This document shows, piece by piece, positions 1 through 64,000 of a DNA stretch of 64,000 bases. Source of the DNA: Closterium sp. NIES-65 (taxonomy: Eukaryota; Streptophyta; Zygnematophyceae; Desmidiales; Closteriaceae); NCBI GenBank assembly GCA_948144175.1, contig CANXME010002672.1, positions 1 to 64,000 on the forward strand, written 5' to 3'. Below the pieces are notes generated by a model, which saw only the letters and a list, made by a program, of their open reading frames with translations, did no database searches and had not been told where the DNA came from. The position numbers were made by a program, and so were the translations under genes. Position 1 is the first letter of the stretch; every line of letters starts with the position of its first letter.

Positions 1-660
1 TTCTAGGAGATGGTTGACGTGGCGCTTTTTTGGTTGGGTATGAGTTTTTATGTGCGAACGCGTGTGAGTGTTGCGTGAGGTGCGGGACGGCTTTCGTTTA
101 GTTACTATGGGAAACGTGAGTGGCGCGGAAAAGTTCAGCTGACTCGGGCAGCTGGAAATACAATGGTTGGATGAAATGAGATTCACGTGAGCCAATAGAA
201 ATGGACCAGGGCATTATCAACAATCCGAACCTCGAGTTGCCGAACCTGCCACACCTAACCCCCTCTCTCTCACCCGTCATTCTCCAGATGTAATCGCTCG
301 AGGCTTGACACACTATCAGTGGTAGTTTCGCCTCTCGTCTTGTTAGATAGCTGTTTCTTGATTCTTGTCTTGTTTACCAGATCTTAGCGCGGTAGTCGAA
401 GTGGAGCGTAAGGGCATCGTGTTTCTTGTTGTGGCACACTCTAATCGTCGTTCTTAGTGTTCGTCGCTTCACGCGTTTGGTAGCGTGCTAGCAGAATCAG
501 ATCTGGATACCCGACATTTCAGTTGTCGCCCCACCGCGTTCGGTTGCACGCCTCCAGATCTGACGTTTTTCTCACTTGCGGATACCGGGCGGAGTAGTAT
601 CATTTGTACGCGGACGATTTGGTCGCGTCACTTTTAACGCATTAGTAACGCTGCGCGTAT
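1..660. other. Intergenic DNA, nothing recognised
   Basis: No reading frame with recognisable motifs and no repeat structure was seen. Base composition is mixed, unlike the pyrimidine-rich tract that follows. One short minus-strand frame (98-313) has no domain signature and is not supported as a gene. Confidence 0.5.
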
Positions 661-789
661 CGTCGATTAGAGAGCGCGTCGACGGTAGCCGGATGGAAGA
701 CGTAAATAAGGAGGGCAGGAGGTGAGTGGCGGGGAGAAACGGGAGAATGGGCGGTGAATGTTTTTTTTGAGGACGGAGAGGATCCGCGA

Positions 790-1720
790 AAGATAACAGG
801 TGAAACCGCCATTTTCCCCTAATTTTCCCTTTTCCCTCCCCATTTCCCCGCTTCCCCTTCTCTCCCTCTTCACCCCATGACCTAGCCTAGTAACGTCATT
901 CATCTCTCCGCTTCCCAGCTCTCTCCTCACCTTCCCCGCCTCCCTCACCTTCCCCGCTCTCCGCTCATCCTCCCGCCCCTCCCCTCGTCCTCCCCGCTTT
1001 CCGCTCATCCTCCCGCCCTCCCCTCATCTTCCCCGCTTTCCGCTCATCCTCCCCGCCCTCCCCTCATCTTCCCCGCTTTCCGCTCATCCTCCCCGCCCTC
1101 CCCTCATCTTTCCCGCTCTTCTCTCATCTTCTCCGCTCTCCCCTCATTCCCCCCTCTCTCCCTTCTCCCCCTCAGCACCCCCTTCATATCATTGCCGCGC
1201 TCTCTTGTTCCTTCCTTCACGCCCACCCTCATCTCCCACCACTCACTCACCCTCGTTCCCCCTCTTTCCCCCACCTTCCTGCTTCCCCTTTTTCCGACTC
1301 ACTCTTGTCTCCTCCCTTCACCCATACCTGAACTTCGTCCCTGCTCACGCTTGTCTCCCTCCCATCCACCTCTTGACTCCCTCATCTTCTCGATCCCCCC
1401 CCTCCCCCCTCCCCCCTCTCCGCCCTCCCCCTCCCCCTCTCCCCCCCCCCCCCCCCTCATCACCCTCATCACCCGTTCACCTCTTGACTCCCTCCTCTTC
1501 CGATCCTCCCCCTCCCCCCTCCCCCCTCCCCCCCTCCCCCTCCCCCCTCTCCCCCCCCATCACCCATCATCTCCCTGAACCCCCTCCCACGACCTATCCA
1601 CCCCTCATCCCCCTTGGCCCTGACCTCTACTTTCCCCCCTTCGTCCCTCATTGGTCCCCACCCATTTTAGTCCTCGTTCTCCTCCCATTTGACTGCTAAG
1701 CTGCCTGGTCTGGCAGGTGG
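790..1720. repeat. Long polypyrimidine tract with tandem C/T-rich units
   Basis: About 930 bases are almost entirely C and T on the + strand. Between about 950 and 1110 a unit of roughly 40 bases (containing ctcatcttccccgctttccg) repeats three to four times. Proline/serine/leucine-rich frames here follow from composition and are not called as genes. Such tracts can adopt triplex structures, but nothing here shows a function. Confidence 0.75.
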
Positions 1721-1735
1721 TTGGCTTGGCTGTAT

Positions 1736-2000
1736 GTGATGTGACTGCAGGTGATGTGACTGCAGGTGATGTGACTGCAGGTGATATGACTGCAGGTGAT
1801 GTGACTGCAGGTGATGTGACTGTATGTGACGTGACTCCAAGTGATGTGACTACTGCATATGATGTGAATGTGATTGCATGTGATGTGACGGCTGCATGTG
1901 ATGTGGTGTGACTGTTGCATATGATGTCGCTGTATGTGATCTGTTTGCATGTGATGTGACTGCTGCATGTGCTGTGGCTGCATGTGCTGGTAGCATGTGC
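1736..2000. repeat. Minisatellite, 15-bp unit gtgatgtgactgcag
   Basis: The unit gtgatgtgactgcag runs in tandem from 1736 to about 1830 and decays into related gtgatgtgact/tgcatgtgat units up to about 2000. Each junction reads CAG|GTGATG, resembling a 5' splice site. This fits the tendency in this window for arrays to sit at splice-like sequences. Confidence 0.8.
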
Positions 2001-2009
2001 TGTGACTGC

Positions 2010-2630
2010 TGCAGTCGAATAATTTTATTCCTTAACCCTTGCTGCACTTTCTGTACAGAAACAGCTCTCTGTGTTCCTGGTCTCGCTGACGCACGGCTGC
2101 ATGTGATTGGCCAGCACCAGGCCCGCTGGTTTCTGCTATGTACAAGTTATGATTTATTTAACTTGTGTATCCTATTTGTATGTAGTGTTTTGTATAGCTT
2201 TTTTTGTATTGCCATGCTGCAGCTATCAGCTAGCCTGCTATGCAATTCCGTCCTGTGGAGGACAGCATGAGCCAAAAGAGTTAGGGGGGGTCTCGCCTTG
2301 TGGGTATGTGCTGCATATATTATTTTTGTTCTGAATATAGTACCAGCGGTTTTGGATATTCATCCTTTAGCTCTGTGAAAAGCAGACGTCCTCAACAGCA
2401 GCTAAGCTAAAGAAGGTGCAGGTGTAGACCCATTGTTACAAGACTGAAATAGAGGGCAGTTTCCAACTACAAGCGGTGGTAGAAAGAAACTCAAAGAGGC
2501 AAATTTGCCCGTCCGTGATCTCCTTTCCTGATCTAAAACGAAATGAGCCCCCCCCCAGGGATCCTCCTCTCCTCACTCATGGGGAAGAGCAAACTTAACG
2601 AGAAAGAAGTTGTTAAAAGAGTGGGCCTGG
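2010..2630. other. Non-coding stretch between minisatellites
   Basis: No gene is supported. The stretch has ordinary composition with short cysteine-rich frames lacking recognised motifs, and a purine-rich segment near 2400-2500. It separates the 15-bp minisatellite from the duplicated minus-strand exon fragments. Confidence 0.45.
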
Positions 2631-2662
2631 CCTTGATCGCCTCGCCTGATGGTACCATCCGG

Positions 2663-2682
2663 CTTTTGAGGCGCCTCAAAAG
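2663..2682. repeat. 20-bp perfect palindrome, TTTTGAG-GCGC-CTCAAAA class
   Basis: A perfect 20-bp palindrome with core GCGC. The left flank (ccttgatcgcctcgcctgatggtaccatccg type, about 2631-2661) is repeated to the right (2685-2819). It is the first of about fifteen related palindromes in the gene half of the window. Confidence 0.9.
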
Positions 2683-2689
2683 TAGCCTT

Positions 2690-2810
2690 GATCGCGTCGC
2701 CTGGTCTTGATCGCGTCGCCTGGCCTTGATCGCGTCGCCTGGCCTTGATCACGTCGCCTGGCCTTGATCGCGTCGCCTGGCCTTGATCGCGTCGCCTGAT
2801 GGTACCGTAC
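2690..2810. repeat. Minisatellite, 18-bp unit cttgatcgcgtcgcctgg
   Basis: Six or more tandem copies of cttgatcgcgtcgcctgg lie immediately right of the palindrome at 2663-2682. A single older copy with the downstream text (tgatggtaccatccg) lies left of it at about 2630-2660. The palindrome therefore separates two copies of the same segment. Confidence 0.85.
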
Positions 2811-2914
2811 CATCCGACCCCATCCCCTTCTCTTCCTCTTATTCCCGAGGCACCTCAAACCTAGAGGCCTGAAGGGAAGAAAGTTGGACTTCGAGGGAGC
2901 GGGTTTGACCGAGA

Positions 2915-3150
2915 TTGCCTGATTGCACCGCCCCACCCACCCCTTGCCTGATTGCACCACCCCACCCACCCCAACGCCTGATTGCACCGCCCCTCGCCTG
3001 ATTGCACCGCCCTCGCCTGATTGCACCGCCCCACCCACCCCATCGCCTGATTGCACCGCCCCACCCACCCCATCGCCTGATTGCACCGCCCCACCCACCC
3101 ATCGCCTGATTGCACCGCCCCACCCACCCCATCGCCTGATGTACGAGTAG
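2915..3150. repeat. Minisatellite derived from an exon edge
   Basis: Units of about 30 bases (tgattgcaccgccccaccca plus ccccatcgcc) repeat seven to eight times. On the minus strand each begins with a fragment of the start of the neighbouring exon-like segment encoding a Y/C-NQAI motif. The array therefore appears to have been seeded at an intron-exon boundary. Confidence 0.8.
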
Positions 3151-4794
3151 GTGTAGGCCCTTCGCTGTAAGAGCACAGAAGAGGAAGCTAGGAGAAGAAA
3201 GAACTTCAAAGGAGAGGGTTCAATCGTGATCACCTGATTGTACCTCCCCACCCCATCGCCTCCTCGTCCTCCTCCTCCTCTTCCTCCCCGTAACCCCTCC
3301 CCGTGTAAGACTGCTTGCGGGAACTTCAAAGGAGCGGGTTTGACCGTGATCGCCTGATTGTACCTCCCCACCCCATCGCCTCCCCTTATCGTAGGCGTAG
3401 GCCCCTTGCTTGAAGGGAGATAAGATCTTCAAATGAGCGGGTTTGACCGTGATCGCCTGATTGTACCTCCCCATCCCATCGCCTCCTCTTCCTCCTCATT
3501 TTCATCCTCCCTTCCCCCCAACCTTCCACCCTCCCCATCCCCCTCCTCTCCCCCCTCGACTACCATCCCATCTATTTCCATATCCGATACCACTGATAAT
3601 CCCTCATCAACATCCCCCTCCCCTTCTCCTCCTCCCTCCTCCCCTCCATTTCCTCCCTCCTCCTCTTCCCTTCCTCCTTCCACTTCTCCCTCCTCTCCCT
3701 CCATCCTCCCCCTTGTCCGCCCATCCGCCAGCGAGCGAGAGTGAGTGAGGGAGCGAGGGGGGGGGAGTGTTGGGGGGGGGAGGCGGAGGAGGAGGGGGAG
3801 AGGGGCGGGGAGGAGGCGTTGGGGGGGAGGAGGTGGAGGGGCGGGTGGAGGGGGAGGGGGAGAGGCGGGGATCGTGTGTGACGATGTAATGAAGCAGGTC
3901 GGGATGGATTGTAGGCGGTGCTGATGGGTTCACATCCTCCTCTGTCAACCAAAAGTCCTGCACTTCTGAGTATTTCTGGTGGTGGGGAGAGAGAAGACGG
4001 GGAGGGGGAGGGGAAGGGGGGAGACGAGAGGGAAAAGGGCAGAATGAGGTGGGAAGAGGTGGAAAAAGGCGCTGATGGGTTTACATCCTCCTCTGTCAAC
4101 CAGAAGTCCCACAATTCTGAGTACTTCTGGTGGTGAGGAGAACAGGGGCGGGAGAAAGTGGAGGGAGGGAGAGGGGAGTGGAGGGGAGCGGAATGGAGAG
4201 GAAGGGATGAGGTGAGTGTGACAAGGTGAGTGCGATGTGGACATAAATGAGGTCATTGAGATACCAGAGGTGTGACAATAACGCAGGCAGGGATGTGACC
4301 ATAACGCAGGCAGACATGTGACTATAGCGCACGCACTTTCATGAGCTGCAGGCGCATGCGCGTGGTGGTGACACCTGTCGCCATGGCATTGGCCGAGAGC
4401 ACCGAGAAGTGTGTGAGTGCCTCCACTATCGCCCCCTTGCGCTGCTCCTCCTGCCATACGAGCATAGTCACAGCAAGTGCATAGCAAGAAAGAACGTGAG
4501 CAGCACAGTCTGAGCACATAATTGGATTGGATTGGATTGGCCGGCAACAAGGTGTGCGTCAGTGCCTCCCCTATCGCCCTCTTGCGCTGCTCCTCCTTCC
4601 ATGCCAAGTGCATAGCAAGAATGACACACCGCAAGCAGCACACCGCAAGCAGCACAAGAGGAGCACAGCACTGGCTGGGAGCACCGCCAAATGCGTCAGG
4701 GCCTCCCCTATCGCCCCCTTGCGCTGCTCCTCCCGCCCTGGTGCATGCATACATGACACGAAAGGGACACACCTACACTGTCACACAGCAACCT

Positions 4795-4860
4795 GACGGA
4801 AAACAACCTGACGGAGCTACAGCAACCTGACGGAAGGACAGCAATCTAACGGAGGGACGG
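4795..4860. repeat. Short tandem repeat, caacctgacgga units
   Basis: Four to five diverged copies of a 12-20 base unit containing caacctgacgga. No coding potential was seen. Confidence 0.6.
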
Positions 4861-5078
4861 CAACGCGGAACGAAACCAGAGCCAAATGAGACGAATAGGC
4901 TTGCCTCGTATGTCATCATCGCTGCAGACAAAATTATGCCGCCTGACTCCTCGTCCGAGATTACGCAACTAGGGCAAGCTCACATATACTGTGCCAGTTT
5001 TAGAAAAAAAGGGTGCAATTAGGAACGTCACATAGGGTTAGACTTGGGCCGCGAGGAAATATTGCGCCGACGGTGTTA

Positions 5079-5566
5079 GGACGCGTCCCCTGAAGCGGAT
5101 CGGCCGAAGATTGGCCGATCCGCACCGATCGTCACTTCGAGCCTAGGCTCGGTAGAGATCGGTGCCCAGGACTGCGCAACTACGGCGCACCGATATACAG
5201 GTGACAGGCTCGGTAAGGCAGGTTTCGGGATTGAGGTACATCCAACCTGCGACAACAGCTAGGTTGTCGCGAGTAAAAGTCGCACATGGAAATCCACTGT
5301 ATGCGACGTCGTGCAGTAACAATGCGACGACGAGCGAAGGAGATCGATTTTGACTGTCACTCGTGGCGCGAAATTCCACACCGCGCCAAGCAATCTCACG
5401 CTCGATATGTGCACTTCGCTACATCGATTGGTGGTGGAACTTTGTTTACTGTACATTCGTAAACATTGGCGAGACTAGTTACCTTGCTGATTACGACACT
5501 ACAGTTCTACACCCCACGCGCAAAATCGATCTTCCAGCCGATCGATCCGCTTCAGGGGACGCGTCC
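5079..5566. mobile_element. MITE, PIF/Harbinger (Tourist)-like
   Basis: A 24-bp perfect terminal inverted repeat begins GGACGCGTCCCCTGAAGCGG at 5079-5102 and is mirrored at 5543-5566. It is flanked on both sides by the trinucleotide TTA (5076-5078 and 5567-5569). A 3-bp TWA target duplication is the signature of PIF/Harbinger elements. The 488-bp element encodes no transposase. Next to the left repeat an 11-bp inverted repeat (5095-5105 with 5113-5123) forms a subterminal hairpin. Confidence 0.8.
5095..5123. repeat. Subterminal hairpin of the MITE
   Basis: gcggatcggcc at 5095-5105 pairs with ggccgatccgc at 5113-5123 across a 7-base loop. It overlaps the inner part of the left terminal inverted repeat. 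Confidence 0.75.
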
Positions 5567-5569
5567 TTA

Positions 5570-5995
5570 TGTTACACACAGAGGCTCTCTCCAGAACTAG
5601 GAAGCCGCCAGGGAGTAGGTTTCCGAAAATGCTCGGTTCCAAAAGGTTTGGCACGGGGAATCGGGGAAACTTTTTTTCATTTCATTTTTGCTTAATACCC
5701 ATTTCGACCATTCTAAAAGTATTTATACCACTGTAAAAACGTTAAACATCTCATTGAGCCGCATTGAAACGAACGAGAATGACCCGCCCTTTGGGCATAG
5801 CAGCAGCAGATGGCACGGTCACCGTATCCGTGGGTGGGGGACCATTTGGGTGATGTCGCATCAAAGGGATGTGAAGTCTTTCTGCCTCGGTTTATTTGGT
5901 TTTTGAATTCGGTTCCTTTGGTTTAGGTTCCTTGGGTGTATTGTTCCTAGATTGTTCCGTGACCGGGGGTGACTGGAATTTGACTGCTACGTTTC
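5570..5995. other. Non-coding spacer between two MITE-like elements
   Basis: No recognisable gene or repeat was seen. The sequence is AT-richer than its surroundings. Confidence 0.45.
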
Positions 5996-6234
5996 AGGTC
6001 GTCTCTCCAGCAAGTGTCAAGAAAGGCTTGGTGTCAAGCGTTGTTTACGGTTGACACCAAGTGGAGCCGCGTGTGAGCGCGGCTCCAGCCTGGTGTCAAT
6101 GTTGGGCACATTGGACGATTTCCCGCGATCTCATTGGTTGGTTTTAGCTGACAACCAGGAGGGATAGTCCTCCATGTGTTTTCGAGTTGTGTCATGACAC
6201 TAGCCCCTCTTGACACTTGCTGGAGAGACGACCT
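5996..6234. mobile_element. MITE-like element with 27-bp inverted repeats
   Basis: A 27-bp inverted repeat (core GTCGTCTCTCCAGCAAGTGT) at 5996-6022 is mirrored at 6208-6234. Two further perfect hairpins lie inside: CTTGGTGTCAA at 6027-6037 with 6051-6061, and GGAGCCGCG at 6063-6071 with 6078-6086. No coding capacity is present. A clear target duplication was not found, so the superfamily is left open. Confidence 0.65.
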
Positions 6235-6335
6235 CAGCTCGGATATTCCCTTCCCAATGCCAGAGATTCAATTTCATGCTTTCCGTCCGATCAACCTAGG
6301 GAATTCCGTCAGCCTGTCCGTCATACTCTATTCCG

Positions 6336-6546
6336 TGTGCATCATCGTCTGCGCGTTCCTTCCTCGCATTCCAGCAAGCACTCCTCCTTGATAATCTTAG
6401 TCCTGGTATAGAACCTGGGAATTGCGTCCGGCTGTCTTGTCTTGTCATTCAATCTTCATACTTCCTTCTGTCTGGTGTATCATCCGCTGCGCGTTCCTTC
6501 CTCGCATTCCAGCAAGCACTCCTCGATAATCTTAGTCCTGATATAG
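6336..6546. repeat. Two-copy direct repeat of about 73 bp
   Basis: A segment containing gcgttccttcctcgcattcc, cagcaagcactcctc and taatcttagtcctg occurs at about 6340-6412 and again at about 6474-6546. Neither copy carries a recognised coding motif. Confidence 0.7.
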
Positions 6547-6797
6547 AAGCACTTACGATAAAAATCACAAGTTGTCTGATAGTCCAGGCATTCATGGCTG
6601 CATACGAGCAAGCATGAGCAGCGGTGGTGCTGGCTAGTCTCTTCGTCTTTCCCGAAACCGTCCGATTGATGATCGTACGGATCGGAATCAGGAAATTCTG
6701 GAGCCTGACGTTTGTAGTCGTCATTCGGAGCGTAACAATTTTGGTTACAAATTGTAGCGAATCTTGTCCACAGTTGCGACCTCCTGTGTCTTCTCAC
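6480..6797 (-). CDS. Possible small cysteine-rich protein, unsupported family
   Basis: A minus-strand frame of 105 codons encodes several spaced cysteines, with motifs such as CNQNCY, CSCLLVCSHEC and CLLEC. No signal peptide or known cysteine framework was recognised. Part of the frame overlaps the direct repeat at 6474-6546, and it lies just upstream of the divergently oriented MINDY gene. It may be chance. Confidence 0.15.
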   Translation of the reverse strand: MRRHRRSQLWTRFATICNQNCYAPNDDYKRQAPEFPDSDPYDHQSDGFGKDEETSQHHRCSCLLVCSHECLDYQTTCDFYRKCFYIRTKIIEECLLECEEGTRSG

Positions 6798-6836
6798 GTC
6801 TCAGCATAACGGCCTGGTTTTGAGGACGTCTCAGAC

Positions 6837-6977
6837 CTTGAGGGTCTAGCTTCACCGTGAGTCTGCAGCCGTTCATTGCGGAGACACAGAGGCCTGTTTT
6901 TGAGGCGCCTATTAACGAACTTGAGGGTCTAGCTTCACCGCGAGTTTGTAGCCGTTCATTGCGGAGGCACAGAGGCC
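6837..6977 (+). repeat. Tandemly duplicated 5' leader of the MINDY gene
   Basis: A 57-58 base segment (cttgagggtctagcttcacc ... cacagaggcc) occurs at 6837-6893 and 6920-6977. The second copy ends directly at the start codon. The copies are separated by a partial palindrome TTTTTGAGGCGCCT at 6897-6910, that is, one arm plus the GCGC core of the TTTTGAG/CTCAAAA family. Confidence 0.8.
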
Positions 6978-7638
6978 ATGGCTACACATCAATCCTCCGC
7001 TGCAGATCCCACTTCCCCAGTGGCGACAGTTGAGACGTCTCATGAGACCATGACAGCGCAACAGTCTTCCGCTGGAACCGCCACTCCCCCTGATCCTTCC
7101 GCCATTCCCTCAGATCCTTCCGCCACTCCTCCTGATCCTTCCGCCTCTTCCCCAGCGGCTTCCGCCACTCCCCCAGATGCTTCCGCCACTCCGTCAGCGC
7201 CTTCCGCCACTCCCCCAGATGCTTCCGCCACTCCGTCAGCGCCTTCCGCCACTCCCCCAGCACCTTCCGCGACTCCTCCAGATCCTTCCGCCATTCCCTC
7301 AGATCCTTCCGCCACTCCCCCAGCGCCTTCCGCCAGTCCCCGAGCGCCGTCTGCTAGTCCTCCAGCGCCTGCTGCGCCGCCGTTGGCGGAGGCAGAGGGA
7401 GGAGGGCAGGGTCAGGATGAGGGGCAGAGTCAGGGGCGAGGGGAGGCGGAGCGGGGCGGAGAGGAGGGGGGAGGAGGAAAAGAGACGCAATCGGGTGGGG
7501 GTCAGGGGCAGGGGCAGAGCGGGGGAGGGGAGACGGCGGAGAGCTGGTACAAGATAAAGCGCGTGGCGTTCCTGGGGCGGCAGCAGGTGCCCATCGTCAT
7601 GCAAAACGACAACGGGCCCTGCCCCCTGCTTGGCATTG
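6978..7638 (+). CDS. MINDY exon 1: low-complexity leader and catalytic Cys box
   Basis: The 220 codons open with tandem PSA(T/S)PP(D/A) repeats, then a Gly/Gln/Glu-rich stretch, then the conserved YKIKRVAFLG...PIVMQNDNGPCPLLGI block. The donor is GCATTG|GTGAGC. A partial echo of the 3' part (about 7692-7768, including a second QNDNGPCP box and a GTAAGC donor) follows; it lacks six bases of the LL codons, so it would not encode the normal box. Confidence 0.85.
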
Positions 7639-10600
7639 GTGAGCATCATTTCACTCCACTCCCAATCTCCCCCTCTGACCGTGACTGAAAGACCTGTGGG
7701 TCGTTCCTGGGGCGGCAGCAGGTGCCTATCGTCATGCAAAACGACAATGGACCCTGCCCCTGGGCATTGGTAAGCTCTTCACCCCCCTGCCCCTTCCTTG
7801 CATTTCTGCTCACCCCCTTACAAACAGCCATCACCCACCCTCCCTCCTTTTACAACATTCCCCCTTGCACTCACCTCATCCCTCCTCTGTTCATTCCCCC
7901 TTCCATCCGTCCCCCTCTTCCTTCTGCTGCTCCGCAACACCATCTCCCTCCGCTCCAGCGCCACTGAGATCTCTTTCGAGTCAACTCAGAGCACGTGTTT
8001 CTATTCCATATTCCCCTCTCACTTCCTTCCGTCGCAGCCAATGTGTGCTGCTCCGCAACGCCATCTCCCTCCGCCCCAGCGCCACCGAGATCTCCCAATC
8101 AGACCTGCTGTCTCTGGTGGCACACCGACTGCTGGACAGCAACACAGGCATGGAGGTATGTGCGTGGAAGGGGGAGGTTTTTGGGTGAGAGTGTGGGGGA
8201 GAGCGTGGGGGAGAGTGTGGGTGAGTGGGTGAGGAAGTAGCATGGCATCTCCCAGTGGGACCTGCTGTCTCTGGTGGCACGCCCACTGCTGGATAGCAAC
8301 ACAGGCATGGACGTATAAGCGTGGAATGGAAAGGGAATGGGGGGGAGAGAGGGAAGAAGGGGCGTTGGAAGGAAGAGCATAGCATCTCCCAGTCAGACTT
8401 GCTGGCTTTAGGTGCCGCACTGTCTGCTGGACAGCAACACAGGCATGGAGGTGCGTGCAAGGGGGAGGGAGGGAAAAAAGGGGATTGGTGGGGACGGGGA
8501 GGGGGAAGAGGGGAAGAGGTGAGACAGGAGAGTCTGGCATTTCTCAGTTGGATCCTACCAGCAGCAGAACGTGGCGGACTGCATGGCTGACTTGAACGTG
8601 ACTTGCTGCTCCTCGCTTTCGCATCCGTCCTTCCTTCCACCCTTCTCAGGGTCGCTCAGCAGAGTACATAAGCAACAGGCAGCAGAACGTGGCAGACTGC
8701 ATGGCTCTGCTTGAACGTGACTCACCCTTTTTCCTCCATTCAACCCCTCGTCAACCTTCCTTTCCTTCCTTCTTTCCTTCCTCTCACCTCTTCAGGGCCG
8801 CTCAGCAGAGTACATAAGCAACAGGCAGCAGAACGTGGCAGACTGCATGGCTCTGCTTGAACGTGACGTGACTCACCCTTTTTCCTCCATTCAACCCCTC
8901 GTCAACCTTCCTTTCCTTCCTTCTTTCCTTCCTCTCACCTCTTCAGGGCCGTTCAGCAGAGTACATAAGCAACAGGCAGCAGAACGTGGCAGACTGCATG
9001 GCTCTGCTGCCGCGCCTCGCCACGGGGATTGACGTCAACGTGCGCTTCACAGGGTAAGCTGGGGCGTGCAGTGCGGTGCAGTGAGATTCAGTGCGGTGCA
9101 CAGGGTGTGATGGGGCATTCAGTGCGGTGCAGTGCGGTGCACAGGGCCGCTCTCCCGGGTATGGGACCAACCGCCAGCAGAACGTGGCAGACTGCATGGC
9201 TCTGCTGCCCCGCCTCGCCACGGGGATTGATGTCAACGTGCGCTTCACAGGGTGAGACGGGGCGTGCAGTGCGGTGCATGGGGTGATACGGGGCGTGCAA
9301 TGCAGTGCTCAGGGTGAGATGGGGCATGCAGTGCGATGTTCAGGGTGAGCTGGGGTGCATACGGCGGTTGAGTGCGGTTCACAGGGTATGAGTGCGATTC
9401 CTTTTGTGTGTGAGGTAAGGATTTTCAGGATGAGCTGAGTTCAGTGACTTCAGCCTTCCCCACTCCCCACTCTCGTTGCGTGTATCTATCCCATCCCCAT
9501 CCACATCCCCCTCCCCCTCCCTCGCCCCCTCCCTCGCCCCCTCCCTCCTCCCCCCCCCTCCCCATCCCCATGCATCAGCATCCACGCGTTTGAGTTCAAG
9601 CCAGAAACAGCCATCTTTGACCTGCTGGACATCAGCCTTCCCCTTCCTTCTCTCTCCTTGCGTTCCCCCATTCCCGTCCATCCCCATCCTACCCGTCCAC
9701 CTGCTAGACATCAGCTTTCCCCTTCCATCCCGTTCCTTGCTTGCTTGCTCCCCCGTCTCATCCCCATGTGTCAGCATCCACGCGTTTGAGTTGACACCAG
9801 AGACAGCCATCTTTGACCTGCTGGACATCATCCTCTCCCCTTTCCCCTCCCCCTCCTCGTTCCCCGTCTCCTTGCGTGTTCCCATCCCCATCCCCATCCC
9901 TCATCCTCTCCCCCTTCCCAGCATCCACGCGTTTGAGTTCACACCAGAGACGGCCATCTTTGACCTGCTGGACATCAGCCTCGTGCATGGCTGGCTGGTG
10001 GACTCGCAGGTATGGTATGGTATGCTGTGACAATCTGGGGTGTGCTATGGTATGGTATGGTATGGTATGGTATGGTATGGTCTGGTATGGTATGGTATGG
10101 TATGGTATGGTATGGTATGGTATGGTATGGTATGGTATGGTATGGTATGGTATGGTATGGTATGGTATGGTATGGTATGGTATGGTACAGCATGCTGCCA
10201 TCTTCGACATGCTTCCTTGTGCATGCATGGATGGCTAGTGGACGCCCAGCCCAGGTATGGTGGGGTGGTATAGTATGACACGGCATGGTGGGGTGGTGTA
10301 GTATGACACGGCATGGTATGGCATCTTCGACCTGCTGGACATCAGCCTCGTGCATGGCTGGCTGGTGGACTCGCAGGTGAGCATGATAGAGCACGGTAAG
10401 CACGGTTCAGCACGGTACAGCACGGTACGGCACGGTAGAGCATGGTACAGCATGCTGCCATCTTCGACCTGCTGGACATCAGCCTCGTGCATGGCTGGCT
10501 GGTAGATGCCCAAAACCCTGTGAACCCTGAACCCTGTGATCCCTAAACCCTGTGAACCCCATGCAGGATTCAGCGACAGCAGCAGCGGTGGGCTCTCTTT

Positions 10601-13600
10601 CCTACAGCTGCATCAAGGAGCGCCTAGTCACCCTGCAGGCCTCCCAAGTGGTGAAACCCCTCTCAACCCCTCTGAAACCCCTGACCTACAGGACTCGGCA
10701 ACAGCAGCAGCAGTGGGCTCCCTCTCCTACAACAGCATCGTGGAGCGCTTAGTCGCTCTGCAGACCTCAGATGGCGTTAAAACCCCTCTCAACCCCTCTA
10801 AACCCTACACCCAGGATTCGGCCACAGCAGCAGCGGTGGGCTCCCTCTCATACAACAGCATCGTGGAGCGCCTCGTTGCTCTGCAGGCCTCAATAGCATC
10901 AAAACCCCTCTCAACCCACCCCAGGACTCGGCCACAGCAGCGGCTGTGGGCTCCCTCTCATACAACAGCATCGTGGAACGCCTCGTTGCCCGGCAGGCCT
11001 CGCAAGTGATTCAAACCCCTCTCAACCCCCCTGAAACCCGCTCCCAAAACAGGACTCGGCCACAGCAGCAGCAGTGGGCTCCCTCTCCTACAACAGCATC
11101 GTGGAGCGCCTAGTCGCCCTGCAGGCCTCCCACCCCGACCTTGCTGCTGCTCTGCTGGGCGGGGGAGGGGGAGGAGGGGGAGGGGGAGGGGGAAGCGGGG
11201 AAGGGGGAGTTGGGGGAGTAGGTGGTCGGGAGGGACTAGGAGAAAGAAGAGGGGGAAGTGGGGATGTGGGAGGTGGAGGGGGAGGTGGGGGGGGAGGTGG
11301 AGGGGAAAAAGGGGGTGGAGAGGGACTAGGAGAAAGAAGAGTGAGAAGTAGGGCCGGGGAAAGAGGGGATGTGGGGAAAGCAGGGAGTGGTGGGCGGGAG
11401 GGTGGGGAAAACCAACAGCGGGGAAAGAAAAAAAGGAGGGGGAAACAGTCCTAGGAGATGAAGGAGATGCAGTGAATGAGGGGGAGGGGGAAGTGACAGC
11501 AACAGCCCTGGCTGAGTCCCTTGCCTCTCTTCTCCTTTCCGAACCTTTACCACTTTCCAATCCGTCACCGGTTTCTGAGCCTCATCCAGCTTCCGAGCCT
11601 GTTCCTGCATCCGAGCCTGCATCGGTTTCCGAGCCTCGTACATCCTCCGAGCCTCTTTCTGCCTCGGCTGCCCGAGCCTGTGCTGCTGCAGAAGAAACAA
11701 GCGGGGCGGAGTGTGAGAGGGATACAGAGGGAGAAAGTGTAGAGAGAAGACAGAAGGGTGGTGAGGGGTTGGAGGGGGTAGAGAGTGGTGCAGAGTCGAG
11801 GCAGGGGGGTGAGGCTGCTTCTGCTCCAGAAAGGCCTGCTGAAGAGAAGGTTAGAAGCGACGAGGAGCAAGTGAGGAGGGAAGAGGAGGGCATAGGGGGA
11901 GGACGAGGAAGGGGGGGGGGAAGATGACGGGAAGGAAGACCAGAAGGAAGGGGAGGAACGCAGGTGTGAGGATGGAGTGGGGAGGAGTGAAGCGGGAGCT
12001 GCACTGGCAGTAGGAAGGGGGGAGCAGGCAGGGGGAGGGGAGATGCGGGATGATGTGCGGGAAGGTGAGTTGGGATGGGGGCTGGGAGGGTTCTCTTTTG
12101 CTTTCTGTTGGAACCAATTATATTTTGGGTGCCTCAAACGATGTGGAGATATGGGGAGGGGAGATGCGGGATAATGTGCGGGAAGGTGAGTTATGTGCGG
12201 GAAGGTGAGTTATGTGCGGGAAGGTGAGTTATGTGCGGGAAGGTGAGTTATGTGCGGGAAGGTGAGTTATGTGCGGGGTCTTAAGAAGTCTCAAGTGGTC
12301 CTGTTTTGCGTCGACTCAAAACACGAGATGCGGGATGATGTGCAGGAAGGTGAGTGATGTGCGGGAAGGTGAGTTATGTGCAGGGTCAGGAGAATTCTCA
12401 AGCGGTCCTTCAGTGAGTTATTCCTAACCAGGTGTGCTTTTTTTAAAGAGGTGACTTTTGAGTCGACTCAAAAGTCATCCGGGAAGGTCAGAAGAATTCT
12501 CAAGCGGTCCTGTTTTGAGTCGACTCAAAACACGAGATGCAGGATGATGTGCGGGAAGGTGAGTCATGTGTCAGTGAGTTAGGTCCTACCAGGTGTGCGG
12601 GAAGGTCAGAAGAATTCTCAAGCGGTCCTTCAGTGAGTTAGGTCCTAACCAGGTGTGCTTTTCTAAACGACTTCAAAGTACACGCATAATAATATTTTTG
12701 CTCTTGTTTTTTTGCTGCTTTCAATCTATCCCGCTCACTCCATTCTTCCATTCTCCACATTCCCCTCTGCCATCTGTGTCCATTCCCCTACCGTCAGCTC
12801 TGCTGCTCTTCACGTTTCTCAACGACACAGCCAGCCAGCTCACTTACCACGGGTAAGGCAAAAGTTCTCTTCCCTATCGCCTCTTTCCTCTCGTTTCAAC
12901 TACATTTCTTGATTCCTCCTCATCCTTGTCGTCTTCCTCACCTTTTGAGTCGACTCAAAAGTCAGCACGGGTAAGGCGAGGGTTCTTTTCCCGTTCGCCT
13001 CTTTCCTCTCGTTTCGACTACATCTCTTGATTCCTCCTCATTAGTGCGACTTTCGAGAATTCTCAAAAGTTCTCTTCCCATTCGCCTCTTCCCTCTTGTT
13101 TCGACTACATTTCTTGATTCCTGATTTGAGTCGACTCAAAACTCGACTCATTACACGCGCTGTTTTGAGTCGACTCAAAACAAGTTCTCTTCCCTGTCGC
13201 CTCTTCCCTCTCGTTTCGACTACATTTCTTGATTCCTCCTCATCCTTGTCGTCTTCCTCGCCTTCCTATTACATCATCCCCTCAATCTTATCTTCGCTTT
13301 CTCCTCATTCCGTCAACCACTGTCAAATCTCGGATTCCTCTCGTCAATCCTTCGAATGAATGTTTCCATATGTATTTCCTTTGCATCACCACATGCCTTC
13401 CATTACGCACCACCACCACGCCCCTCCCTCGTCCCCATCACACCAGCCTCTTCAGCCTACAGGAGGGAGTGAAGGAGAATCAGCTCTGCGTATTCTTCCG
13501 CAATAATCATTTCAGCACTCTCTTTAAGGTGACTCTTTTCACTTATAAAGCTCACAGATACACTCACAAAGCCGTCTCAGGGCTCTGCGTTTTCTTCCGC

Positions 13601-16600
13601 AACAACAATTTCAGCACTCCCTTTTAAGGTGATTCGGTGGTTTTTAAGGTGAATTCGCTCCACCACACCTCTTTCACTGCTGCCCTTGCCTCCTTCAAGT
13701 ATTTGCTTTCACAATACCTCTTCCATCTTCTCTTGAGGTGCCTCATAATATGTTTTCATATTACCTCCCTTTTATTCTCTGAAGCACTGCTCATCCCTCT
13801 GCCTCATCCCTTTCCCACCCACCTCCCTTTCCACATGCTCCCCTCTCCCCCCTCCCCTTGTCCTCAGCGCACCAACCACATATACCTGCTAGTGACAGAT
13901 AAGGGCTACCTCAACCAGCCAAGTCAAATCCACTCCCTTCACCCCTCTCTTCCCTCCTTTCCTCCAATCACCCTCAGTGTACCAACCACATCTACCTGCT
14001 GGTGACGGATCAGGGCCATCTCAACCAACCCGGCGTCATGTGGGAGAGGTGGGATGAGACAACTCACTCCCTTCCTACCTTCAATCCCCGCCTTCTCCCT
14101 GCCATGACCCCCAGAGCACCAACCACATCTAACCCGGCATCGTGTGGGGGAGGCTGGGGCAGGTGGAGGGGGAAAAATCACTCCCTTGCCTCCCTTGCCC
14201 CACTTCCTTCCGTGACCCGTCCCTCCCTCTCCCCACCCACAGCGTACCAACCACATCTACCTGCCGGTCACCGATCAGGTCTATCTGAACCAGCCGGGCA
14301 TTGTGTGGGAGAGGCTGGGGCAGGTGGAGGGAGACAACTCACTCTCCCTTCCCCACCCTGCCACCCTTGTTACCCCCAGCGCACCAGCCACATCTACCTG
14401 CTGGTGACGGATCAGGTCTATCTGAACCAGCCGGCCATTGTGTGGGAGAGGCTGGGGCAGGTGGAGGGAGACAACTCACTCTCCCTTCCCCACCCTGCCA
14501 CCCTTGTTACCCCCAGCGCACCAGCCACATCTACCTGCTGGTGACGGATCAGGGCTATCTGAACCAACCGGGCGTTGTGTGGGAGAGGCTGGGGCAGGTG
14601 GAGGGAGACAACTCACTCTCCCTTCCCCACCCTGCCACCCTTGTTACCCCCAGCGCACCAGCCACATCTACCTGCTGGTGACGGATCAGGGCTATCTGAA
14701 CCAACCGGGTGTCGTGTGGGAGAGGCTGGGGCAGGTGGAGGGCGACAACACGCTCTGTGAGGGGGATTTTACTCCCTCAACTCTCGTCCTCACTTCGCTC
14801 CCTTCGCTCCCTTCTCTTCCGTCTCTCCCACCTCTCCTTGCCTCAGCGCACCAGCCACATCTACCTGCTGGTGACGGATCAGGGCTACCTCAACCAGCCG
14901 GGCGTGGTGTGGGAGAGGCTGGGGCAGGTGGAGGGAGACACCACGCTCTGTGAGGGGGACTTCACTCCCTTTGCTCCTCCGCCGTCTCTGGCCCTGGCTC
15001 ATGGGGGGGAGGGGGCTGCTGCACAGTGGACACACGAGGACGATGCTGCAATTGCCGCTGCTGCCGCTGCTGTGAGTGACACATGCATGTGTGGCTTGGG
15101 GCAGGTGTGAGTATGACCAGCAGCTGTCTTTGTGAGTATAGCTTGGGGCAGGTGGAGGGAGACACCACACTCTGTGAGGGGGACTTCACTCCCTTTGCTC
15201 CTCCACCGTCGCTGGCCCTGAGTCATGACGGCGCTGCTGCTGCACAGTGGACGCATGAGGACGATGCTGCCATTGCCGCCGCTGCCGCTGCTGTGAGTGA
15301 CACATGCATGCAGGCATGCTATAAAAGGTGTATTGACCACGTGTGATCATGTGTGACCACGTGTGACCAAGTGTGACCAAGTGTCACTGGCCCTGACTCA
15401 TGACGGCGCTGCTGCTGCCCAGTGGACGCATGAAGATGATGCTGCCATCGTTGCTGCCGCTGCTGCTGTGAGTAATAGCTTGTAGCTTCCTTCTTGGCTT
15501 GTCATTCGTAATTCGTATACTTCCCTTCCTTCTGCCTTTCACTCCTTTTCTGCATGCCTCTCATTCTGCGTGCTTCTACTGTCAGGGCAGGGAAGGATTG
15601 GAGCTCGTGCAACCCATGCAAGCCACCCAACGCCCTGACTGACACACTAGCCCATGGGGTAGTCTGAAAAGAATCCTGAATGACTTCCCCCCTGCTCTCC
15701 GTGTGCTTTTGAGTCGACTCAAAAGTGCAACCCATGCAAGCCAGCCAACGCCCTGACTGACACACTCGCCCATGGGATAGTCTGAAAGCAATCTTGAATG
15801 AATTCCCCCCTGCTCTCCGTGTGCTTGTCTCTCTCTCTGCCTGCTTCTCCTTTCAGGGCATGGAAGGGTTGGAGCTCGTGCCAGGCATGGACGCATACCA
15901 GTGAGTCTCTCATCCCACACCGTAGGCCTCACTCTCACCACACCATGCAGGCACACATACCTAGGCTTTGCTTTGAAGGGCATGGAAGGATTGGAGCTCG
16001 TGCCTCACACATATGTGCTGCATTCACCGCTCTAGGCCTCACACGTATGTGCTGCATTCACCGCTCTAGGCCTCACACATATGTGCTGCATTCACCGCTC
16101 TAGGCCTCACACATATGTGCTGCATTCACCGCTCTAGGCCTCACACATATGTGCTGCGTTCACCGCTCTAGGCCTCACACATACGTGCTGCATTCACCGC
16201 TCCAAGAAGCTTAGAGGTAGAGGAGCTCGTCCCAGGCATGGACGCATACCAGTGAGTCTCTCAACGCACTCTTCTAACCTCACACGTTCCACCCCGCACC
16301 GCACCGCACCACACCACACCACACCACACCACACCACACCACACCACACCACACCACACCACACCATGCCGCACAGTTACTCAGGCACACACCTGTGCTG
16401 CATCCACGGTTCAGCCAGGCATCAACGTATCACAGTGAGTCATCCCACACACACCTCACGTATCACGCATACCACACCCCACAAGCACTCAATCATGCAT
16501 ATTCCATGCTGCCATGCCAGCTTTAAAATTTAGCTTGCTTTGCGTGGAGGAAGGGCAGCTGCCGGCATGGGGGAAGCAGAGGGAGGGGGTCTGTGAAAAC

Positions 16601-17214
16601 CGAAAACTCTTGTTTTTTTTCCCGGACGCCCTCTTCCCCTTCTCCTGCTACTTCTCCGCGTGATTCCTCTCATCTTTTCTCCTGTTGCTTCGCCTCCCCT
16701 TTCAGATCGCCAACTGGCTCTGATGTCACAGCAGCAGGAGGTGGAGGCAGCAGAGAGGCAGCAGGCAGGGGGGAGAGGATGTGTGAAGAATGCTCCTTGT
16801 CTCATCCCCTTATGCCCTCTTCCCCTTCTCCTGCTACTTCTCTGTGTGATTCCTCTCATCTTTTCTCCTGTTGCTTTGCCTCCCCTTTCGGATATTCAAC
16901 TGGCTCTGATGTCACAGCAGCAGGAGGTGGAGGCAGCAGAGAGGCAGCAGGCAGGGGGGAGGGGATGTGTGAAGAATGTTCCTTGTCTCATCCCCTTATG
17001 CCCTGTTCCCTTCTTCTGCTACTTCTCCTCCCCTTGCACCAGTTCCGACCTTCAACTCGCCCTGATGCTGCAGCAGCAGGAGGTGGAAGCAGCAGAGAGG
17101 CAGCAGGCAGGGGGGGAAGATCAGGGGGAGTACAGCAGGTGCGCAGTGAAGGGGGAAGCGGGGGAGGGGCGTGGGGGCGGGAAGGAGCAGTGGGAGGGGC
17201 AGCAGGGCCTATAG
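6978..17214 (+). CDS. MINDY-type ubiquitin carboxyl-terminal hydrolase, 10 exons
   Basis: This is a homologue of the MINDY (FAM63) cysteine deubiquitinases, which trim Lys48-linked polyubiquitin in the cytosol. Proposed exons: 6978-7638, 8038-8155, 8947-9053 (alternative 9145-9251), 9922-10009, 11053-12064, 12798-12852, 13456-13528, 14847-15071, 15857-15900 and 17043-17214 (TAG stop), about 850 residues. Exon 1 is a Pro/Ala/Ser-rich leader followed by YKIKRVAFLG and the catalytic box QNDNGPCPLL, whose Cys is the family nucleophile. Later exons give SQLTYHG, CVFFRNNHFST (the family's catalytic His), HIYLLVTDQGYLNQP and a C-terminal LALM.QQQ segment matching the family's LALSLQQQ ubiquitin-binding end. 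Splice phases agree at all junctions except exon 1/2, where one base seems missing after AATGTG. Exon 5 has a Gly- and Glu-rich insert with an unresolved frame change. The start has a good context (gccATGGC). Confidence 0.9.
7912..8450 (+). repeat. MINDY exon 2 cluster: one full copy, three partial echoes
   Basis: The full exon is 8038-8155 (LLRNAISLRPSATEIS...LLDSNTGME; donor GAG|GTATGT). A 5' echo without an acceptor lies at about 7912-7970. Two 3' echoes, each ending in a donor-like GTATAA or GTGCGT, lie at about 8240-8312 and 8378-8451. A degenerate palindrome (7974-7990) lies between the first echo and the true exon. The expected codon series GTG-CTG-CTG-CTC appears as gtgtgctgctc, one base short. 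Confidence 0.8.
8545..9251 (+). repeat. MINDY exon 3 cluster with two splice-competent 107-bp copies
   Basis: Five copies of the segment encoding RQQNVADCMALL are present. Two are full length: 8947-9053 (GRSAEYISNRQQ...) and 9145-9251 (GRSPGYGTNRQQ...). Both are 107 nt with AG acceptors and GG|GTAAGC or GG|GTGAGA donors. Using both would shift the frame, so they would have to be alternatives. Truncated copies lie at about 8545-8600, 8647-8720 and 8796-8870. Confidence 0.8.
9586..10510 (+). repeat. MINDY exon 4 cluster, about six copies
   Basis: The full exon is 9922-10009, encoding IHAFEFTPETAIFDLLDISL and continuing VHGWLVDSQ. Upstream 5' echoes are at about 9588-9645 and 9773-9831. Downstream 3' echoes are at about 10196-10258, 10319-10377 (with donor CAG|GTGAGC) and 10452-10510. 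Upstream copies keep the exon start, downstream copies keep the exon end, as expected of in-place tandem duplication with breakpoints inside the exon. Confidence 0.8.
10010..10187 (+). repeat. (TATGG)n microsatellite starting at a 5' splice site
   Basis: About 30 copies of the pentamer tatgg begin exactly at the donor of MINDY exon 4 (CAG|GTATGG), with one interruption at about 10024-10045 and one tctgg variant. The array repeats the donor hexamer itself, so about 30 GTATG sequences follow the exon. Confidence 0.9.
10561..11140 (+). repeat. MINDY exon 5 start, five tandem copies
   Basis: A segment encoding DSATAAAVGSLSYNSIVERL followed by VALQAS recurs at about 10564-10645, 10691-10770, 10815-10893, 10924-11006 and 11053-11132. 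Each copy begins after an AG-like acceptor. Only the last continues into the rest of exon 5 (HPDLAAALLGGGG...). Spacing is 110-130 bp and the intron text between copies (aaacccctctcaacccct) is also repeated. Confidence 0.85.
11053..12064 (+). CDS. MINDY exon 5, low-complexity insert
   Basis: The exon starts with DSATAAAVGSLSYNSIVERL and ends with MRDDVREG at the donor GAAG|GTGAGT (phase 1, matching the next exon). Both ends are in the same frame. Between them that frame has a stop at 11452-11454, and a second frame (11472-11927) carries tandem SEP(x)PAS repeats and an acidic stretch. Either a small intron or two compensating homopolymer indels (G-runs near 11163-11340 and 11909-11920) must be invoked. 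MINDY proteins vary in this part, so the insert is plausible but unproven. Confidence 0.5.
12304..12321. repeat. Palindrome, TCGA core, one mismatch
   Basis: TTTTGCGTCGACTCAAAA, one pair off perfect. To its right begins a new copy of gagatgcgggatgatgtgc, already present at 12040-12060 and 12157. Confidence 0.85.
12452..12477. repeat. 26-bp perfect palindrome, TCGA core
   Basis: The longest member of the family: the 18-bp core TTTTGAGTCGACTCAAAA is extended by four further paired bases on each side. It separates two copies of a segment containing gaattctcaagcggtcct (left about 12391, right about 12491). Confidence 0.95.
12511..12532. repeat. 22-bp perfect palindrome, TCGA core
   Basis: The 18-bp core is extended by TG and CA. 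It is followed immediately by another copy of the exon 5 end (acgagatgcaggatgatgtg). Confidence 0.95.
12798..12852 (+). CDS. MINDY exon 6 (SQLTYHG)
   Basis: The acceptor is CGTCAG and the donor CACGG|GTAAGG. It encodes ALLLFTFLNDTASQLTYHG, matching the family's conserved ASQLTYHGL segment. Phase 1 in, phase 2 out, consistent with both neighbours. Confidence 0.85.
12942..12961. repeat. 20-bp perfect palindrome, TCGA core
   Basis: Perfect TTTTGAG-TCGA-CTCAAAA with C and G outer pairs, at the junction of copies 1 and 2 of the tandem intron unit. Confidence 0.95.
13049..13070. repeat. 22-bp palindrome, AATT core, one mismatched pair
   Basis: ACTTTCGAG-AATT-CTCAAAAGT. Same arms as the TCGA members but a different self-complementary core. 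It lies at the junction of copies 2 and 3. Confidence 0.9.
13125..13182. repeat. Two palindromes with TCGA core
   Basis: A 16-bp perfect palindrome (13125-13140) and a 22-bp perfect palindrome (13161-13182) lie 20 bases apart between copies 3 and 4 of the tandem intron unit. Confidence 0.9.
13456..13528 (+). CDS. MINDY exon 7, catalytic His segment
   Basis: The acceptor CTCTTCAG gives the phase needed after exon 6 (GG|C). It encodes GLQEGVKENQLCVFFRNNHF and then STLFK; the FFRNNHFST motif carries the family's catalytic His. The donor is TTTAAG|GTGACT. A 3' echo (LCVFFRNNNF, His changed to Asn) ends at a GTGATT donor at about 13577-13627. Confidence 0.85.
13866..15467 (+). repeat. MINDY exon 8 cluster: eight upstream and two downstream partial copies
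   Basis: The full exon is 14847-15071 (RTSHIYLLVTDQGYLNQPGV, then WERLGQVEGD..., WTHEDDAAIAAAAAAV; donor GCT|GTGAGT). Partial 5' copies begin near 13867, 13978, 14110, 14243, 14379, 14516 and 14653; the last four are spaced exactly 137 bp and nearly identical. The 3' end is echoed at about 15140-15291 and 15384-15467, each with a GTGAGT donor. Confidence 0.85.
15607..15826 (+). repeat. 101-bp tandem duplication with a palindrome at its junction
   Basis: The segment gtgcaacccatgcaagcc ... gctctccgtgtgctt occurs at 15607-15708 and again at 15725-15826. The two copies are joined by the 20-bp perfect palindrome 15706-15725. This is the clearest case in which the palindrome sits exactly on the duplication boundary. 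Confidence 0.95.
15706..15725. repeat. 20-bp perfect palindrome, TCGA core
   Basis: CTTTTGAGTCGACTCAAAAG at the boundary of the 101-bp tandem duplication described above. Confidence 0.95.
15857..15900 (+). CDS. MINDY exon 9, with echoes
   Basis: It encodes GMEGLELVPGMDAYQ-type sequence between TTTCAG and CCA|GTGAGT, phase 0 in and phase 2 out. A 3' echo with the same donor is at about 16213-16252 and a 5' echo at about 15979-16003. Confidence 0.75.
16000..16205 (+). repeat. 34-bp minisatellite, six copies
   Basis: The unit tctaggcctcacacatatgt-gctgcattcaccgc repeats at exactly 34-bp spacing (16031, 16065, 16099, 16133, 16167). It lies between exon 9 and its 3' echo. Confidence 0.9.
16296..16368 (+). 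repeat. (CACAC)n-type microsatellite
   Basis: Pentamers caccg and cacac/accac repeat about 14 times shortly after the exon 9 echo donor. Confidence 0.85.
16700..17214 (+). CDS. MINDY exon 10 with two upstream echoes and TAG stop
   Basis: The final exon 17043-17214 (CACCAG acceptor) encodes SDLQLALMLQQQEVEAAERQ and a Gly/Glu-rich tail ending in TAG. The LALMLQQQ part matches the LALSLQQQ segment near the C terminus of MINDY-1/2. Two near-identical upstream copies begin near 16706 and 16888 (about 180-bp and 155-bp spacing); only the first has an AG acceptor. Confidence 0.8.
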
Positions 17215-17550
17215 ATGTGCATCAGTTAGGGGGGAGGGGGAGGGGGAGGGGGCGCGGGGGGAGGGGGGAGGGACGAGCAGTGTCAGGAGTGAGGAGCGAC
17301 GGTGGTGGTGGTGGTGGGAGGGAGAGCAGCAGTGGGTGGGGCAGCACGTGGGAAGCAGCGACTGGGCTCATATTTGTAAGACATGTGGGATTAATGGGGT
17401 GAGGGGAGTGGGAGTCGGGAGGCTGGGGAGGGAGGAGGGAGAGGAGGGGAAGAGGAGGTGAGAAGGACCAGAGGTGTGACGAGTATGCTTCATCTGGGGT
17501 CATGTATGGGAGTCAAGTTCGAGAGTTCTCAATTAAAAGTGACATAAAAA

Positions 17551-17562
17551 TGAGAATTCTCA
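17551..17562. repeat. 12-bp palindrome, AATT core
   Basis: TGAGAATTCTCA, with a degenerate sister (tcgagagttctcaa) at about 17518-17531. It lies between two copies of agaggtgtga-gagtatg-tcatctgg (17470 and 17574). Confidence 0.8.
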
Positions 17563-17722
17563 AACGAGGGACGAGAGGTGTGAGGAGTATGGATCATCTG
17601 GACTACTCATGCTTGAAATGCAGCAAACCACAGGCTCATCAGAGAACATATACCTGGGTCCTGGACGCATTGCTATGATGAAGCTAAAGAAAGTTCATCT
17701 AGATTGCTTATTAAGAGGTACA

Positions 17723-17738
17723 TTTGAGGCGCCTCAAA
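17723..17738. repeat. 16-bp palindrome, GCGC core
   Basis: TTTGAGGCGCCTCAAA. Like the member at 2663-2682 it is followed by agtag. No flanking duplication was found, so this is an exception to the junction rule. Confidence 0.85.
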
Positions 17739-19275
17739 AGTAGACTCCAGAAAACCACCGGTACAGTCCTCCCCCTTGCTTCCCTTCCCATGCATCTCCC
17801 CTGGTTCATTTATCACACCCTACTGCCCCCCCTCCCTGCCTCCCTCCCTCTCTACCTCCCTCTCTCCTCCTTCCCTTACTCTCCCCTGGTCCCCTCCTTT
17901 TCTTCAACCCCCCAACCTTCACCAAGCAGGGGAGCACCCAACCAAGATCCCCCTCGCGCCGCACCACACCGCATCACGCCACTTCCTCCCCGCCAACCCC
18001 TCAGGGCAGGGGGCAGCGCAGGGGTGGGTCAACGCAGAGTGACTGCTCTCTCATGTGATACACTGTTGCTGGGAAAGGGAGGATATTTTGACGTATCAAG
18101 ATTCACTGCTTCTGGCCGAGGGGAGGGGAGTGGGGCAGAACGAGTGCCCTTCACTTCTTTCCAATCCTGCTCTCGTGTGACTCTCAAGGTGTTTATGCCC
18201 TTACCATTGCTACCAGCTGAATGTGCAATTTATGTGAAGCATGTAAATTGTGACTACGTTGCATCCCCTCGTACAAGCAATTAATATAGAAGTCACTTTA
18301 GGAAAGGTTGTATGATGGCATTCTGGTTTGAGTTTTTGATGCTACAACCGGGCGAGGCAGAAGGGCCGATGCAGGCCATACGTTTCCTTCTTTTACTACA
18401 AAGTAGAAAACTTTCTCTAGATTACATGGAAAAGAAACAGTCGAAGAGGAGGATATGACGACCTTGAGGGCCGACGTTGTTGCTCACGAACTGGCGGCTG
18501 GAAAGCACATCAAACATCCAGGTCGCACCCCTCAAGAAATTCGCTGCGCTGGAACCGCCAGTCGCACACCTTCGCAATCACCTGCCCGCTTTTCCGCCAA
18601 ACGTCCGCCTACTCCCAAAGCAGCCCAGCCTCCGCACTCTCCGCTTCAGTGTACACGCGCACCTCAACTTGGAGTCTCCACTCCAGCAAAGCAAACCTGC
18701 GGATTCCGCGCAGACCTGCGCCCATCCCTGCGCTAGCTTTCTGCGCTCTCAGCCTGTGCAAAGCGCGCCAAGCAGCCCAGGGGCAGGTGTGAGGTGCGAG
18801 AGCCCGGATTGGTTGGTTGGGAGGAGCTGGTAATCCCAAGACCCGCCTAGAGTTGGTGGAATTTCTTAGCTCGGCGGAATCCAGGGACATTTTCTTTCTG
18901 CAGGGCGTTTTGTTGCAATATCTCCATAGATCAGTAACGCTGATGTCTATAATGCAGTTTAGATCGTGAAGCTTAGGAGGCGGACACAATAGAGTTCTAG
19001 GATTGGATATGCGTGCATTCACTGACTCAAGCCGATATTGTGTGAGCAATCCGGTTGTTACCGTATCGCATTAGTTTAAGAAGCTTCTGGCCTCAGGCCC
19101 ATATGCCCATTAGTTGATCCGCAATATGCCCTCTTTTTCTTCTAAAGCTTCGCTTAGATTCTGCAAGCTATAGCCTTGGACGATTCTACCAATCCAGTTC
19201 GACGTGGAATAGAAGAATAAAGTAATTTATCGCGCTATTAGTTCGTTTCCCTGATTCGGCGAAGATGGAGCAAGT

Positions 19276-19465
19276 AGACGAAGTGGTCGGCAATGTCACG
19301 TCATGGTTCCGAAGGTATGCGTTTTCGTGATCAGACGCGCGAGATATACATTGATGATAAATTTTGAGTCGACTAAAAAACGTCCGAGCGGACGAGGTGG
19401 TCGGCAATGTCACGTCATTATTCCAAAGGTATGAACTTTTCATGATTAGACACGCATGATTTGAA
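19276..19465. repeat. Two-copy duplication around a palindrome
   Basis: gacgaagtggtcggcaatgt-cacgtcat at 19276-19350 recurs as gacgaggtggtcggcaatgt-cacgtcat at 19390-19465. Between them lies TTTTGAGTCGACTAAAAA (19362-19379), one mismatch from the palindrome consensus. Confidence 0.9.
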
Positions 19466-19923
19466 CCGTCCATCGAAATACCTGTAAAGAATAATCGATC
19501 TCCTAAGTTTTCATTGTCAGCAACTCCTGAAATCAGGTAATCTTGACGCGTCTACAGTTGTGAGGTTATCCTGTTGTTGTCTTGCAGTCATGAAAAGATA
19601 ATGGATCTTTAGCGAACTGTTAGTGCAACTTGTCCAGGGATCAATTTCAGTTTTTATGTGTCATTAGTAAATGCCACGCGTTATTTCAAAATGCGTTACA
19701 AAACACGCGGGTGTGAGATGTGGCGTTCAATCCTCCACGTAAGCAGCATGCGTATCGCCTTTCTCCTTGTAGTGAACGCTCTCTTCAGTGGTCGCTTGTT
19801 CGGTCCGATCGATCGAATTTCTCGTCACTCGTCGGACGCTCCGTCTGGTCCCTCTTTCCATGCCTTCTAGATATCGTACTGCTCTTCTCTCTCGCTCTCC
19901 TCTCCCGTGCTGGCAGGTTTGTG

Positions 19924-20055
19924 ATGAGTGCGTTGGAGCATCAGCACGCGCCGTTACCGCAAGACGACATGGACGAGGGCGTCGGCCGTACGTACCGCTT
20001 CAATGGCGGCATGCAAGATGAATCGCCCTGGTGGCTCAAATGGTCCAGTACTGCG
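19924..20055 (+). CDS. DA1-like exon 1
   Basis: It encodes [20 protein letters not shown] and continues to WWLKWSSTA before the donor GCG|GTACGT. The same frame is open upstream to 19720, but the ATG at 19924 is chosen because translation in other frames stops and the upstream text resembles leader DNA. No similarity to the N terminus of plant DA1 was seen, so the start is the least certain part of the model. Confidence 0.65.
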
Positions 20056-23000
20056 GTACGTAGTCCCTGGTTACGTACCGGCGTTACGTATCGGGCAATA
20101 CTGCCGTGTTATCACCTCCCCACTCCCCCCAGCTCCCCAACCCCCCCTTCCTCCTCCATCCCCCTCCCTCTCTTCCCCCCCTTTCCGCTTCCCCTCCCCT
20201 CCTCCTTTTCCCCATGTCTCGCATCAAAATTCTCATTCCACTCCCCCACTCCCGGGTTTCCCCGTTTCTCCGAACTCCCTTCCAACCCCGTCATATCCCG
20301 TTCCCCTTGCGCGCGCTCTTCCCACCCCCCCGGATCCCCGTTCCCGCTTTCTCCGCTCCCCGCTTCCCCAGCCCCCCGGGTACGACCACCGCGCGCCCCA
20401 GTTGCAGGACCAGCGGAGCGACGGGGGAAGCCAGGGGCAGGGGTATGGCGGGCGATATGACGACGAGCGGGGCAGCCGATATGGCTATGACGACTATGCT
20501 CGGGTGCGTTTGTGAGATGTTATGGTTATGATGGGGGAGGCCAGGGACAGGGGTATGGGGGGGGGTATGTCGATGAGAGGGGCAGCCGATATGGCTATGA
20601 CGACTATGCTCGGGTGCGTTTGTGAGATGTTATGGTTATGATGGGGGAGGCCAGGGACAGGGGTATGGGGGGGGGTATGTCGATGAGAGGGGCAGCCGAT
20701 ATGGCTATGACGACTATGCACGGGTGCGTTTGTGAGATGTTATGGTTATGATGGGGGAGGCCAGGGACAGGGGTATGGGGGGGGGTATGTCGATGAGAGG
20801 GGCAGCCGATATGGCTATGACGACTATGCTCGGGTGCGTTTGTGAGATGTTATGGTTATGATGGGGGAGGCCAGGGACAGGGGTATGGGGGGGGGTATGT
20901 CGATGAGAGGGGCAGCCGATATGGCTATGACGACTATGCTCGGGTGCGTTTTGGAGACACTTTTGAGAACTCAGAAGGGGTATGGCGGGGGGTATGAGGG
21001 GGGGTATGGCGAAGGGTATGAGGCAGGGGTATGGCGGGCGATATGACGACGAGCGGGGGAGCCGCTATGGCTATGACGACTATGCGCGGGTGCGTGTTTA
21101 GGCAATATGGGCATGATTGTTTTGCCCAGGCTCAGCGTATTGCACATAGAAATGAAATCGATTGTCGTTAGTGTTGGCAGGTCTTTGTAACGAATTTTTA
21201 ACGGATCCTCATGTGCGGTTGCTATGTTATGGCTGATCTCGAATTGTTGTTCTGGGATGCATGACCTGCCATGGTGTATCTGATTCTTGGTGGGCTATTG
21301 TTGTGGATCCATGGCATGGCATGGCATGGCATGGCATGGCATGTCATGTCATGGCATGTGATGGTGTCATGGAGTGGCATGGCATGGCGTGGCGTGGCAT
21401 GACATGGCGTGGCGTGGCATGGCATGGCATGGCATGGCGTGGCATGGCATGGCATGGCATGGCATGGCATGGCATGGCATGGCGTGGCATGAATGTATGG
21501 ACTTGCGGATTGCATGTATGTTTGGGGTATTGGCTCGAAATGGCTGGTTCAAAATGGCTGGCTTGATTGGGTGCAGGATCGACCATATGACCGAGAGAAG
21601 GAAGAGGAGGAGGCGCGGGAGAGGGAGAGGGCGGAGCGCATACGACGAGAGGAGGAAGAGGAGAGAGGTGCGTGATGAAGTGCGGTGCGGATGAGTGGTG
21701 AGGTGAAGTGGGTGAAATTGCATGCATGAATGGCTTGGTTGGGTGCGGATTGGACTTAACGACCGAGAGAAGGAAGAGGAGGAGGAGTGGGAGGAGGAGA
21801 GGGCGGAACGCATACGACGAGAGGAGGAGGAGGAGGAGGAGGAGGAGGAGGAGGAGGAGGAGGAGGAGGAGGAGGAGGAGGAGGAGGAGGAGGAGGAGGA
21901 GGAGGAGGAGGAGGAGAGAGGTGCGTGGTGAAGGCCTGATGAGTGGTGAGGTGAGTGAGATGAGTCGGGTGCAATAGCACGCACGAGCAAACACGCACAG
22001 ACGCAACACAACGAAGGCACATGCATGTGCACATGCCACGGGCATCCTTATTGATAGAAAATCATCACCGATCATACATAAATGGGAGACGGAAAGGGTG
22101 GCTTCACCTGCTTCTTCTGAAACCATCTCACGCCCTGTATTCCCTTCGTTTTCTCTCACTGGAACCCCTCACACTGCCACGTCCCTGCCTTCCCTTCAGC
22201 CCGCCAAAAGGCAGAGGAGGAGGCAGCAGCAGAGGCCGAAGCAGCAGCGGCAGCTGCAGCAGCGGCAGCAGCAGCAGCATCGCCACCACCGGACCTGCTA
22301 TCCATGGAAGATGATCTGCTGGGCCTCGGGACAGACGCAGGGCCGGGGGCTCTGGTGCTCTACAGTGCTCCTAATGCGGATGACCTCATTTCCAAGGCGT
22401 TTCAGCAAGAGATCAGCCTTCTGGTGAGTGGGACGGGATCTCGAAATGGTGAGGGAGGGCGATTTACTGGGGCTGGGCACAAATGCAGGGCCGGGCGCTC
22501 TGGTGCTTTACATTACAGTGCTCCCACTGCACCTCCTCAGGGTCTCTCCTGACATTGACACGGGCATATCAGAGGCGTCACTCCTGGAGAAGTTGAATTC
22601 AGTGGCTCCAAGGCAGGCAAACGGGGAGGTCGACTTGGTGTCCCTGCTGCTAACGTGTCTCTCCACTTTACCCCCCTCCACCCACCCCAACCACTACCAA
22701 CCGCAGGACATTGACACTGGTACGTCAGAGGCGTCTCTCCAAGCAGGCCAACGGGGGGAGGTCGACCTGCTGGCCTTCCGTTGCATCCCTTCCCACCGAC
22801 CCCACCCACCCCATTACACACCCCAACCACTACCAACCGCAGGACATTGACACTGGCACGTCAGAGGCATCTCTCCTGGAGAAGGTGAACTCGGTGGCTC
22901 CCAAGCAGCCCAACGGGGAGGTCGACCTGCTCGCTCTGGAGGATGGACCTGTGCCCGCTGCTGCTATTCAGTTTCTTGTTTTCTTTCACCCACCCACCCA

Positions 23001-26000
23001 CCACATCCACACCACCTCCCACCCCAGGACATTGACACTGGCACTTCGGAAGCCTCTTTCCTAGAGAAGGTGAACTCGGTAGCTCCCAAGCAGCCCAACG
23101 GGGAGGTCGACTTGCTGGCCCTGCTGTAATGTGTCTCTCCACTTACCACCCTCCACCCACCCCAACCACCTCCCATTCACCAACCTCAGGACATTGACAC
23201 TAGCACGTCAGAGGCATCTCTCCTGGAGAAGGTGAATTCAGTGGCTCCAAAGCAGGCGAATGGGGAGGTCGATCTGCTGGCTCTGGTGGACGGACCTGTG
23301 CCCGCTGGTGCCGCTGCTGCTGCTGGAGGAGGATTGGGAGGGGGGTTGGATGCGACGAGTGGGGCGCTGGTGCTGGTGACACCCATGAAGGGATTCCACG
23401 CCACGTGAGTGATTGTGCTATGAAGTGATTCGGGTTTATCTTTTGTCATTGCCTCTTTGAACGGACCTGTGCCTCGCTGCTGCTGCTGCCACCGCCACCG
23501 CCACTGCTGCTTTCTCACCCCTTCGTGTCCTTTGCCTACCCTCTCGCCCTGCCCCCGTGCAGACCCACAAGGCACGGCATATGCAGGGCGTGTGAGCGGA
23601 CTATTCGATTCGGGGAGGTACCTGATTGCTCTGAACCGCCCCTGTCATGGCCCTATACCCATTCTCCCTACCCCTACCCCTGTACCCCTTCCCCTTCACC
23701 TGCAGACCCACAAGGCACGGCATATGTGGTGCTTGTGAGCGGACTATCGATTCCGGGAGGTACCTGATTGCTCTGAACCGTGACTGGCATGCCGCCTGCT
23801 TCAAGTGCTGCCACTGCCGCCTGCCCATCACTGAGATGCAGGTGAGAGAGCAGAGTAAGGGAGAGGGTTTGTGTGAGTGAGCGAGGGGGCGACAGAGTGA
23901 GTAAGTGAGTGAGTGGTGTAAAGAGTTGAAAGCTGGGGCCCTAGATGATTGCTCTGAACCGTGACTGGCATGCTGCCTGCTTCAAGTGCTGCCACTGCTG
24001 CCTGCCCATCACTGAAATACAGGTGAGAGAGTGGGGGAGGGAGTGAGAGAGCGAGTCATGTGAATGGGATGAAACATGGGTCACCACCTGATTGCCCTGA
24101 ACCGCCACTGGTGACTGCCAACCAATCACTGAAAGGCAGGTGGGAGGGAGTGGAAAAAGAGAGAGGCTGTGAGAGTGAGGGAGTGAGAGGGTTGAGAGAG
24201 AGCGAGTGACGTTGAGCAGTCGTGTGGTTCTGTGTTGTTCTTTCGAAGTGTCCTCACCAGCTACCTTTGAACGGCTGATCATTCGTGATGTTCCTGATAC
24301 AATACGTTTTTTAAGTTATTCTCTTATTTTGCTGCTCTTTTCACTGCTTTCCTGTCCCTTGCAGTGCTCTGTGAAGGAAGGTGATACTTACCACACCGAG
24401 TGCTACCGCCAGCTCTTCCACCCCAAATGCTACGTCTGCGACACTTATGTAAGTGCCTATCATAAATGATTTTTTTTTTTTAGCCGCCTTGATATGTATG
24501 GCCTTAAGAGGAACGCCTGGGACCCTTATGTAAGCACCATCCACGAAAACCTTCCCTTGTGTTCCTCTGTAATCTCCACAGATCGCCCCCAGCGAGTCTG
24601 GCATGGTCGAGTATCGACTCAACGACCTGTGGCACGCCAAGCACTGCGCCAAGCACAGCCCGTCCTCTGATGGCTCGCCCCTCTGCCACCTTTTGAGTCG
24701 ACTCAAAAGCAGACTCGCCCCTCTGCCACCTACCCCTTGTTGTTGCCATATATCCCCATATGTATGCTCCCTTGTGCCCTTCCGCAGATCGCCAACAGCG
24801 AGTCTGGCATGGTGGGGTACTGCCTTACCACCTGTGGCACGCCAAGCACCTTACCACCTGTGGCACGCCAAGCACCTTACCACCTGTGGCACGCCAAGCA
24901 CCTTACCACCTGTGGCACGCCAAGCACCTTACCACCTGTCACCGTGTGTGTGTGTATGACCCCCTCCACTGTGTGATTCTTTCAGATTGCCCCCAGCGAG
25001 TCTGGCATGGTTGAATATCGCCTCAACGACCTGTGGCACGCCAAGCACTGCGCCAAGCACAGCCCAACCACGGATGGCTCGCCCCTCTGTTCCGCCTGCA
25101 CTCGCCTCCAGGTGCCATCAGTCAGTCAGTCAATCAGTCAGTCGGTCAGACAGTCAGTCAGTCAGTCAGTCAGTCGGTCGGTCAGTCAGTCAGTCAATGG
25201 AAGGAACTGAAGGGTCTCTCCCACTTATTGCACAAGCACTGCGCCAAGCACAGCCCCTCCTCTGATAATCTGATTGCTCCTCTCTGCTCCGCCTGCACTC
25301 GCCTTCAGGTGCAGTCAGTCAATAAATCGGTCAGTCAGTCAGCCAGTCAGTCAGTCAGTAGGACTCAACAGAACTCTATCAGTCACTCCCACTAATTGCC
25401 CAAGCACTGCGCCAAGCACAGCCCAACCACGGATGGCTCGCCCCTCTGCTCCGCCTGCACTCGCCTCCAGGTGCTGTCAGTCAATAAGTCAGTCGGTCAG
25501 TCAGCACAGCTAAACAGTTATTGCTCCTCTCTGCACAAATTGCGCTAAGCACAGCCCCTTCACAGATGCCTCGCCTCTCTGCGCCTCATGACGTCTCCTC
25601 TCCCGTTTTCTTCCTCCTCCAACCCACCACATGCACGATGGTCGACACAGGCGGTAACCGCACCCTCTAGAGAGTCAGCGCTCGCCCCACTCCCTCATCC
25701 TCATAACACTCCCATGGTCCCACCTCACCTCATGGCCCTCTCTCCCCTTGCCTCTCTACCACCCTCCCCTCCCCTGCCCCCCACACCCTCCACTCCTTCC
25801 GCTTCCCTCCTGCAGCCCACCACATGCACAATGGTGGACATTGGCGGTAACCGCACGCTCTGCCCCGATTGTAACACCTGCTCCTGGCCCTCCCCTCCTG
25901 GCTCCGCGCTCTCCGCCCTCACCTCCTCCTCCTCCTCCTCCTCGCTGGGGACTCTAGTAGTAGAGGCCTCTGAATGTGCCCCTATTTTTGCCTCTGTGCT

Positions 26001-28962
26001 GAGTTTCTTCGAGGAGGTTGGGTTGGGAGCGGTGCTGAGGGGTGCTGTGGGCGTGATGGGCGACGAGCTCCCGGTGGTTACTGCTGACGTGGCGGCGTTA
26101 CAAGCTGCTGCTGAGGGCGAGAGACAGGTGAGAGGGAAGGGGTTGGGAGGTGGGGTGGAACAGAGGGGCAGAGGGTGTGAAGAGAGGGAGGGGTTGTTGA
26201 ATAAGGGAGGGAGGGGGGTGGTTACCGCGGATGTCGCGGCGTTACAAGCTGCTGTTGAGGGCGAGAGACAGGTGAGAAGGGGTGGGGGGGAGGGGGGGGC
26301 GAGGGTTGTTGAAGAGAGGGATAGAAGGTGGAGAGCGGAGGTTGTCAGAATAGGGTTGGGGGTGGGGGGGATTGGGGGATAATGGGGATTGAGAGATTTG
26401 GATGGAATGAAGTGGAGAGATGGGGAGGGGTGATTCATGTGGTATGCCTCATGTTCCTGATCCCCTTCCCATGTGGCATGCACATGAATGCATCCCTGAT
26501 CCACATGCATTCCTGGTCTGGCCTGCAAACACAATGTGAACTGTACTAGTATAATCCCACTCTCCATAAATGTGGGGATCCGTTCACAACTCACCACATG
26601 CATCCCTGCATGCGTCCCTGCATTCCTGCATGTCTGCTGGTTGCATGGGTTTATATGTACCTGTCTGCACGGTTGCTGCTTCGCTTGGCATGGCATGGCA
26701 TGGCATGGCATGGCATGGCATGGCATGGCATGGAATGGGATGACATGGCATGGTATTGCATGGCATGGAATGGGATGACATGGCATGGCATTGCATGGCG
26801 TTTCTTAACCCACCAGGGTTCATCTCGCCTGGCGGTGGTGCCTGGAGTGTGCCTCACTCAAGAAACCACCATCCAAACAGTAAGTATCATCTCATCCCTC
26901 AATATCCAAGCAGTGTTTCTGAATTCTCAAACACAACTTTCAAACAGTGAGTCTCAGTATCGTCTCACCTCTTCGACCCAGCTCTGATCCTTTCACTCAC
27001 CATCTTCGTTCCCACACCCCTCACTTTCCCCTGCCCGGTGCATATCCAGGTCGTACGAGCACCGGGATCCACAGCAGCGGCCTTTGCAGGCATCTCACAT
27101 GAAGCCAAGACACTTAACCCAAGTTTCTACCGTCTTTCCTCTCCCTTGTGTGTTTCCAGGTCGTACGAGCACCAGGGTCCACAGCAGCGGCCTTTGCAGG
27201 CATCTCACATGAAGCCAACCCTGATCTCTCACCGTCTTCGTTCCTACACCCCTCACTTCCCCTTGTGTGTTTCCAGGTCGTACGAGCACCAGGGTCAACA
27301 GCAACGGCCTTTGCAGGCATCTCGCATGAAGCGAAGACACTGACGCATGTCAACTCCACTGCCGTCTCGGGCATTGTCATTCTCTACGGCCTCCCAGCGT
27401 ATGATCCATGCCCTTCCGTAGGCTTGCCTTCATGGAAATGCGTGCATTCATCGACCACCTTGCATATGTTTGTGCATGGACCAACATGTCGTCGTGTGAG
27501 TGTATTGTGCACTGCTATCACTGCTGTCACTGACGCATGTCAACTCCACTGCCGTCTCGGGCATTTTCGTTCTCTACGGCCTCCCAGCGTATGTTCCAAC
27601 AAGGCATTCACCTTCCATGCATGTATCAATGTGCTGGATCACATGTGCCATGCATGCACCATGCATGCACCATGCACCATCCTAACCACCAACTCCACCA
27701 CACCAACCCACCCATCCCCCTCCTTCCCCACGTGCAAACCTTTCTCACCTCTTCCCTTTCACTCCTCCCATCATGCCCCTTGTATTCTCGCTTCTCATCC
27801 CTGTCCCCTTTCCCCCTGTCCTCCCCGCCCTTGTTCCCTTCCCCCCTTCCCCCCCATCACCACCAGTCCTCTGGCCGGGGCAGTCATCATAGCCAATCAG
27901 CTCATGCGTGCATTGTTCCTCCTTGATGGGTTCTGTGTCTCCTCATTACTACCCCCTTCGCCCCCCTGTCCCCTTCGCCCCTGTCCTCCTGACGCCTGTG
28001 TCCCTCCCTTGTACCCCCCACACCTGCCCCTCTCGCCCCTGTTCCTCTCGCACCTGTCTCCCTCGCCCCTGTCCCCTTCACCATCAGACCTCTAGCGGCG
28101 GCAGTCATAGCCAATCAGCTCATGCATGCATGGTTCCTTCTCGATGGTACGTCGCTCCTTGCCTTGCGTGCCTTATGTCTGTTTGGCTTTGCTCTGACTC
28201 ATAGCCAATCAGCTCATGCATGCATGGTTCCTCCTCGATGGTAAGTCCCCTTGTCTTTTCATGCCATAACTTTCCTCATGAGTCATGCATACATGGTGGT
28301 CCTGCCGATGTCTGTCTATCTCTCTCTGCTCTGGGTCATGGCCAATCAGCTCATGCACAATGCATGCATGGTTCATCCTCGATGGTACATCCCGTGCCTC
28401 GTGCATGCATTGAGTGTTGATCAAGCGCCTGCTGTCACGAGCTATGAGACATGTATGGACTTGGCTCTCACGATACTGGGTGTGTTGATCCTGGGCAGGG
28501 CACTGCAATTACCAGCAGTACCTGCTCTCAACCCTCTCCTGGCCTCGCTCCCTCCTCCTTTCCCCACAGGTGCCTTCGCTGCTCTCCCATTAAAAATCAA
28601 AGAGGCCATGTGCCAAGTTATGGCACACCTGTGGTTACAGCATTACCAGCAGCAGCTCAAACCGCCTTTTCTTCCCTTCCCTTCTCATCCCCGCAGGTGC
28701 CTTCTCAGCGCTTCCCTCAGAGATCGAGGAGGCCATGTGCCAAGTCATGGCGCACCTGTGGTTACAGCGTTACCAGCAGCAGCTCAAGAGCCCCTCTGCC
28801 TTCCAGTCTGGCTTCCTCGAGTTCTGCCTCACTCGCGTTGCCTCCGACCCCTCCCCTGCTCTGCTCGACTCGTTCCGCTCCGCCTACTCTGCTGTGGTCT
28901 TCAAGGGCCTGCTTGCCACCATTCAAACACTCCGCATGTCCAACACCCTCCCTGCTATCTAG
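19924..28962 (+). CDS. DA1-like LIM-domain peptidase-family protein, 13 exons, altered zinc site
   Basis: DA1 family proteins are ubiquitin-activated zinc peptidases that limit organ growth in plants. Proposed exons: 19924-20055, 20372-20503, 21577-21667, 22200-22423, 23190-23404, 23706-23841, 24365-24448, 24986-25111, 25816-26127, 26817-26879, 27277-27398, 28088-28146, 28697-28962 (TAG). All intron phases agree and the frame is open for 653 residues, against 532 in Arabidopsis DA1. Order: Gly/Tyr-rich N terminus; Glu/Arg-rich and poly-Ala stretches where plant DA1 has ubiquitin-interacting motifs; LIM module 1 (C272-x2-C275-x17-H293-x2-C296-x2-C299-x2-C302); LIM module 2 with LFHPKCYVC; a CxxH/CxxC/CxxC unit; and a peptidase domain with ILYGLP and [15 protein letters not shown]. 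The HEMMHAW site of DA1 is NQLMHAW here (N555, Q556, H559), removing one zinc ligand and the catalytic Glu. Binding partners may be retained, but peptidase activity is doubtful. Confidence 0.88.
20504..20943 (+). repeat. 110-bp tandem array, four copies, of the exon 2 end
   Basis: Exon 2 (20372-20503) ends in ...[14 protein letters not shown]. That exon end plus the following intron is repeated at exactly 110-bp spacing (donor GTGCGT at 20504, 20614, 20724, 20834 and 20944) with only single-base differences. A further diverged copy ends at about 21090. A degenerate palindrome (cttttgagaactcagaag) lies at 20960-20977 before it. Confidence 0.92.
21310..21490 (+). repeat. (GGCAT)n microsatellite
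   Basis: Imperfect tandem ggcat/ggcgt pentamers in two blocks (21310-21345 and 21370-21490) within the intron before exon 3. Confidence 0.9.
21577..21918 (+). repeat. DA1-like exon 3 and an expanded echo with (GAG)n
   Basis: Exon 3 (21577-21667) encodes [20 protein letters not shown] and on to the donor GAGAGAG|GTGCGT. An echo at about 21756-21918 lacks the acceptor, contains a TAA, and carries about 30 gag/gga triplets (about 21823-21914) before the same GAGAG|GTGCGT donor. The triplet expansion is thus in the non-used copy. Confidence 0.85.
22200..22423 (+). CDS. DA1-like exon 4, poly-Ala and acidic helix
   Basis: It encodes [20 protein letters not shown], further Ala, then [17 protein letters not shown] and [12 protein letters not shown] before CTG|GTGAGT. 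The [14 protein letters not shown] segment resembles the spacing of a ubiquitin-interacting helix but lacks a convincing consensus. A partial echo lies at about 22466-22545. Confidence 0.75.
22551..23404 (+). repeat. DA1-like exon 5 cluster, five copies
   Basis: The segment encoding [20 protein letters not shown] followed by [12 protein letters not shown] occurs at about 22551, 22708, 22845, 23031 and 23190. Each but the first follows a CAG acceptor. Only the last copy (23190-23404) continues to the donor CCAC|GTGAGT and keeps the phase needed for exon 6. The second copy has lost internal bases. Confidence 0.85.
23562..24140 (+). repeat. DA1-like exon 6 (LIM module 1) cluster
   Basis: The full exon 23706-23841 encodes [20 protein letters not shown] and [21 protein letters not shown] 5' echo with its own CAG acceptor lies at 23563-23650 and is truncated after LNR. 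Two 3' echoes lie at about 23944-24023 (with donor CAG|GTGAGA) and 24082-24140. Only the full copy has all six zinc ligands of the module. Confidence 0.85.
24365..24448 (+). CDS. DA1-like exon 7 (LIM module 2)
   Basis: It encodes [20 protein letters not shown] followed by KCYVCDTY between TTGCAG and TAT|GTAAGT. It aligns with the ...YHKSCYKELFHPKCDVC... part of plant DA1. This is one of the few exons without a clear full echo; only the last codons plus donor recur near 24526-24537. Confidence 0.85.
24690..24709. repeat. 20-bp perfect palindrome flanked by 17-bp direct repeats
   Basis: CTTTTGAGTCGACTCAAAAG is bounded by the 17-base direct repeat ctcgcccctctgccacc at 24674-24690 and 24714-24730. 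This arrangement could be read as an insertion with a long target duplication, or as a duplication junction. Confidence 0.95.
24823..24939 (+). repeat. 26-bp minisatellite made from exon 8 text
   Basis: Four and a half copies of ccttaccacctgtggcacgc-caagca. The cctgtggcacgccaagca part is exon 8 sequence (LWHAKH), so the array arose inside an exon echo. Confidence 0.9.
25112..25505 (+). repeat. (CAGT)n microsatellites at exon 8 donors
   Basis: cagt tetramers follow the exon 8 donor and its echo donors at about 25117-25195, 25310-25360 and 25475-25505. Each array starts within a few bases of CAG|GTGC, the 5' splice site. Confidence 0.9.
25816..26127 (+). CDS. DA1-like exon 9
   Basis: It encodes [20 protein letters not shown], a Ser-rich stretch, [20 protein letters not shown] and [20 protein letters not shown] before CAG|GTGAGA. 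It aligns in order with the DGRKLCLECL, ECQPLYLEIQEFYEGLN and VPLLLVERQALNEAMEGEK segments of plant DA1. A 5' echo (25612-25672) and a 3' echo (26219-26271, with donor) flank it. Confidence 0.85.
26690..26800 (+). repeat. (GGCAT)n microsatellite
   Basis: ggcat pentamers with a repeated ggaatgggatgacat interruption, ending 16 bases before exon 10. Confidence 0.9.
26817..26879 (+). CDS. DA1-like exon 10
   Basis: It encodes [20 protein letters not shown] and T, matching the RGLCLSEEQTV region of DA1. The donor is ACA|GTAAGT. The donor end recurs at 26938-26955 after a gaattctcaaac half-palindrome. Confidence 0.8.
27050..27593 (+). repeat. DA1-like exon 11 cluster, four copies
   Basis: The full exon 27277-27398 encodes [20 protein letters not shown] and then [19 protein letters not shown] (donor CCAGC|GTATGA). 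Two 5' copies with CCAG acceptors begin at 27050 and 27160. A 3' copy with the same donor lies at about 27527-27592. Confidence 0.85.
27867..28390 (+). repeat. DA1-like exon 12 (zinc-site) cluster, four copies, all NQ in place of HE
   Basis: The full exon is 28088-28146 ([20 protein letters not shown]; donor GATG|GTACGT). Other copies: 27867-27930 (ANQLMRALF, no donor), about 28199-28241 (donor GATG|GTAAGT) and 28335-28384. Every copy reads AAT CAG at the two positions where DA1 has His and Glu, so the change predates the duplications or was kept through them. Confidence 0.85.
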
Positions 28963-29117
28963 CCCCAACACTCCTGCAATTTTAGCCCCAATCCCCTCCC
29001 TGCAATCCAAGAGCTACAATCGACTCCTTCCGCTCCGCCTACTCAGCTGTGGTATTCAAAGGCCTCCTTGCCACTATCCAAACACTCCGCATGTCCAACA
29101 CTCTTCCCGCAGTCTAG
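28569..29117 (+). repeat. DA1-like exon 13 cluster with a duplicated stop region
   Basis: The final exon 28697-28962 encodes [20 protein letters not shown] and a 70-residue tail ending TLPAI-TAG. A 5' copy with CCACAG acceptor lies at 28569-28668. The last 100 bases including the TAG are repeated 3' of the stop at about 29018-29117. Confidence 0.85.
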
Positions 29118-29407
29118 ACTCGACAGTCAACACTCTTCTTTGGAACTAGACTCGACATTCTTCCTGCAATCTAGCCCCACATATCAACTCGCCAGCTTCG
29201 CAGCTTCTGCCTCACCACGCCTGCATCTGCTCTGCTTCTCACCCCATCTCTGCCCGCCTCTACTGCTGGTGTTCCGTATCCTTTAAGGTGCCTTAAGAGT
29301 AGACCGTTCCTGCTCCACATCCTCTCCACAAAGGTCCTTGTTTGTAGCCATTATCCATTCAAGACCAAATATTGCCTTGATCGGCTGACTTTATGCTTCG
29401 TATGTCT

Positions 29408-29413
29408 AATAAA
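29408..29413 (+). promoter_or_regulatory. Possible polyadenylation signal AATAAA
   Basis: A canonical hexamer about 450 bases after the DA1-like stop. The only support is position and orientation. Confidence 0.3.
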
Positions 29414-29616
29414 CTGTTCATCTTTGCGCTATCTCGTAAGTACCAGCTGACCTCTGCCCTCCAGTCTCTGCATCCAGGCACCTGGGACCATAATTTATCA
29501 CCAGCGTTTTTGCAGAGTGGTACATAAGGCATCCAACTATTTGCTAACCAAGCAATATATTTGGGAAAGTATATCCCAGCTCCTGACTTGCAGATTTCTC
29601 TTATATTTAGCCCTGA

Positions 29617-29808
29617 GGGTAGATTCCACTGTGGACACTGTCCCAATCGATGTGTCCCAATCGAGTGTACCGCTCTGAACCGAACTAAACCAGAGACGCG
29701 AAAATTTCGAAGCTAGGGTGCAATTTGGTGTAATACGATGCAGTGCGGTAGAAACGATTGAGACACTTTCGATTGGGACATGTCCACCGCGGAATGTACC
29801 GTACCCTT
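29617..29808. mobile_element. Small foldback/MITE-like element
   Basis: An imperfect inverted repeat of about 34 bases (gggtagattcc...gtggaca.tgtcccaatcga) at 29617-29650 is mirrored at about 29769-29806. No coding potential and no clear target duplication. Confidence 0.5.
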
Positions 29809-29814
29809 AGTTAA

Positions 29815-30279
29815 CTAAAACGACACCATTTTCTAGAATTTCTCTCACGCGAGGCCCAAAGTATGTTCAAAACTGGTCCTGCGGGGCGAATTTTTCGACA
29901 TGTGTCCTCTTGTTACACCATCTGATGCACTTCCACGCATTGGAAAATTTGGACGGAGGCAAATAACATACCGTAAAACCCCTAGGAAACTGGCTGGGAC
30001 ACATTCGCGGGAGGGATCAACGCTAAACACCTAGCAGGTCTCGTGTTAAGGGTTGATCCCTCCCAAAAATGTATATTGGTCCCCTAGGGGTTTAATGTTT
30101 TTCGCCCCGTCAAATTTTTTTCCAGCGCGAAAATTGCCCCGACAAACGGTTAGTTCAGAGTGGAAGTGCATCAAATGGTAACAAGAGGACACGTGTCAAA
30201 AACTTCGCCCCGCAGAACCAGTTTTGAACATACTTTGGGCCTCGCGTGAGAGAAATTATATAAAGTGGTGCTTTTTGAG
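29815..30279. mobile_element. Long foldback element with arms of about 200 bp
   Basis: The segment from ctaaaacgacaccat (29815) through the 80 bases after 29838 (containing gaggcccaaagtatgttcaa) recurs inverted at about 30178-30279, ending ctttttgag. The match continues inward with gaps to nearly the centre (cctaggggtttaa). It forms a foldback of about 465 bp just outside the copia-B LTR. No transposase and no certain target duplication. Confidence 0.65.
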
Positions 30280-30297
30280 CAAACGTAAAGCTAAATA

Positions 30298-30426
30298 TGT
30301 TGAAAGTTAGAACGAGGAATGGATCACCTAGCAAACAGGTGGGGTACAAGTGGGAAAACCTAAAAGTGTTGTACCCCATATTGTCTACCCTGCTGCAGCC
30401 TACACAGACCATAGCATATAAGTTTG
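30298..30426 (-). repeat. Copia-B 3' LTR, split by an insertion
   Basis: TGTTGAAAG... at 30298 continues to 30426 and resumes as ACA at 31946-31948, giving a 132-bp LTR with TG/CA ends. Next to it on the internal side is the purine-tract hairpin cacccccatgggcaaagtgg (from 31949). Confidence 0.75.
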
Positions 30427-30570
30427 TGTCATAAATAGTAGGCAGAAAGATAGAACAGGAAAGAGAGATTTGCACTAGGAGGCAGGTGAGCACATATAGG
30501 AAACCCTAATTTGGGTTGTACTCGCTATAAAGTACCCCACTGCAGGCTAGACAAATGCAACATTCTGACA
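30427..30570 (-). repeat. LTR of element E (3' by strand)
   Basis: 144 bp, TGTCATAAATAG...ATTCTGACA, similar with scattered differences to the other LTR at 31797-31940. Confidence 0.85.
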
Positions 30571-31796
30571 TACCCCCATAGCCAAAGTGGGGTGTAATCA
30601 GCACAACAAGCAGGCAGAGCAATAGTTCACAATGATAAGCAAAGCTAGAAGCTATCACAGAGGGCAAGTGATGAGGAGGGACTATGAGAGGAGAGGACGT
30701 GGTGGGCGGCAGCTGAAATTGCTGGCACACGGCGCAACTGGAGCAACTGGAGCAACTGGCACACGAGCAACTGGAGCAACTGGCACACTGGCAACTGAAG
30801 CAACTGGCACACGGGCAACTGGAGAAACTGGCTCCGCGACTAGACGAGCGGCAGGAGCAACAGGCTCACGGGCGACTAGAGCAACGGGCTCACGGGCGAC
30901 TGGAGCGACGGGCTCACAGGCGACTGGAGCGACGGGCTCACGGGCAACTGGCGCAACGGTCTCACGGGCGACTGGAGCTGCTCGCTTCACGGTGACCACC
31001 CCCCTTCAACCTCCCCCAATGTCCCAAAACTCCCATTCACACACCCCCTGCTGTTCCTCCAGCACTACACCCACGACACCCCCCTAGCGCCACACCCGCG
31101 TCTCCCACACATCCACCCCCCTCAGCGGCAGCTGCAGCAGTGGGAGACGGAGTAGGAGGAGGAGCAGGGGACGGCTCACACATCCGTCACCCCCATACTC
31201 GCCACCCCCAAACCCTAACACAGGCAGCACGGGGCAGGAGAGCGTGCAACAGTGGGAGCGGTGCTCCTGGTGAAGGGGGACGGCTGGGGCAGGCTGTACG
31301 GGCCGCGCACGGGCCTGGCGCGGGCCGTACGAACCGCGCTTGGGCTGTACGGGCCGCGCGCGGGCCTGGCGCAGCCCGTACAAGCCGCGCGCAGGCCTCG
31401 CGCAGGCCGTACGGGCCGCGCGCGGGCCTAGCGCAGCCAGTACGAGCCGCGCGCGGGCCTGGCGCAGGCCGTACGGGCCGCGCGCGGGCCTGGCGCAGGC
31501 CATACGGGCCGCGCGCGGGCTGTACGGGCCGCGCGCGGGCCAGGCGCAGGTCGCGCGGGCCGCTTCGGGCGACGGGGGGCGACGCGCGGGTCCCCGGGGG
31601 CGCTACGACGGGCGACGGGGGGCGACGCGCGGATCGACAGGGCAGAAAACCGCCGCGCGCCCCGAGCGCTCGGCGGGCAAGAAACCGTCACGCGCCCCGA
31701 GCGCGTAGCGGGAAGAAAAAACGTCGCGCGCCCACAGGACAGCAGCGGAAGCTAACGGTGGGCGCACATGCCAGGAGCGTAACCGCTCTGATAGCA

Positions 31797-31940
31797 TGTC
31801 AGAAATAGTAGGCAGAAAGATAGAACAGGAAAAAGAGATTTGCACTAGCAAGCAGGTGAGCACATATAGGAAACCCTAATTCGGGCTATACTTGCTATAG
31901 AGTACCCCACTGCAGGCTAGACAAATGCAACATTCTGACA
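31797..31940 (-). repeat. LTR of element E (5' by strand)
   Basis: 144 bp, TGTCAGAAATAG...ATTCTGACA; the primer-binding site abuts it at about 31783-31796 on the minus strand. Confidence 0.85.
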
Positions 31941-32213
31941 GTTTGACACACCCCCATGGGCAAAGTGGGGGAGGACAAGAGGTCACAAGACCAGTCAAGA
32001 AGAGCAAAGCAAGCTCAGGGTGGATCACGACGTCACCACACATTCCAAGCACAAGCAAGCGGCCACAAGGCCAGTTCACACGCAGAGTTATATATAAAGT
32101 AGAACAAGCAAGAATGTGATCACAACCTAGCAAGTGTAAGGATGCAGGTATATATATAGAGATCACAGTACAAGCAAAGTCAAGAAGTGAGCAAGTGAGG
32201 CCAAGTGGGGACA

Positions 32214-33596
32214 AGGCCTAGAACAGTACAGAACCGTTGATGATCACAAGGCTGAAGTGCCTTTATGAAGATATCAGCCGTGTTGGCCTAAGAGGCTACG
32301 TAAACAAGACGAAGCTGACCACGCTGCTGCAACTCTCGAGCGGGTAGACCGCCATGAGACAGAACCGGAACCAAGGCTGAAGGTGTAACCCTGTGACGAC
32401 CGCTGCGTAGCCAAGTCGTCAACCCAAGAAGCGTCTGCGTGACCGGTGACAACAACTGGACCCCGTCCCCCAAGCACGAGCCCCATGCCCGACGTACTGC
32501 ACAAGTAGCGCATCACCCTCTTAGCTTCCTTCCAGTGCTTTGCTCGGTGTCTCCTGGGCGCAACGTAGCGTGCCAGGATGCTAAGAGGGTAACCAAGGTC
32601 AGGACGAGTGCAGGTCATCAGGTACATGAGGTAGCCGACAAGCTCTGGATACGGGCCACTTGGCTCTACGGACTCATCCGAAGGCAGAGTGAGCGAGTGA
32701 CCGGTAGGCGGAGGAGTGGACTGTGGCGAGGAGTACTAGAAGTCGAAGTGCTGAAGGACCTGCTGCACCATGTGTGACTGAGTCAGAAGATGGTGCGGCG
32801 TGCTCTGTCCCAAGTGATCTGCAAGCCAAGATAGCTGCGCAGCTCATCGAGGTCTATGCACGTGTGTCTCTTCTGCAATTCCGACTTCACTAGAGTCAGT
32901 GCCTCAGTATCAGCAGTGGAAAAAACCAACTCGTCGACGTACACGAGGGTGTAGAACGGCGGCAGCGAAGTGTCAGTGCGCAGAAACAGCGACGGGTTAG
33001 CAGTAGAAGGAGCAAACCTAAGAGCCGCAAGAGTCGTCCTCAGTGTCTCGTGCCACTCCTGAGGCTCCTGGCGGAGACCGTAGACTAGCCGCCGGAGGCT
33101 CCACTGGATACCAGGAGGGAACGACCCAGTGAAGCCAGGTGGGCGGCGCAACCAGATCTCCTCGTGAAGGCTGCCCTGTAGGAAGGCTGTGCTGAAGTCA
33201 AGAGAGTGAAGCTCGTAGTCACGCTGAGCAGCGACGTGCAACAGTACCTGAAGAGTGGTCATCTTCGGGGTAGGTGAGAAGGTCTGAAAGTAGTCGACTC
33301 TCTGTCACTGACTGAAGCCTCGAGCAACGTAACGCGCCTTGAAGACAGGAGGAGAACCCGGCGGCTGCTTCACCTTGAAAATCCACATGCCATCGACATT
33401 GTTCGCCCCAGGCAGGAGAACCTCGTCAACGTAAGAGCCTGTGGACTTCCAGGAAGCCATCTCTGCGTCCATGGCTGTCTGCCACTGAGAGGAGTAGGGA
33501 CCCTCAACCGCCTCTGCTTAAAAGCGCGGGGTCGGGATGTCTGGTGCATCCGGGTCTCCCTCAGGGGTAAGCAGCATGGACACGAGATGAGGTAAA
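32214..33596 (-). pseudogene. Copia-B reverse transcriptase and RNase H remnant
   Basis: Minus frames encode STAFLQGSLHEEIWLRRPPG, LVYVDELVFSTAD (33262-32783) and MYLMTCTRPDLGYPLSILAR plus TGHADASW (32627-32274). They align with copia-A residues about 1480-1930. The second Asp of the YVDD metal site is Glu, and several frameshifts and stops separate the pieces, so it is not functional. Confidence 0.85.
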
Positions 33597-33725
33597 TGTC
33601 AAAATTAGAAGAAGAAAGAGGAATGAACTAGCAGAAATGGGGATACAAATAGCAAACCCTAGAAGGGTTGTACTCGCTATAGAGCACCCCACTACAGGCT
33701 AGAACATAAGAATAATATTCTGACA
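33597..33725 (-). repeat. LTR of element F (3' by strand)
   Basis: 129 bp, TGTCAAAATTAG...TATTCTGACA. No difference from 34960-35088 was noticed by eye. Confidence 0.88.
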
Positions 33726-34959
33726 CACCCCCATAGCCAAAGTGGGGTGTAATCAGCAGAGCAGGCAAAGCAAAACAAGCTCAGGGTGGATCACAATGTC
33801 ACCACACATTCTGAGCACAAGTTCAAGAAGAAATAGTTTAGAGTTCACAATTATAAGCAAAGCTAGTGGTAGTCACAACGGGCAAGTGAGGAGGAGGAGG
33901 GAGAGTGAGGGGAGAGGAGACAGGAGGCGACGGCTGAAGCTGCAGACACACGGGCAACAGGAGGCAGACTGGCACAGCGGCTACCGGACAGCGCCCGGAC
34001 TACAGGAGTAACAGGCCCCGCGGCTCAAATAGCGGCGGACGGGCAACGGACCCACGGGCGGCTGGCACAGCTGGCTACGACTGGGCTACCGGGACAGCGC
34101 CCCGGACTACAGGTGCTGCGGACGACAAGCCGGCAGCCTCCGCTCAACCTCCCGCAAACAGTCCCACCCCCCTGATACACACCCACTGCTACACCGCTAG
34201 CTCTACTCCCACACACCCCCCTTAAACCCTAAACCCAGTCTCCCACACAACCACCCCCCTCAGCGACAGCTGCAGCAGTGGGAGACGGAGGAGGAGGAGG
34301 AGCAAAGGGAGGAAGGCACACCGAGCACCCCCATACCCGCCACCCCACAGCTCGCCCCTCCCGTCGTCCGTCGAGGCGACCTGAGGGGGCCGCTTGGGAG
34401 GGGAGAAAAGGGGGGGGGGGGGGGGGGGGGGGGGGCGGTGCCGCGACGAGGGGCGGGGCCGCGACGGTCGGGGCGGGGCCGCGACATAGGGCGGGGCCGC
34501 GACGTAGGGCGGGGCCGCGACATAGGGCGGGGCCGCAACATAGGGCGGGGCCGCAAAGGTAGGGCGGGGCCGAGCCGGGCAGGCGCACGGGCGGCGACGG
34601 GCCGGGGCGGGGCCGCGACGAAGGGCGGGGCCGAGCCGGGCAGGCGCACGGGCGGCGACGGGCCGGGGCGGGGCCGCGACGTAGAGCGGGGCCGCGTCGA
34701 GAGGGGCGGGGCCGCGACGTAGGGGAGAAGCCCGCCGCGCGCCCCGGGGCGCACAGCGGGCAATGAACCGCCGCGCGCCTCGTGGCGCACGGCGGGCAGA
34801 AAACCGCCGCGCGCCTCGGGGCGCACGGCGGGATGAAAAAATGCCGCACGCCACGTGGCGTGCGGCTCAGAGGGTAGTAGCAGTAGTAGCAGCGGAAGCT
34901 AAGCGGTGGTAAGCCCACCCACAGGATCGATCCAGGGGGATCGACCTGCTCTGATAGCA

Positions 34960-35088
34960 TGTCAAAATTAGAAGAAGAAAGAGGAATGAACTAGCAGAAA
35001 TGGGGATACAAATAGCAAACCCTAGAAGGGTTGTACTCGCTATAGAGCACCCCACTACAGGCTAGAACATAAGAATAATATTCTGACA
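34960..35088 (-). repeat. LTR of element F (5' by strand)
   Basis: 129 bp, matching the other LTR. The primer site abuts it at about 34945-34959. Confidence 0.88.
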
Positions 35089-35209
35089 GTAAAGCAGCAG
35101 CAAAACACTGGAACTCCTCCTGCTTGTCCCCAAGGACGTCCGTGCCAAGAGCACACTCACCCCCGACGAACGGAGGACAGACAGATGCAGACTCAGCAAC
35201 AAGACTAGC

Positions 35210-35611
35210 TGTGAGAGGACGTCCCCGTTATAATATTTTCTCACTATTACATTTTTCCATTATTCCATTCTCCCTTTTCTCCTCTTTATTTTGGTCTTTA
35301 TCTCATCTCAATCGGCCTACTATTCTATTTTCTAGAGCCTTCTATTTATTTCTCTTATTTCCTACTTTTCCCACCGACATACCTATTATACGGCACCGAC
35401 AGCGCCGACAGTGGTGTATACGGTGTAATCTGGGCGTAATCCCAAGTGCCAATAGACTTGCGTGCTTATGCGCACTTGTGATTGTAGTATCGGGAAGGGT
35501 GTGTTCCCGAAGGTTCGTTTTATCTCGTTTATCCTTGTACTTTCCGAGTATAAATAGGCCTTGTATTCAGTTTTAGTGACAAGTTTCGATTGAGAATTCG
35601 ATCCTGTGACA
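35210..35611 (+). repeat. Gypsy-A 5' LTR
   Basis: TGTGAGAGGACG...CCTGTGACA. It contains tataaatagg at about 35550, a plausible TATA box of the element promoter, about 60 bp before the LTR end. Confidence 0.92.
35550..35559 (+). promoter_or_regulatory. Putative TATA box in the gypsy-A LTR
   Basis: tataaatagg lies in the 3' third of the LTR, where the U3/R boundary is expected. The same site is in the 3' LTR near 48467. Confidence 0.5.
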
Positions 35612-35775
35612 CTTGGTAATCACAGCCGTTCTCACTCGACAACTCTCGGCTAAGCAGCGGTCGCGGAAAAAATCGCCTCGAAAAACCGCCGGGGGACACC
35701 AATTCGACGCCGATTTCTGGTAAGTACCAGTTCCGCGCTTTTCGAATTAACCCCCTCGCGTGGTTTTTGAACAGG

Positions 35776-36738
35776 ATGGGTTCGCCGGCGACCAACGACG
35801 TTACGCAGCAGCTCTTCGCGCAAATCGCCAAGATGGAAGCGGAGATGCGAGCGACGACTGAACGGTCGCGATTGGAGAACGAGCAGCTGCGAAACGAACT
35901 GCAGCGCGTTACGCGGCTCCTCTCGACCATGAACATTCCTGCTTCGACGACTTCGCAGCAGTCGCAGTGTTAGTTCGAGGTTCCGAAACTTCGCTCGCCG
36001 GAATCGTTCGACCCTAGCGATCGAAAATCCGACGTCAGGCGGTGGCTCGCGACGATGGAAATTTATTTCGCGGCGATCGGATGGACGACAATGGACTACG
36101 ACGGCGAGAAAATTCGTCTCGCGACAACGTTGATGCGCGGTCCAGCTCTCGAGTGGCTCGGAAGCAACAGTAGCATTTTCCAGGGCGAAGCCACGTGGCA
36201 GCAGTTCCGGGCAGACCTTCTCAAACGTTTTGAGCCGATTAATTCCACTTATATTGCGCGCGAAAAATTACATCACCATAGGCAATACGGGAGTGTCGCG
36301 CAATACACGCAGCAGATGGAGGAATTTTATAATCGCATTCCCGACATTACCGAGGGCGAAAGAATTCAGTCCTACATCGCGGGGCTGAAAACCGACATTC
36401 GGCGCCAGGTTGCAGCAGCGAATTGCAGCAGCTACAGCGAAATCGTATCGGCCGCGGAGCGTTTTGACTTGGTCAACTCCGGGACACGACGACCCCACGT
36501 CGTCGGATCACGACAAGGGGATCGCTCGGCTTCAACCACGTTCGCCGACCCCATGGAAGTCGACAAATTCGACGCGAGTTCACGTCCTGCAAAAAACAAA
36601 ACACTTTGCGAATTTTGCGGCGGAAACGGACATCGGATTGTCGACTGTTTTCACATGAAATCTGCACGTGCGGCATTCCGAGCTCGTAGGAGTGGCGAAA
36701 CTAAAAACAAAAAGTCAAAAAACGGATCTCGCCAGTGA
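35776..36738 (+). pseudogene. Gypsy-A gag, one in-frame TAG
   Basis: The ATG at 35776 opens a coiled-coil-like N terminus (QIAKMEAEMRATTERSRLEN). TAG at 35971-35973 interrupts the frame, which continues with the retrotransposon gag domain (RWLATMEIYFAAIGW, ALEWLG, TWQQFRADLLKRFEP) and one zinc knuckle CEFCGGNGHRIVDC. The gag stop TGA at 36736-36738 overlaps the first codons of the pol frame, which is read in a different phase. Confidence 0.85.
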
Positions 36739-37833
36739 TTGCGGATCGTGCTGGCGAGAAAAAACAGATCCGAAAGCGTCAGCGCAATCTGGACCGAATC
36801 GAAATTGAAGGACAGCATTGGGCGCGAGATTTGGAGAATCAAGGGCGAAATCCCAAGCCCCTTGACCGAAATTTGTCAGAGGAATTCGCTGAGGAAAAGA
36901 AAACCTCCGCGAAAACAGACTCGACCAAGACGGGAACTCTCCAATTCGACCCCGGAAAAAAACAGAATTCGTTAAAGTTATCTTTCAAAGATGATTTAAT
37001 GAAGACTGGCGTTTTTCGCGGGTCCGGAGCCATAAACAAATTCCGGGAAGAACTCCAGAGGAAGCAGACAATTAAAGAAGTGGTACCGGTCCCTACGGAG
37101 CTGGGGAAAAAATTAAGGAGTGTGGAAAGGAGTAGACCTTTTCACGGCGTCAACGTCCTCTCCCGGAACCAGCCCAAGACGACTCTCCAGTCCCCAGGGA
37201 AGAAGTCTATGGAGCTGAAGCAGCTGAAGAGGCAGCTGGGAGTTCAAAAGAAGCTGCAGAAACTCCGAAAACCCCTCAAGGATGCATCCAGTGGATCGCA
37301 GGCATCGACCGGATCCACCCCCTCAGGGTCAACTTGTACGGTTACTACCTCTACTCCTGGCATTGGAGAAGAGCCTTTCTCCACGCAGCCCAGGCCAGCT
37401 AGTTGTCCAGAAGAAAGTAGTGGAACCACGGTGTGTACTGAATATTGGGATGTACCCTATGATCCTATTAATGAGACTATTTTTGGGTACTCCGAGCAAC
37501 GCTCACCACTCCTGCTCGAGGTGATCTGCAACGGACAGCGCCTCCAAGCACTCGTGGACAGCGGGGCGTCGCACAGCGTCTATGACAAAAAGGCAATCGA
37601 TCGACTCGGAGGTGACATCAAGTCCTCAAGCTTCTCTGCAACGATGGTGGATGGCAGTAAGCTACCTATCTACGGAAAAACACGGTTGCTACTCCAGATT
37701 GGACCCCTTCGATGGAAGCCTGCTCTCCCCGTCACAAATATCAAAGGACTCGACGTAATCTTCGGGAGAGACTTTCTTAAAAAGTTCAACCCCGAGATCA
37801 ACTGGGTTAACCAGACGGCCAACATCAACAACA
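36735..37833 (+). CDS. Gypsy-A pol, protease part, cut by copia-A
   Basis: A Lys-rich linker leads to the aspartic protease motif LVDSGASHSVYDKKA (about 37550) and the second protease strand VIFGRDFLKKF. The frame stops at NINN where copia-A is inserted and resumes at 45115. Read-through into copia-A gives only a few foreign residues. Confidence 0.85.
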
Positions 37834-37969
37834 TGTCAGAACATATCTATAGCTTATACTGCTGTGTAGGCTGTAGTGGGGTATCCCATAGGGGGTACAA
37901 CCCAGTTAGGGTTTCATATTTGTACTGCTTTCATTCATAGTTCACTCATTCCTGCTTACTCTTTTCACA
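37834..37969 (+). repeat. Copia-A 5' LTR
   Basis: TGTCAGAACATA...TTTTCACA, 136 bp. It is unusually short for an autonomous copia element and matches the size of the TRIM-like LTRs nearby. Confidence 0.95.
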
Positions 37970-37984
37970 TGGTATAGAGCTAGG
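37970..37984 (+). other. Copia-A primer-binding site
   Basis: TGGTATAGAGCTAGG directly follows the LTR. Compared with the initiator-tRNA-Met complement TGGTATCAGAGC it lacks one base (TATAGAGC instead of TATCAGAGC); copia-C shows the same form. Confidence 0.8.
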
Positions 37985-38860
37985 TCCCTCCAGGACCGAA
38001 ATTTTTGGGCCCACCGAAGCGCGCCCCCGAGGCGCGAATTTTTTTAGCGACCCCTCGAGTCGCTCTCTCCTCTGCGGCCTCGCCGCCCACTCTGTCGCGG
38101 CCCCGCCCTGCTCCTTACGCGGCCCCGCCGCCTGCTCCTGACGCGGCCCCGCCCCGGCCCTTACGCGGCCCTTACGCGCCGGCCCCTTACGCGGCCCTTA
38201 CGCGGCCCTTACGCGGCCACGCCGCCGGCTCCTACGCGGCCCCTCGCCGGCTCCTTACGCGGCCCAGCCCCGGCCCTTTCGTGGCCCCGTCCCCGGCCAC
38301 TACGCGGCTCCGCGCCGGCTCCTACGCGGCCCTTACGCGGCCCCGCACCGGCCCCTTACGCGGCCCTTTACGCGGCCCTTACGCGGCCACACCGCCGGCC
38401 TCCTACGCGGCCCTGCCCCGGCTCCTATCACAGCCCCGCCCCGGCTCCTTCGCGGCCCTGCCCCGGCTCCTACGCGGCCCTACCGCCGGCCCTGACGCGG
38501 CCCCGCCCCGTCTCACTTCTACGCGACCCGAGCCGCCTGTCACCGAGCCGCCCGGGACCCTAGCCGCCCTGCAGCCGAGCCGCCCGGGAGCCGAGCCGCC
38601 CTGCAGCCGAGCCGCCCGGGAGCCGAGCCGCCCTGCACCCGAGCCGCCCTGCAGCCGAGCCGCCCGGGAGCCGAGCCGCCCTGCACCCGAGCCGCCCTGC
38701 CGCCGAGCCGCCCGGGAGCCGAGCCGCTGTACACCTGAGCCGCCCGGTCGCCGTTCTGCTTTTCTGTCGAGCTGCGCGACCTGCCCTGCCTGGTGAGCAC
38801 AGTCCCACTGTCACTGCGTGCTCTCCCCCCTACTGCCTGCACTGCTTCACAGTCGTCGTC
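37985..38860 (+). other. Copia-A GC-rich untranslated leader with tandem repeats
   Basis: About 875 bases of ttacgcggccc-type repeats (38110-38510) followed by gagccgcccgggagccgagc-type repeats (38550-38740). A 263-codon frame here is Pro/Ala/Arg-rich from composition and is not called as coding. Elements F and copia-C have leaders of the same character. Confidence 0.7.
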
Positions 38861-41800
38861 ATGGCTACCCCTAGTGTCCTAGCTTTTGACGCTGAGGGTC
38901 GCGCCATTGATTTTGAGGTCTGGTTAGACGACCTGCAGCTGTTCTTACAGTGCGACAGGGCTGACGACCTTTCTCTCTTTGACCTCACCTCTGGCGCCTC
39001 TCCTGCCCCTGCTGCTGATGCTGATCCCGCTGTCCGCTCTAAGTGGGCCACCCGCGATGCTGCTGCACGTCTTGCTGTGCGTCGCCACCTCCCTACCTCT
39101 GAGCGTGCGCACTTTAGTCAGTACAAGAGTGCTCAGACCTTGTACGACGCTGTAGTTGCGCGCTACTCCTCCCCTGCCACTGCTGCACTGAGCCGTCTCA
39201 TGCTTCCCTACCTCTTTCCTGACCTCTCTGCCTTTCCCACTGTCGCTGACCTCATTACGCACCTCCGCACTAGTGACACTCGCTACCGCGCCGCCCTTCC
39301 TGCTGAGTTCTGCGCTAAGAACCCCCCCCCCATGTACATCGCTCTCTACTACGTAGTCGCACGCCTCCCTGACTCCCTTCGCGTCGTCAGGGACCACTTT
39401 CTCGCAGTCTGTCCCACCACTCTCACCGTCGACCTCCTCGAGAAGGCCCTCCTTGCAGCGGAGAAGAGCATAGTCGCTGTAGGTGCTTCTCGTGGTGACC
39501 CTCGCACCCCCATCTTTGAGGGGTGCTCTCCTTCCCCCTTGCTGCCCTCTGTTGCCTCTGCTGCTGCTGCCGACCTGCTTGGTCTTGAGTCGGTCGGCGC
39601 GGCGTCTGCCCCTAGTGGGAGACGTCGCTCCAGCAAGGGCAAGAGGGGCAAGGGCGCGGGTGGAGCTGGAGGGGGCGGTGGCGGTGGCGGCGGTGGCGGC
39701 GGAGGGAGTGGGGGTGGCGGCGGGGCTAGTGGCGGGGGTGGTGGTGGTGGTGGCGGCAGCAGCGGCGGAGACGGTGGTGGTAGTGCCAGCGGTGGTGGTG
39801 GAGGCAGCGGCGGAGGTGGAGGCGGCGGAGGTGGAGGCAGTGGAGGCGGCAGCGGAGGAGGCAGTAGTGGTGGAGGAGGTGGAGCTGGTCGGGGTGGTAC
39901 CCAGCAGCGTAGCGGCGGTGGTGGTGGCCAGCGCTCGCACCGGCAGCAGCAGCAGCGCTCGCGGGACATCCCTTCGCCTCAGCAGCTTCGTGAGTGGTAC
40001 GCTGGGCGTCAGAGGGGTGGGGGTACTGGTCCCTGCACCTACGTTCTTCGTTCCGGCGACCGCGCGGGTGAGCAGTGTGGGGGTGCCCACGCCACCCAGC
40101 GCTGCTTTGGCCGCCTGACGGACGCTTGGCGTCAGCAGTTCCCTGGGGCTAGTGAGATCCCTCGCTGGGATGAGCTTCTCAGGGCTGGTGTAGCGATCTT
40201 TGATCTTGATTTTGATGCTATCCTTACTGCTATGTATGTTGTGGATTATAGTGAGGAGAATGAGGGTTACCGGTGTTTTCAGCCCGACCCGGGCATTGGT
40301 ACTGCTGCGCTAGGTGCTTGTGAGGCTGCTGCTCTAGGTGCCAGTGCGTCTGCGCTCTCAGGTACTGGTGAGACTGCGCTCTCAGGTACTGAGTCGTCCT
40401 CGTCCTCCCTCACTTTCACACTTGACTCCGGAGCTTCTCGCTCCTTCTTTCGAGACCGCACTACCCTTTCGCCGCTCGCCAGGCCGGTTGCGGTCTCCCT
40501 TGCTGACCCCTCTGGGGGTCCTGTCCTGTCTCACTTCTCCACTGTCCTCCCGTGTCCGGCTGCCCCTTCGGGCACCCTGTCGGGTCTGTACCTTCCCTCG
40601 TTCTCTACGAACTTGGTGAGTGGAGCGGACCTGCAGGATGGGGGTGTTCACCAGTTCACTCCTGCGCGTCAGAGGGTGACCCACTGCACGGAGGCTCGCA
40701 CAGGCCGACACCTGGCCACGTTCTCACGTCGGCCGGGGTCGAGTCTCTACACCCTGACCGTTGAGTCTCCTCCTGTCCCTGAGTCTGGTCAGGTGGCTGC
40801 GTCGGGTCAGGTACTTGCTGCTGCGTCCCGGTCAGGTCCTGAGTCTGCCCCCTGTTCTTGTCGCCTCCTGTCTCACGAGACTCTCCTGTGGCACCACCGT
40901 CTTGGCCACCCCTCCTTGCCCCGTCTTCGGAGCATGGCTTCCCGTGTCCTTGTCTCTGGTCTTCCCCAGTCTCTCCCTCCTCTCCCCTCCGGGCCAGGAC
41001 CTTCCTGTGTCCCCTGTGTCGAGGGTCGCCTCCGGGCTACTCCTCACTCCTCCCACTTCCCCCCGACAGAGGCTCCCCTGCAGACGCTTCACATGGATGT
41101 GTGGGGCCCAGCCCCCGTCCGTGGGCAGGGTTACGAGCGCTACTTCCTGTTGGTGGTTGACGACTACTCGCGTTACACCACAGTCCTCCCCTTGCGCAGC
41201 AAGGGTGCGGTCACTGAGGTGCTGATCGACTGGATCCGCGAGGCTCGTCTCCAGCTCAGGAAGAGCTTCGGCTCGGACCTTCCTGTTCTGCGTCTGCACT
41301 CTGACAGAGGCGGAGAGTTCTCTTCTCGCCTTCTGCGAGACTACTGTCGTGCACGGGGAATCCGCCAGACCTTCACGCTTCCGGACTCACCACAGCAAAA
41401 TGGGATTGCTGAGCGCCGCATTGGCATGGTCATGGATGTTGCTCGTACGTCCATGATGCATGCGGCTGCCCCCCATTTTCTGTGGCCGTTTGCGGTGAGG
41501 TACGCGGCGCATCAGCTCAACCTTCACCCCCGGGTCTCTCGGCCAGCGATGTCCCCAGCCTTGCTGTGGACGGGGAAGGTTGGCGATGCGTCTGTGTTCC
41601 GTGTCTGGGGATCTCGGGCGTTTGTCCGCGACTTGTCTGCGGACAAGCTGTCCCCTCGTGCTGCTCCCTGTGTCTTCCTTGGCTTCCCCACTGACGCCCC
41701 AGGGTGGCAGTTTTACCACCCCTCCTCTCGTCGTGTTCTGTCCTCCCAGGACGTCACGTTCGACGAGTCAGTCCCCTTCTACCGTCTCTTCCCCTACCGC

Positions 41801-44767
41801 ACTCCTTCCCTCCCCCCTCCCCCGGACTTCCTTGTGCCGGTTCCCCCCCCGGTAGACCCCCTCCCCCCTCAGGTTCCTGCCCCCTCAGGTGTGTCCCAGG
41901 TAGACGCCGTTGACCCGGTCGAGGTTACTGGTGACTCTGGTGCTGCTGCGGGTGCTGAGCCTGGGGGTGCTGACTCTGGGGGTGCTGTGCGCGGGGGTGC
42001 TGAGCCTGGGGGTGCTACTGCTGGGGGTGCTGGGCCTGAGGGTGCTACTGCGGAGGGTGCGGAGCCTCGGGGTGCTGAGCCGGGGGGTGCTGTGCCTGGA
42101 GGTGCTGGGTCTGGGGGTGCTGGGTCGGGAGCTGCTGAGCCTGGGGGTGCTGAGCTGGGAGCTGCTGAGCCTGGGGGTGCTGCGTCTGGAGCTGCTGAGC
42201 CTGGGGTTTCTCCTGCTGCTGCGTCTCGCCGGGAGCCCCTCTCTCCACAGGAGCTGCGCGAGTGGTTCGCTCGCCGCTGGAGGCGTGCTGCTGAGTCTGG
42301 AGGTGCTGCTGGAGCTGGAGCTGGAGCTTCTTCGACCGTCGAGGGTGCGGGTGCAGCCAGTCCCGGAGCTGCTGGCCCTGCAGGTCCTCCTGGAGCTGGA
42401 GCTGCTGAGGGCGTTCGTGCTGAGCCTGCTGCTGTTGGTCCTGCCGCTGGAGGTGTGGGTGGCGCTGGTGCTGTCGCTGAGGGTGCTGGTGCTGTCCCTG
42501 CTGAGTCTGGAGCTGCCGCGCGGCCTCGGCCGTACTTCGTTCCGCTCCTTCAGCAGGTTCTTGGTCTTTCTCCTCCAGTAGAGGGTCCACCGCCTGTCCA
42601 GTCGCAGCCCCTACTGGAGCCTTCCTCTCCACTGCCTGCTCCCTCTCCTTACACTGGTCCTACTGGAGGTCTTGCTGAGCGTCGTGAGCCTGCGTCTCGT
42701 CCCGCGTCGCCTGTTCGTGCTGCTCGCGCTAGTGGTCGCAGTTCGCGTCAGCGTCCTCCTCCTGTCCCTGGCACGCACCGGATGTCTTTACGTCCGTCCA
42801 CTGCTCCTCTGCGTGCTCCTTTGCCTTCTCCTCCTGAGTCCTCTCTTCCTGCGCTTGCGGACCCTGAGTCGGACTCTCTTCGTGCTGCCAGTCCCACTGT
42901 CACGCGTCTGCTTGCTACTGTCGTCACTGACCCCTCTTTTGAGTCCACTGCTGCGTCTGCTCTAGTCGCTGAGCTCGTCGACTTTGCTGCTCGCTGTCGT
43001 CTCGACTACGCTGCTAGTCTTGTTGCTGAGTCTGCGTCTGTCTGTCCTCCGTCCGTCGGGGGTGAGTGTGCTCTTGGCACGGACGTCCTAGAGGACAGGC
43101 AGGAGGAGTTACAGTGTCTAGCGGCTGCTTCACCTCATCTCGCGTCTGTACTGCTTGCCCCTGAGGGAGACCCGGATGCACTAGACATCCCGACTCCGCG
43201 TTCTTACGCGGAGGCCGTAGAGGGTCCCTACTCCTCTCAGTGGCAGGCAGCTATGGATGCAGAGATGGCTTCCTGGAAGTCCACAGGCACCTACGTTGAC
43301 GCGGTTCCCCCTCCTGGGGCGAACATCGTCAGTGGCATGTGGATCTTTAGAGTGAAGCGGCCGCCGGGCTCTCCACCTGTCTTCAAGGCACGGTACGTTG
43401 CTCGTGGCTTCAGTCAGCGGCAGGGAGTTGACTACTTTCAGACCTTCTCTCCCACCCCGAAGATGACTACTCTTCGGGTGCTGCTGCACATAGCCGCTCA
43501 GCGCGACTACGAGCTTCACTCTCTCGACTTCAGCACTGCGTTCTTGCAGGGTAGCCTGCACGAGGAGATCTGGCTTCGCCGTCCACCTGGCTTCACTGGG
43601 ACTTTCCCTCCTGGCACCCAGTGGAGCCTCCGACGGCCAGTCTACGGTCTCCGCCAGGCACCGCGTGAGTGGCACGACACACTGAGGACTACGCTTGCGG
43701 CTCTTGGGTTTGCTCCTTCTACTGCTGACCCGTCGCTGTTTCTTCGCACCGACACTTCCCTGCCGCCGTTCTACATCCTCGTGTACGTCGACGACCTGGT
43801 CTTTGCCACAGCGGACACTGCTGGACTCGCCTACGTGAAGTCCGAGCTGTTGAAGAGACACACGTGCACAGACCTGGGTGAACTGCGCAGCTACCTTGGC
43901 TTGCAGATCACTCGGGACAGAGCACGCCGCACCATTACCTTGACTCAGTCACACATGGTGCAGCAGGTCCTTCAGCGCTTCGGCTTCACGTACTCCTCGC
44001 CTCAGGCCACTCCTCTGCCTACTCGCCACTCACTCTCAGCTCTGCCTTCGGATGAGTCCGTAGAGTCGAGTGGTCCGTATGCGGAGCTTGTTGGCTGCCT
44101 CATGTACCTGATGACCTGCACACGACCTGACCTTGCATACCCTCTGAGCATTCTTGCACGCTATGTTGCTCCTGGGAGACACAGACCGGAGCACATGGCT
44201 GCAGCGAAGAGGGTATTGCGCTACCTGTGCAGTACGTCAGGCATGGGGCTAGTGCTTGGAGGGCGGAGTCCAGTGGTCCTTACCGGCCACGCGGACGCTT
44301 CTTGGGCTGACGACCAGGCTACGCAGCGGTCGTCACAGGGTTACACCTTCAGCCTTGGTTCCGGCTCTGTCTCGTGGCGGTCTACTCGCTCGTCTTCGGT
44401 TCTCGGCTCCAGTTGTGAGGCTGAGATCTACGCCGGGGCCATGGCTGCACAGGAGCTTCGCTGGCTCACCTACCTGCTGACTGACCTTGGAGAGCCGCCT
44501 CGTTCTCCTCCAGTGCTGTACGTAGACAACAAGGCTATGCTGGCCTTGTGTCGAGAGCAGTGCTTGGAGCACAGAACGAAGCACATTGCTCTCCGCTACT
44601 TCCTTGCTCGTGAGCTGCAGCAGCGTGGTCAGTTGCGACTTGCGTACGTGGCCTCTGAGGCCAACACTGCTGATGTGTTCACCAAGGCACTTGCGCCTTG
44701 TGACCATCAGCGCTTCTGCACCCAGCTGGGTCTTGTGCCTGTCTTGCCTCACTTGCTCTCCTCTTGA
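38861..44767 (+). CDS. Copia-A gag-pol polyprotein, 1968 aa
   Basis: A single frame. Residues 1-260: copia gag (MATPSVLAFDAEGRAIDFEV, FEVWLDDLQLFLQ). About 265-365: Gly/Ser-rich linker. About 385-415: zinc-knuckle-like CTYV...EQCGGAHATQRC. Protease DSGAS at residue 522. GAG-pre-integrase WHHRLGHPS with CVPCVEG. Integrase catalytic D746 (LHMDVWGP), D815 (LHSDRGGEF) and E851 (NGIAERR), spacing D-x68-D-x35-E. About 1030-1130: PGGAE-type repeat linker. Reverse transcriptase with YVDD at 1642-1645. RNase H with GHADASWA, CEAEIYA, YVDNKAML and NTADVFTK. The ATG is in good context (gtcATGG). Gag, protease, integrase and RT are made as one product with no frameshift. Confidence 0.96.
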   Translation: MATPSVLAFDAEGRAIDFEVWLDDLQLFLQCDRADDLSLFDLTSGASPAPAADADPAVRSKWATRDAAARLAVRRHLPTSERAHFSQYKSAQTLYDAVVARYSSPATAALSRLMLPYLFPDLSAFPTVADLITHLRTSDTRYRAALPAEFCAKNPPPMYIALYYVVARLPDSLRVVRDHFLAVCPTTLTVDLLEKALLAAEKSIVAVGASRGDPRTPIFEGCSPSPLLPSVASAAAADLLGLESVGAASAPSGRRRSSKGKRGKGAGGAGGGGGGGGGGGGGSGGGGGASGGGGGGGGGSSGGDGGGSASGGGGGSGGGGGGGGGGSGGGSGGGSSGGGGGAGRGGTQQRSGGGGGQRSHRQQQQRSRDIPSPQQLREWYAGRQRGGGTGPCTYVLRSGDRAGEQCGGAHATQRCFGRLTDAWRQQFPGASEIPRWDELLRAGVAIFDLDFDAILTAMYVVDYSEENEGYRCFQPDPGIGTAALGACEAAALGASASALSGTGETALSGTESSSSSLTFTLDSGASRSFFRDRTTLSPLARPVAVSLADPSGGPVLSHFSTVLPCPAAPSGTLSGLYLPSFSTNLVSGADLQDGGVHQFTPARQRVTHCTEARTGRHLATFSRRPGSSLYTLTVESPPVPESGQVAASGQVLAAASRSGPESAPCSCRLLSHETLLWHHRLGHPSLPRLRSMASRVLVSGLPQSLPPLPSGPGPSCVPCVEGRLRATPHSSHFPPTEAPLQTLHMDVWGPAPVRGQGYERYFLLVVDDYSRYTTVLPLRSKGAVTEVLIDWIREARLQLRKSFGSDLPVLRLHSDRGGEFSSRLLRDYCRARGIRQTFTLPDSPQQNGIAERRIGMVMDVARTSMMHAAAPHFLWPFAVRYAAHQLNLHPRVSRPAMSPALLWTGKVGDASVFRVWGSRAFVRDLSADKLSPRAAPCVFLGFPTDAPGWQFYHPSSRRVLSSQDVTFDESVPFYRLFPYRTPSLPPPPDFLVPVPPPVDPLPPQVPAPSGVSQVDAVDPVEVTGDSGAAAGAEPGGADSGGAVRGGAEPGGATAGGAGPEGATAEGAEPRGAEPGGAVPGGAGSGGAGSGAAEPGGAELGAAEPGGAASGAAEPGVSPAAASRREPLSPQELREWFARRWRRAAESGGAAGAGAGASSTVEGAGAASPGAAGPAGPPGAGAAEGVRAEPAAVGPAAGGVGGAGAVAEGAGAVPAESGAAARPRPYFVPLLQQVLGLSPPVEGPPPVQSQPLLEPSSPLPAPSPYTGPTGGLAERREPASRPASPVRAARASGRSSRQRPPPVPGTHRMSLRPSTAPLRAPLPSPPESSLPALADPESDSLRAASPTVTRLLATVVTDPSFESTAASALVAELVDFAARCRLDYAASLVAESASVCPPSVGGECALGTDVLEDRQEELQCLAAASPHLASVLLAPEGDPDALDIPTPRSYAEAVEGPYSSQWQAAMDAEMASWKSTGTYVDAVPPPGANIVSGMWIFRVKRPPGSPPVFKARYVARGFSQRQGVDYFQTFSPTPKMTTLRVLLHIAAQRDYELHSLDFSTAFLQGSLHEEIWLRRPPGFTGTFPPGTQWSLRRPVYGLRQAPREWHDTLRTTLAALGFAPSTADPSLFLRTDTSLPPFYILVYVDDLVFATADTAGLAYVKSELLKRHTCTDLGELRSYLGLQITRDRARRTITLTQSHMVQQVLQRFGFTYSSPQATPLPTRHSLSALPSDESVESSGPYAELVGCLMYLMTCTRPDLAYPLSILARYVAPGRHRPEHMAAAKRVLRYLCSTSGMGLVLGGRSPVVLTGHADASWADDQATQRSSQGYTFSLGSGSVSWRSTRSSSVLGSSCEAEIYAGAMAAQELRWLTYLLTDLGEPPRSPPVLYVDNKAMLALCREQCLEHRTKHIALRYFLARELQQRGQLRLAYVASEANTADVFTKALAPCDHQRFCTQLGLVPVLPHLLSS

Positions 44768-44950
44768 CTTCACTTGTACTGTGACATATATATATACCTG
44801 CTCTTGCTTGTCTAGCTTTATATATATGTCTGTACTCTTGCTTGTGAACTGGCCTTTGGCCTTGCTCTTGTGCTCGGACTGTGTGGTGACTTTGTGATCC
44901 ACCCTGAGCTTTGCTTGTCTTGCTTGACTGGTCTTGTGACCCCTTGTTCT

Positions 44951-44973
44951 CCCCCACTTTGCCTATGGGGGTG
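44951..44973 (+). other. Copia-A polypurine tract with hairpin
   Basis: ccccactttgcctatggggg followed by TG next to the 3' LTR. The outer bases pair (CCCCCA with TGGGGG). The same block is found in copia-B and in elements E and F. Confidence 0.75.
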
Positions 44974-45109
44974 TGTCAGAACATATCTATAGCTTATACT
45001 GCTGTGTAGGCTGTAGTGGGGTATCCCATAGGGGGTACAACCCAGTTAGGGTTTCATATTTGTACTGCTTTCATTCATAGTTCACTCATTCCTGCTTACT
45101 CTTTTCACA
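44974..45109 (+). repeat. Copia-A 3' LTR
   Basis: 136 bp, no difference from 37834-37969 seen by eye. Followed by the target duplication CAACA. Confidence 0.95.
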
Positions 45110-45114
45110 CAACA

Positions 45115-48100
45115 ACGGGAGGAAAATCAGCCTTCCCAAATGGGACGACACGGGAAATATTCCAGTCGAGACACTCGCACGCTTTGAAAAGGACGTCAAA
45201 CGGACCATGGCGGGATTCATGGCGATAGTCAACGAGGCAGACAACGGAGAGAAGCAGACCCAGGAACTTCCTCCAGCAGTCAAGAAAATTCTTGAAGAGT
45301 TCCAGGACGTTCTCCCCGACGATTTACCTGATCAACTACCGCCATACCGGACACATCAACACGAGATCGTAGAAGAGCCGGGGTCCAAGCCAACATTTTG
45401 AGCACCATACAGGCTGAGCCCGACAGAGCTTGCCGATATGAAAAAACAAATAGAGTATCTCCTGGAGAAAGGGCTGATTCGACCTTCGACTTCGCCGTAC
45501 GGAGCTCCAGTTCTCTTCACTCCGTAGCCAGACGGAAGTTTGCGAATGTGCATCGACTACCGTGCCTTGAACAAGCAGACTGTAAAAAATAAATACCCGA
45601 TACCACGGATCGACGACTTACTCGACCAACTTCGCGGTGCTACGGTATTCTCCAAGCTCGACCTCAGATCGGGATACTGGCAAATTCGTATGGCGGACAA
45701 CTCTATCCACAAAACCGCTTTTCGAACTCGGTACGGGTCATACGAGTATCTCGTGATGCCATTCGGACTCACTAACGCACCAGCCACATTTCAGGCGGAA
45801 ATGAACCACATACTTCGGCCCCTTCTGGACGAGTGCGCGGTGGTATATTTGGACGATATCCTGATCTACTCGAAAGATATGAAGCAGCACGTTGAGCATC
45901 TACGACGGGTGTTTGAAATTCTTCGACGAGAACGCTTCTACGTGAAACTATCCAAGAGCGAGTTTGCGTTGAAAAAAGTCCAGTTCCTTGGACATATGGT
46001 GAGCGCTCAAGGAGTTCACGTGGATCCTAAGAAGATCGAAGCAGTGCGAACGTGGAAGACCCCTGAGAACGTGAAGGAGTTACAACAGTTCCTTGGATTC
46101 GCCAACTACTACAACCGGTTCGTACCAAACTACGCCAAGATTGCCGCACCATTAACGAACCTGTTGAAGAAGAATACACCATATCAATGGGAGGCGAAGC
46201 ACCAGGAAGCCGTGGAACAACTTAAAACCGCACTCACGTCCGCACCTGTTCTTATCCTGCCAGACACTGAACTTGACTATGTCATCGAGGCCGATGCTAG
46301 CGATCAAGCAGTGGGCGCAGTACTCATGCAGGATCAAGGGAAGGGACTGCAACCCAATGCATACCTCAGTAAAAAACTTCACGGGGCAGAACTCAATTAC
46401 CCCATCCATGACAAAGAGGCCCTCGCCATCGTCAACGCATTTAAGGCATGGAGGTGTTATCTCGAAGGAAGAAAAACGACTGTCTACACCGACCACTGCA
46501 GCCTCAAGTACCTGAAGACCCAACCAACACTCTCCAGGCGGCAAGTCCGGTGGATAGACTTTCTCGAAACCCACTTCCATTACAACATCGTGTATAAGCC
46601 GGGGCACAAGAACAAGGCAGACGCACTGAGTCGCCCTGCACACGTTGCCGCCTTACAAATCGATGGCATGAACCCACTTTTGAAGGGACTCTTCACGCAT
46701 GGATACACCATCGACCACGAAGTCTCTGTAGCAGAAAAGCGCCACCTTCTACATTGGGATCAAGACATCGCATACCGCAAGGGCTCCACAAAAATATGGG
46801 TACCTAATTACCCTCCCTTACGCCAGTTGCTGCTCGAAGAATATCATGATGTTCTCTACGCGGGCCACTTCGGTAGTAACAAGACGCTTGCCGGTATTGC
46901 GAAGCATTATTATTGGCCCCACATGGCGGATGACGTACAAAAATTCGTCACCTCGTGCGACACATGCCAACGGATGAAGAGCAGCAAACAGAAGAAAGCA
47001 GGATTACTACAGCCTCTTCCAGTCCCTGAACAGCCTTGGCAAGTGGTTAGCCTCGACTTCATCACCGGGTTACCACCTACCAAAGCTGGTTACGACGCCA
47101 TTCTAGTCGTCATCGACAAATTCTCCAAAATGGGACACTTCATTCCGACACACTCAACGGCTCGCATCGAGGAGACAGCGCAATTATTCTTCCGTTACGT
47201 CATCTCGCAACATGGCATTCCAACCTCGCTGATCTCCGACAGAGACCCGAAATTCACGAGTAAGTTCTGGAAGGGGCTCATGTCGCTCATGGGGACCAAA
47301 CTCGCCATGTCATCAGCCTATCATCCCCAAACGGATGGTCAGACAGGGCGCCTCAACCAGATTGTCGAACAGCTTCTGCGAGAAGCATGTAAGGACGATA
47401 TCTCTAAATGGGATGCACATCTGCCGGTTCTCGAGTTTGCGTATAACAACGCCACGCACGCCGCAACAGGGCAAACTCCTTTCTTCCTCTGTTACGGTCG
47501 CAACCCACTCACGCCTCAGAAACCAACAGTACCCGCCACGGTGCAACCCGCACATGACTTCATTTCCACTATGCACCAATTGTGGGAGCGCACGCATAAA
47601 CGTCTTCTGACTATCCAGCAGCAACAAAAGAAGCTCGCTAATCGGAGTCGCAACGATCATTCCATCAAGATTGGCGATCAAGTGCTTCTGGATACACGCA
47701 ATCTCGACATTAGCCATCTTCCGTCTAAGCTCCGACCTCGCTTCTGCGGACCTTTTCTCGTCGAGGCGCAGGTCACTCCAGTAACCTTCCGCTTGCGTTT
47801 ACCAGCTACTTGGAGAATTCACAATGCCTTCCATGTTCAACTTCTCAAGCCCTATCGGGACCCAAACACGGTCTTCAAAGGTCGCCAGCCGCCGCCGCCA
47901 CTGCCAGTGATCGTTAATGGGGAACCCGAGTACGAAGTCGAAGCCGTTCTGGCGCACCGACGACGACGTAGCGGCACCTTGGAGCTCTTGATTCGTTGGA
48001 AAGGCTATGATCCTTCCGAGGATACCTGGGTACCTGAACACGACATGGATAACGCCCGCCGTCCTCTACAGGACTACCTTGTCAAGCAGGGTGTTACTTC

Positions 48101-48116
48101 TACCACCCAGCTTTGA
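45115..48116 (+). pseudogene. Gypsy-A pol, RT to chromodomain, two nonsense codons
   Basis: The frame resumes after copia-A (about 45115) and is stopped by TGA at 45399-45401 (before [10 protein letters not shown], probably an Arg CGA) and by TAG at 45525-45527 (before [15 protein letters not shown]). From 45540 to 48116 it is open for 858 codons: RT ([19 protein letters not shown] at about residues 103-106), RNase H ([24 protein letters not shown]), integrase zinc finger (H...H, CDTCQRMK), D/D of the integrase ([17 protein letters not shown]) and a C-terminal chromodomain ([33 protein letters not shown]). The usual catalytic Glu of QTERVN is Gly here (QTGRLN). Confidence 0.9.
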
Positions 48117-48126
48117 GGGGGGGAAG

Positions 48127-48528
48127 TGTGAGAGGACGTCCCCGTTATAATATTTTCTCACTATTATATTTTTCCGTTATTCCATTCTCCCTTTTCTCCT
48201 CTTTATTTTGGTCTTTATCTCATCTCAATCGGCCTACTATTCTATTTTCTAGAGCCTTCTATTTATTTCTCTTATTTCCTACTTTTCCCACCGACATACC
48301 TATTATAGGGCACCGACAGCGCCGACAGTGGTGTATACGGTGTAATCTGGGCGTAATCCCAAGTGCCAATAGACTTGCGTGCTTATGCGCACTTGTGATT
48401 GTAGTATCGGGAAGGGTGTGTTCCCGAAGGTTCGTTTTATCTCGTTTATCCTTGTACTTTCCGAGTATAAATAGGCCTTGTATTCAGTTTTAGTGACAAG
48501 TTTCGATTGAGAATTCGATCCTGTGACA
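48127..48528 (+). repeat. Gypsy-A 3' LTR
   Basis: 402 bp, preceded by the purine tract gagggggggaag (about 48114-48126) and followed by the target duplication CTAGC. Confidence 0.92.
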
Positions 48529-50256
48529 CTAGCGGCGTAGTCTAGACGATAGTGAGCATCAAAGTCGACAAGCTCAGCAACTAAGGCAGACGCAACAGTG
48601 GACTCAAAGGAAGGGTCAGTGACAACAGTGGCCAGAAGACGCGTGACAGTAGGACTGGCAGCACGAAGGGAGTCAGACTCTGGGTCAGCAAGGGCATGAA
48701 GAGAAGACGCAGGAGGAGACGGCAGAGGAACATGCTGTGGAGTAGTGGAAGGGCGCAGAGCCATCTGGTGCGTGCAGGGGACAAGAGGAGGACGCTGACA
48801 CAAACTACGATGACTAGTGCGAGTAGCACGAACAGGCGACGCAGGACGAGACTCAGGCTCACGACGCTCCGTAAGACCTCCTGTCAGACCAGTGTAAGGA
48901 GAAGGAACAGGCAGTGGGGAGGCGGGCTGTAACAGTGACTGCGACTAGACAGGCGGTGGACACTCTAAGGAAGGAGCAGGACTAGTAGAAGGCGGGAGAC
49001 CAAAAACCTGCTGAAGGAGCGGAACGAAGTACGGCCTCGGCCGCGCAGCGCCTCTAGAACCAGCAGAGACAGCACCGGCACCCCCAACGTCAGCTCCAAC
49101 TCCTGCAGCACCACCAGCAGCTCCAGCAGCGGCAACTCCAGTACCTCCAGCAGCTCCAGCTCCAGTAGGACCACCTGAAGCCCCAGCAGCTCCAGTAGCA
49201 CCAGCTCCAGCACCTCCAGCTGCACCTGCTCTAGGAGCACCGCCAGCTCCAGCACCGCCAGCAGCTCTAGCTCCAGCAGCACCACCAGGCCCAGCAGCTC
49301 CAGTACCTCCAGTACGAGCACCTCCGGGACCAGCGGCTCCAGCACCTCCAGCAGCACCAGCACCTGAAATACCTCCAACAGCTCCAGCTCCGGCAGCACG
49401 TCCAGCTCCAGCAGCTCCAGCGCCCCCAGCACCTCCACCACCAGTAGAACCGCCAGCAGGACCTCCAGCAGTTCCAGCTCCAGCAACAGCACCTCGCTGG
49501 AGTCTCCAGCGGCGAGCAAACCACTCGTGCAGCAGCGGTGGAGAGAGAGGCTCCCGCCGAGACGAGGCACCAGCAGGAACTCCAGCAGACTCAGCACCCC
49601 CAGTCTCAGCAACCGGAGGCTCAACACCCTCACGCTCAGCACCCCCAGGCTCCGCACCCTCTGACTCAGCACCCCCAGGCTCCGCATCCTCAGACTCAGC
49701 AACCCCAGGCTCAGCACCCCCAGACTCCACACGCTCTGTCTCAGCACCCCCAGGCTCCACACGCTAAGGCTCAGCACCCCTAGCACTAACAGGGTCAACA
49801 CCTACCTCGACAGGCTCGACTGCGTCTACCTGAGACACACCTGAGGGGGCAGGACCATGAGGGGGGAGGGGGTCTACCGGAGGAGGACCTGGCGCTAGGA
49901 AGAGCGGTGGGGGGGGGAAGGGGGCAATGCGGTAGGGGAAGAGACGGTAGTAAGGAACCGACTCGTCAAACGTGATGTCCTGAGAGGACAGAACACGGCG
50001 CGAGGTGGGGTGGTAAAAGGTGCGTCAGAGGGGAAGCCAAGGAAGACGCAGGGAACAGCACAGGAGGACAGCTTGTCCGCAGACATATCGCGGACAAAAG
50101 CTCGATATCCCTAGGCACGGAACGCAGATGCATTGCCAACCTTCCCCGTCCACCGCAGAGCGGGTGTGGTCTCCAGCATGGAGACCCGGGGCTGGAGGTT
50201 GAGCTGATGCGCAGCGTGCTGAACTGCGAACGGCCACAGAAAATGGGGAGCAGCCG
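48529..50256 (-). pseudogene. Copia-B integrase end and repeat linker
   Basis: Minus frames encode the region between integrase and RT: GGAEPG(V/G)AESE-type repeats (about 49760-49600), a Gly/Ala-rich stretch (49490-49060) and FVPLLQQVFGLPP. At 50256 the element is cut by gypsy-D inside the codons for SMIHA-APHFLW; the match resumes at 63264. Confidence 0.85.
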
Positions 50257-50868
50257 TGTCGGAAACTCATAATCTGTGGCATCCCATGGCTTGCCTTCTC
50301 CTCCTTCTTCTTCCAAGATCTGTTCCTGTGATACCTTACCTGCTCTGCCTCAGCCACTACCCGGAGAGATTCTGGCTCCCACACAATGGCTGCCCTAAGT
50401 GGCCTAGTCACCTAGCTGCTGTAGCGTTAGAACGGCAACGTAAATCCACTATTTTAGGCAAACAAACGAGAGAACGAACTAAGCAGTGAGTTCCTAGTCT
50501 ATTTGAATCTCTACCCCGTGCCGCGCAGTTTCCCGTAACTCACATTGGGCTCCGCCCGCTAGGCTTTAGGATTGGCCTTTCAGATTGCCCAGGGCTCGCC
50601 CTTGAATTCATCCCACCCTGCGCCTCGCAAGTCCCTGAATCACCACTTTGCGTCAATCCCCACGCCCCAAACTCACCTTCTACAGTACTTCGAATAACCC
50701 AACTACACCTACACTAGCAAGTAACTGAATCTATTGCAAACAACAATACATTCTGTGACAGCTGTCGGAAACTCATAATCTGTGGCATCCCATGGCTTGC
50801 CTTCTCCTCCTTCTTCTTCCAAGCTCTGTTCCTGTGATACCTTACCTGCTCTGCCTCAGCCACTACCT
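50257..50868 (-). repeat. Gypsy-D 3' LTR bracketed by 105-bp direct repeats
   Basis: A 399-bp LTR (50362-50760) is bordered on its left by a 105-bp segment (50257-50361, tgtcggaaactcataatctg ... cactacc) that is repeated on its right at 50763-50868. The right copy is in frame with the gag reading frame (minus). The 5' LTR at 62867-63263 lacks this segment, so either the LTR end was redefined or a segment was duplicated around it. Confidence 0.7.
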
Positions 50869-51325
50869 GCCCCCTCCAGAGCTCGTGCTCGGGTCTCCCG
50901 TGCACGTGGCACTGGACACTCTTGCTGAGGCCGGGTGCTTCTCACCACTGCAGCATTCGTCAGGCGGTTCCCCGTCTGCTCTCTTCTCTGATTCCTCTGC
51001 ACCAGCACTCTTGGACCCCCCCGGGTCCTGCGTCTCTCTTCTCTGTGTATCCAGTGCTACTTCCAGCGTATCCCTCTCTGCAGGTATGCTCCCTGTCCCA
51101 TGCCACCCAGTTCTCAGCCACTCTCATTCCCGCTGGTTCTATCAGCACCTGTGTTGCTGGCTCCATCGACTCATCTTCCCATGTCTTTCCCTTAATCCCC
51201 TTTACTGTCTTCACGGCCTTTTGTTCTTTCTTACTCATCGCATCTCCCACTGTATGCTCCAGTCCTTCTCCTGTTGTCAGGCACTCCCATTCCCCCTCTT
51301 TCTTGCTCTCCCTCGCTGCTTCTTC

Positions 51326-52495
51326 CTACTTCTTGGCCGGGTCCCTCACCAGACCTTCCCATCGAGCGACCCATAGGTCACCTTGCCCCTGGTTACACGC
51401 CGCCTCTGCTGGTATGCTCCTCACATCCGCCTCGGGTCCTCTCATGGCTTCTTTTCCCATGTCTTCCCCCTTCAGCTCTGGATGTTCTTCCCACAGCTTC
51501 CTCACTTGCTGCTCCGCCATCCCACTTTCCTGCGCTTGCTCGTCTGCCTTTAGTACACGTGCCCGTGCCCCCACCTTCTCATCTTTTCCTCCTGCTTCTG
51601 CGGCTGCTGGTGCGCACGCCCATGCCCCCTTTTCCTTGGCTTTCCCTTCTGCTACCACTGCTGCCACTACACGCGCCTGTGCCCCCACCTTCTCTTCTTT
51701 CCCTTCCTCTTCTGCTGCTGCTGCTACACACGCCTGTGCCCCCACCTTCTCTTCTTTCCCTTCCTCTTCCGCTGCTGCTGCTACACACGCCTGTGCCCCC
51801 ACCTTCTCTTCTTTCCCTTCCTCTTCCGCTGCTGCCACCACACATGCCCGTGCCTCCACCCCTTCATCCACCACTTTCGCTTCCGCTGCTGCTGGTACAC
51901 ATGCTCTTGCCCCCACCTGCTCATCCTTTTCCTCTGCTTCCGCTGTTGCTGGTACACACGCTCCTGCCCCCACTTTCTCATCCTTCTCCTCTACTTCCGC
52001 TGCTGCTGGCGTTACTAACATGCACGCCCATGTCCCCTCTCTCTCATTCTTTCCTTCCCCTTCCGCTGCTACCACCACACATGCCCGTGCCTCCACCCCT
52101 TCATCCACCACTTCCGCTTCCGCTGCTGCTGGTACACATGCTCTTGCCCCCACCTGCTCATCCTTTTCCTCTGCTTCCGCTGTTGCTGGTACACACGCTC
52201 CTGCCCCCACTTTCTCATCCTTCTCCTCTACTTCCGCTGCTGCTGGCGTTACTAACATGCACGCCCATGTCCCCTCTCTCTCATTCTTCCCTTCCCCTTC
52301 CGCTGCTGCCACCACACATGCCCGTGCCTCCACCCCTTCATGCACCACTTCCGCTTCCGCTGCTGCTGGTACAAATGCTCTTGCCCCCACCTGCTCATCC
52401 TTTTCCTCTGCTTCCGCTGTTGCTGGTACACACGCTCCTGCCCCCACTTTCTCATCCTTCTCCTCTACTTCCGCTGCTGCTGGCGTTACTAACAT
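51326..52495 (-). CDS. Gypsy-D gag C-terminal repeat region, 389 codons
   Basis: The minus frame encodes three near-identical units of about 79 residues (TPAAAEVEEKDEKVGAGACV, then PATAEAEEKDEQVGARACVP, then EVVDEGVEARACVVAAAEGE) followed by shorter ones. It continues the gag frame of 53949-52489, from which it is offset by an extra CT in a CT run (52509-52524) compared with the sister units. Predicted charged, alanine-rich helix; function unknown. Confidence 0.6.
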   Translation of the reverse strand: MLVTPAAAEVEEKDEKVGAGACVPATAEAEEKDEQVGARAFVPAAAEAEVVHEGVEARACVVAAAEGEGKNEREGTWACMLVTPAAAEVEEKDEKVGAGACVPATAEAEEKDEQVGARACVPAAAEAEVVDEGVEARACVVVAAEGEGKNEREGTWACMLVTPAAAEVEEKDEKVGAGACVPATAEAEEKDEQVGARACVPAAAEAKVVDEGVEARACVVAAAEEEGKEEKVGAQACVAAAAEEEGKEEKVGAQACVAAAAEEEGKEEKVGAQARVVAAVVAEGKAKEKGAWACAPAAAEAGGKDEKVGARARVLKADEQAQESGMAEQQVRKLWEEHPELKGEDMGKEAMRGPEADVRSIPAEAACNQGQGDLWVARWEGLVRDPAKK

Positions 52496-53949
52496 GCACG
52501 CCCATGTCCCCTCTCTCTCTCATTCTTCCCTTCCCCTTCTGTTGCTGCCCATTTCCTCACCTTCTCATCCTTCCCTTCCGTGTCTGCTGCTACTAATTCG
52601 CACACTCCTGCCTCCTTCTCCTCGCCCTTCTCTTCCCCTTCTGCCACTGCCCATGCCCTCACCTTCTCGTCCTTCTCTTCCCCTTCTGCTGCTGCCCATG
52701 CCCTCACCTTCTCATCCTTACCTTCGGTGTCTGCTGCTACTAATTCACACACTTCTGCCTCCTCTTTCTCGTCCTTCTGTTCCCCTTTTGCCACTGCCCA
52801 TGCCCTCACCTTTGTGGCTCGCTCCTTTCCTCTGTCCCTGCCCCCACTGCGCAGCCCCATGGCGTCACTGCTACACAGCACCGCACAGGAATATTTTGGC
52901 TCCTGCTCCCCTTCCTCCTTCTCTTCTTCCTCACTTGCATACAACTCCGCCTGCCTCTCTGTCCTTCCTCTCAGCTCCCGCCCTTTCCTTCCGCCTCTGC
53001 CCCCACTGCGCAGCTCGAGTCCCTCATGGCTATGTAACGCCAAGCATGTGTACTCTGGCTCCTGCCCTTCCTCCTCTTCTGCTCCTTCTTCCCTCGCGTA
53101 CAGCCCAGCCTCTTTCTTCTTTCTCCCTCCCAGGGCCTGCAACTGCACCCGCAACTTCCTTATCTGGCTCTCGATCTCCTCTGCTGACCCTTTTGTTCCG
53201 CCTGCCCCTTTATCGCATCCCCTTGCTTCATGCCCCCTTTCTCCGCACTCCTTACATGTCGGTGCCTCCGGGCAGTCCCTTCGGCGGTGCTCTGGCTTCC
53301 CACATGCATCGCAGTTCCTGCAGTGCATCCTTATGTGCCCCGGCTGTCCACACCGGTAACAGGTGCGTGTCTCTGCCCTTTTCTCCGGCCTGCCCTCTTC
53401 TCCTGCTCCCTCCCCTGGTATCATCGCCGTTGCCCAGGTAGGACTCTTCTTCTCTATCGTCCTCGGCAGGTATACCTCATACTTCCTCTGTGCCAGCTCC
53501 ACTCTTTCCACTAACTCGAATACCTCCTCTGGTGTTGCATCTGCTCCTAGCTCATAGACTCTCATTCTCAACCCTCCTGCCAATCCCTTGTCTAAACCAT
53601 GCAGAAACTTGCTAATGATCATGCTGCTGTCCGTGCACACCACGTCTTCCGCCAGGTTCATTAACCGTCCGTAGTATGTCAGCAGTGACTCCTCGTCCCT
53701 CCGCCTAAACTCCTGGAATTCCCTGATGCGCGCTGCCGTATGCCCAGGGAACTGCTTCCTTAGTCGCTCCAGGAACAGTACCGTCGGGTCCTTGTCATCC
53801 TCTTCTGCCCTCCACAGCCATTCACCCATCTTCATGCGATACAAAGTCTCTGCTTCCCCTCCCAACGTGCTTGGCAGGCTCAGAAAAAACTCAATCGGGT
53901 CCATCCCGCTTCTGTCACATCGGTATTTAACATTGCTGATCTGCATCAA
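52489..53949 (-). CDS. Gypsy-D gag core with three zinc knuckles, 486 codons
   Basis: It begins MMQISNVKYRCDRSGMDPIE and contains a retrotransposon gag domain (LERLRKQFPGHTAARIREFQ, LLTYYGRLMNLAEDV). Three CCHC knuckles in a row follow (CYRCGQPGHIRMHC, CDACGKPEHRRRDC, CKECGERGHEARGC), then EKDEKV-type acidic repeats. A single in-frame TAA just upstream separates it from the 54375-53950 frame (MRTPEVSRAAEKERQREDRV ... GPSLKN), which is probably the same gag. The long + strand frame over this region is only its antisense shadow. Confidence 0.8.
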   Translation of the reverse strand: MMQISNVKYRCDRSGMDPIEFFLSLPSTLGGEAETLYRMKMGEWLWRAEEDDKDPTVLFLERLRKQFPGHTAARIREFQEFRRRDEESLLTYYGRLMNLAEDVVCTDSSMIISKFLHGLDKGLAGGLRMRVYELGADATPEEVFELVERVELAQRKYEVYLPRTIEKKSPTWATAMIPGEGAGEEGRPEKRAETRTCYRCGQPGHIRMHCRNCDACGKPEHRRRDCPEAPTCKECGERGHEARGCDKGAGGTKGSAEEIESQIRKLRVQLQALGGRKKKEAGLYAREEGAEEEEGQEPEYTCLALHSHEGLELRSGGRGGRKGRELRGRTERQAELYASEEEEKEEGEQEPKYSCAVLCSSDAMGLRSGGRDRGKERATKVRAWAVAKGEQKDEKEEAEVCELVAADTEGKDEKVRAWAAAEGEEKDEKVRAWAVAEGEEKGEEKEAGVCELVAADTEGKDEKVRKWAATEGEGKNERERGHGRAC

Positions 53950-54815
53950 TTAGTTCTTCAGACTTGGGCCGGTTTCCTCGTTTCCCGTGAAGCGTACTGG
54001 CACCTCCACTCGCGGCTGTGCTGTTGCCCCCCACTTCCCTGTTTCCCAGCTCTCCGTCCCTCCTTGCTCAGACATCATAACCCCTCTCCTCCTTTCCCTG
54101 TCTCCCCTGCTGCCCGTGCTGGTTCCATACAGCACTCGCTCTATTCCCTCCCTAGCTGCTCTTGCTCCAGCAGATCCTACACCGTGACGCCCCGGCCTCC
54201 TCGGGCCCATCGGGCTAGGGCTCCTCCCTTGCGCATCTTCTTGCCCCCCCCTGCGCCTCTCTGCATCTTCTCGACGCTTCTCTCCCCTTGCAGGGGACCG
54301 CTCCTGGTACTGCCGCACTCTGTCCTCTCGCTGTCGCTCCTTCTCTGCTGCCCTTGAGACTTCTGGTGTCCGCACACCTTCTCTCTTGCCTCGCCAGTCC
54401 TCCTCGCGCCTCCACTCCCTTTCTCTTTCCGGTGAGTCCTACCTGTCTCTTTCCTCATAATCTCCACACTCTTCCCAGCCTCGGCATTCCTGATCCCGTT
54501 TCCCCGCGTCCCCTTTTCTTCCTGCCTCTTCACCTCCTTGGTATCGCTCTCCTTCGCCCCTCCTCTCACGGCTCTCTCTCTCTCTCTCTCGGGCCACCTT
54601 CTTGCTTCTTCGCTTGTTTCTTTTGCAGCCCTTCTCTCTGCCCACAGGTGTTCTTCTGCTTTCTCACGGCGCGCTCCCGCCTGTTCCCTTGAGGTGCTGG
54701 GTGGCGATCGTATGCTACCCCTGCCTCGCGCCTTCTCCGCTGGCCGCCGCCTCCTTGCTGGCGAGTGCTGAACGCGCTTTCCTTCGTAATCCTCGTCCTC
54801 CTCCTCTTCTGAATG
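53950..54815 (-). pseudogene. Gypsy-D gag upstream part, frame-disrupted
   Basis: Minus frames rich in Arg/Lys/Glu (54645-54439, 54569-54177, 54375-53950) overlap in different phases, suggesting frameshifts in a charged N-terminal region. It is cut at 54815 by copia-C. Confidence 0.5.
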
Positions 54816-54945
54816 TCAAACATTATATATGTTGTGCTTGTTTAGGCTACAGTGGGTTAGCCTAGAGGGGGTACACAATTCTAGGGTTAGGTACTTGTAC
54901 TGATTTCACTGTTAGTTCAATCATTCCTGTTCGTTCATTTCAACA
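54816..54945 (+). repeat. Copia-C 5' LTR
   Basis: 130 bp with TG/CA ends. Similar in layout to the copia-A LTR (gtttaggctacagtgggtta versus gtgtaggctgtagtggggta). Confidence 0.88.
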
Positions 54946-55039
54946 TGGTATAGAGCAGGTCCTTCGCTAGGACCGTTTTTTTTAGGGCCCACCACTACCT
55001 ACCTACCTACCTACCTAACTGCGCCCTAGGGCGCCTCGT

Positions 55040-55490
55040 TTTTCACGGCCCCCTAAGGCCCCGCGACCCGCGACCCGCCCCTTAGCGACTCGCGCGCCGC
55101 CCCTTAAGGCCCCGTTGGCCCACGCGCTCGCCCCTTACGGCCCCGCGCTCGCCCCTTAGCGACCCTGTCGGCCCCGCGATCGCCCCTAACGGCCCCGTCG
55201 GCCCCGCGCTCACCTCCCTAGAGGCCCTCGTCGGCCCCGCGCTCGCCCTTAGCGGCCCCTTACGGCCCCGCGCTCGCCCCTAAAGGCCCCGAACGGCCCC
55301 GCGCTCGCCCTTAGCGGCCCCTTACGGCCCCGCGCTCGCCCCTAAAGGCCCCGAACGGCCCCGCGCTCGCCCTTAGCGGCCCCTTACGGCCCCGCGCTCG
55401 CCCCTAGAGGCCCCGATCGGCCCCGCGCTCGCCCTTAGCGGCCCCTTACGGCCCCGCGCTCGCCCCTAGAGGCCCCGAACGGCCCCCCCA
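55040..55490 (+). repeat. Copia-C leader tandem repeats
   Basis: A 67-68 bp unit containing gccccgcgctcgcccttagc and ggccccttacggccccgcgc repeats about four times between 55230 and 55490, with looser copies before it. It belongs to the untranslated leader. Confidence 0.8.
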
Positions 55491-55741
55491 GAACGAGCCG
55501 CCCGACTCGAGCAGCCCGAACCGAGCCGCCCAGCCCAAACCGAGCCGCCTGAACCGAGCCGCCCGAACCGAGCCGCCCGAACCGAGCCGCCCAGCCCAAA
55601 CTGAGCCGCGCCGCCCGAACCTAGCCGCGCCGCCCTACCTGAACCGAGCCGCGCCGCCCGTACTGGACCGAGCCACCCTACCTGAGTCGCACTGCCTACT
55701 GTTTTTGGGGTGCCCCTACTGCTATTACTCCTACTACTACT

Positions 55742-58060
55742 ATGGCTAGCCCTCCTGTGCTGGCTTTCGATGCTGAGGGCCGCCCAGTGAAGTTCGAAAC
55801 CTGGCTAGATGACCTACACCTCTTCCTACAGCTCACTGCCAAGGAGGACATCTCACTGTACGATCACGCCCTAGGCCATGCTCCTGCTCCTGCTGCTACA
55901 GCTGACAGCACTGCCCGCTCATAGTGGCAGACTCATGACGCCCATGCTCGCTTCGCTATTCGCAACTCCCTGCCGATAGATGAGCGCAAGCACTTTGGGC
56001 AGCACAAGACTGCACAGGCACTGTACACTGCTGTCGTTGCCCGCTACTCCTCACTGGCCTCTGCCGCACTAGGCCATCTCTCTCTTCCCTACCTGTTCCC
56101 CGACTTAGCCTCTTTCCACACAGTCGCTGACCTCATTACGCACCTCCGCACTAGTGAGGCTCGCTTCCGCGCCGCCATGCCTGATGAGTTCCTTGCCAAG
56201 AACCCTCCCCCACTCTGGCTCACTCTCTACCACCTAGTCACCCGCCTCCCTGACACTCTGCGCTCAGTCAGGGACCACTTCCTAGCTCGCTGCCCCACTG
56301 AGCTCACCATTGCCCTCCTCGAGAAGGAAATCCTTGCAGCTGAGGCTAGCATAGTCGCTGTAGGTGCCTCTCGTGGCGACCCCCGTACCCCGTTCTTTGA
56401 GGGGTGTTCTCCTTCCCCCCTTCTTCCCTCTGTCGCCTCTGCTGCTGCTGTCGACCTCCTTGGTGCTGAGAAGGTCGGGACTGCGTCTGCTTCGAGCGGG
56501 CGCCGCAGCGGCAAGGGCAAAGGGGGCAAGGGCGGTGGCGGTGATAGAGGGGGAGGCGGTGGTGGGGGCGTTGGCGGCGGTGGGGGTGGTGGCGCGACTG
56601 GAGGGGCTAGTGGCAGCGGTGGGGGTGGTGGCGGCAGCGGCGGGGGAGGTGGCAGGGGCGGAGGTGGTGGTGGGGGTGGCGGTGGATGCGGCGGCGGCAG
56701 GGGTTGGGGTGGTCGAGGAGGTGGCGGCGGCGGCGGTGGTCGTGGAGGCGCTGGCGGTGGCCAGGGCCAGCAGCACACTCCGTCGCCCCAGGAGGTCCGT
56801 GAGTGGTACTCTCAGCACGGGGGGGGGGGTGGCTTTAGCTGCACGTACGTCATTCGCACTGGTGACCGCACTGGTCAGCCGTGTGGGGGACCGCACGCCA
56901 CACAGCGCTGCTTCGCTTGTCTCAACGACGCTTGGCGTGTTCAGTTCCCTCAGGCCACTGAGCTGCCCCGCTGGGCTGATCTCCTGAAGAAGGGGATTGA
57001 TATCTATGCTCTAGACTTTGATGCTATTCTCACTGCTATGTATGTGATGTCTATTAGTGGAGAGGGTGCTGAGTACCTGTGTGTGCCGCCCGACCCGGGC
57101 ATTAGGACTAGTGCGTCTGCCGCTCCAGGTACTCGCGTGTCTGCTACCCCAGGTGCTGGTGAGGCAGCTGCTCTAGGTGCTTGTGCGTCTGCCCCCCCTG
57201 GTACTGAGTCGACGGCAGCACTGCACACCTTCACACTGGACTCAGGTGCTTCTCGTTGCTTCTTTCGTGACCGCACTGCCCTTGAGCCGCTTGCTCGGCC
57301 AGTTGCTGTCTCCCTCGCTGACCCCTCTGGGGGTCCGGTCATTGCGACCTCCTCCACTGTCCTTCCCTGTCCTGCGGTCCCGTCGGGCACACTGTCAGGT
57401 CTCCACCTCCCCTCATTCCCTACGAACTTGGTGGCAGGTAGTGCACTCCAGGACGGGGGTGTTCACCAGTTCACCCCTGCCTACGAGCGCGTGACACACT
57501 GCACGTGTGCTCGTACGGGCCGCCACTTGGCTACCTTCACTCGGCAGCCGGGGTCGGACCTGTACACACTGACCACTGAGTCCCCTCAGGTCGCTGCGTC
57601 TGCATCTGCGTCCGCGTCAGGTCAGCTGTCTGCCCCCTGCTCGTGTCGCTCTCTGGCGCACGAGACTGTCCTCTGGCACCACCGACTTGGCCACCCGTCT
57701 GTGCAGCGCCTTCGTGCCATGCACTCCCGGTACCTTGTCTCCGGTCTTCCCAGAGTCCTCCCTCCCCTCCCACCCTCGCCTGCTCCTCCCTGTCTTCCCT
57801 GCGTCGAGGGGCGGCAGCGCGCCGCTCCTCACTCCTCCTCGTTTCCCCCGACGATTGCTCCCTTGCAGACGCTCCACATGGACGTGTGGGGCCCAGCCCG
57901 CGTCCGTGGTCAGGGTCAGGAGAGGTACTTCCTGATAGTTGTTGACGACTACTCGCGCTACACCACGGTCTTCCCCTTGCGCACCAAGGGTGAGGTCCCT
58001 GATGTCTTGATCCCTTGGATCCGCAGAGCCCGTCTCCAGCTCAGCGAGCGTTTCCACTAG
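55742..58060 (+). pseudogene. Copia-C gag to integrase start
   Basis: The ATG at 55742 starts MASPPVLAFDAEGRPVKFET. TAG at 55922-55924 stands where copia-A has Lys. The frame reopens through gag, a Gly-rich linker (about residues 290-345 of the element frame), the knuckle-like CTYV...QPCGGPHATQRC, the protease DSGAS and the integrase D (LHMDVWGPARV), ending at TAG 58058-58060. Confidence 0.88.
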
Positions 58061-58078
58061 GACTTTCCTGTCCTGCGC

Positions 58079-59617
58079 TTGCACTCTGACAGAGGTGGTG
58101 AGTTCTCCTCCGACCTCTTGGCAGCCTACTGTGCTGAGCACGGCATTGAGCAGTCGTTCACGCTTCCGGCCTCTCCACAGCAGAATGGGATTGCAGAGCG
58201 CCGCATTGGCCTGGTCATGGAGGTCGCCCGTACCTCCTTGATCCATGCGGCTGCCCCCCACTTTCTGTGGCCGTTTGCGGTCCGGTACGCTGCGCATCAG
58301 CTCAACCTCTGGCCCCGTGTCTCCTTGCCGGAGACCTCGCCCACACTGCTGTGGACGGGGGAGGTTGGCGATGCGTCGCGTTTCCGGGTCTGGGGATCTC
58401 GAGCTTTTGTCCGCGATACGTCTGCGGACAAGCTCTCCTCCCGTGCTGTTCCCTGCGTCTTCCTCGGCTTTGTCCCGGACGCCACTGGTTGGCAGTTTTA
58501 CCACGCCACCTCGCGCCGAGTCTTGCCCTCTCAGGACGTCGCTTTTGACGAGTCCATCCCCTACTACTGCCTCTTCCCCTACCGCACTGCCCCGCTCCCC
58601 CCCCCGCCTCTCTTCCTCGCGCCAGGTGCTACTGTCGTAGACCCCCTCCCCCCTCAGGGTGCCGCTCCCTCAGGTGTGTCTCAGGTAGACCCGGTTGAGC
58701 CTGTTGAGGTAGCTGTCGACTCTCGTCCTGCTGTGGGTGCGGAGCCTGGGGGTGCTGAGCCTGGGGGTGCGGAGCCTGGGGGTGCTGAGCCTGGGGGTGC
58801 GGAGCCTGGGGGTGCGGAGCCTGGGGGTGCGGAGCCTGGGGGTGCGGAGCCTGGGGGTGCGGAGCCTGGGGGTGCTGAGCCTTGGGGTGCGGAGCCTGGG
58901 GGTGCTGAGCCTGGGAATACTGAGCCTGGGGGTGCTGAGCCGCAGAGTCCGGAGTCTGGGGGTTCTGAGTCTGGAGGTCCTGAGCCTGAGGGTCCTACAC
59001 CTGGCGGAGCCCTCTCCTCGGAGCAGCTGCGTGAGTGGTATTTCCAGTACTGCAGCCTCAGGAGAGGTACCTCTGGAGCCAGGCGTACTACTGGGACTGG
59101 TGCTAGTGCTTCTCCTCCTAGCCGGGAGCTCCCCTCCCGTGAGCGGATCCGTGAGTGGTACAAGCGGCACTGCACTCTTCGGAGTGGCGCGCCTGGTGTC
59201 GCGGACCCCGCTGCCGCTGGTGGTGCTATTGGTGCTGGAGACTCTACTGTTTCTGCTGGTGCTGCGGCCCCTGAGGTTGGAGCTGTTTCTTGTGCTGCGG
59301 ACCCGGGCATTGGAGCTACGGCTGGTGCTGCGGACCCGGGCGCTGGTGGTGCTGCTGGTGCTGAGGACCCGGGCGTTGGAGCTGCTGCTGGTACTGAGGA
59401 CCCGGGCGTTGGAGCTGCTGCTGGTGCTGAGGACCCTGGAGCTGGTGCTGCTGCTGGTGCTGTGGAGTCGGGCGTTGGAGCTGCTGCTATTGCGGAGGAC
59501 CCTGGTGCTGGTGTCTCTGCAGGTTCTGGAGTCGCTGCACGGCAGCGGCCGTACTTCGTTCCGCTCCTTCAGACGTTCTTGGTCTCCCGCCTTCTTTCGG
59601 TCCTCCTCCTCCCTTAG
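58079..59617 (+). pseudogene. Copia-C integrase core and PGGAE repeat linker
   Basis: Same frame as the preceding segment. LHSDRGGEF and NGIAERR complete the integrase triad. Then about ten GAEPG-GAEPG units (58741-58950) and a Gly/Ala-rich stretch follow. Near 59567 one base is lost relative to copia-A (FVPLLQ), and the shifted frame ends at 59617. Confidence 0.88.
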
Positions 59618-59789
59618 AGTGTCCACAGCCTGTCTAGTCACGGTTACAGTTACACCCCGCCTCCCCACTGCCTGCTCCTTCTCCCTACACTGGTCCTACT
59701 GGAGGTCTTGCTGAGCGTCGTGAGCCTGCGTCTCGCCCTGCGTCGCCTGTTCGTACTGCTCGCACTAGTGGTTGCGGTTCGCGTCAGCG

Positions 59790-61719
59790 TCCTCCTCCTG
59801 TCCCTGGCACGCATCGGATGTCTCTGAGTCCATCCACTGCTCCTCTGCGTGCCCCTTTGCCTTCTCCTCCTGAGTCCTCTCTTCCTGCTTTTCCCGACCT
59901 GGAGTCGGACTCTCTTCGTGCTGCCAGTCCTACTGTCACGCGTCTCCTTGCTACTGTCGTCACTGACCCTTCTTTTGAGTCCACTGCTGCGTCTGCCCTA
60001 GTTGCTGAGCTCGTCGACTTTGCTGCTCGTTGTCGTCTAGACTACGCTGCTAGTCTTGTCGCTGAGTCTGAGTCTGTCTGTCCTCCGTCCGTCGGGGGTG
60101 AGTGTGCCCTTGGCACGGACGTCCTTGAGGACAGGCAGGAGGAGTTCCAGTGCTTGGCCACTGCTTCACCTCATCTCGTGTCCGTACTGCTTACCCCTGA
60201 GGGAGACCCGGATGCACTTGACATCCCGACTCCGCGCTCTTACGCGGAGGCGATAGAGGGTCCCTACTCTTCTTAGTGGCAGGCAGCTATGGATGCAGAG
60301 ATGGCTTCCTCGAAGTCCACAGGCACCTATGTTGACGCTGTCCCCCCTCCTGGGGCGAACATCGTCAGTGGCATGTGGATTTTCAGGGTGAAGCGGCCGC
60401 CATGTTCTCCGCCTGTCTTCAAGGCGCGTTACGTGGCTCGTGGCTTCAGTCAGCGGCAGGGAGTTGACTACTTTCAGACCTTCTCTCCCACCCCGAAGAT
60501 GACCACTCTTCGGGTACTACTGCACGTAGCTGCTCACAGTGACTACGAGCTACACTCTCTTGACTTCAGCACTGCCTTCCTACAGGGCAGCCTGCACGAG
60601 GAGATCTGGCTGCGCCGCCCACTTGGCTTCACTGGGACTTTTCCTCCTGGCACCCAGTGGAGCCTCCGGCGGCCAGTCTACGGTCTCCGCCAGGCACCGC
60701 GTGAGTGGCACGACACACTGAGGACTACGCTTGCGGCTCTTGGGTTTGCTCCCTCTACTGCCGACCCGTCGCTGTTTCTACGCACCGACACTTCTCTCCC
60801 GCCGTTCTACATCCTCGTGTACGTCGACGACTTGGTCTTTGCCACAGCTGACACTGCTGGACTCGCCTACGTGAAGTCCGAGCTGCAGAAGAGACATACG
60901 TGCACAGACCTGGGTGAACTGCGCAGCTACCTTGGCTTGCAGATCACCCGGGACAGAGCACGCCGCACCATCACCCTGACTCAGTCACACATGGTGCAGC
61001 AGGTCCTTTAGCGCTTCGGCTTCACGTACTCCTCGCCTCAGACCACTCCTCTGCCTACTCGCCACTCGCTCGCAGCTCTGCCTTCAGATGAGTCCGTAGA
61101 GTCGAGTGGCCCGTACCCAGAGCTTGTTGGCTGCCTCATGTACCTGATGACCTGCACACGACCTGACCTTGCATACCCTCTTAGCATTCTCGCACGCTAT
61201 GTTGCTCCTGGGAGACACCGACCAGAGCACATGGCTGCAGCGAAGAGGGTGTTGCGCTACTTGTGCAGTACGTCGGGCATGGGGCTAGTGCTTGGAGGGC
61301 GGAGTCCAGTGGTCCTCACTGGTCACGCAGACGCTTCTTGGGCTGACGACCAGGCTACGCAGCGGTCGTCACAGGGTTACACCTTCAGCCTTGGTTCCGG
61401 CTCTGTTTCGTGGCGGGCTACTCGCTCGTCTTCTGTTCTCGGCTCCAGTTGTGAGGCTGAGATCTACGCAGGGGCCATGGCTGCTCAGGAGCTTTGCTGG
61501 CTCACCTACCTGCTGACCGACCTTGGAGAGCCGCCTCGTTCTCCTCCAGTCCTGTACGTAGACAACAAGGCCATGCTGGCCTTGTGTCGAGAGTAGAGAC
61601 TGGAGCACAGAACAAAGCACATTGCTCTCCGCTACTTTCTTGCTCGTGAGCTACAGCAGCGTGGACAGTTGCGACTTGCGTACGTGGCCTCTGAGCCAAC
61701 ACTGCTGATGTCTTCACCA
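59790..61719 (+). pseudogene. Copia-C reverse transcriptase and RNase H, three TAG stops
   Basis: Frames 59818-60276, 60289-61011 and 61138-61596 are one phase broken by TAG. All three replace a CAG Gln codon of copia-A (SSQWQAA, VLQRFGF, CREQCLEH). YVDDLVFATAD, GHADASWADD and YVDNKAML are intact. The end of RNase H is lost. Confidence 0.88.
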
Positions 61720-61767
61720 AGGCTCAGCTGCTTTGCTCCTGCTGCGCCTCGCTTGACTCCCGCGCAC

Positions 61768-62889
61768 CTACTCTGGCGCGCGATCTGCATCCGCGCGGTT
61801 CCCCTGGCGTTTCGCGCCGCCCCCACCCATTTCGTCGGTCGCGCCATCTGCCTCCGCGCTCCCGCGTCTCGTGTCATTCCCGCGCATTCCGTCAGTCGAA
61901 CCGGCTGCATCCGCACCCCCGCGGCGCCTCGCACCCCCGCGCATGTCGCCAGTAGAACGATCTGCATTCATGCTCCCGCGACGCCTCGCACTTCCCTCGC
62001 GCATCTCTTCTCGCGCGCGATCTGCTGCCATGTCCTCGTGGCGCCGCGCGCCACCCCTGCGCATCTCATTCGCCGAACGATCTTCTTCCATTACACATCC
62101 GCGTTCTTCGCGTCCATCTCTGCCATCGCTTTGCAGATCGTCCTCTTTCGCATCCGCCCGTTCTTCTCCGCGGCGCCTCGCACCATTCCCACCCATTTCG
62201 TTTTCGTCCGTCGCACCAGCTGCATCCACGCTGCCATGAAGCCTTTCGCCACTCCCATCTGTTTCGTCCGTCGCACCAGCTGCATCCGCGCTCTCGCGGC
62301 GCCTCGCGCTTCCCTTGCGCCTGTCGTCCGGCGAGCAATCCGCCGCCGTGTTCCCTCGACACCTCACTCTGCCTTCTTCACACATCCCCTCTAATGCAAA
62401 ATCTGTTTCCGCGTCGCTATTACGCTCTTCTGCACCTCGATTCTGCAGATCTGCCTCCTCTCTGCCTAGGCGTTGTTCCCCTCCACCCCGCGAAGTGGTG
62501 ATACCTTCGCAATCTCCCTCGTCGTCAGCCTTCCTTGCTGATTCCGGCGAGTCCGTCATATCCGTGTCGTCATGACGCCCTTCTCCCACTCCTTGCTGGC
62601 CACCTGCCAGATTCCAAGGATCACTTCCGGACGGACGAGGCCTCGGCTCCGCCTTCACATGCGGATCGCCTTGGCTTCCTCCTCGTCGCCCTCGTATGGG
62701 TGAGCCCCCATCCGCGCGGTACGCCGTCCTCCGTGCGAACGCGTCCGCGATCTCCCGCGCTCCAATGAGCGCATCCTCCACGACGGTGAAAACTCCCGAC
62801 GCGAGTCCATCTGCTGCCAACGCAGCTCGTGGCAGTCCATATTGCCAAAGCTTTTCTCTCATTTGTGAGAGATTCTGGCTCCCACACAA
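61768..62889 (-). CDS. Gypsy-D N-terminal frame with repeat units, 373 codons
   Basis: It starts MCGSQNLSQMREKLWQYGLP just inside the 5' LTR and contains a charged region followed by diverged units of about 20-25 residues (DAAGATDE..GG.GARRRG). It is probably the first part of the gypsy-D gag polyprotein, separated from the rest by copia-C. No enzyme motif is visible. Confidence 0.6.
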   Translation of the reverse strand: MCGSQNLSQMREKLWQYGLPRAALAADGLASGVFTVVEDALIGAREIADAFARRTAYRADGGSPIRGRRGGSQGDPHVKAEPRPRPSGSDPWNLAGGQQGVGEGRHDDTDMTDSPESARKADDEGDCEGITTSRGGGEQRLGREEADLQNRGAEERNSDAETDFALEGMCEEGRVRCRGNTAADCSPDDRRKGSARRRESADAAGATDETDGSGERLHGSVDAAGATDENEMGGNGARRRGEERADAKEDDLQSDGRDGREERGCVMEEDRSANEMRRGGARRHEDMAADRAREEMREGSARRRGSMNADRSTGDMRGGARRRGGADAAGSTDGMRGNDTRRGSAEADGATDEMGGGGAKRQGNRADADRAPE

Positions 62890-63263
62890 TGGCTGCCCTC
62901 AGTGGCCTAGTCACCTAGCTGTTGTAGCGTTAGAACGGCAACGTAAATCCACTATTTTAGGCAAACAAACGAGAGAACGAACTAAGCAGTGAGTTCCTAG
63001 TCTATTTGAATCTCTACCCCATGCCGCGCAGTTTCCCGTAACTCACATTGGGCTCCGCCCGCTAGGCTTTAGGATTGGCCTTTCAGATTGCCCAGGGCTC
63101 GCCCTTGAATTCGTCCCACCCTGCGCCTCGCAAGTCCCTGAATCACCACTTTGCGTCAATCCCCACGCCCCAAATTCACCTTCTACAGTACTTCGAATAA
63201 CCCAACTACACCTACACTAGCAAGTAACTGAATCTATTGCAAACAACAATACATTCTGTGACA
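62867..63263 (-). repeat. Gypsy-D 5' LTR
   Basis: About 397 bp, matching 50362-50760 almost base for base (agattctggctcccacacaa ... acattctgtgaca). The match stops at the internal border, where caaatgagag replaces the ccgggtagtgg found in the 3' copy. Confidence 0.8.
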
Positions 63264-64000
63264 GCCGCATGGATCATGGACGTACGAGCGACGTCCATGA
63301 CCATGCCAATGCGGCGCTCAGCAATCCCATTTTGCTGTGGAGAGGCTGGAAGCGTGAACGTCTGGCGGATGCCCTCCGCACGACAGAAAGCCCTCAGAAG
63401 GTTGGAGGAAAACTCTCCACCTCTGTTGGAGTGCAGACGCAGAGCAGGAAGGTCCAAGCCGAAACTCTCGCTGAGCTGGCGACGGGCTGCGCGGATCCAG
63501 TCGATCAGCACCTCAGTGACCTCACCCTTGCGGCGCAAGGGGAAGACTGTGGTGTAACGCGAGTAGTTGTCAACGACCAGCAGAAAGTAGCGCTCGTGAC
63601 CCTGTCCACGGACGCGAGCTGGGCCCCACACGTCCATGTGAAGAGTCTGCAGGGGAACCTCTGTCGGAGGGAACTCGGAGGAGTGAGGAGCGGCGTGTTG
63701 CCGCCCCTCGACGCAAGGAACGCAGGTAGGGGCAGGCTCCAAGGGAAGGGGAGGGAGAGACCGGGGAAGACCAGTGACAAGGACACGGGAGGCCATGCCT
63801 CAGAGACGAGGCAGGGAGGGGTGACCAAGGCGGTGGTGCCAGAGGAGATTCTGGTGAGACAGGAGAGCAGGGGACAGACTCAGGACCAGACCAGGACACT
63901 GCAGCAAACACCTGACCCGACGCAGCTACCTGACCAGACTTAGCAACCGGAGGAGACACCGTAGTCAGTGTATACAGGCTCGACCCCGGCTGCCGGGTGA
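63264..64000 (-). pseudogene. Copia-B integrase core (continues beyond window)
   Basis: A minus frame encodes MASRVLVTGLPRSLPPLPLE, LHMDVWGPARVRGQGHERYF, LHSNRGGEF and NGIAERRIGMVMDVARTSMI before the gypsy-D junction. The second catalytic Asp (in LHSDRGGEF of copia-A) is Asn. Confidence 0.85.

Follow-up and report, generated by a model that had tools for sequence, protein, structure and literature searches.

We propose that a family of short palindromes in Closterium consists of scars of break joining, in which the two DNA ends were tailed on a short template and joined through a self-complementary tetranucleotide, and we put the probability of this reading at roughly 55%. The family lies mostly between duplicated DNA segments and has tens of thousands of copies in Closterium, and each palindrome is made up of two longer half-units placed head to head.

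The exact sequence TTTTGAGNNNNCTCAAAA occurs at 30,327 sites in the whole Closterium assembly (874 Mb), against 4 for the reversed pattern and a genome-wide mononucleotide expectation of about 1. In the window, by which we mean the whole 64-kb stretch of DNA analyzed, there are 16 matches with no more than three mismatches, far above the mean of 1.66 and maximum of 5 in 100 dinucleotide shuffles, and thus the family first described from the sequence alone is real on both scales. In a 253-kb sample the family, with four centres only, makes up 67 of the 88 perfect palindromes of at least 14 bp, the remaining 21 being close to the shuffled count of 20, and the core is TCGA, GCGC, ACGT or AATT in 80 of 86 sites. 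The sequence-only reading correctly described the cores as self-complementary, but its list (TCGA, GCGC, AATT) lacked a fourth core, ACGT, which is common elsewhere, and the arms TTTTGAG/CTCAAAA, which are constant as it stated, are merely the inner part of longer units. Its members at 2663, 12304, 12452, 12511, 12942, 13049, 13125, 13161, 15706, 17723, 19362 and 24690 are all present (Table 1), while among its half or degenerate members those at 6897, 7974 and 17551 could plausibly be copies in decay, the one at 20960 amounts to a weak half and the one at 26930 is unconvincing. It had noticed none in the retrotransposon half, and no match lies there, the last being at 30273 with three mismatches.

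Table 1. Palindromes and direct repeats of the window (positions within the window)
Feature	Position	Strand	Details
Palindrome CTTTTGAGGCGCCTCAAAAG, core GCGC	2663..2682	.	Next to 19-bp tandem array; direct repeats 2625-2648/2699-2722
58-bp direct repeats 6837-6894/6920-6977	6837..6977	.	93% identity; enclose 25-bp insert with decayed GCGC-core palindrome 6898-6915
49-bp direct repeats 7925-7973/8046-8094	7925..8094	.	Decayed palindrome 7974-7991
72-bp direct repeats 12231-12302/12338-12409	12231..12409	.	Palindrome 12304-12321, one mismatch, core TCGA
26-bp perfect palindrome TGACTTTTGAGTCGACTCAAAAGTCA	12452..12477	.	
Palindrome TGTTTTGAGTCGACTCAAAACA	12511..12532	.	
Array of four repeat units, palindromes between units	12848..13264	.	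Palindromes 12943-12960 (TCGA), 13051-13068 (AATT), 13124-13141, 13163-13180 (TCGA)
100-bp direct repeats 15607-15706/15725-15824	15607..15824	.	Palindrome TTTTGAGTCGACTCAAAA exactly in between
Palindrome, one mismatch, core GCGC	17722..17739	.	No flanking duplication detectable
64/65-bp direct repeats 19277-19340/19391-19455	19277..19455	.	Palindrome 19362-19379, one mismatch, TCGA
17-bp direct repeats 24674-24690/24714-24730	24674..24730	.	Palindrome 24691-24708 (TCGA) plus five extra bases

No larger element containing the units was found in the 253-kb sample, exact TTTTGAGTCGACTCAAAA was absent from viral contigs, a plasmid search returned nothing close to window segment 12100-13300, and Rfam gave nothing in the window at gathering scores. 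Genome-wide, GGTGACTTTTGAGTCGA lacks its palindromic completion at only 221 places. Lone half sites in the 253-kb sample are near chance (45 vs. about 35 expected), which leaves snap-back synthesis from existing CTCAAAA half sites, one of the origins offered at the outset, unsupported, and we set it aside.

A duplication had been claimed beside nearly every palindrome. Counting as adjoining a direct repeat within 30 bases of the insert on each side, and testing the fraction with a score of at least 12, we found adjoining repeats at 44 of 54 isolated sites (29 of the 32 exact ones) and none at the other 10. The claim is therefore borne out for most sites, but 117 of 324 local control points (36%; Fisher p about 4e-10 vs. 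sites) and 24% of the points in another control set are likewise between adjoining repeats; since the gene-rich parts are full of tandem duplication, the association is strong, yet not exclusive. By raw repeat score just 2 of 54 sites lie above the 95% level of random points, since that null is governed by long arrays, and an earlier random-point test (1 of 48 above the 95% level) was uninformative because tandem repeats are everywhere, and was replaced by the adjoining-repeat test. In the window the duplications cited as examples at 15607/15725 (100 bp found), 24674/24714, 6837/6920 and in the 12848-13264 array are present, and the one site said to have none, 17723, indeed lacks a detectable one. 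The units of that array, putative introns, were called intron units in the sequence-only reading.

Paralogous empty sites carry a single repeat copy and no palindrome. They are clean for L028:165 in two paralogues (84-90%) and clean but more diverged for L022:972 (72%). The repeats at 44 of 54 sites and the single-copy empty sites at these two loci are both of the kind expected from fill-in at a staggered break. The comparisons for L026:3956, L030:4728, L021:5108 and L032:5750 are less tight and have gaps close to the site, that for L029:2265 stopped short of the insert site and is hence uninformative, and two of the six loci with site-crossing matches elsewhere (L019:9041 and window 12304) were set aside as array-embedded. 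When an unfilled copy was sought for L021:1300, all three copies matched over their full length, so this locus offers no empty site. Decay of the palindrome is weakly correlated with divergence of the repeats (Spearman p 0.08; one-sided rank test p 0.05). Among 37 hand-picked palindrome-free spacers between direct repeats, two are self-complementary at p 0.05, about the chance number, which gives no sign of other hairpin fillers.

In the TCGA and ACGT classes each half-unit starts and ends with an identical tetranucleotide, the former reading TCGA-GGTGAC-TTTTGAG-TCGA with a 17-nt period and the latter ACGT-GN12-TTTTGAG-ACGT with a 24-nt period. Judged by match to the consensus arm, the two arms are equal in length in 12 of 29 cases and unequal in 17, and either can be the shorter one while the centre is retained. 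At some loci one arm carries a head-to-tail chain of units, between repeats up to 100% identical; 17-nt chains lie inside the direct repeats at C975, C1616 and C277 and 24-nt chains at C1819 and C1557, and at C532, with direct repeats outside, a 24-nt-type unit on one arm is opposite 12-nt units on the other. The 55-bp repeats of L049 are 100% identical and enclose two units on the left arm and one on the right, with the same 12-nt variable stretch in both arms. At L050 the repeats are 39 bp long and again 100% identical; here realignment within the unit of the left arm could account for the 12-nt units on the right. At L045 the insert is a head-to-tail half-unit one without a palindromic centre. 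Since ACGT stands at both arm ends, 24-nt chains were expected beforehand, and a pattern whose fixed spacing itself imposes the 24 nt found seven chains, two of them probably copies of one, against 0 for the reversed control. The rare chains could in principle reflect later slippage between two tetranucleotide copies. At least 50 different 12-nt stretches occur among the 99 sites listed, and hence many templates, or one fast-changing template, are required.

In-register microhomology is present at 18 of 29 junctions against 6.6 expected, a further 21 of 50 having been left out for arms that departed from the 17-nt consensus. Two of the strongest cases, L028:335 and L028:414, are array artefacts, and without them 16, 7 and 2 of 27 junctions have at least one, two and three bases, respectively, the expectation of 6.6 belonging to the full set of 29 with the artefacts included.

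We suggest the following course of events. A staggered double-strand break would leave complementary overhangs of about 16-130 nt, a range taken from the duplications, and fill-in would duplicate the overhang. The same short template would then extend both 3' ends in the manner of telomerase, with a few bases of in-register homology as primer. Copying would halt at the template boundary, so that every tail would end in TTTTGAG plus TCGA, ACGT, GCGC or AATT, and because a TCGA or ACGT unit starts with its terminal tetranucleotide, the tail could realign and be extended again into 17-nt or 24-nt chains; the head-to-tail units themselves are observed, and the template, the enzyme and the polarity are inferred. 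As the tetranucleotide is self-complementary, two tails could anneal to each other, and filling and ligation would then give the observed palindrome, with arms that may differ in length or unit number, the order of these steps being our proposal. Hairpin-ended repair, as first offered, may be correct in seeing a scar of repair, but since the constant sequence does not come from the surrounding DNA, a source acting in trans is needed. The simplest enzyme would be a reverse transcriptase resembling telomerase whose template RNA is non-telomeric, although similar scars would be left by a Pol theta-type DNA polymerase that copied DNA or RNA. The putative RNA would have a 5' template boundary and contain either UCGACUCAAAAGUCACCUCGA or ACGUCUCAAAA-N12-CACGU. 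A search for an ACGT-class template gene, as units followed by A or T, did not find one, and its 12 matches, all with T, would fit simple C-to-T decay. Only tentatively, and at well under even odds, do we go on to suggest a dedicated Closterium break-tailing machine, with a telomerase-like reverse transcriptase and a family of short non-telomeric template RNAs, in which the terminal tetranucleotide of the template would serve both as the realignment site and as the sticky end welding the two tailed ends. If such a machine exists, it would have left some 30,000 scars (copies within large duplications included) and duplicated segments through genes.

The most probable rival, though an unlikely one, is a very short palindromic element that moves in the manner of a MITE or a retroposon, with target duplications of unusual and variable length and ends trimmed on insertion. 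The outcome fits the mobile unit with long target duplications that had been proposed from the sequence, in that there are filled and empty sites with the target duplicated, tens of thousands of copies with subfamilies, and old decayed copies. However, the direct repeats vary from 16 to 129 bp (median 53 bp, 39 loci), rather than having the fixed length of a DNA transposon or MITE target site duplication, and the 86 repeat ends of 43 loci have no motif or consensus, which argues against any target-motif endonuclease, including that of a LINE or SINE retroposon. Nor is one end constant and the other truncated, as in LINEs and SINEs, since either arm may be the shorter and the centre is kept. 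The unequal arms (17 of 29), the half-unit chains and the L045 insert without a centre count against a mobile element as well, and the lone half sites near chance and the lack of a larger element in the 253-kb sample may point the same way.

Somewhat less probable still is that existing genomic palindromes are copied as DNA templates, by Pol theta-like templated insertion or template switching, so that the scars spread themselves. Such copying would be in keeping with the in-register microhomology and the realignment-like chains, and the unit families could be lineages of copies, but with a genomic palindrome as template nothing would make copying end at the centre, whereas the chains restart at the tetranucleotide, and known Pol theta insertions do not usually draw on a fixed source far away. 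Capture of palindromic double-stranded cell fragments as filler at staggered breaks, followed by trimming, is highly improbable: filler capture is known in plant break repair, independent arm lengths would follow, and fill-in would account for the duplication, but the head-to-tail chains and in-register microhomology are left unexplained and no source fragment is known. An assembly, adapter or library artefact, in whose favour the sequence-only reading had noted that the cores form restriction sites, has a negligible chance of being correct given the four cores, the longer unit families and subfamilies, the graded decay, the paralogous empty sites and, by match coordinates, two loci with 99% matches that run across the insert in three separate copies in the genome. 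PacBio assemblies of several strains in this species complex have been described (PMC10407611, whose strain assemblies include NIES-64, NIES-65, NIES-4550 and NIES-4552).

If templated tailing is right, it represents break joining in which a template-encoded sticky end is written onto both ends, linking telomere-type repeat addition with end joining, and leaves a readable scar from which each break could be dated and the length of its overhang read off; templated tailing might also account in part for the many small tandem duplications that burden these genes. No prior description of such a repair habit was found in open-access PMC papers. Even on the mobile-element reading, an 18-54 bp palindromic element that is present in some 30,000 copies and comes with long target duplications of variable length would apparently be new. 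Cas9 knockouts have been reported in this species complex (PMC5736609), and hence the break-tailing idea is directly testable.

Among known systems, REP/REPIN sequences, organellar GC clusters and double-hairpin elements are short, palindromic and of high copy number, as in Closterium, but we know of no known palindromic mobile element tied to long variable target duplications or to head-to-tail half-units. In the bacterial DRT2-type reverse transcriptases the jump is guided by short repeats that lie at the two ends of the template, and we know of no case in which their product is joined into chromosomes. These enzymes copy a non-coding RNA repeatedly (PMC12039810), and the way in which a single stretch of template RNA is turned into a repetitive product resembles the reaction proposed here, but unlike the Closterium scars they are antiphage systems of bacteria. 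Fill-in by CST-guided Pol alpha-primase at breaks with 3' overhangs leads, according to the abstract of PMC8355091, to small tandem duplications, and there as in Closterium the overhang of a staggered break is directly duplicated; the constant templated junction insert of Closterium is unmentioned in that abstract.

The closest comparison is with interstitial telomeric repeats. The telomeres here are TTTAGGG, (TTTAGGG)4 occurring 2,267 + 788 times and once at a contig start among the matches listed, and since the insert units are different the inserts are not telomeric, which led us to reject telomerase-made interstitial telomeric repeats as such. Mammalian interstitial telomeric sequences are inserted by telomerase at double-strand breaks (PMC2246262), and they share with the Closterium inserts short tandem units supplied in trans, in-register microhomology (seen in Closterium at 18 of the 29 junctions kept out of 50, with head-to-tail units at some loci) and empty sites, which in mammals are orthologous. 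Target duplication, the rule in Closterium, is only occasional there, being listed for 6 of 130 loci in rodents and 4 of 25 in primates (Table 1 of PMC2246262). Closterium differs from the mammalian case in its non-telomeric unit, its several unit families and its approximately 30,000 sites, and in that both break ends are apparently tailed and then united head to head by a tetranucleotide that can pair with itself.

We propose that the palindrome signature TTTTGAG-NNNN-CTCAAAA, which is genuine and very abundant, most likely arises when broken DNA ends are tailed on a template and then joined; a variant that spreads itself, using existing scars as templates, is possible. The window spans the opening 64 kb of the 160,467-base contig C2374, in an assembly of 874 Mb and 2,400 contigs. 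It holds 16 palindromes versus 1.66 expected, and the whole assembly holds 30,327 exact sites versus 4 for the reversed pattern; the palindromes are real and well above chance. The Closterium genome contains large near-identical duplicates (window region 15300-17900 and the locus on sampled stretch L021 each have three genomic copies at 99%), so many sites must be copies of one another, and independent palindrome-forming events are fewer than sites, perhaps by a roughly estimated factor of two or three.

A sample of 253,375 bases, comprising the window and 19 stretches mostly picked for containing matches, has 57 exact sites and 88 perfect palindromes of at least 14 bp, of which 67 belong to the family with only four kinds of center (TCGA 35, ACGT 16, GCGC 13, and AATT 3), and the other 21 equal the shuffled count (20). 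With one arm mismatch permitted, 80 of 86 cores in the sample are still one of these four. The symmetry frequently reaches past 18 bases, with GGTGAC...GTCACC at some TCGA sites, whereas some ACGT sites add CACGTG and a variable stretch of 12 bases. The pattern ACGTGN12TTTTGAGACGTCTCAAA has 597 + 624 matches across the assembly and its reversed control 0; 99 of the 100 matches listed carry 50 different 12-mers, in which position 6 is A in all 50 and position 7 is G in 46.

The duplicated segments said to flank the palindromes were also recovered. After sites less than 60 bp from another were removed (94 to 54), direct repeats (score at least 12, no more than 30 bases from either edge of the 18-mer) adjoin 44 of 54 isolated sites (29 of the 32 exact ones), versus 117 of 324 nearby control points and 24% of points anywhere in the sample (n = 150). 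In 39 loci (score at least 14, 150-bp flanks, four array or low-complexity loci excluded) the repeats are 16-129 bp long (median 53), and no sequence motif was found at the repeat ends of 43 loci. Palindrome decay tracks repeat divergence weakly. When the joined flanks of 44 loci were compared against the sample, six had matches elsewhere that cross the insertion site, two of them in arrays. The site L028:165 is empty in two paralogues (L027:9759-9827 and L027:9923-9998), with a single 16-bp target and no insert, and for L022:972 a more diverged empty paralogue, located on L018, has one copy of a 20-bp target; hence insert and duplication are missing together in the unfilled state, and the other comparisons are looser. 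Small-scale tandem duplication is rampant even without palindromes, as 24-36% of control points (L016-L035 and the window) lie between adjoining repeats. Many repeats have a separation of 100-160 bp, and at L024:6170-6290 a 31-bp direct repeat surrounds another hairpin-like spacer (GGCAACGCC...GGCGTTGCC) with no relation to the family.

Each palindrome consists of two half-units head to head, and these can also form chains. Lone TTTTGAG/CTCAAAA half sites show no clear excess in the sample (45 versus ~35 by chance), and only 221 copies of GGTGACTTTTGAGTCGA in the genome are without palindromic completion, several at exactly 17-base spacing among the matches listed. Among 12 short stretches analyzed, GGTGACTTTTGAGTCGA chains run head-to-tail up to the palindromic center on either arm, with direct repeats outside at contigs C975, C1616, and C277, and C794 has two partial units without a palindromic center between identical 40-bp repeats. 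As the ACGT-class arm also starts with ACGT, we searched for 24-nt chains and found seven matches (control 0; spacing preset by the pattern), three of them 24 bases apart on C1819. On C1557 (L049), identical 55-bp repeats enclose a left arm of two units and a right arm of one; the three units have their 12-mer in common, and the first unit starts within the tetranucleotide. On C532 (L050), identical 39-bp repeats enclose a left arm of one 24-nt-type unit and a right arm of 12-nt units. These can be read as the tail realigning within a shared template, and one variant among them, AAGTG, agrees with the last bases of the left-arm 12-mer. Slippage after insertion could have lengthened the arms, but it is disfavored by the mixed L050 chain and by the chains that 100% identical repeats flank. 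Flanking repeats occur in 10 of 16 short stretches, three have repeats only of units or a longer array, and three have none within 161 bases; L036 and L039 seem to be a single event present twice. Of 50 junctions at TCGA-class loci, 29 have an arm that fits the 17-nt unit and were used (21 dropped); in these, the target beside the arm continues the unit in register for at least one base at 18 (6.6 expected), at least two at nine (1.4), and at least three at four (0.4); two of the largest values are array-derived, and excluding them leaves 16, 7, and 2 of 27.

The palindrome-free retrotransposon half of the window (p ~2e-4 assuming independence of 12 sites, which does not hold) may reflect young retroelements or chromatin. 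Several palindromes are situated between the MINDY-matching pieces (6978-15107). The protein matches of the Gypsy polymerase identify the source organism as a Closterium, a single-celled green alga and near relative of land plants.

Other features of the window
Feature	Position	Remarks
MINDY deubiquitinase-matching piece	6978-7685	slightly below curated cut-off
MINDY deubiquitinase-matching pieces	13903-14541; 14700-15107	over curated cut-off
137-bp units in tandem	14235-14756	within MINDY region
Frame with DA1-like domain match	28594-28959	
Ty3/gypsy element	36055-48113	gag, protease, RT-integrase-chromodomain
Ty1/copia polymerase frame	38861-44764	interrupts Ty3/gypsy element
Gypsy polymerase	45540-48113	Closterium proteins matched at 91-94% over nearly whole length

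Any mechanism has five requirements. The unit is not local, so a constant source must act in trans; the chain period is the distance between the two copies of the tetranucleotide, so copying must stop there and be able to restart; both arms can share the variable stretch, so both sides of a locus are tailed from one template; the center is nearly always self-complementary, which places the joining at the tetranucleotide; and the duplicated target requires a staggered break. All five would be explained if one template served to tail both 3' ends and the resulting self-complementary tails then annealed to each other. No template gene was found among ACGT-class units followed by A or T in the genome. 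The telomere repeat of this genome is TTTAGGG, and its arrays at G000:C131:130405-130677 and C64:136584-142495 (the latter interrupted) are possibly interstitial or contig-end telomere sequence.

The CST/Pol alpha-primase machinery and telomerase both work on 3' overhangs at telomeres, and this shared substrate makes a telomerase-like enzyme an attractive candidate by analogy. In mammalian cells, breaks with complementary 3' overhangs lead to duplication through CST and Pol alpha-primase, as reported in PMC8355091, and a comparable junction test is among the mammalian evidence for telomerase at break sites in PMC2246262. No earlier description of the palindrome signature was found in the open-access PMC literature. 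If the signature were instead a short mobile element, it would be a novel form of a familiar type; as the defining traits tested for its closest known families are absent, it is set apart from them as a new category.
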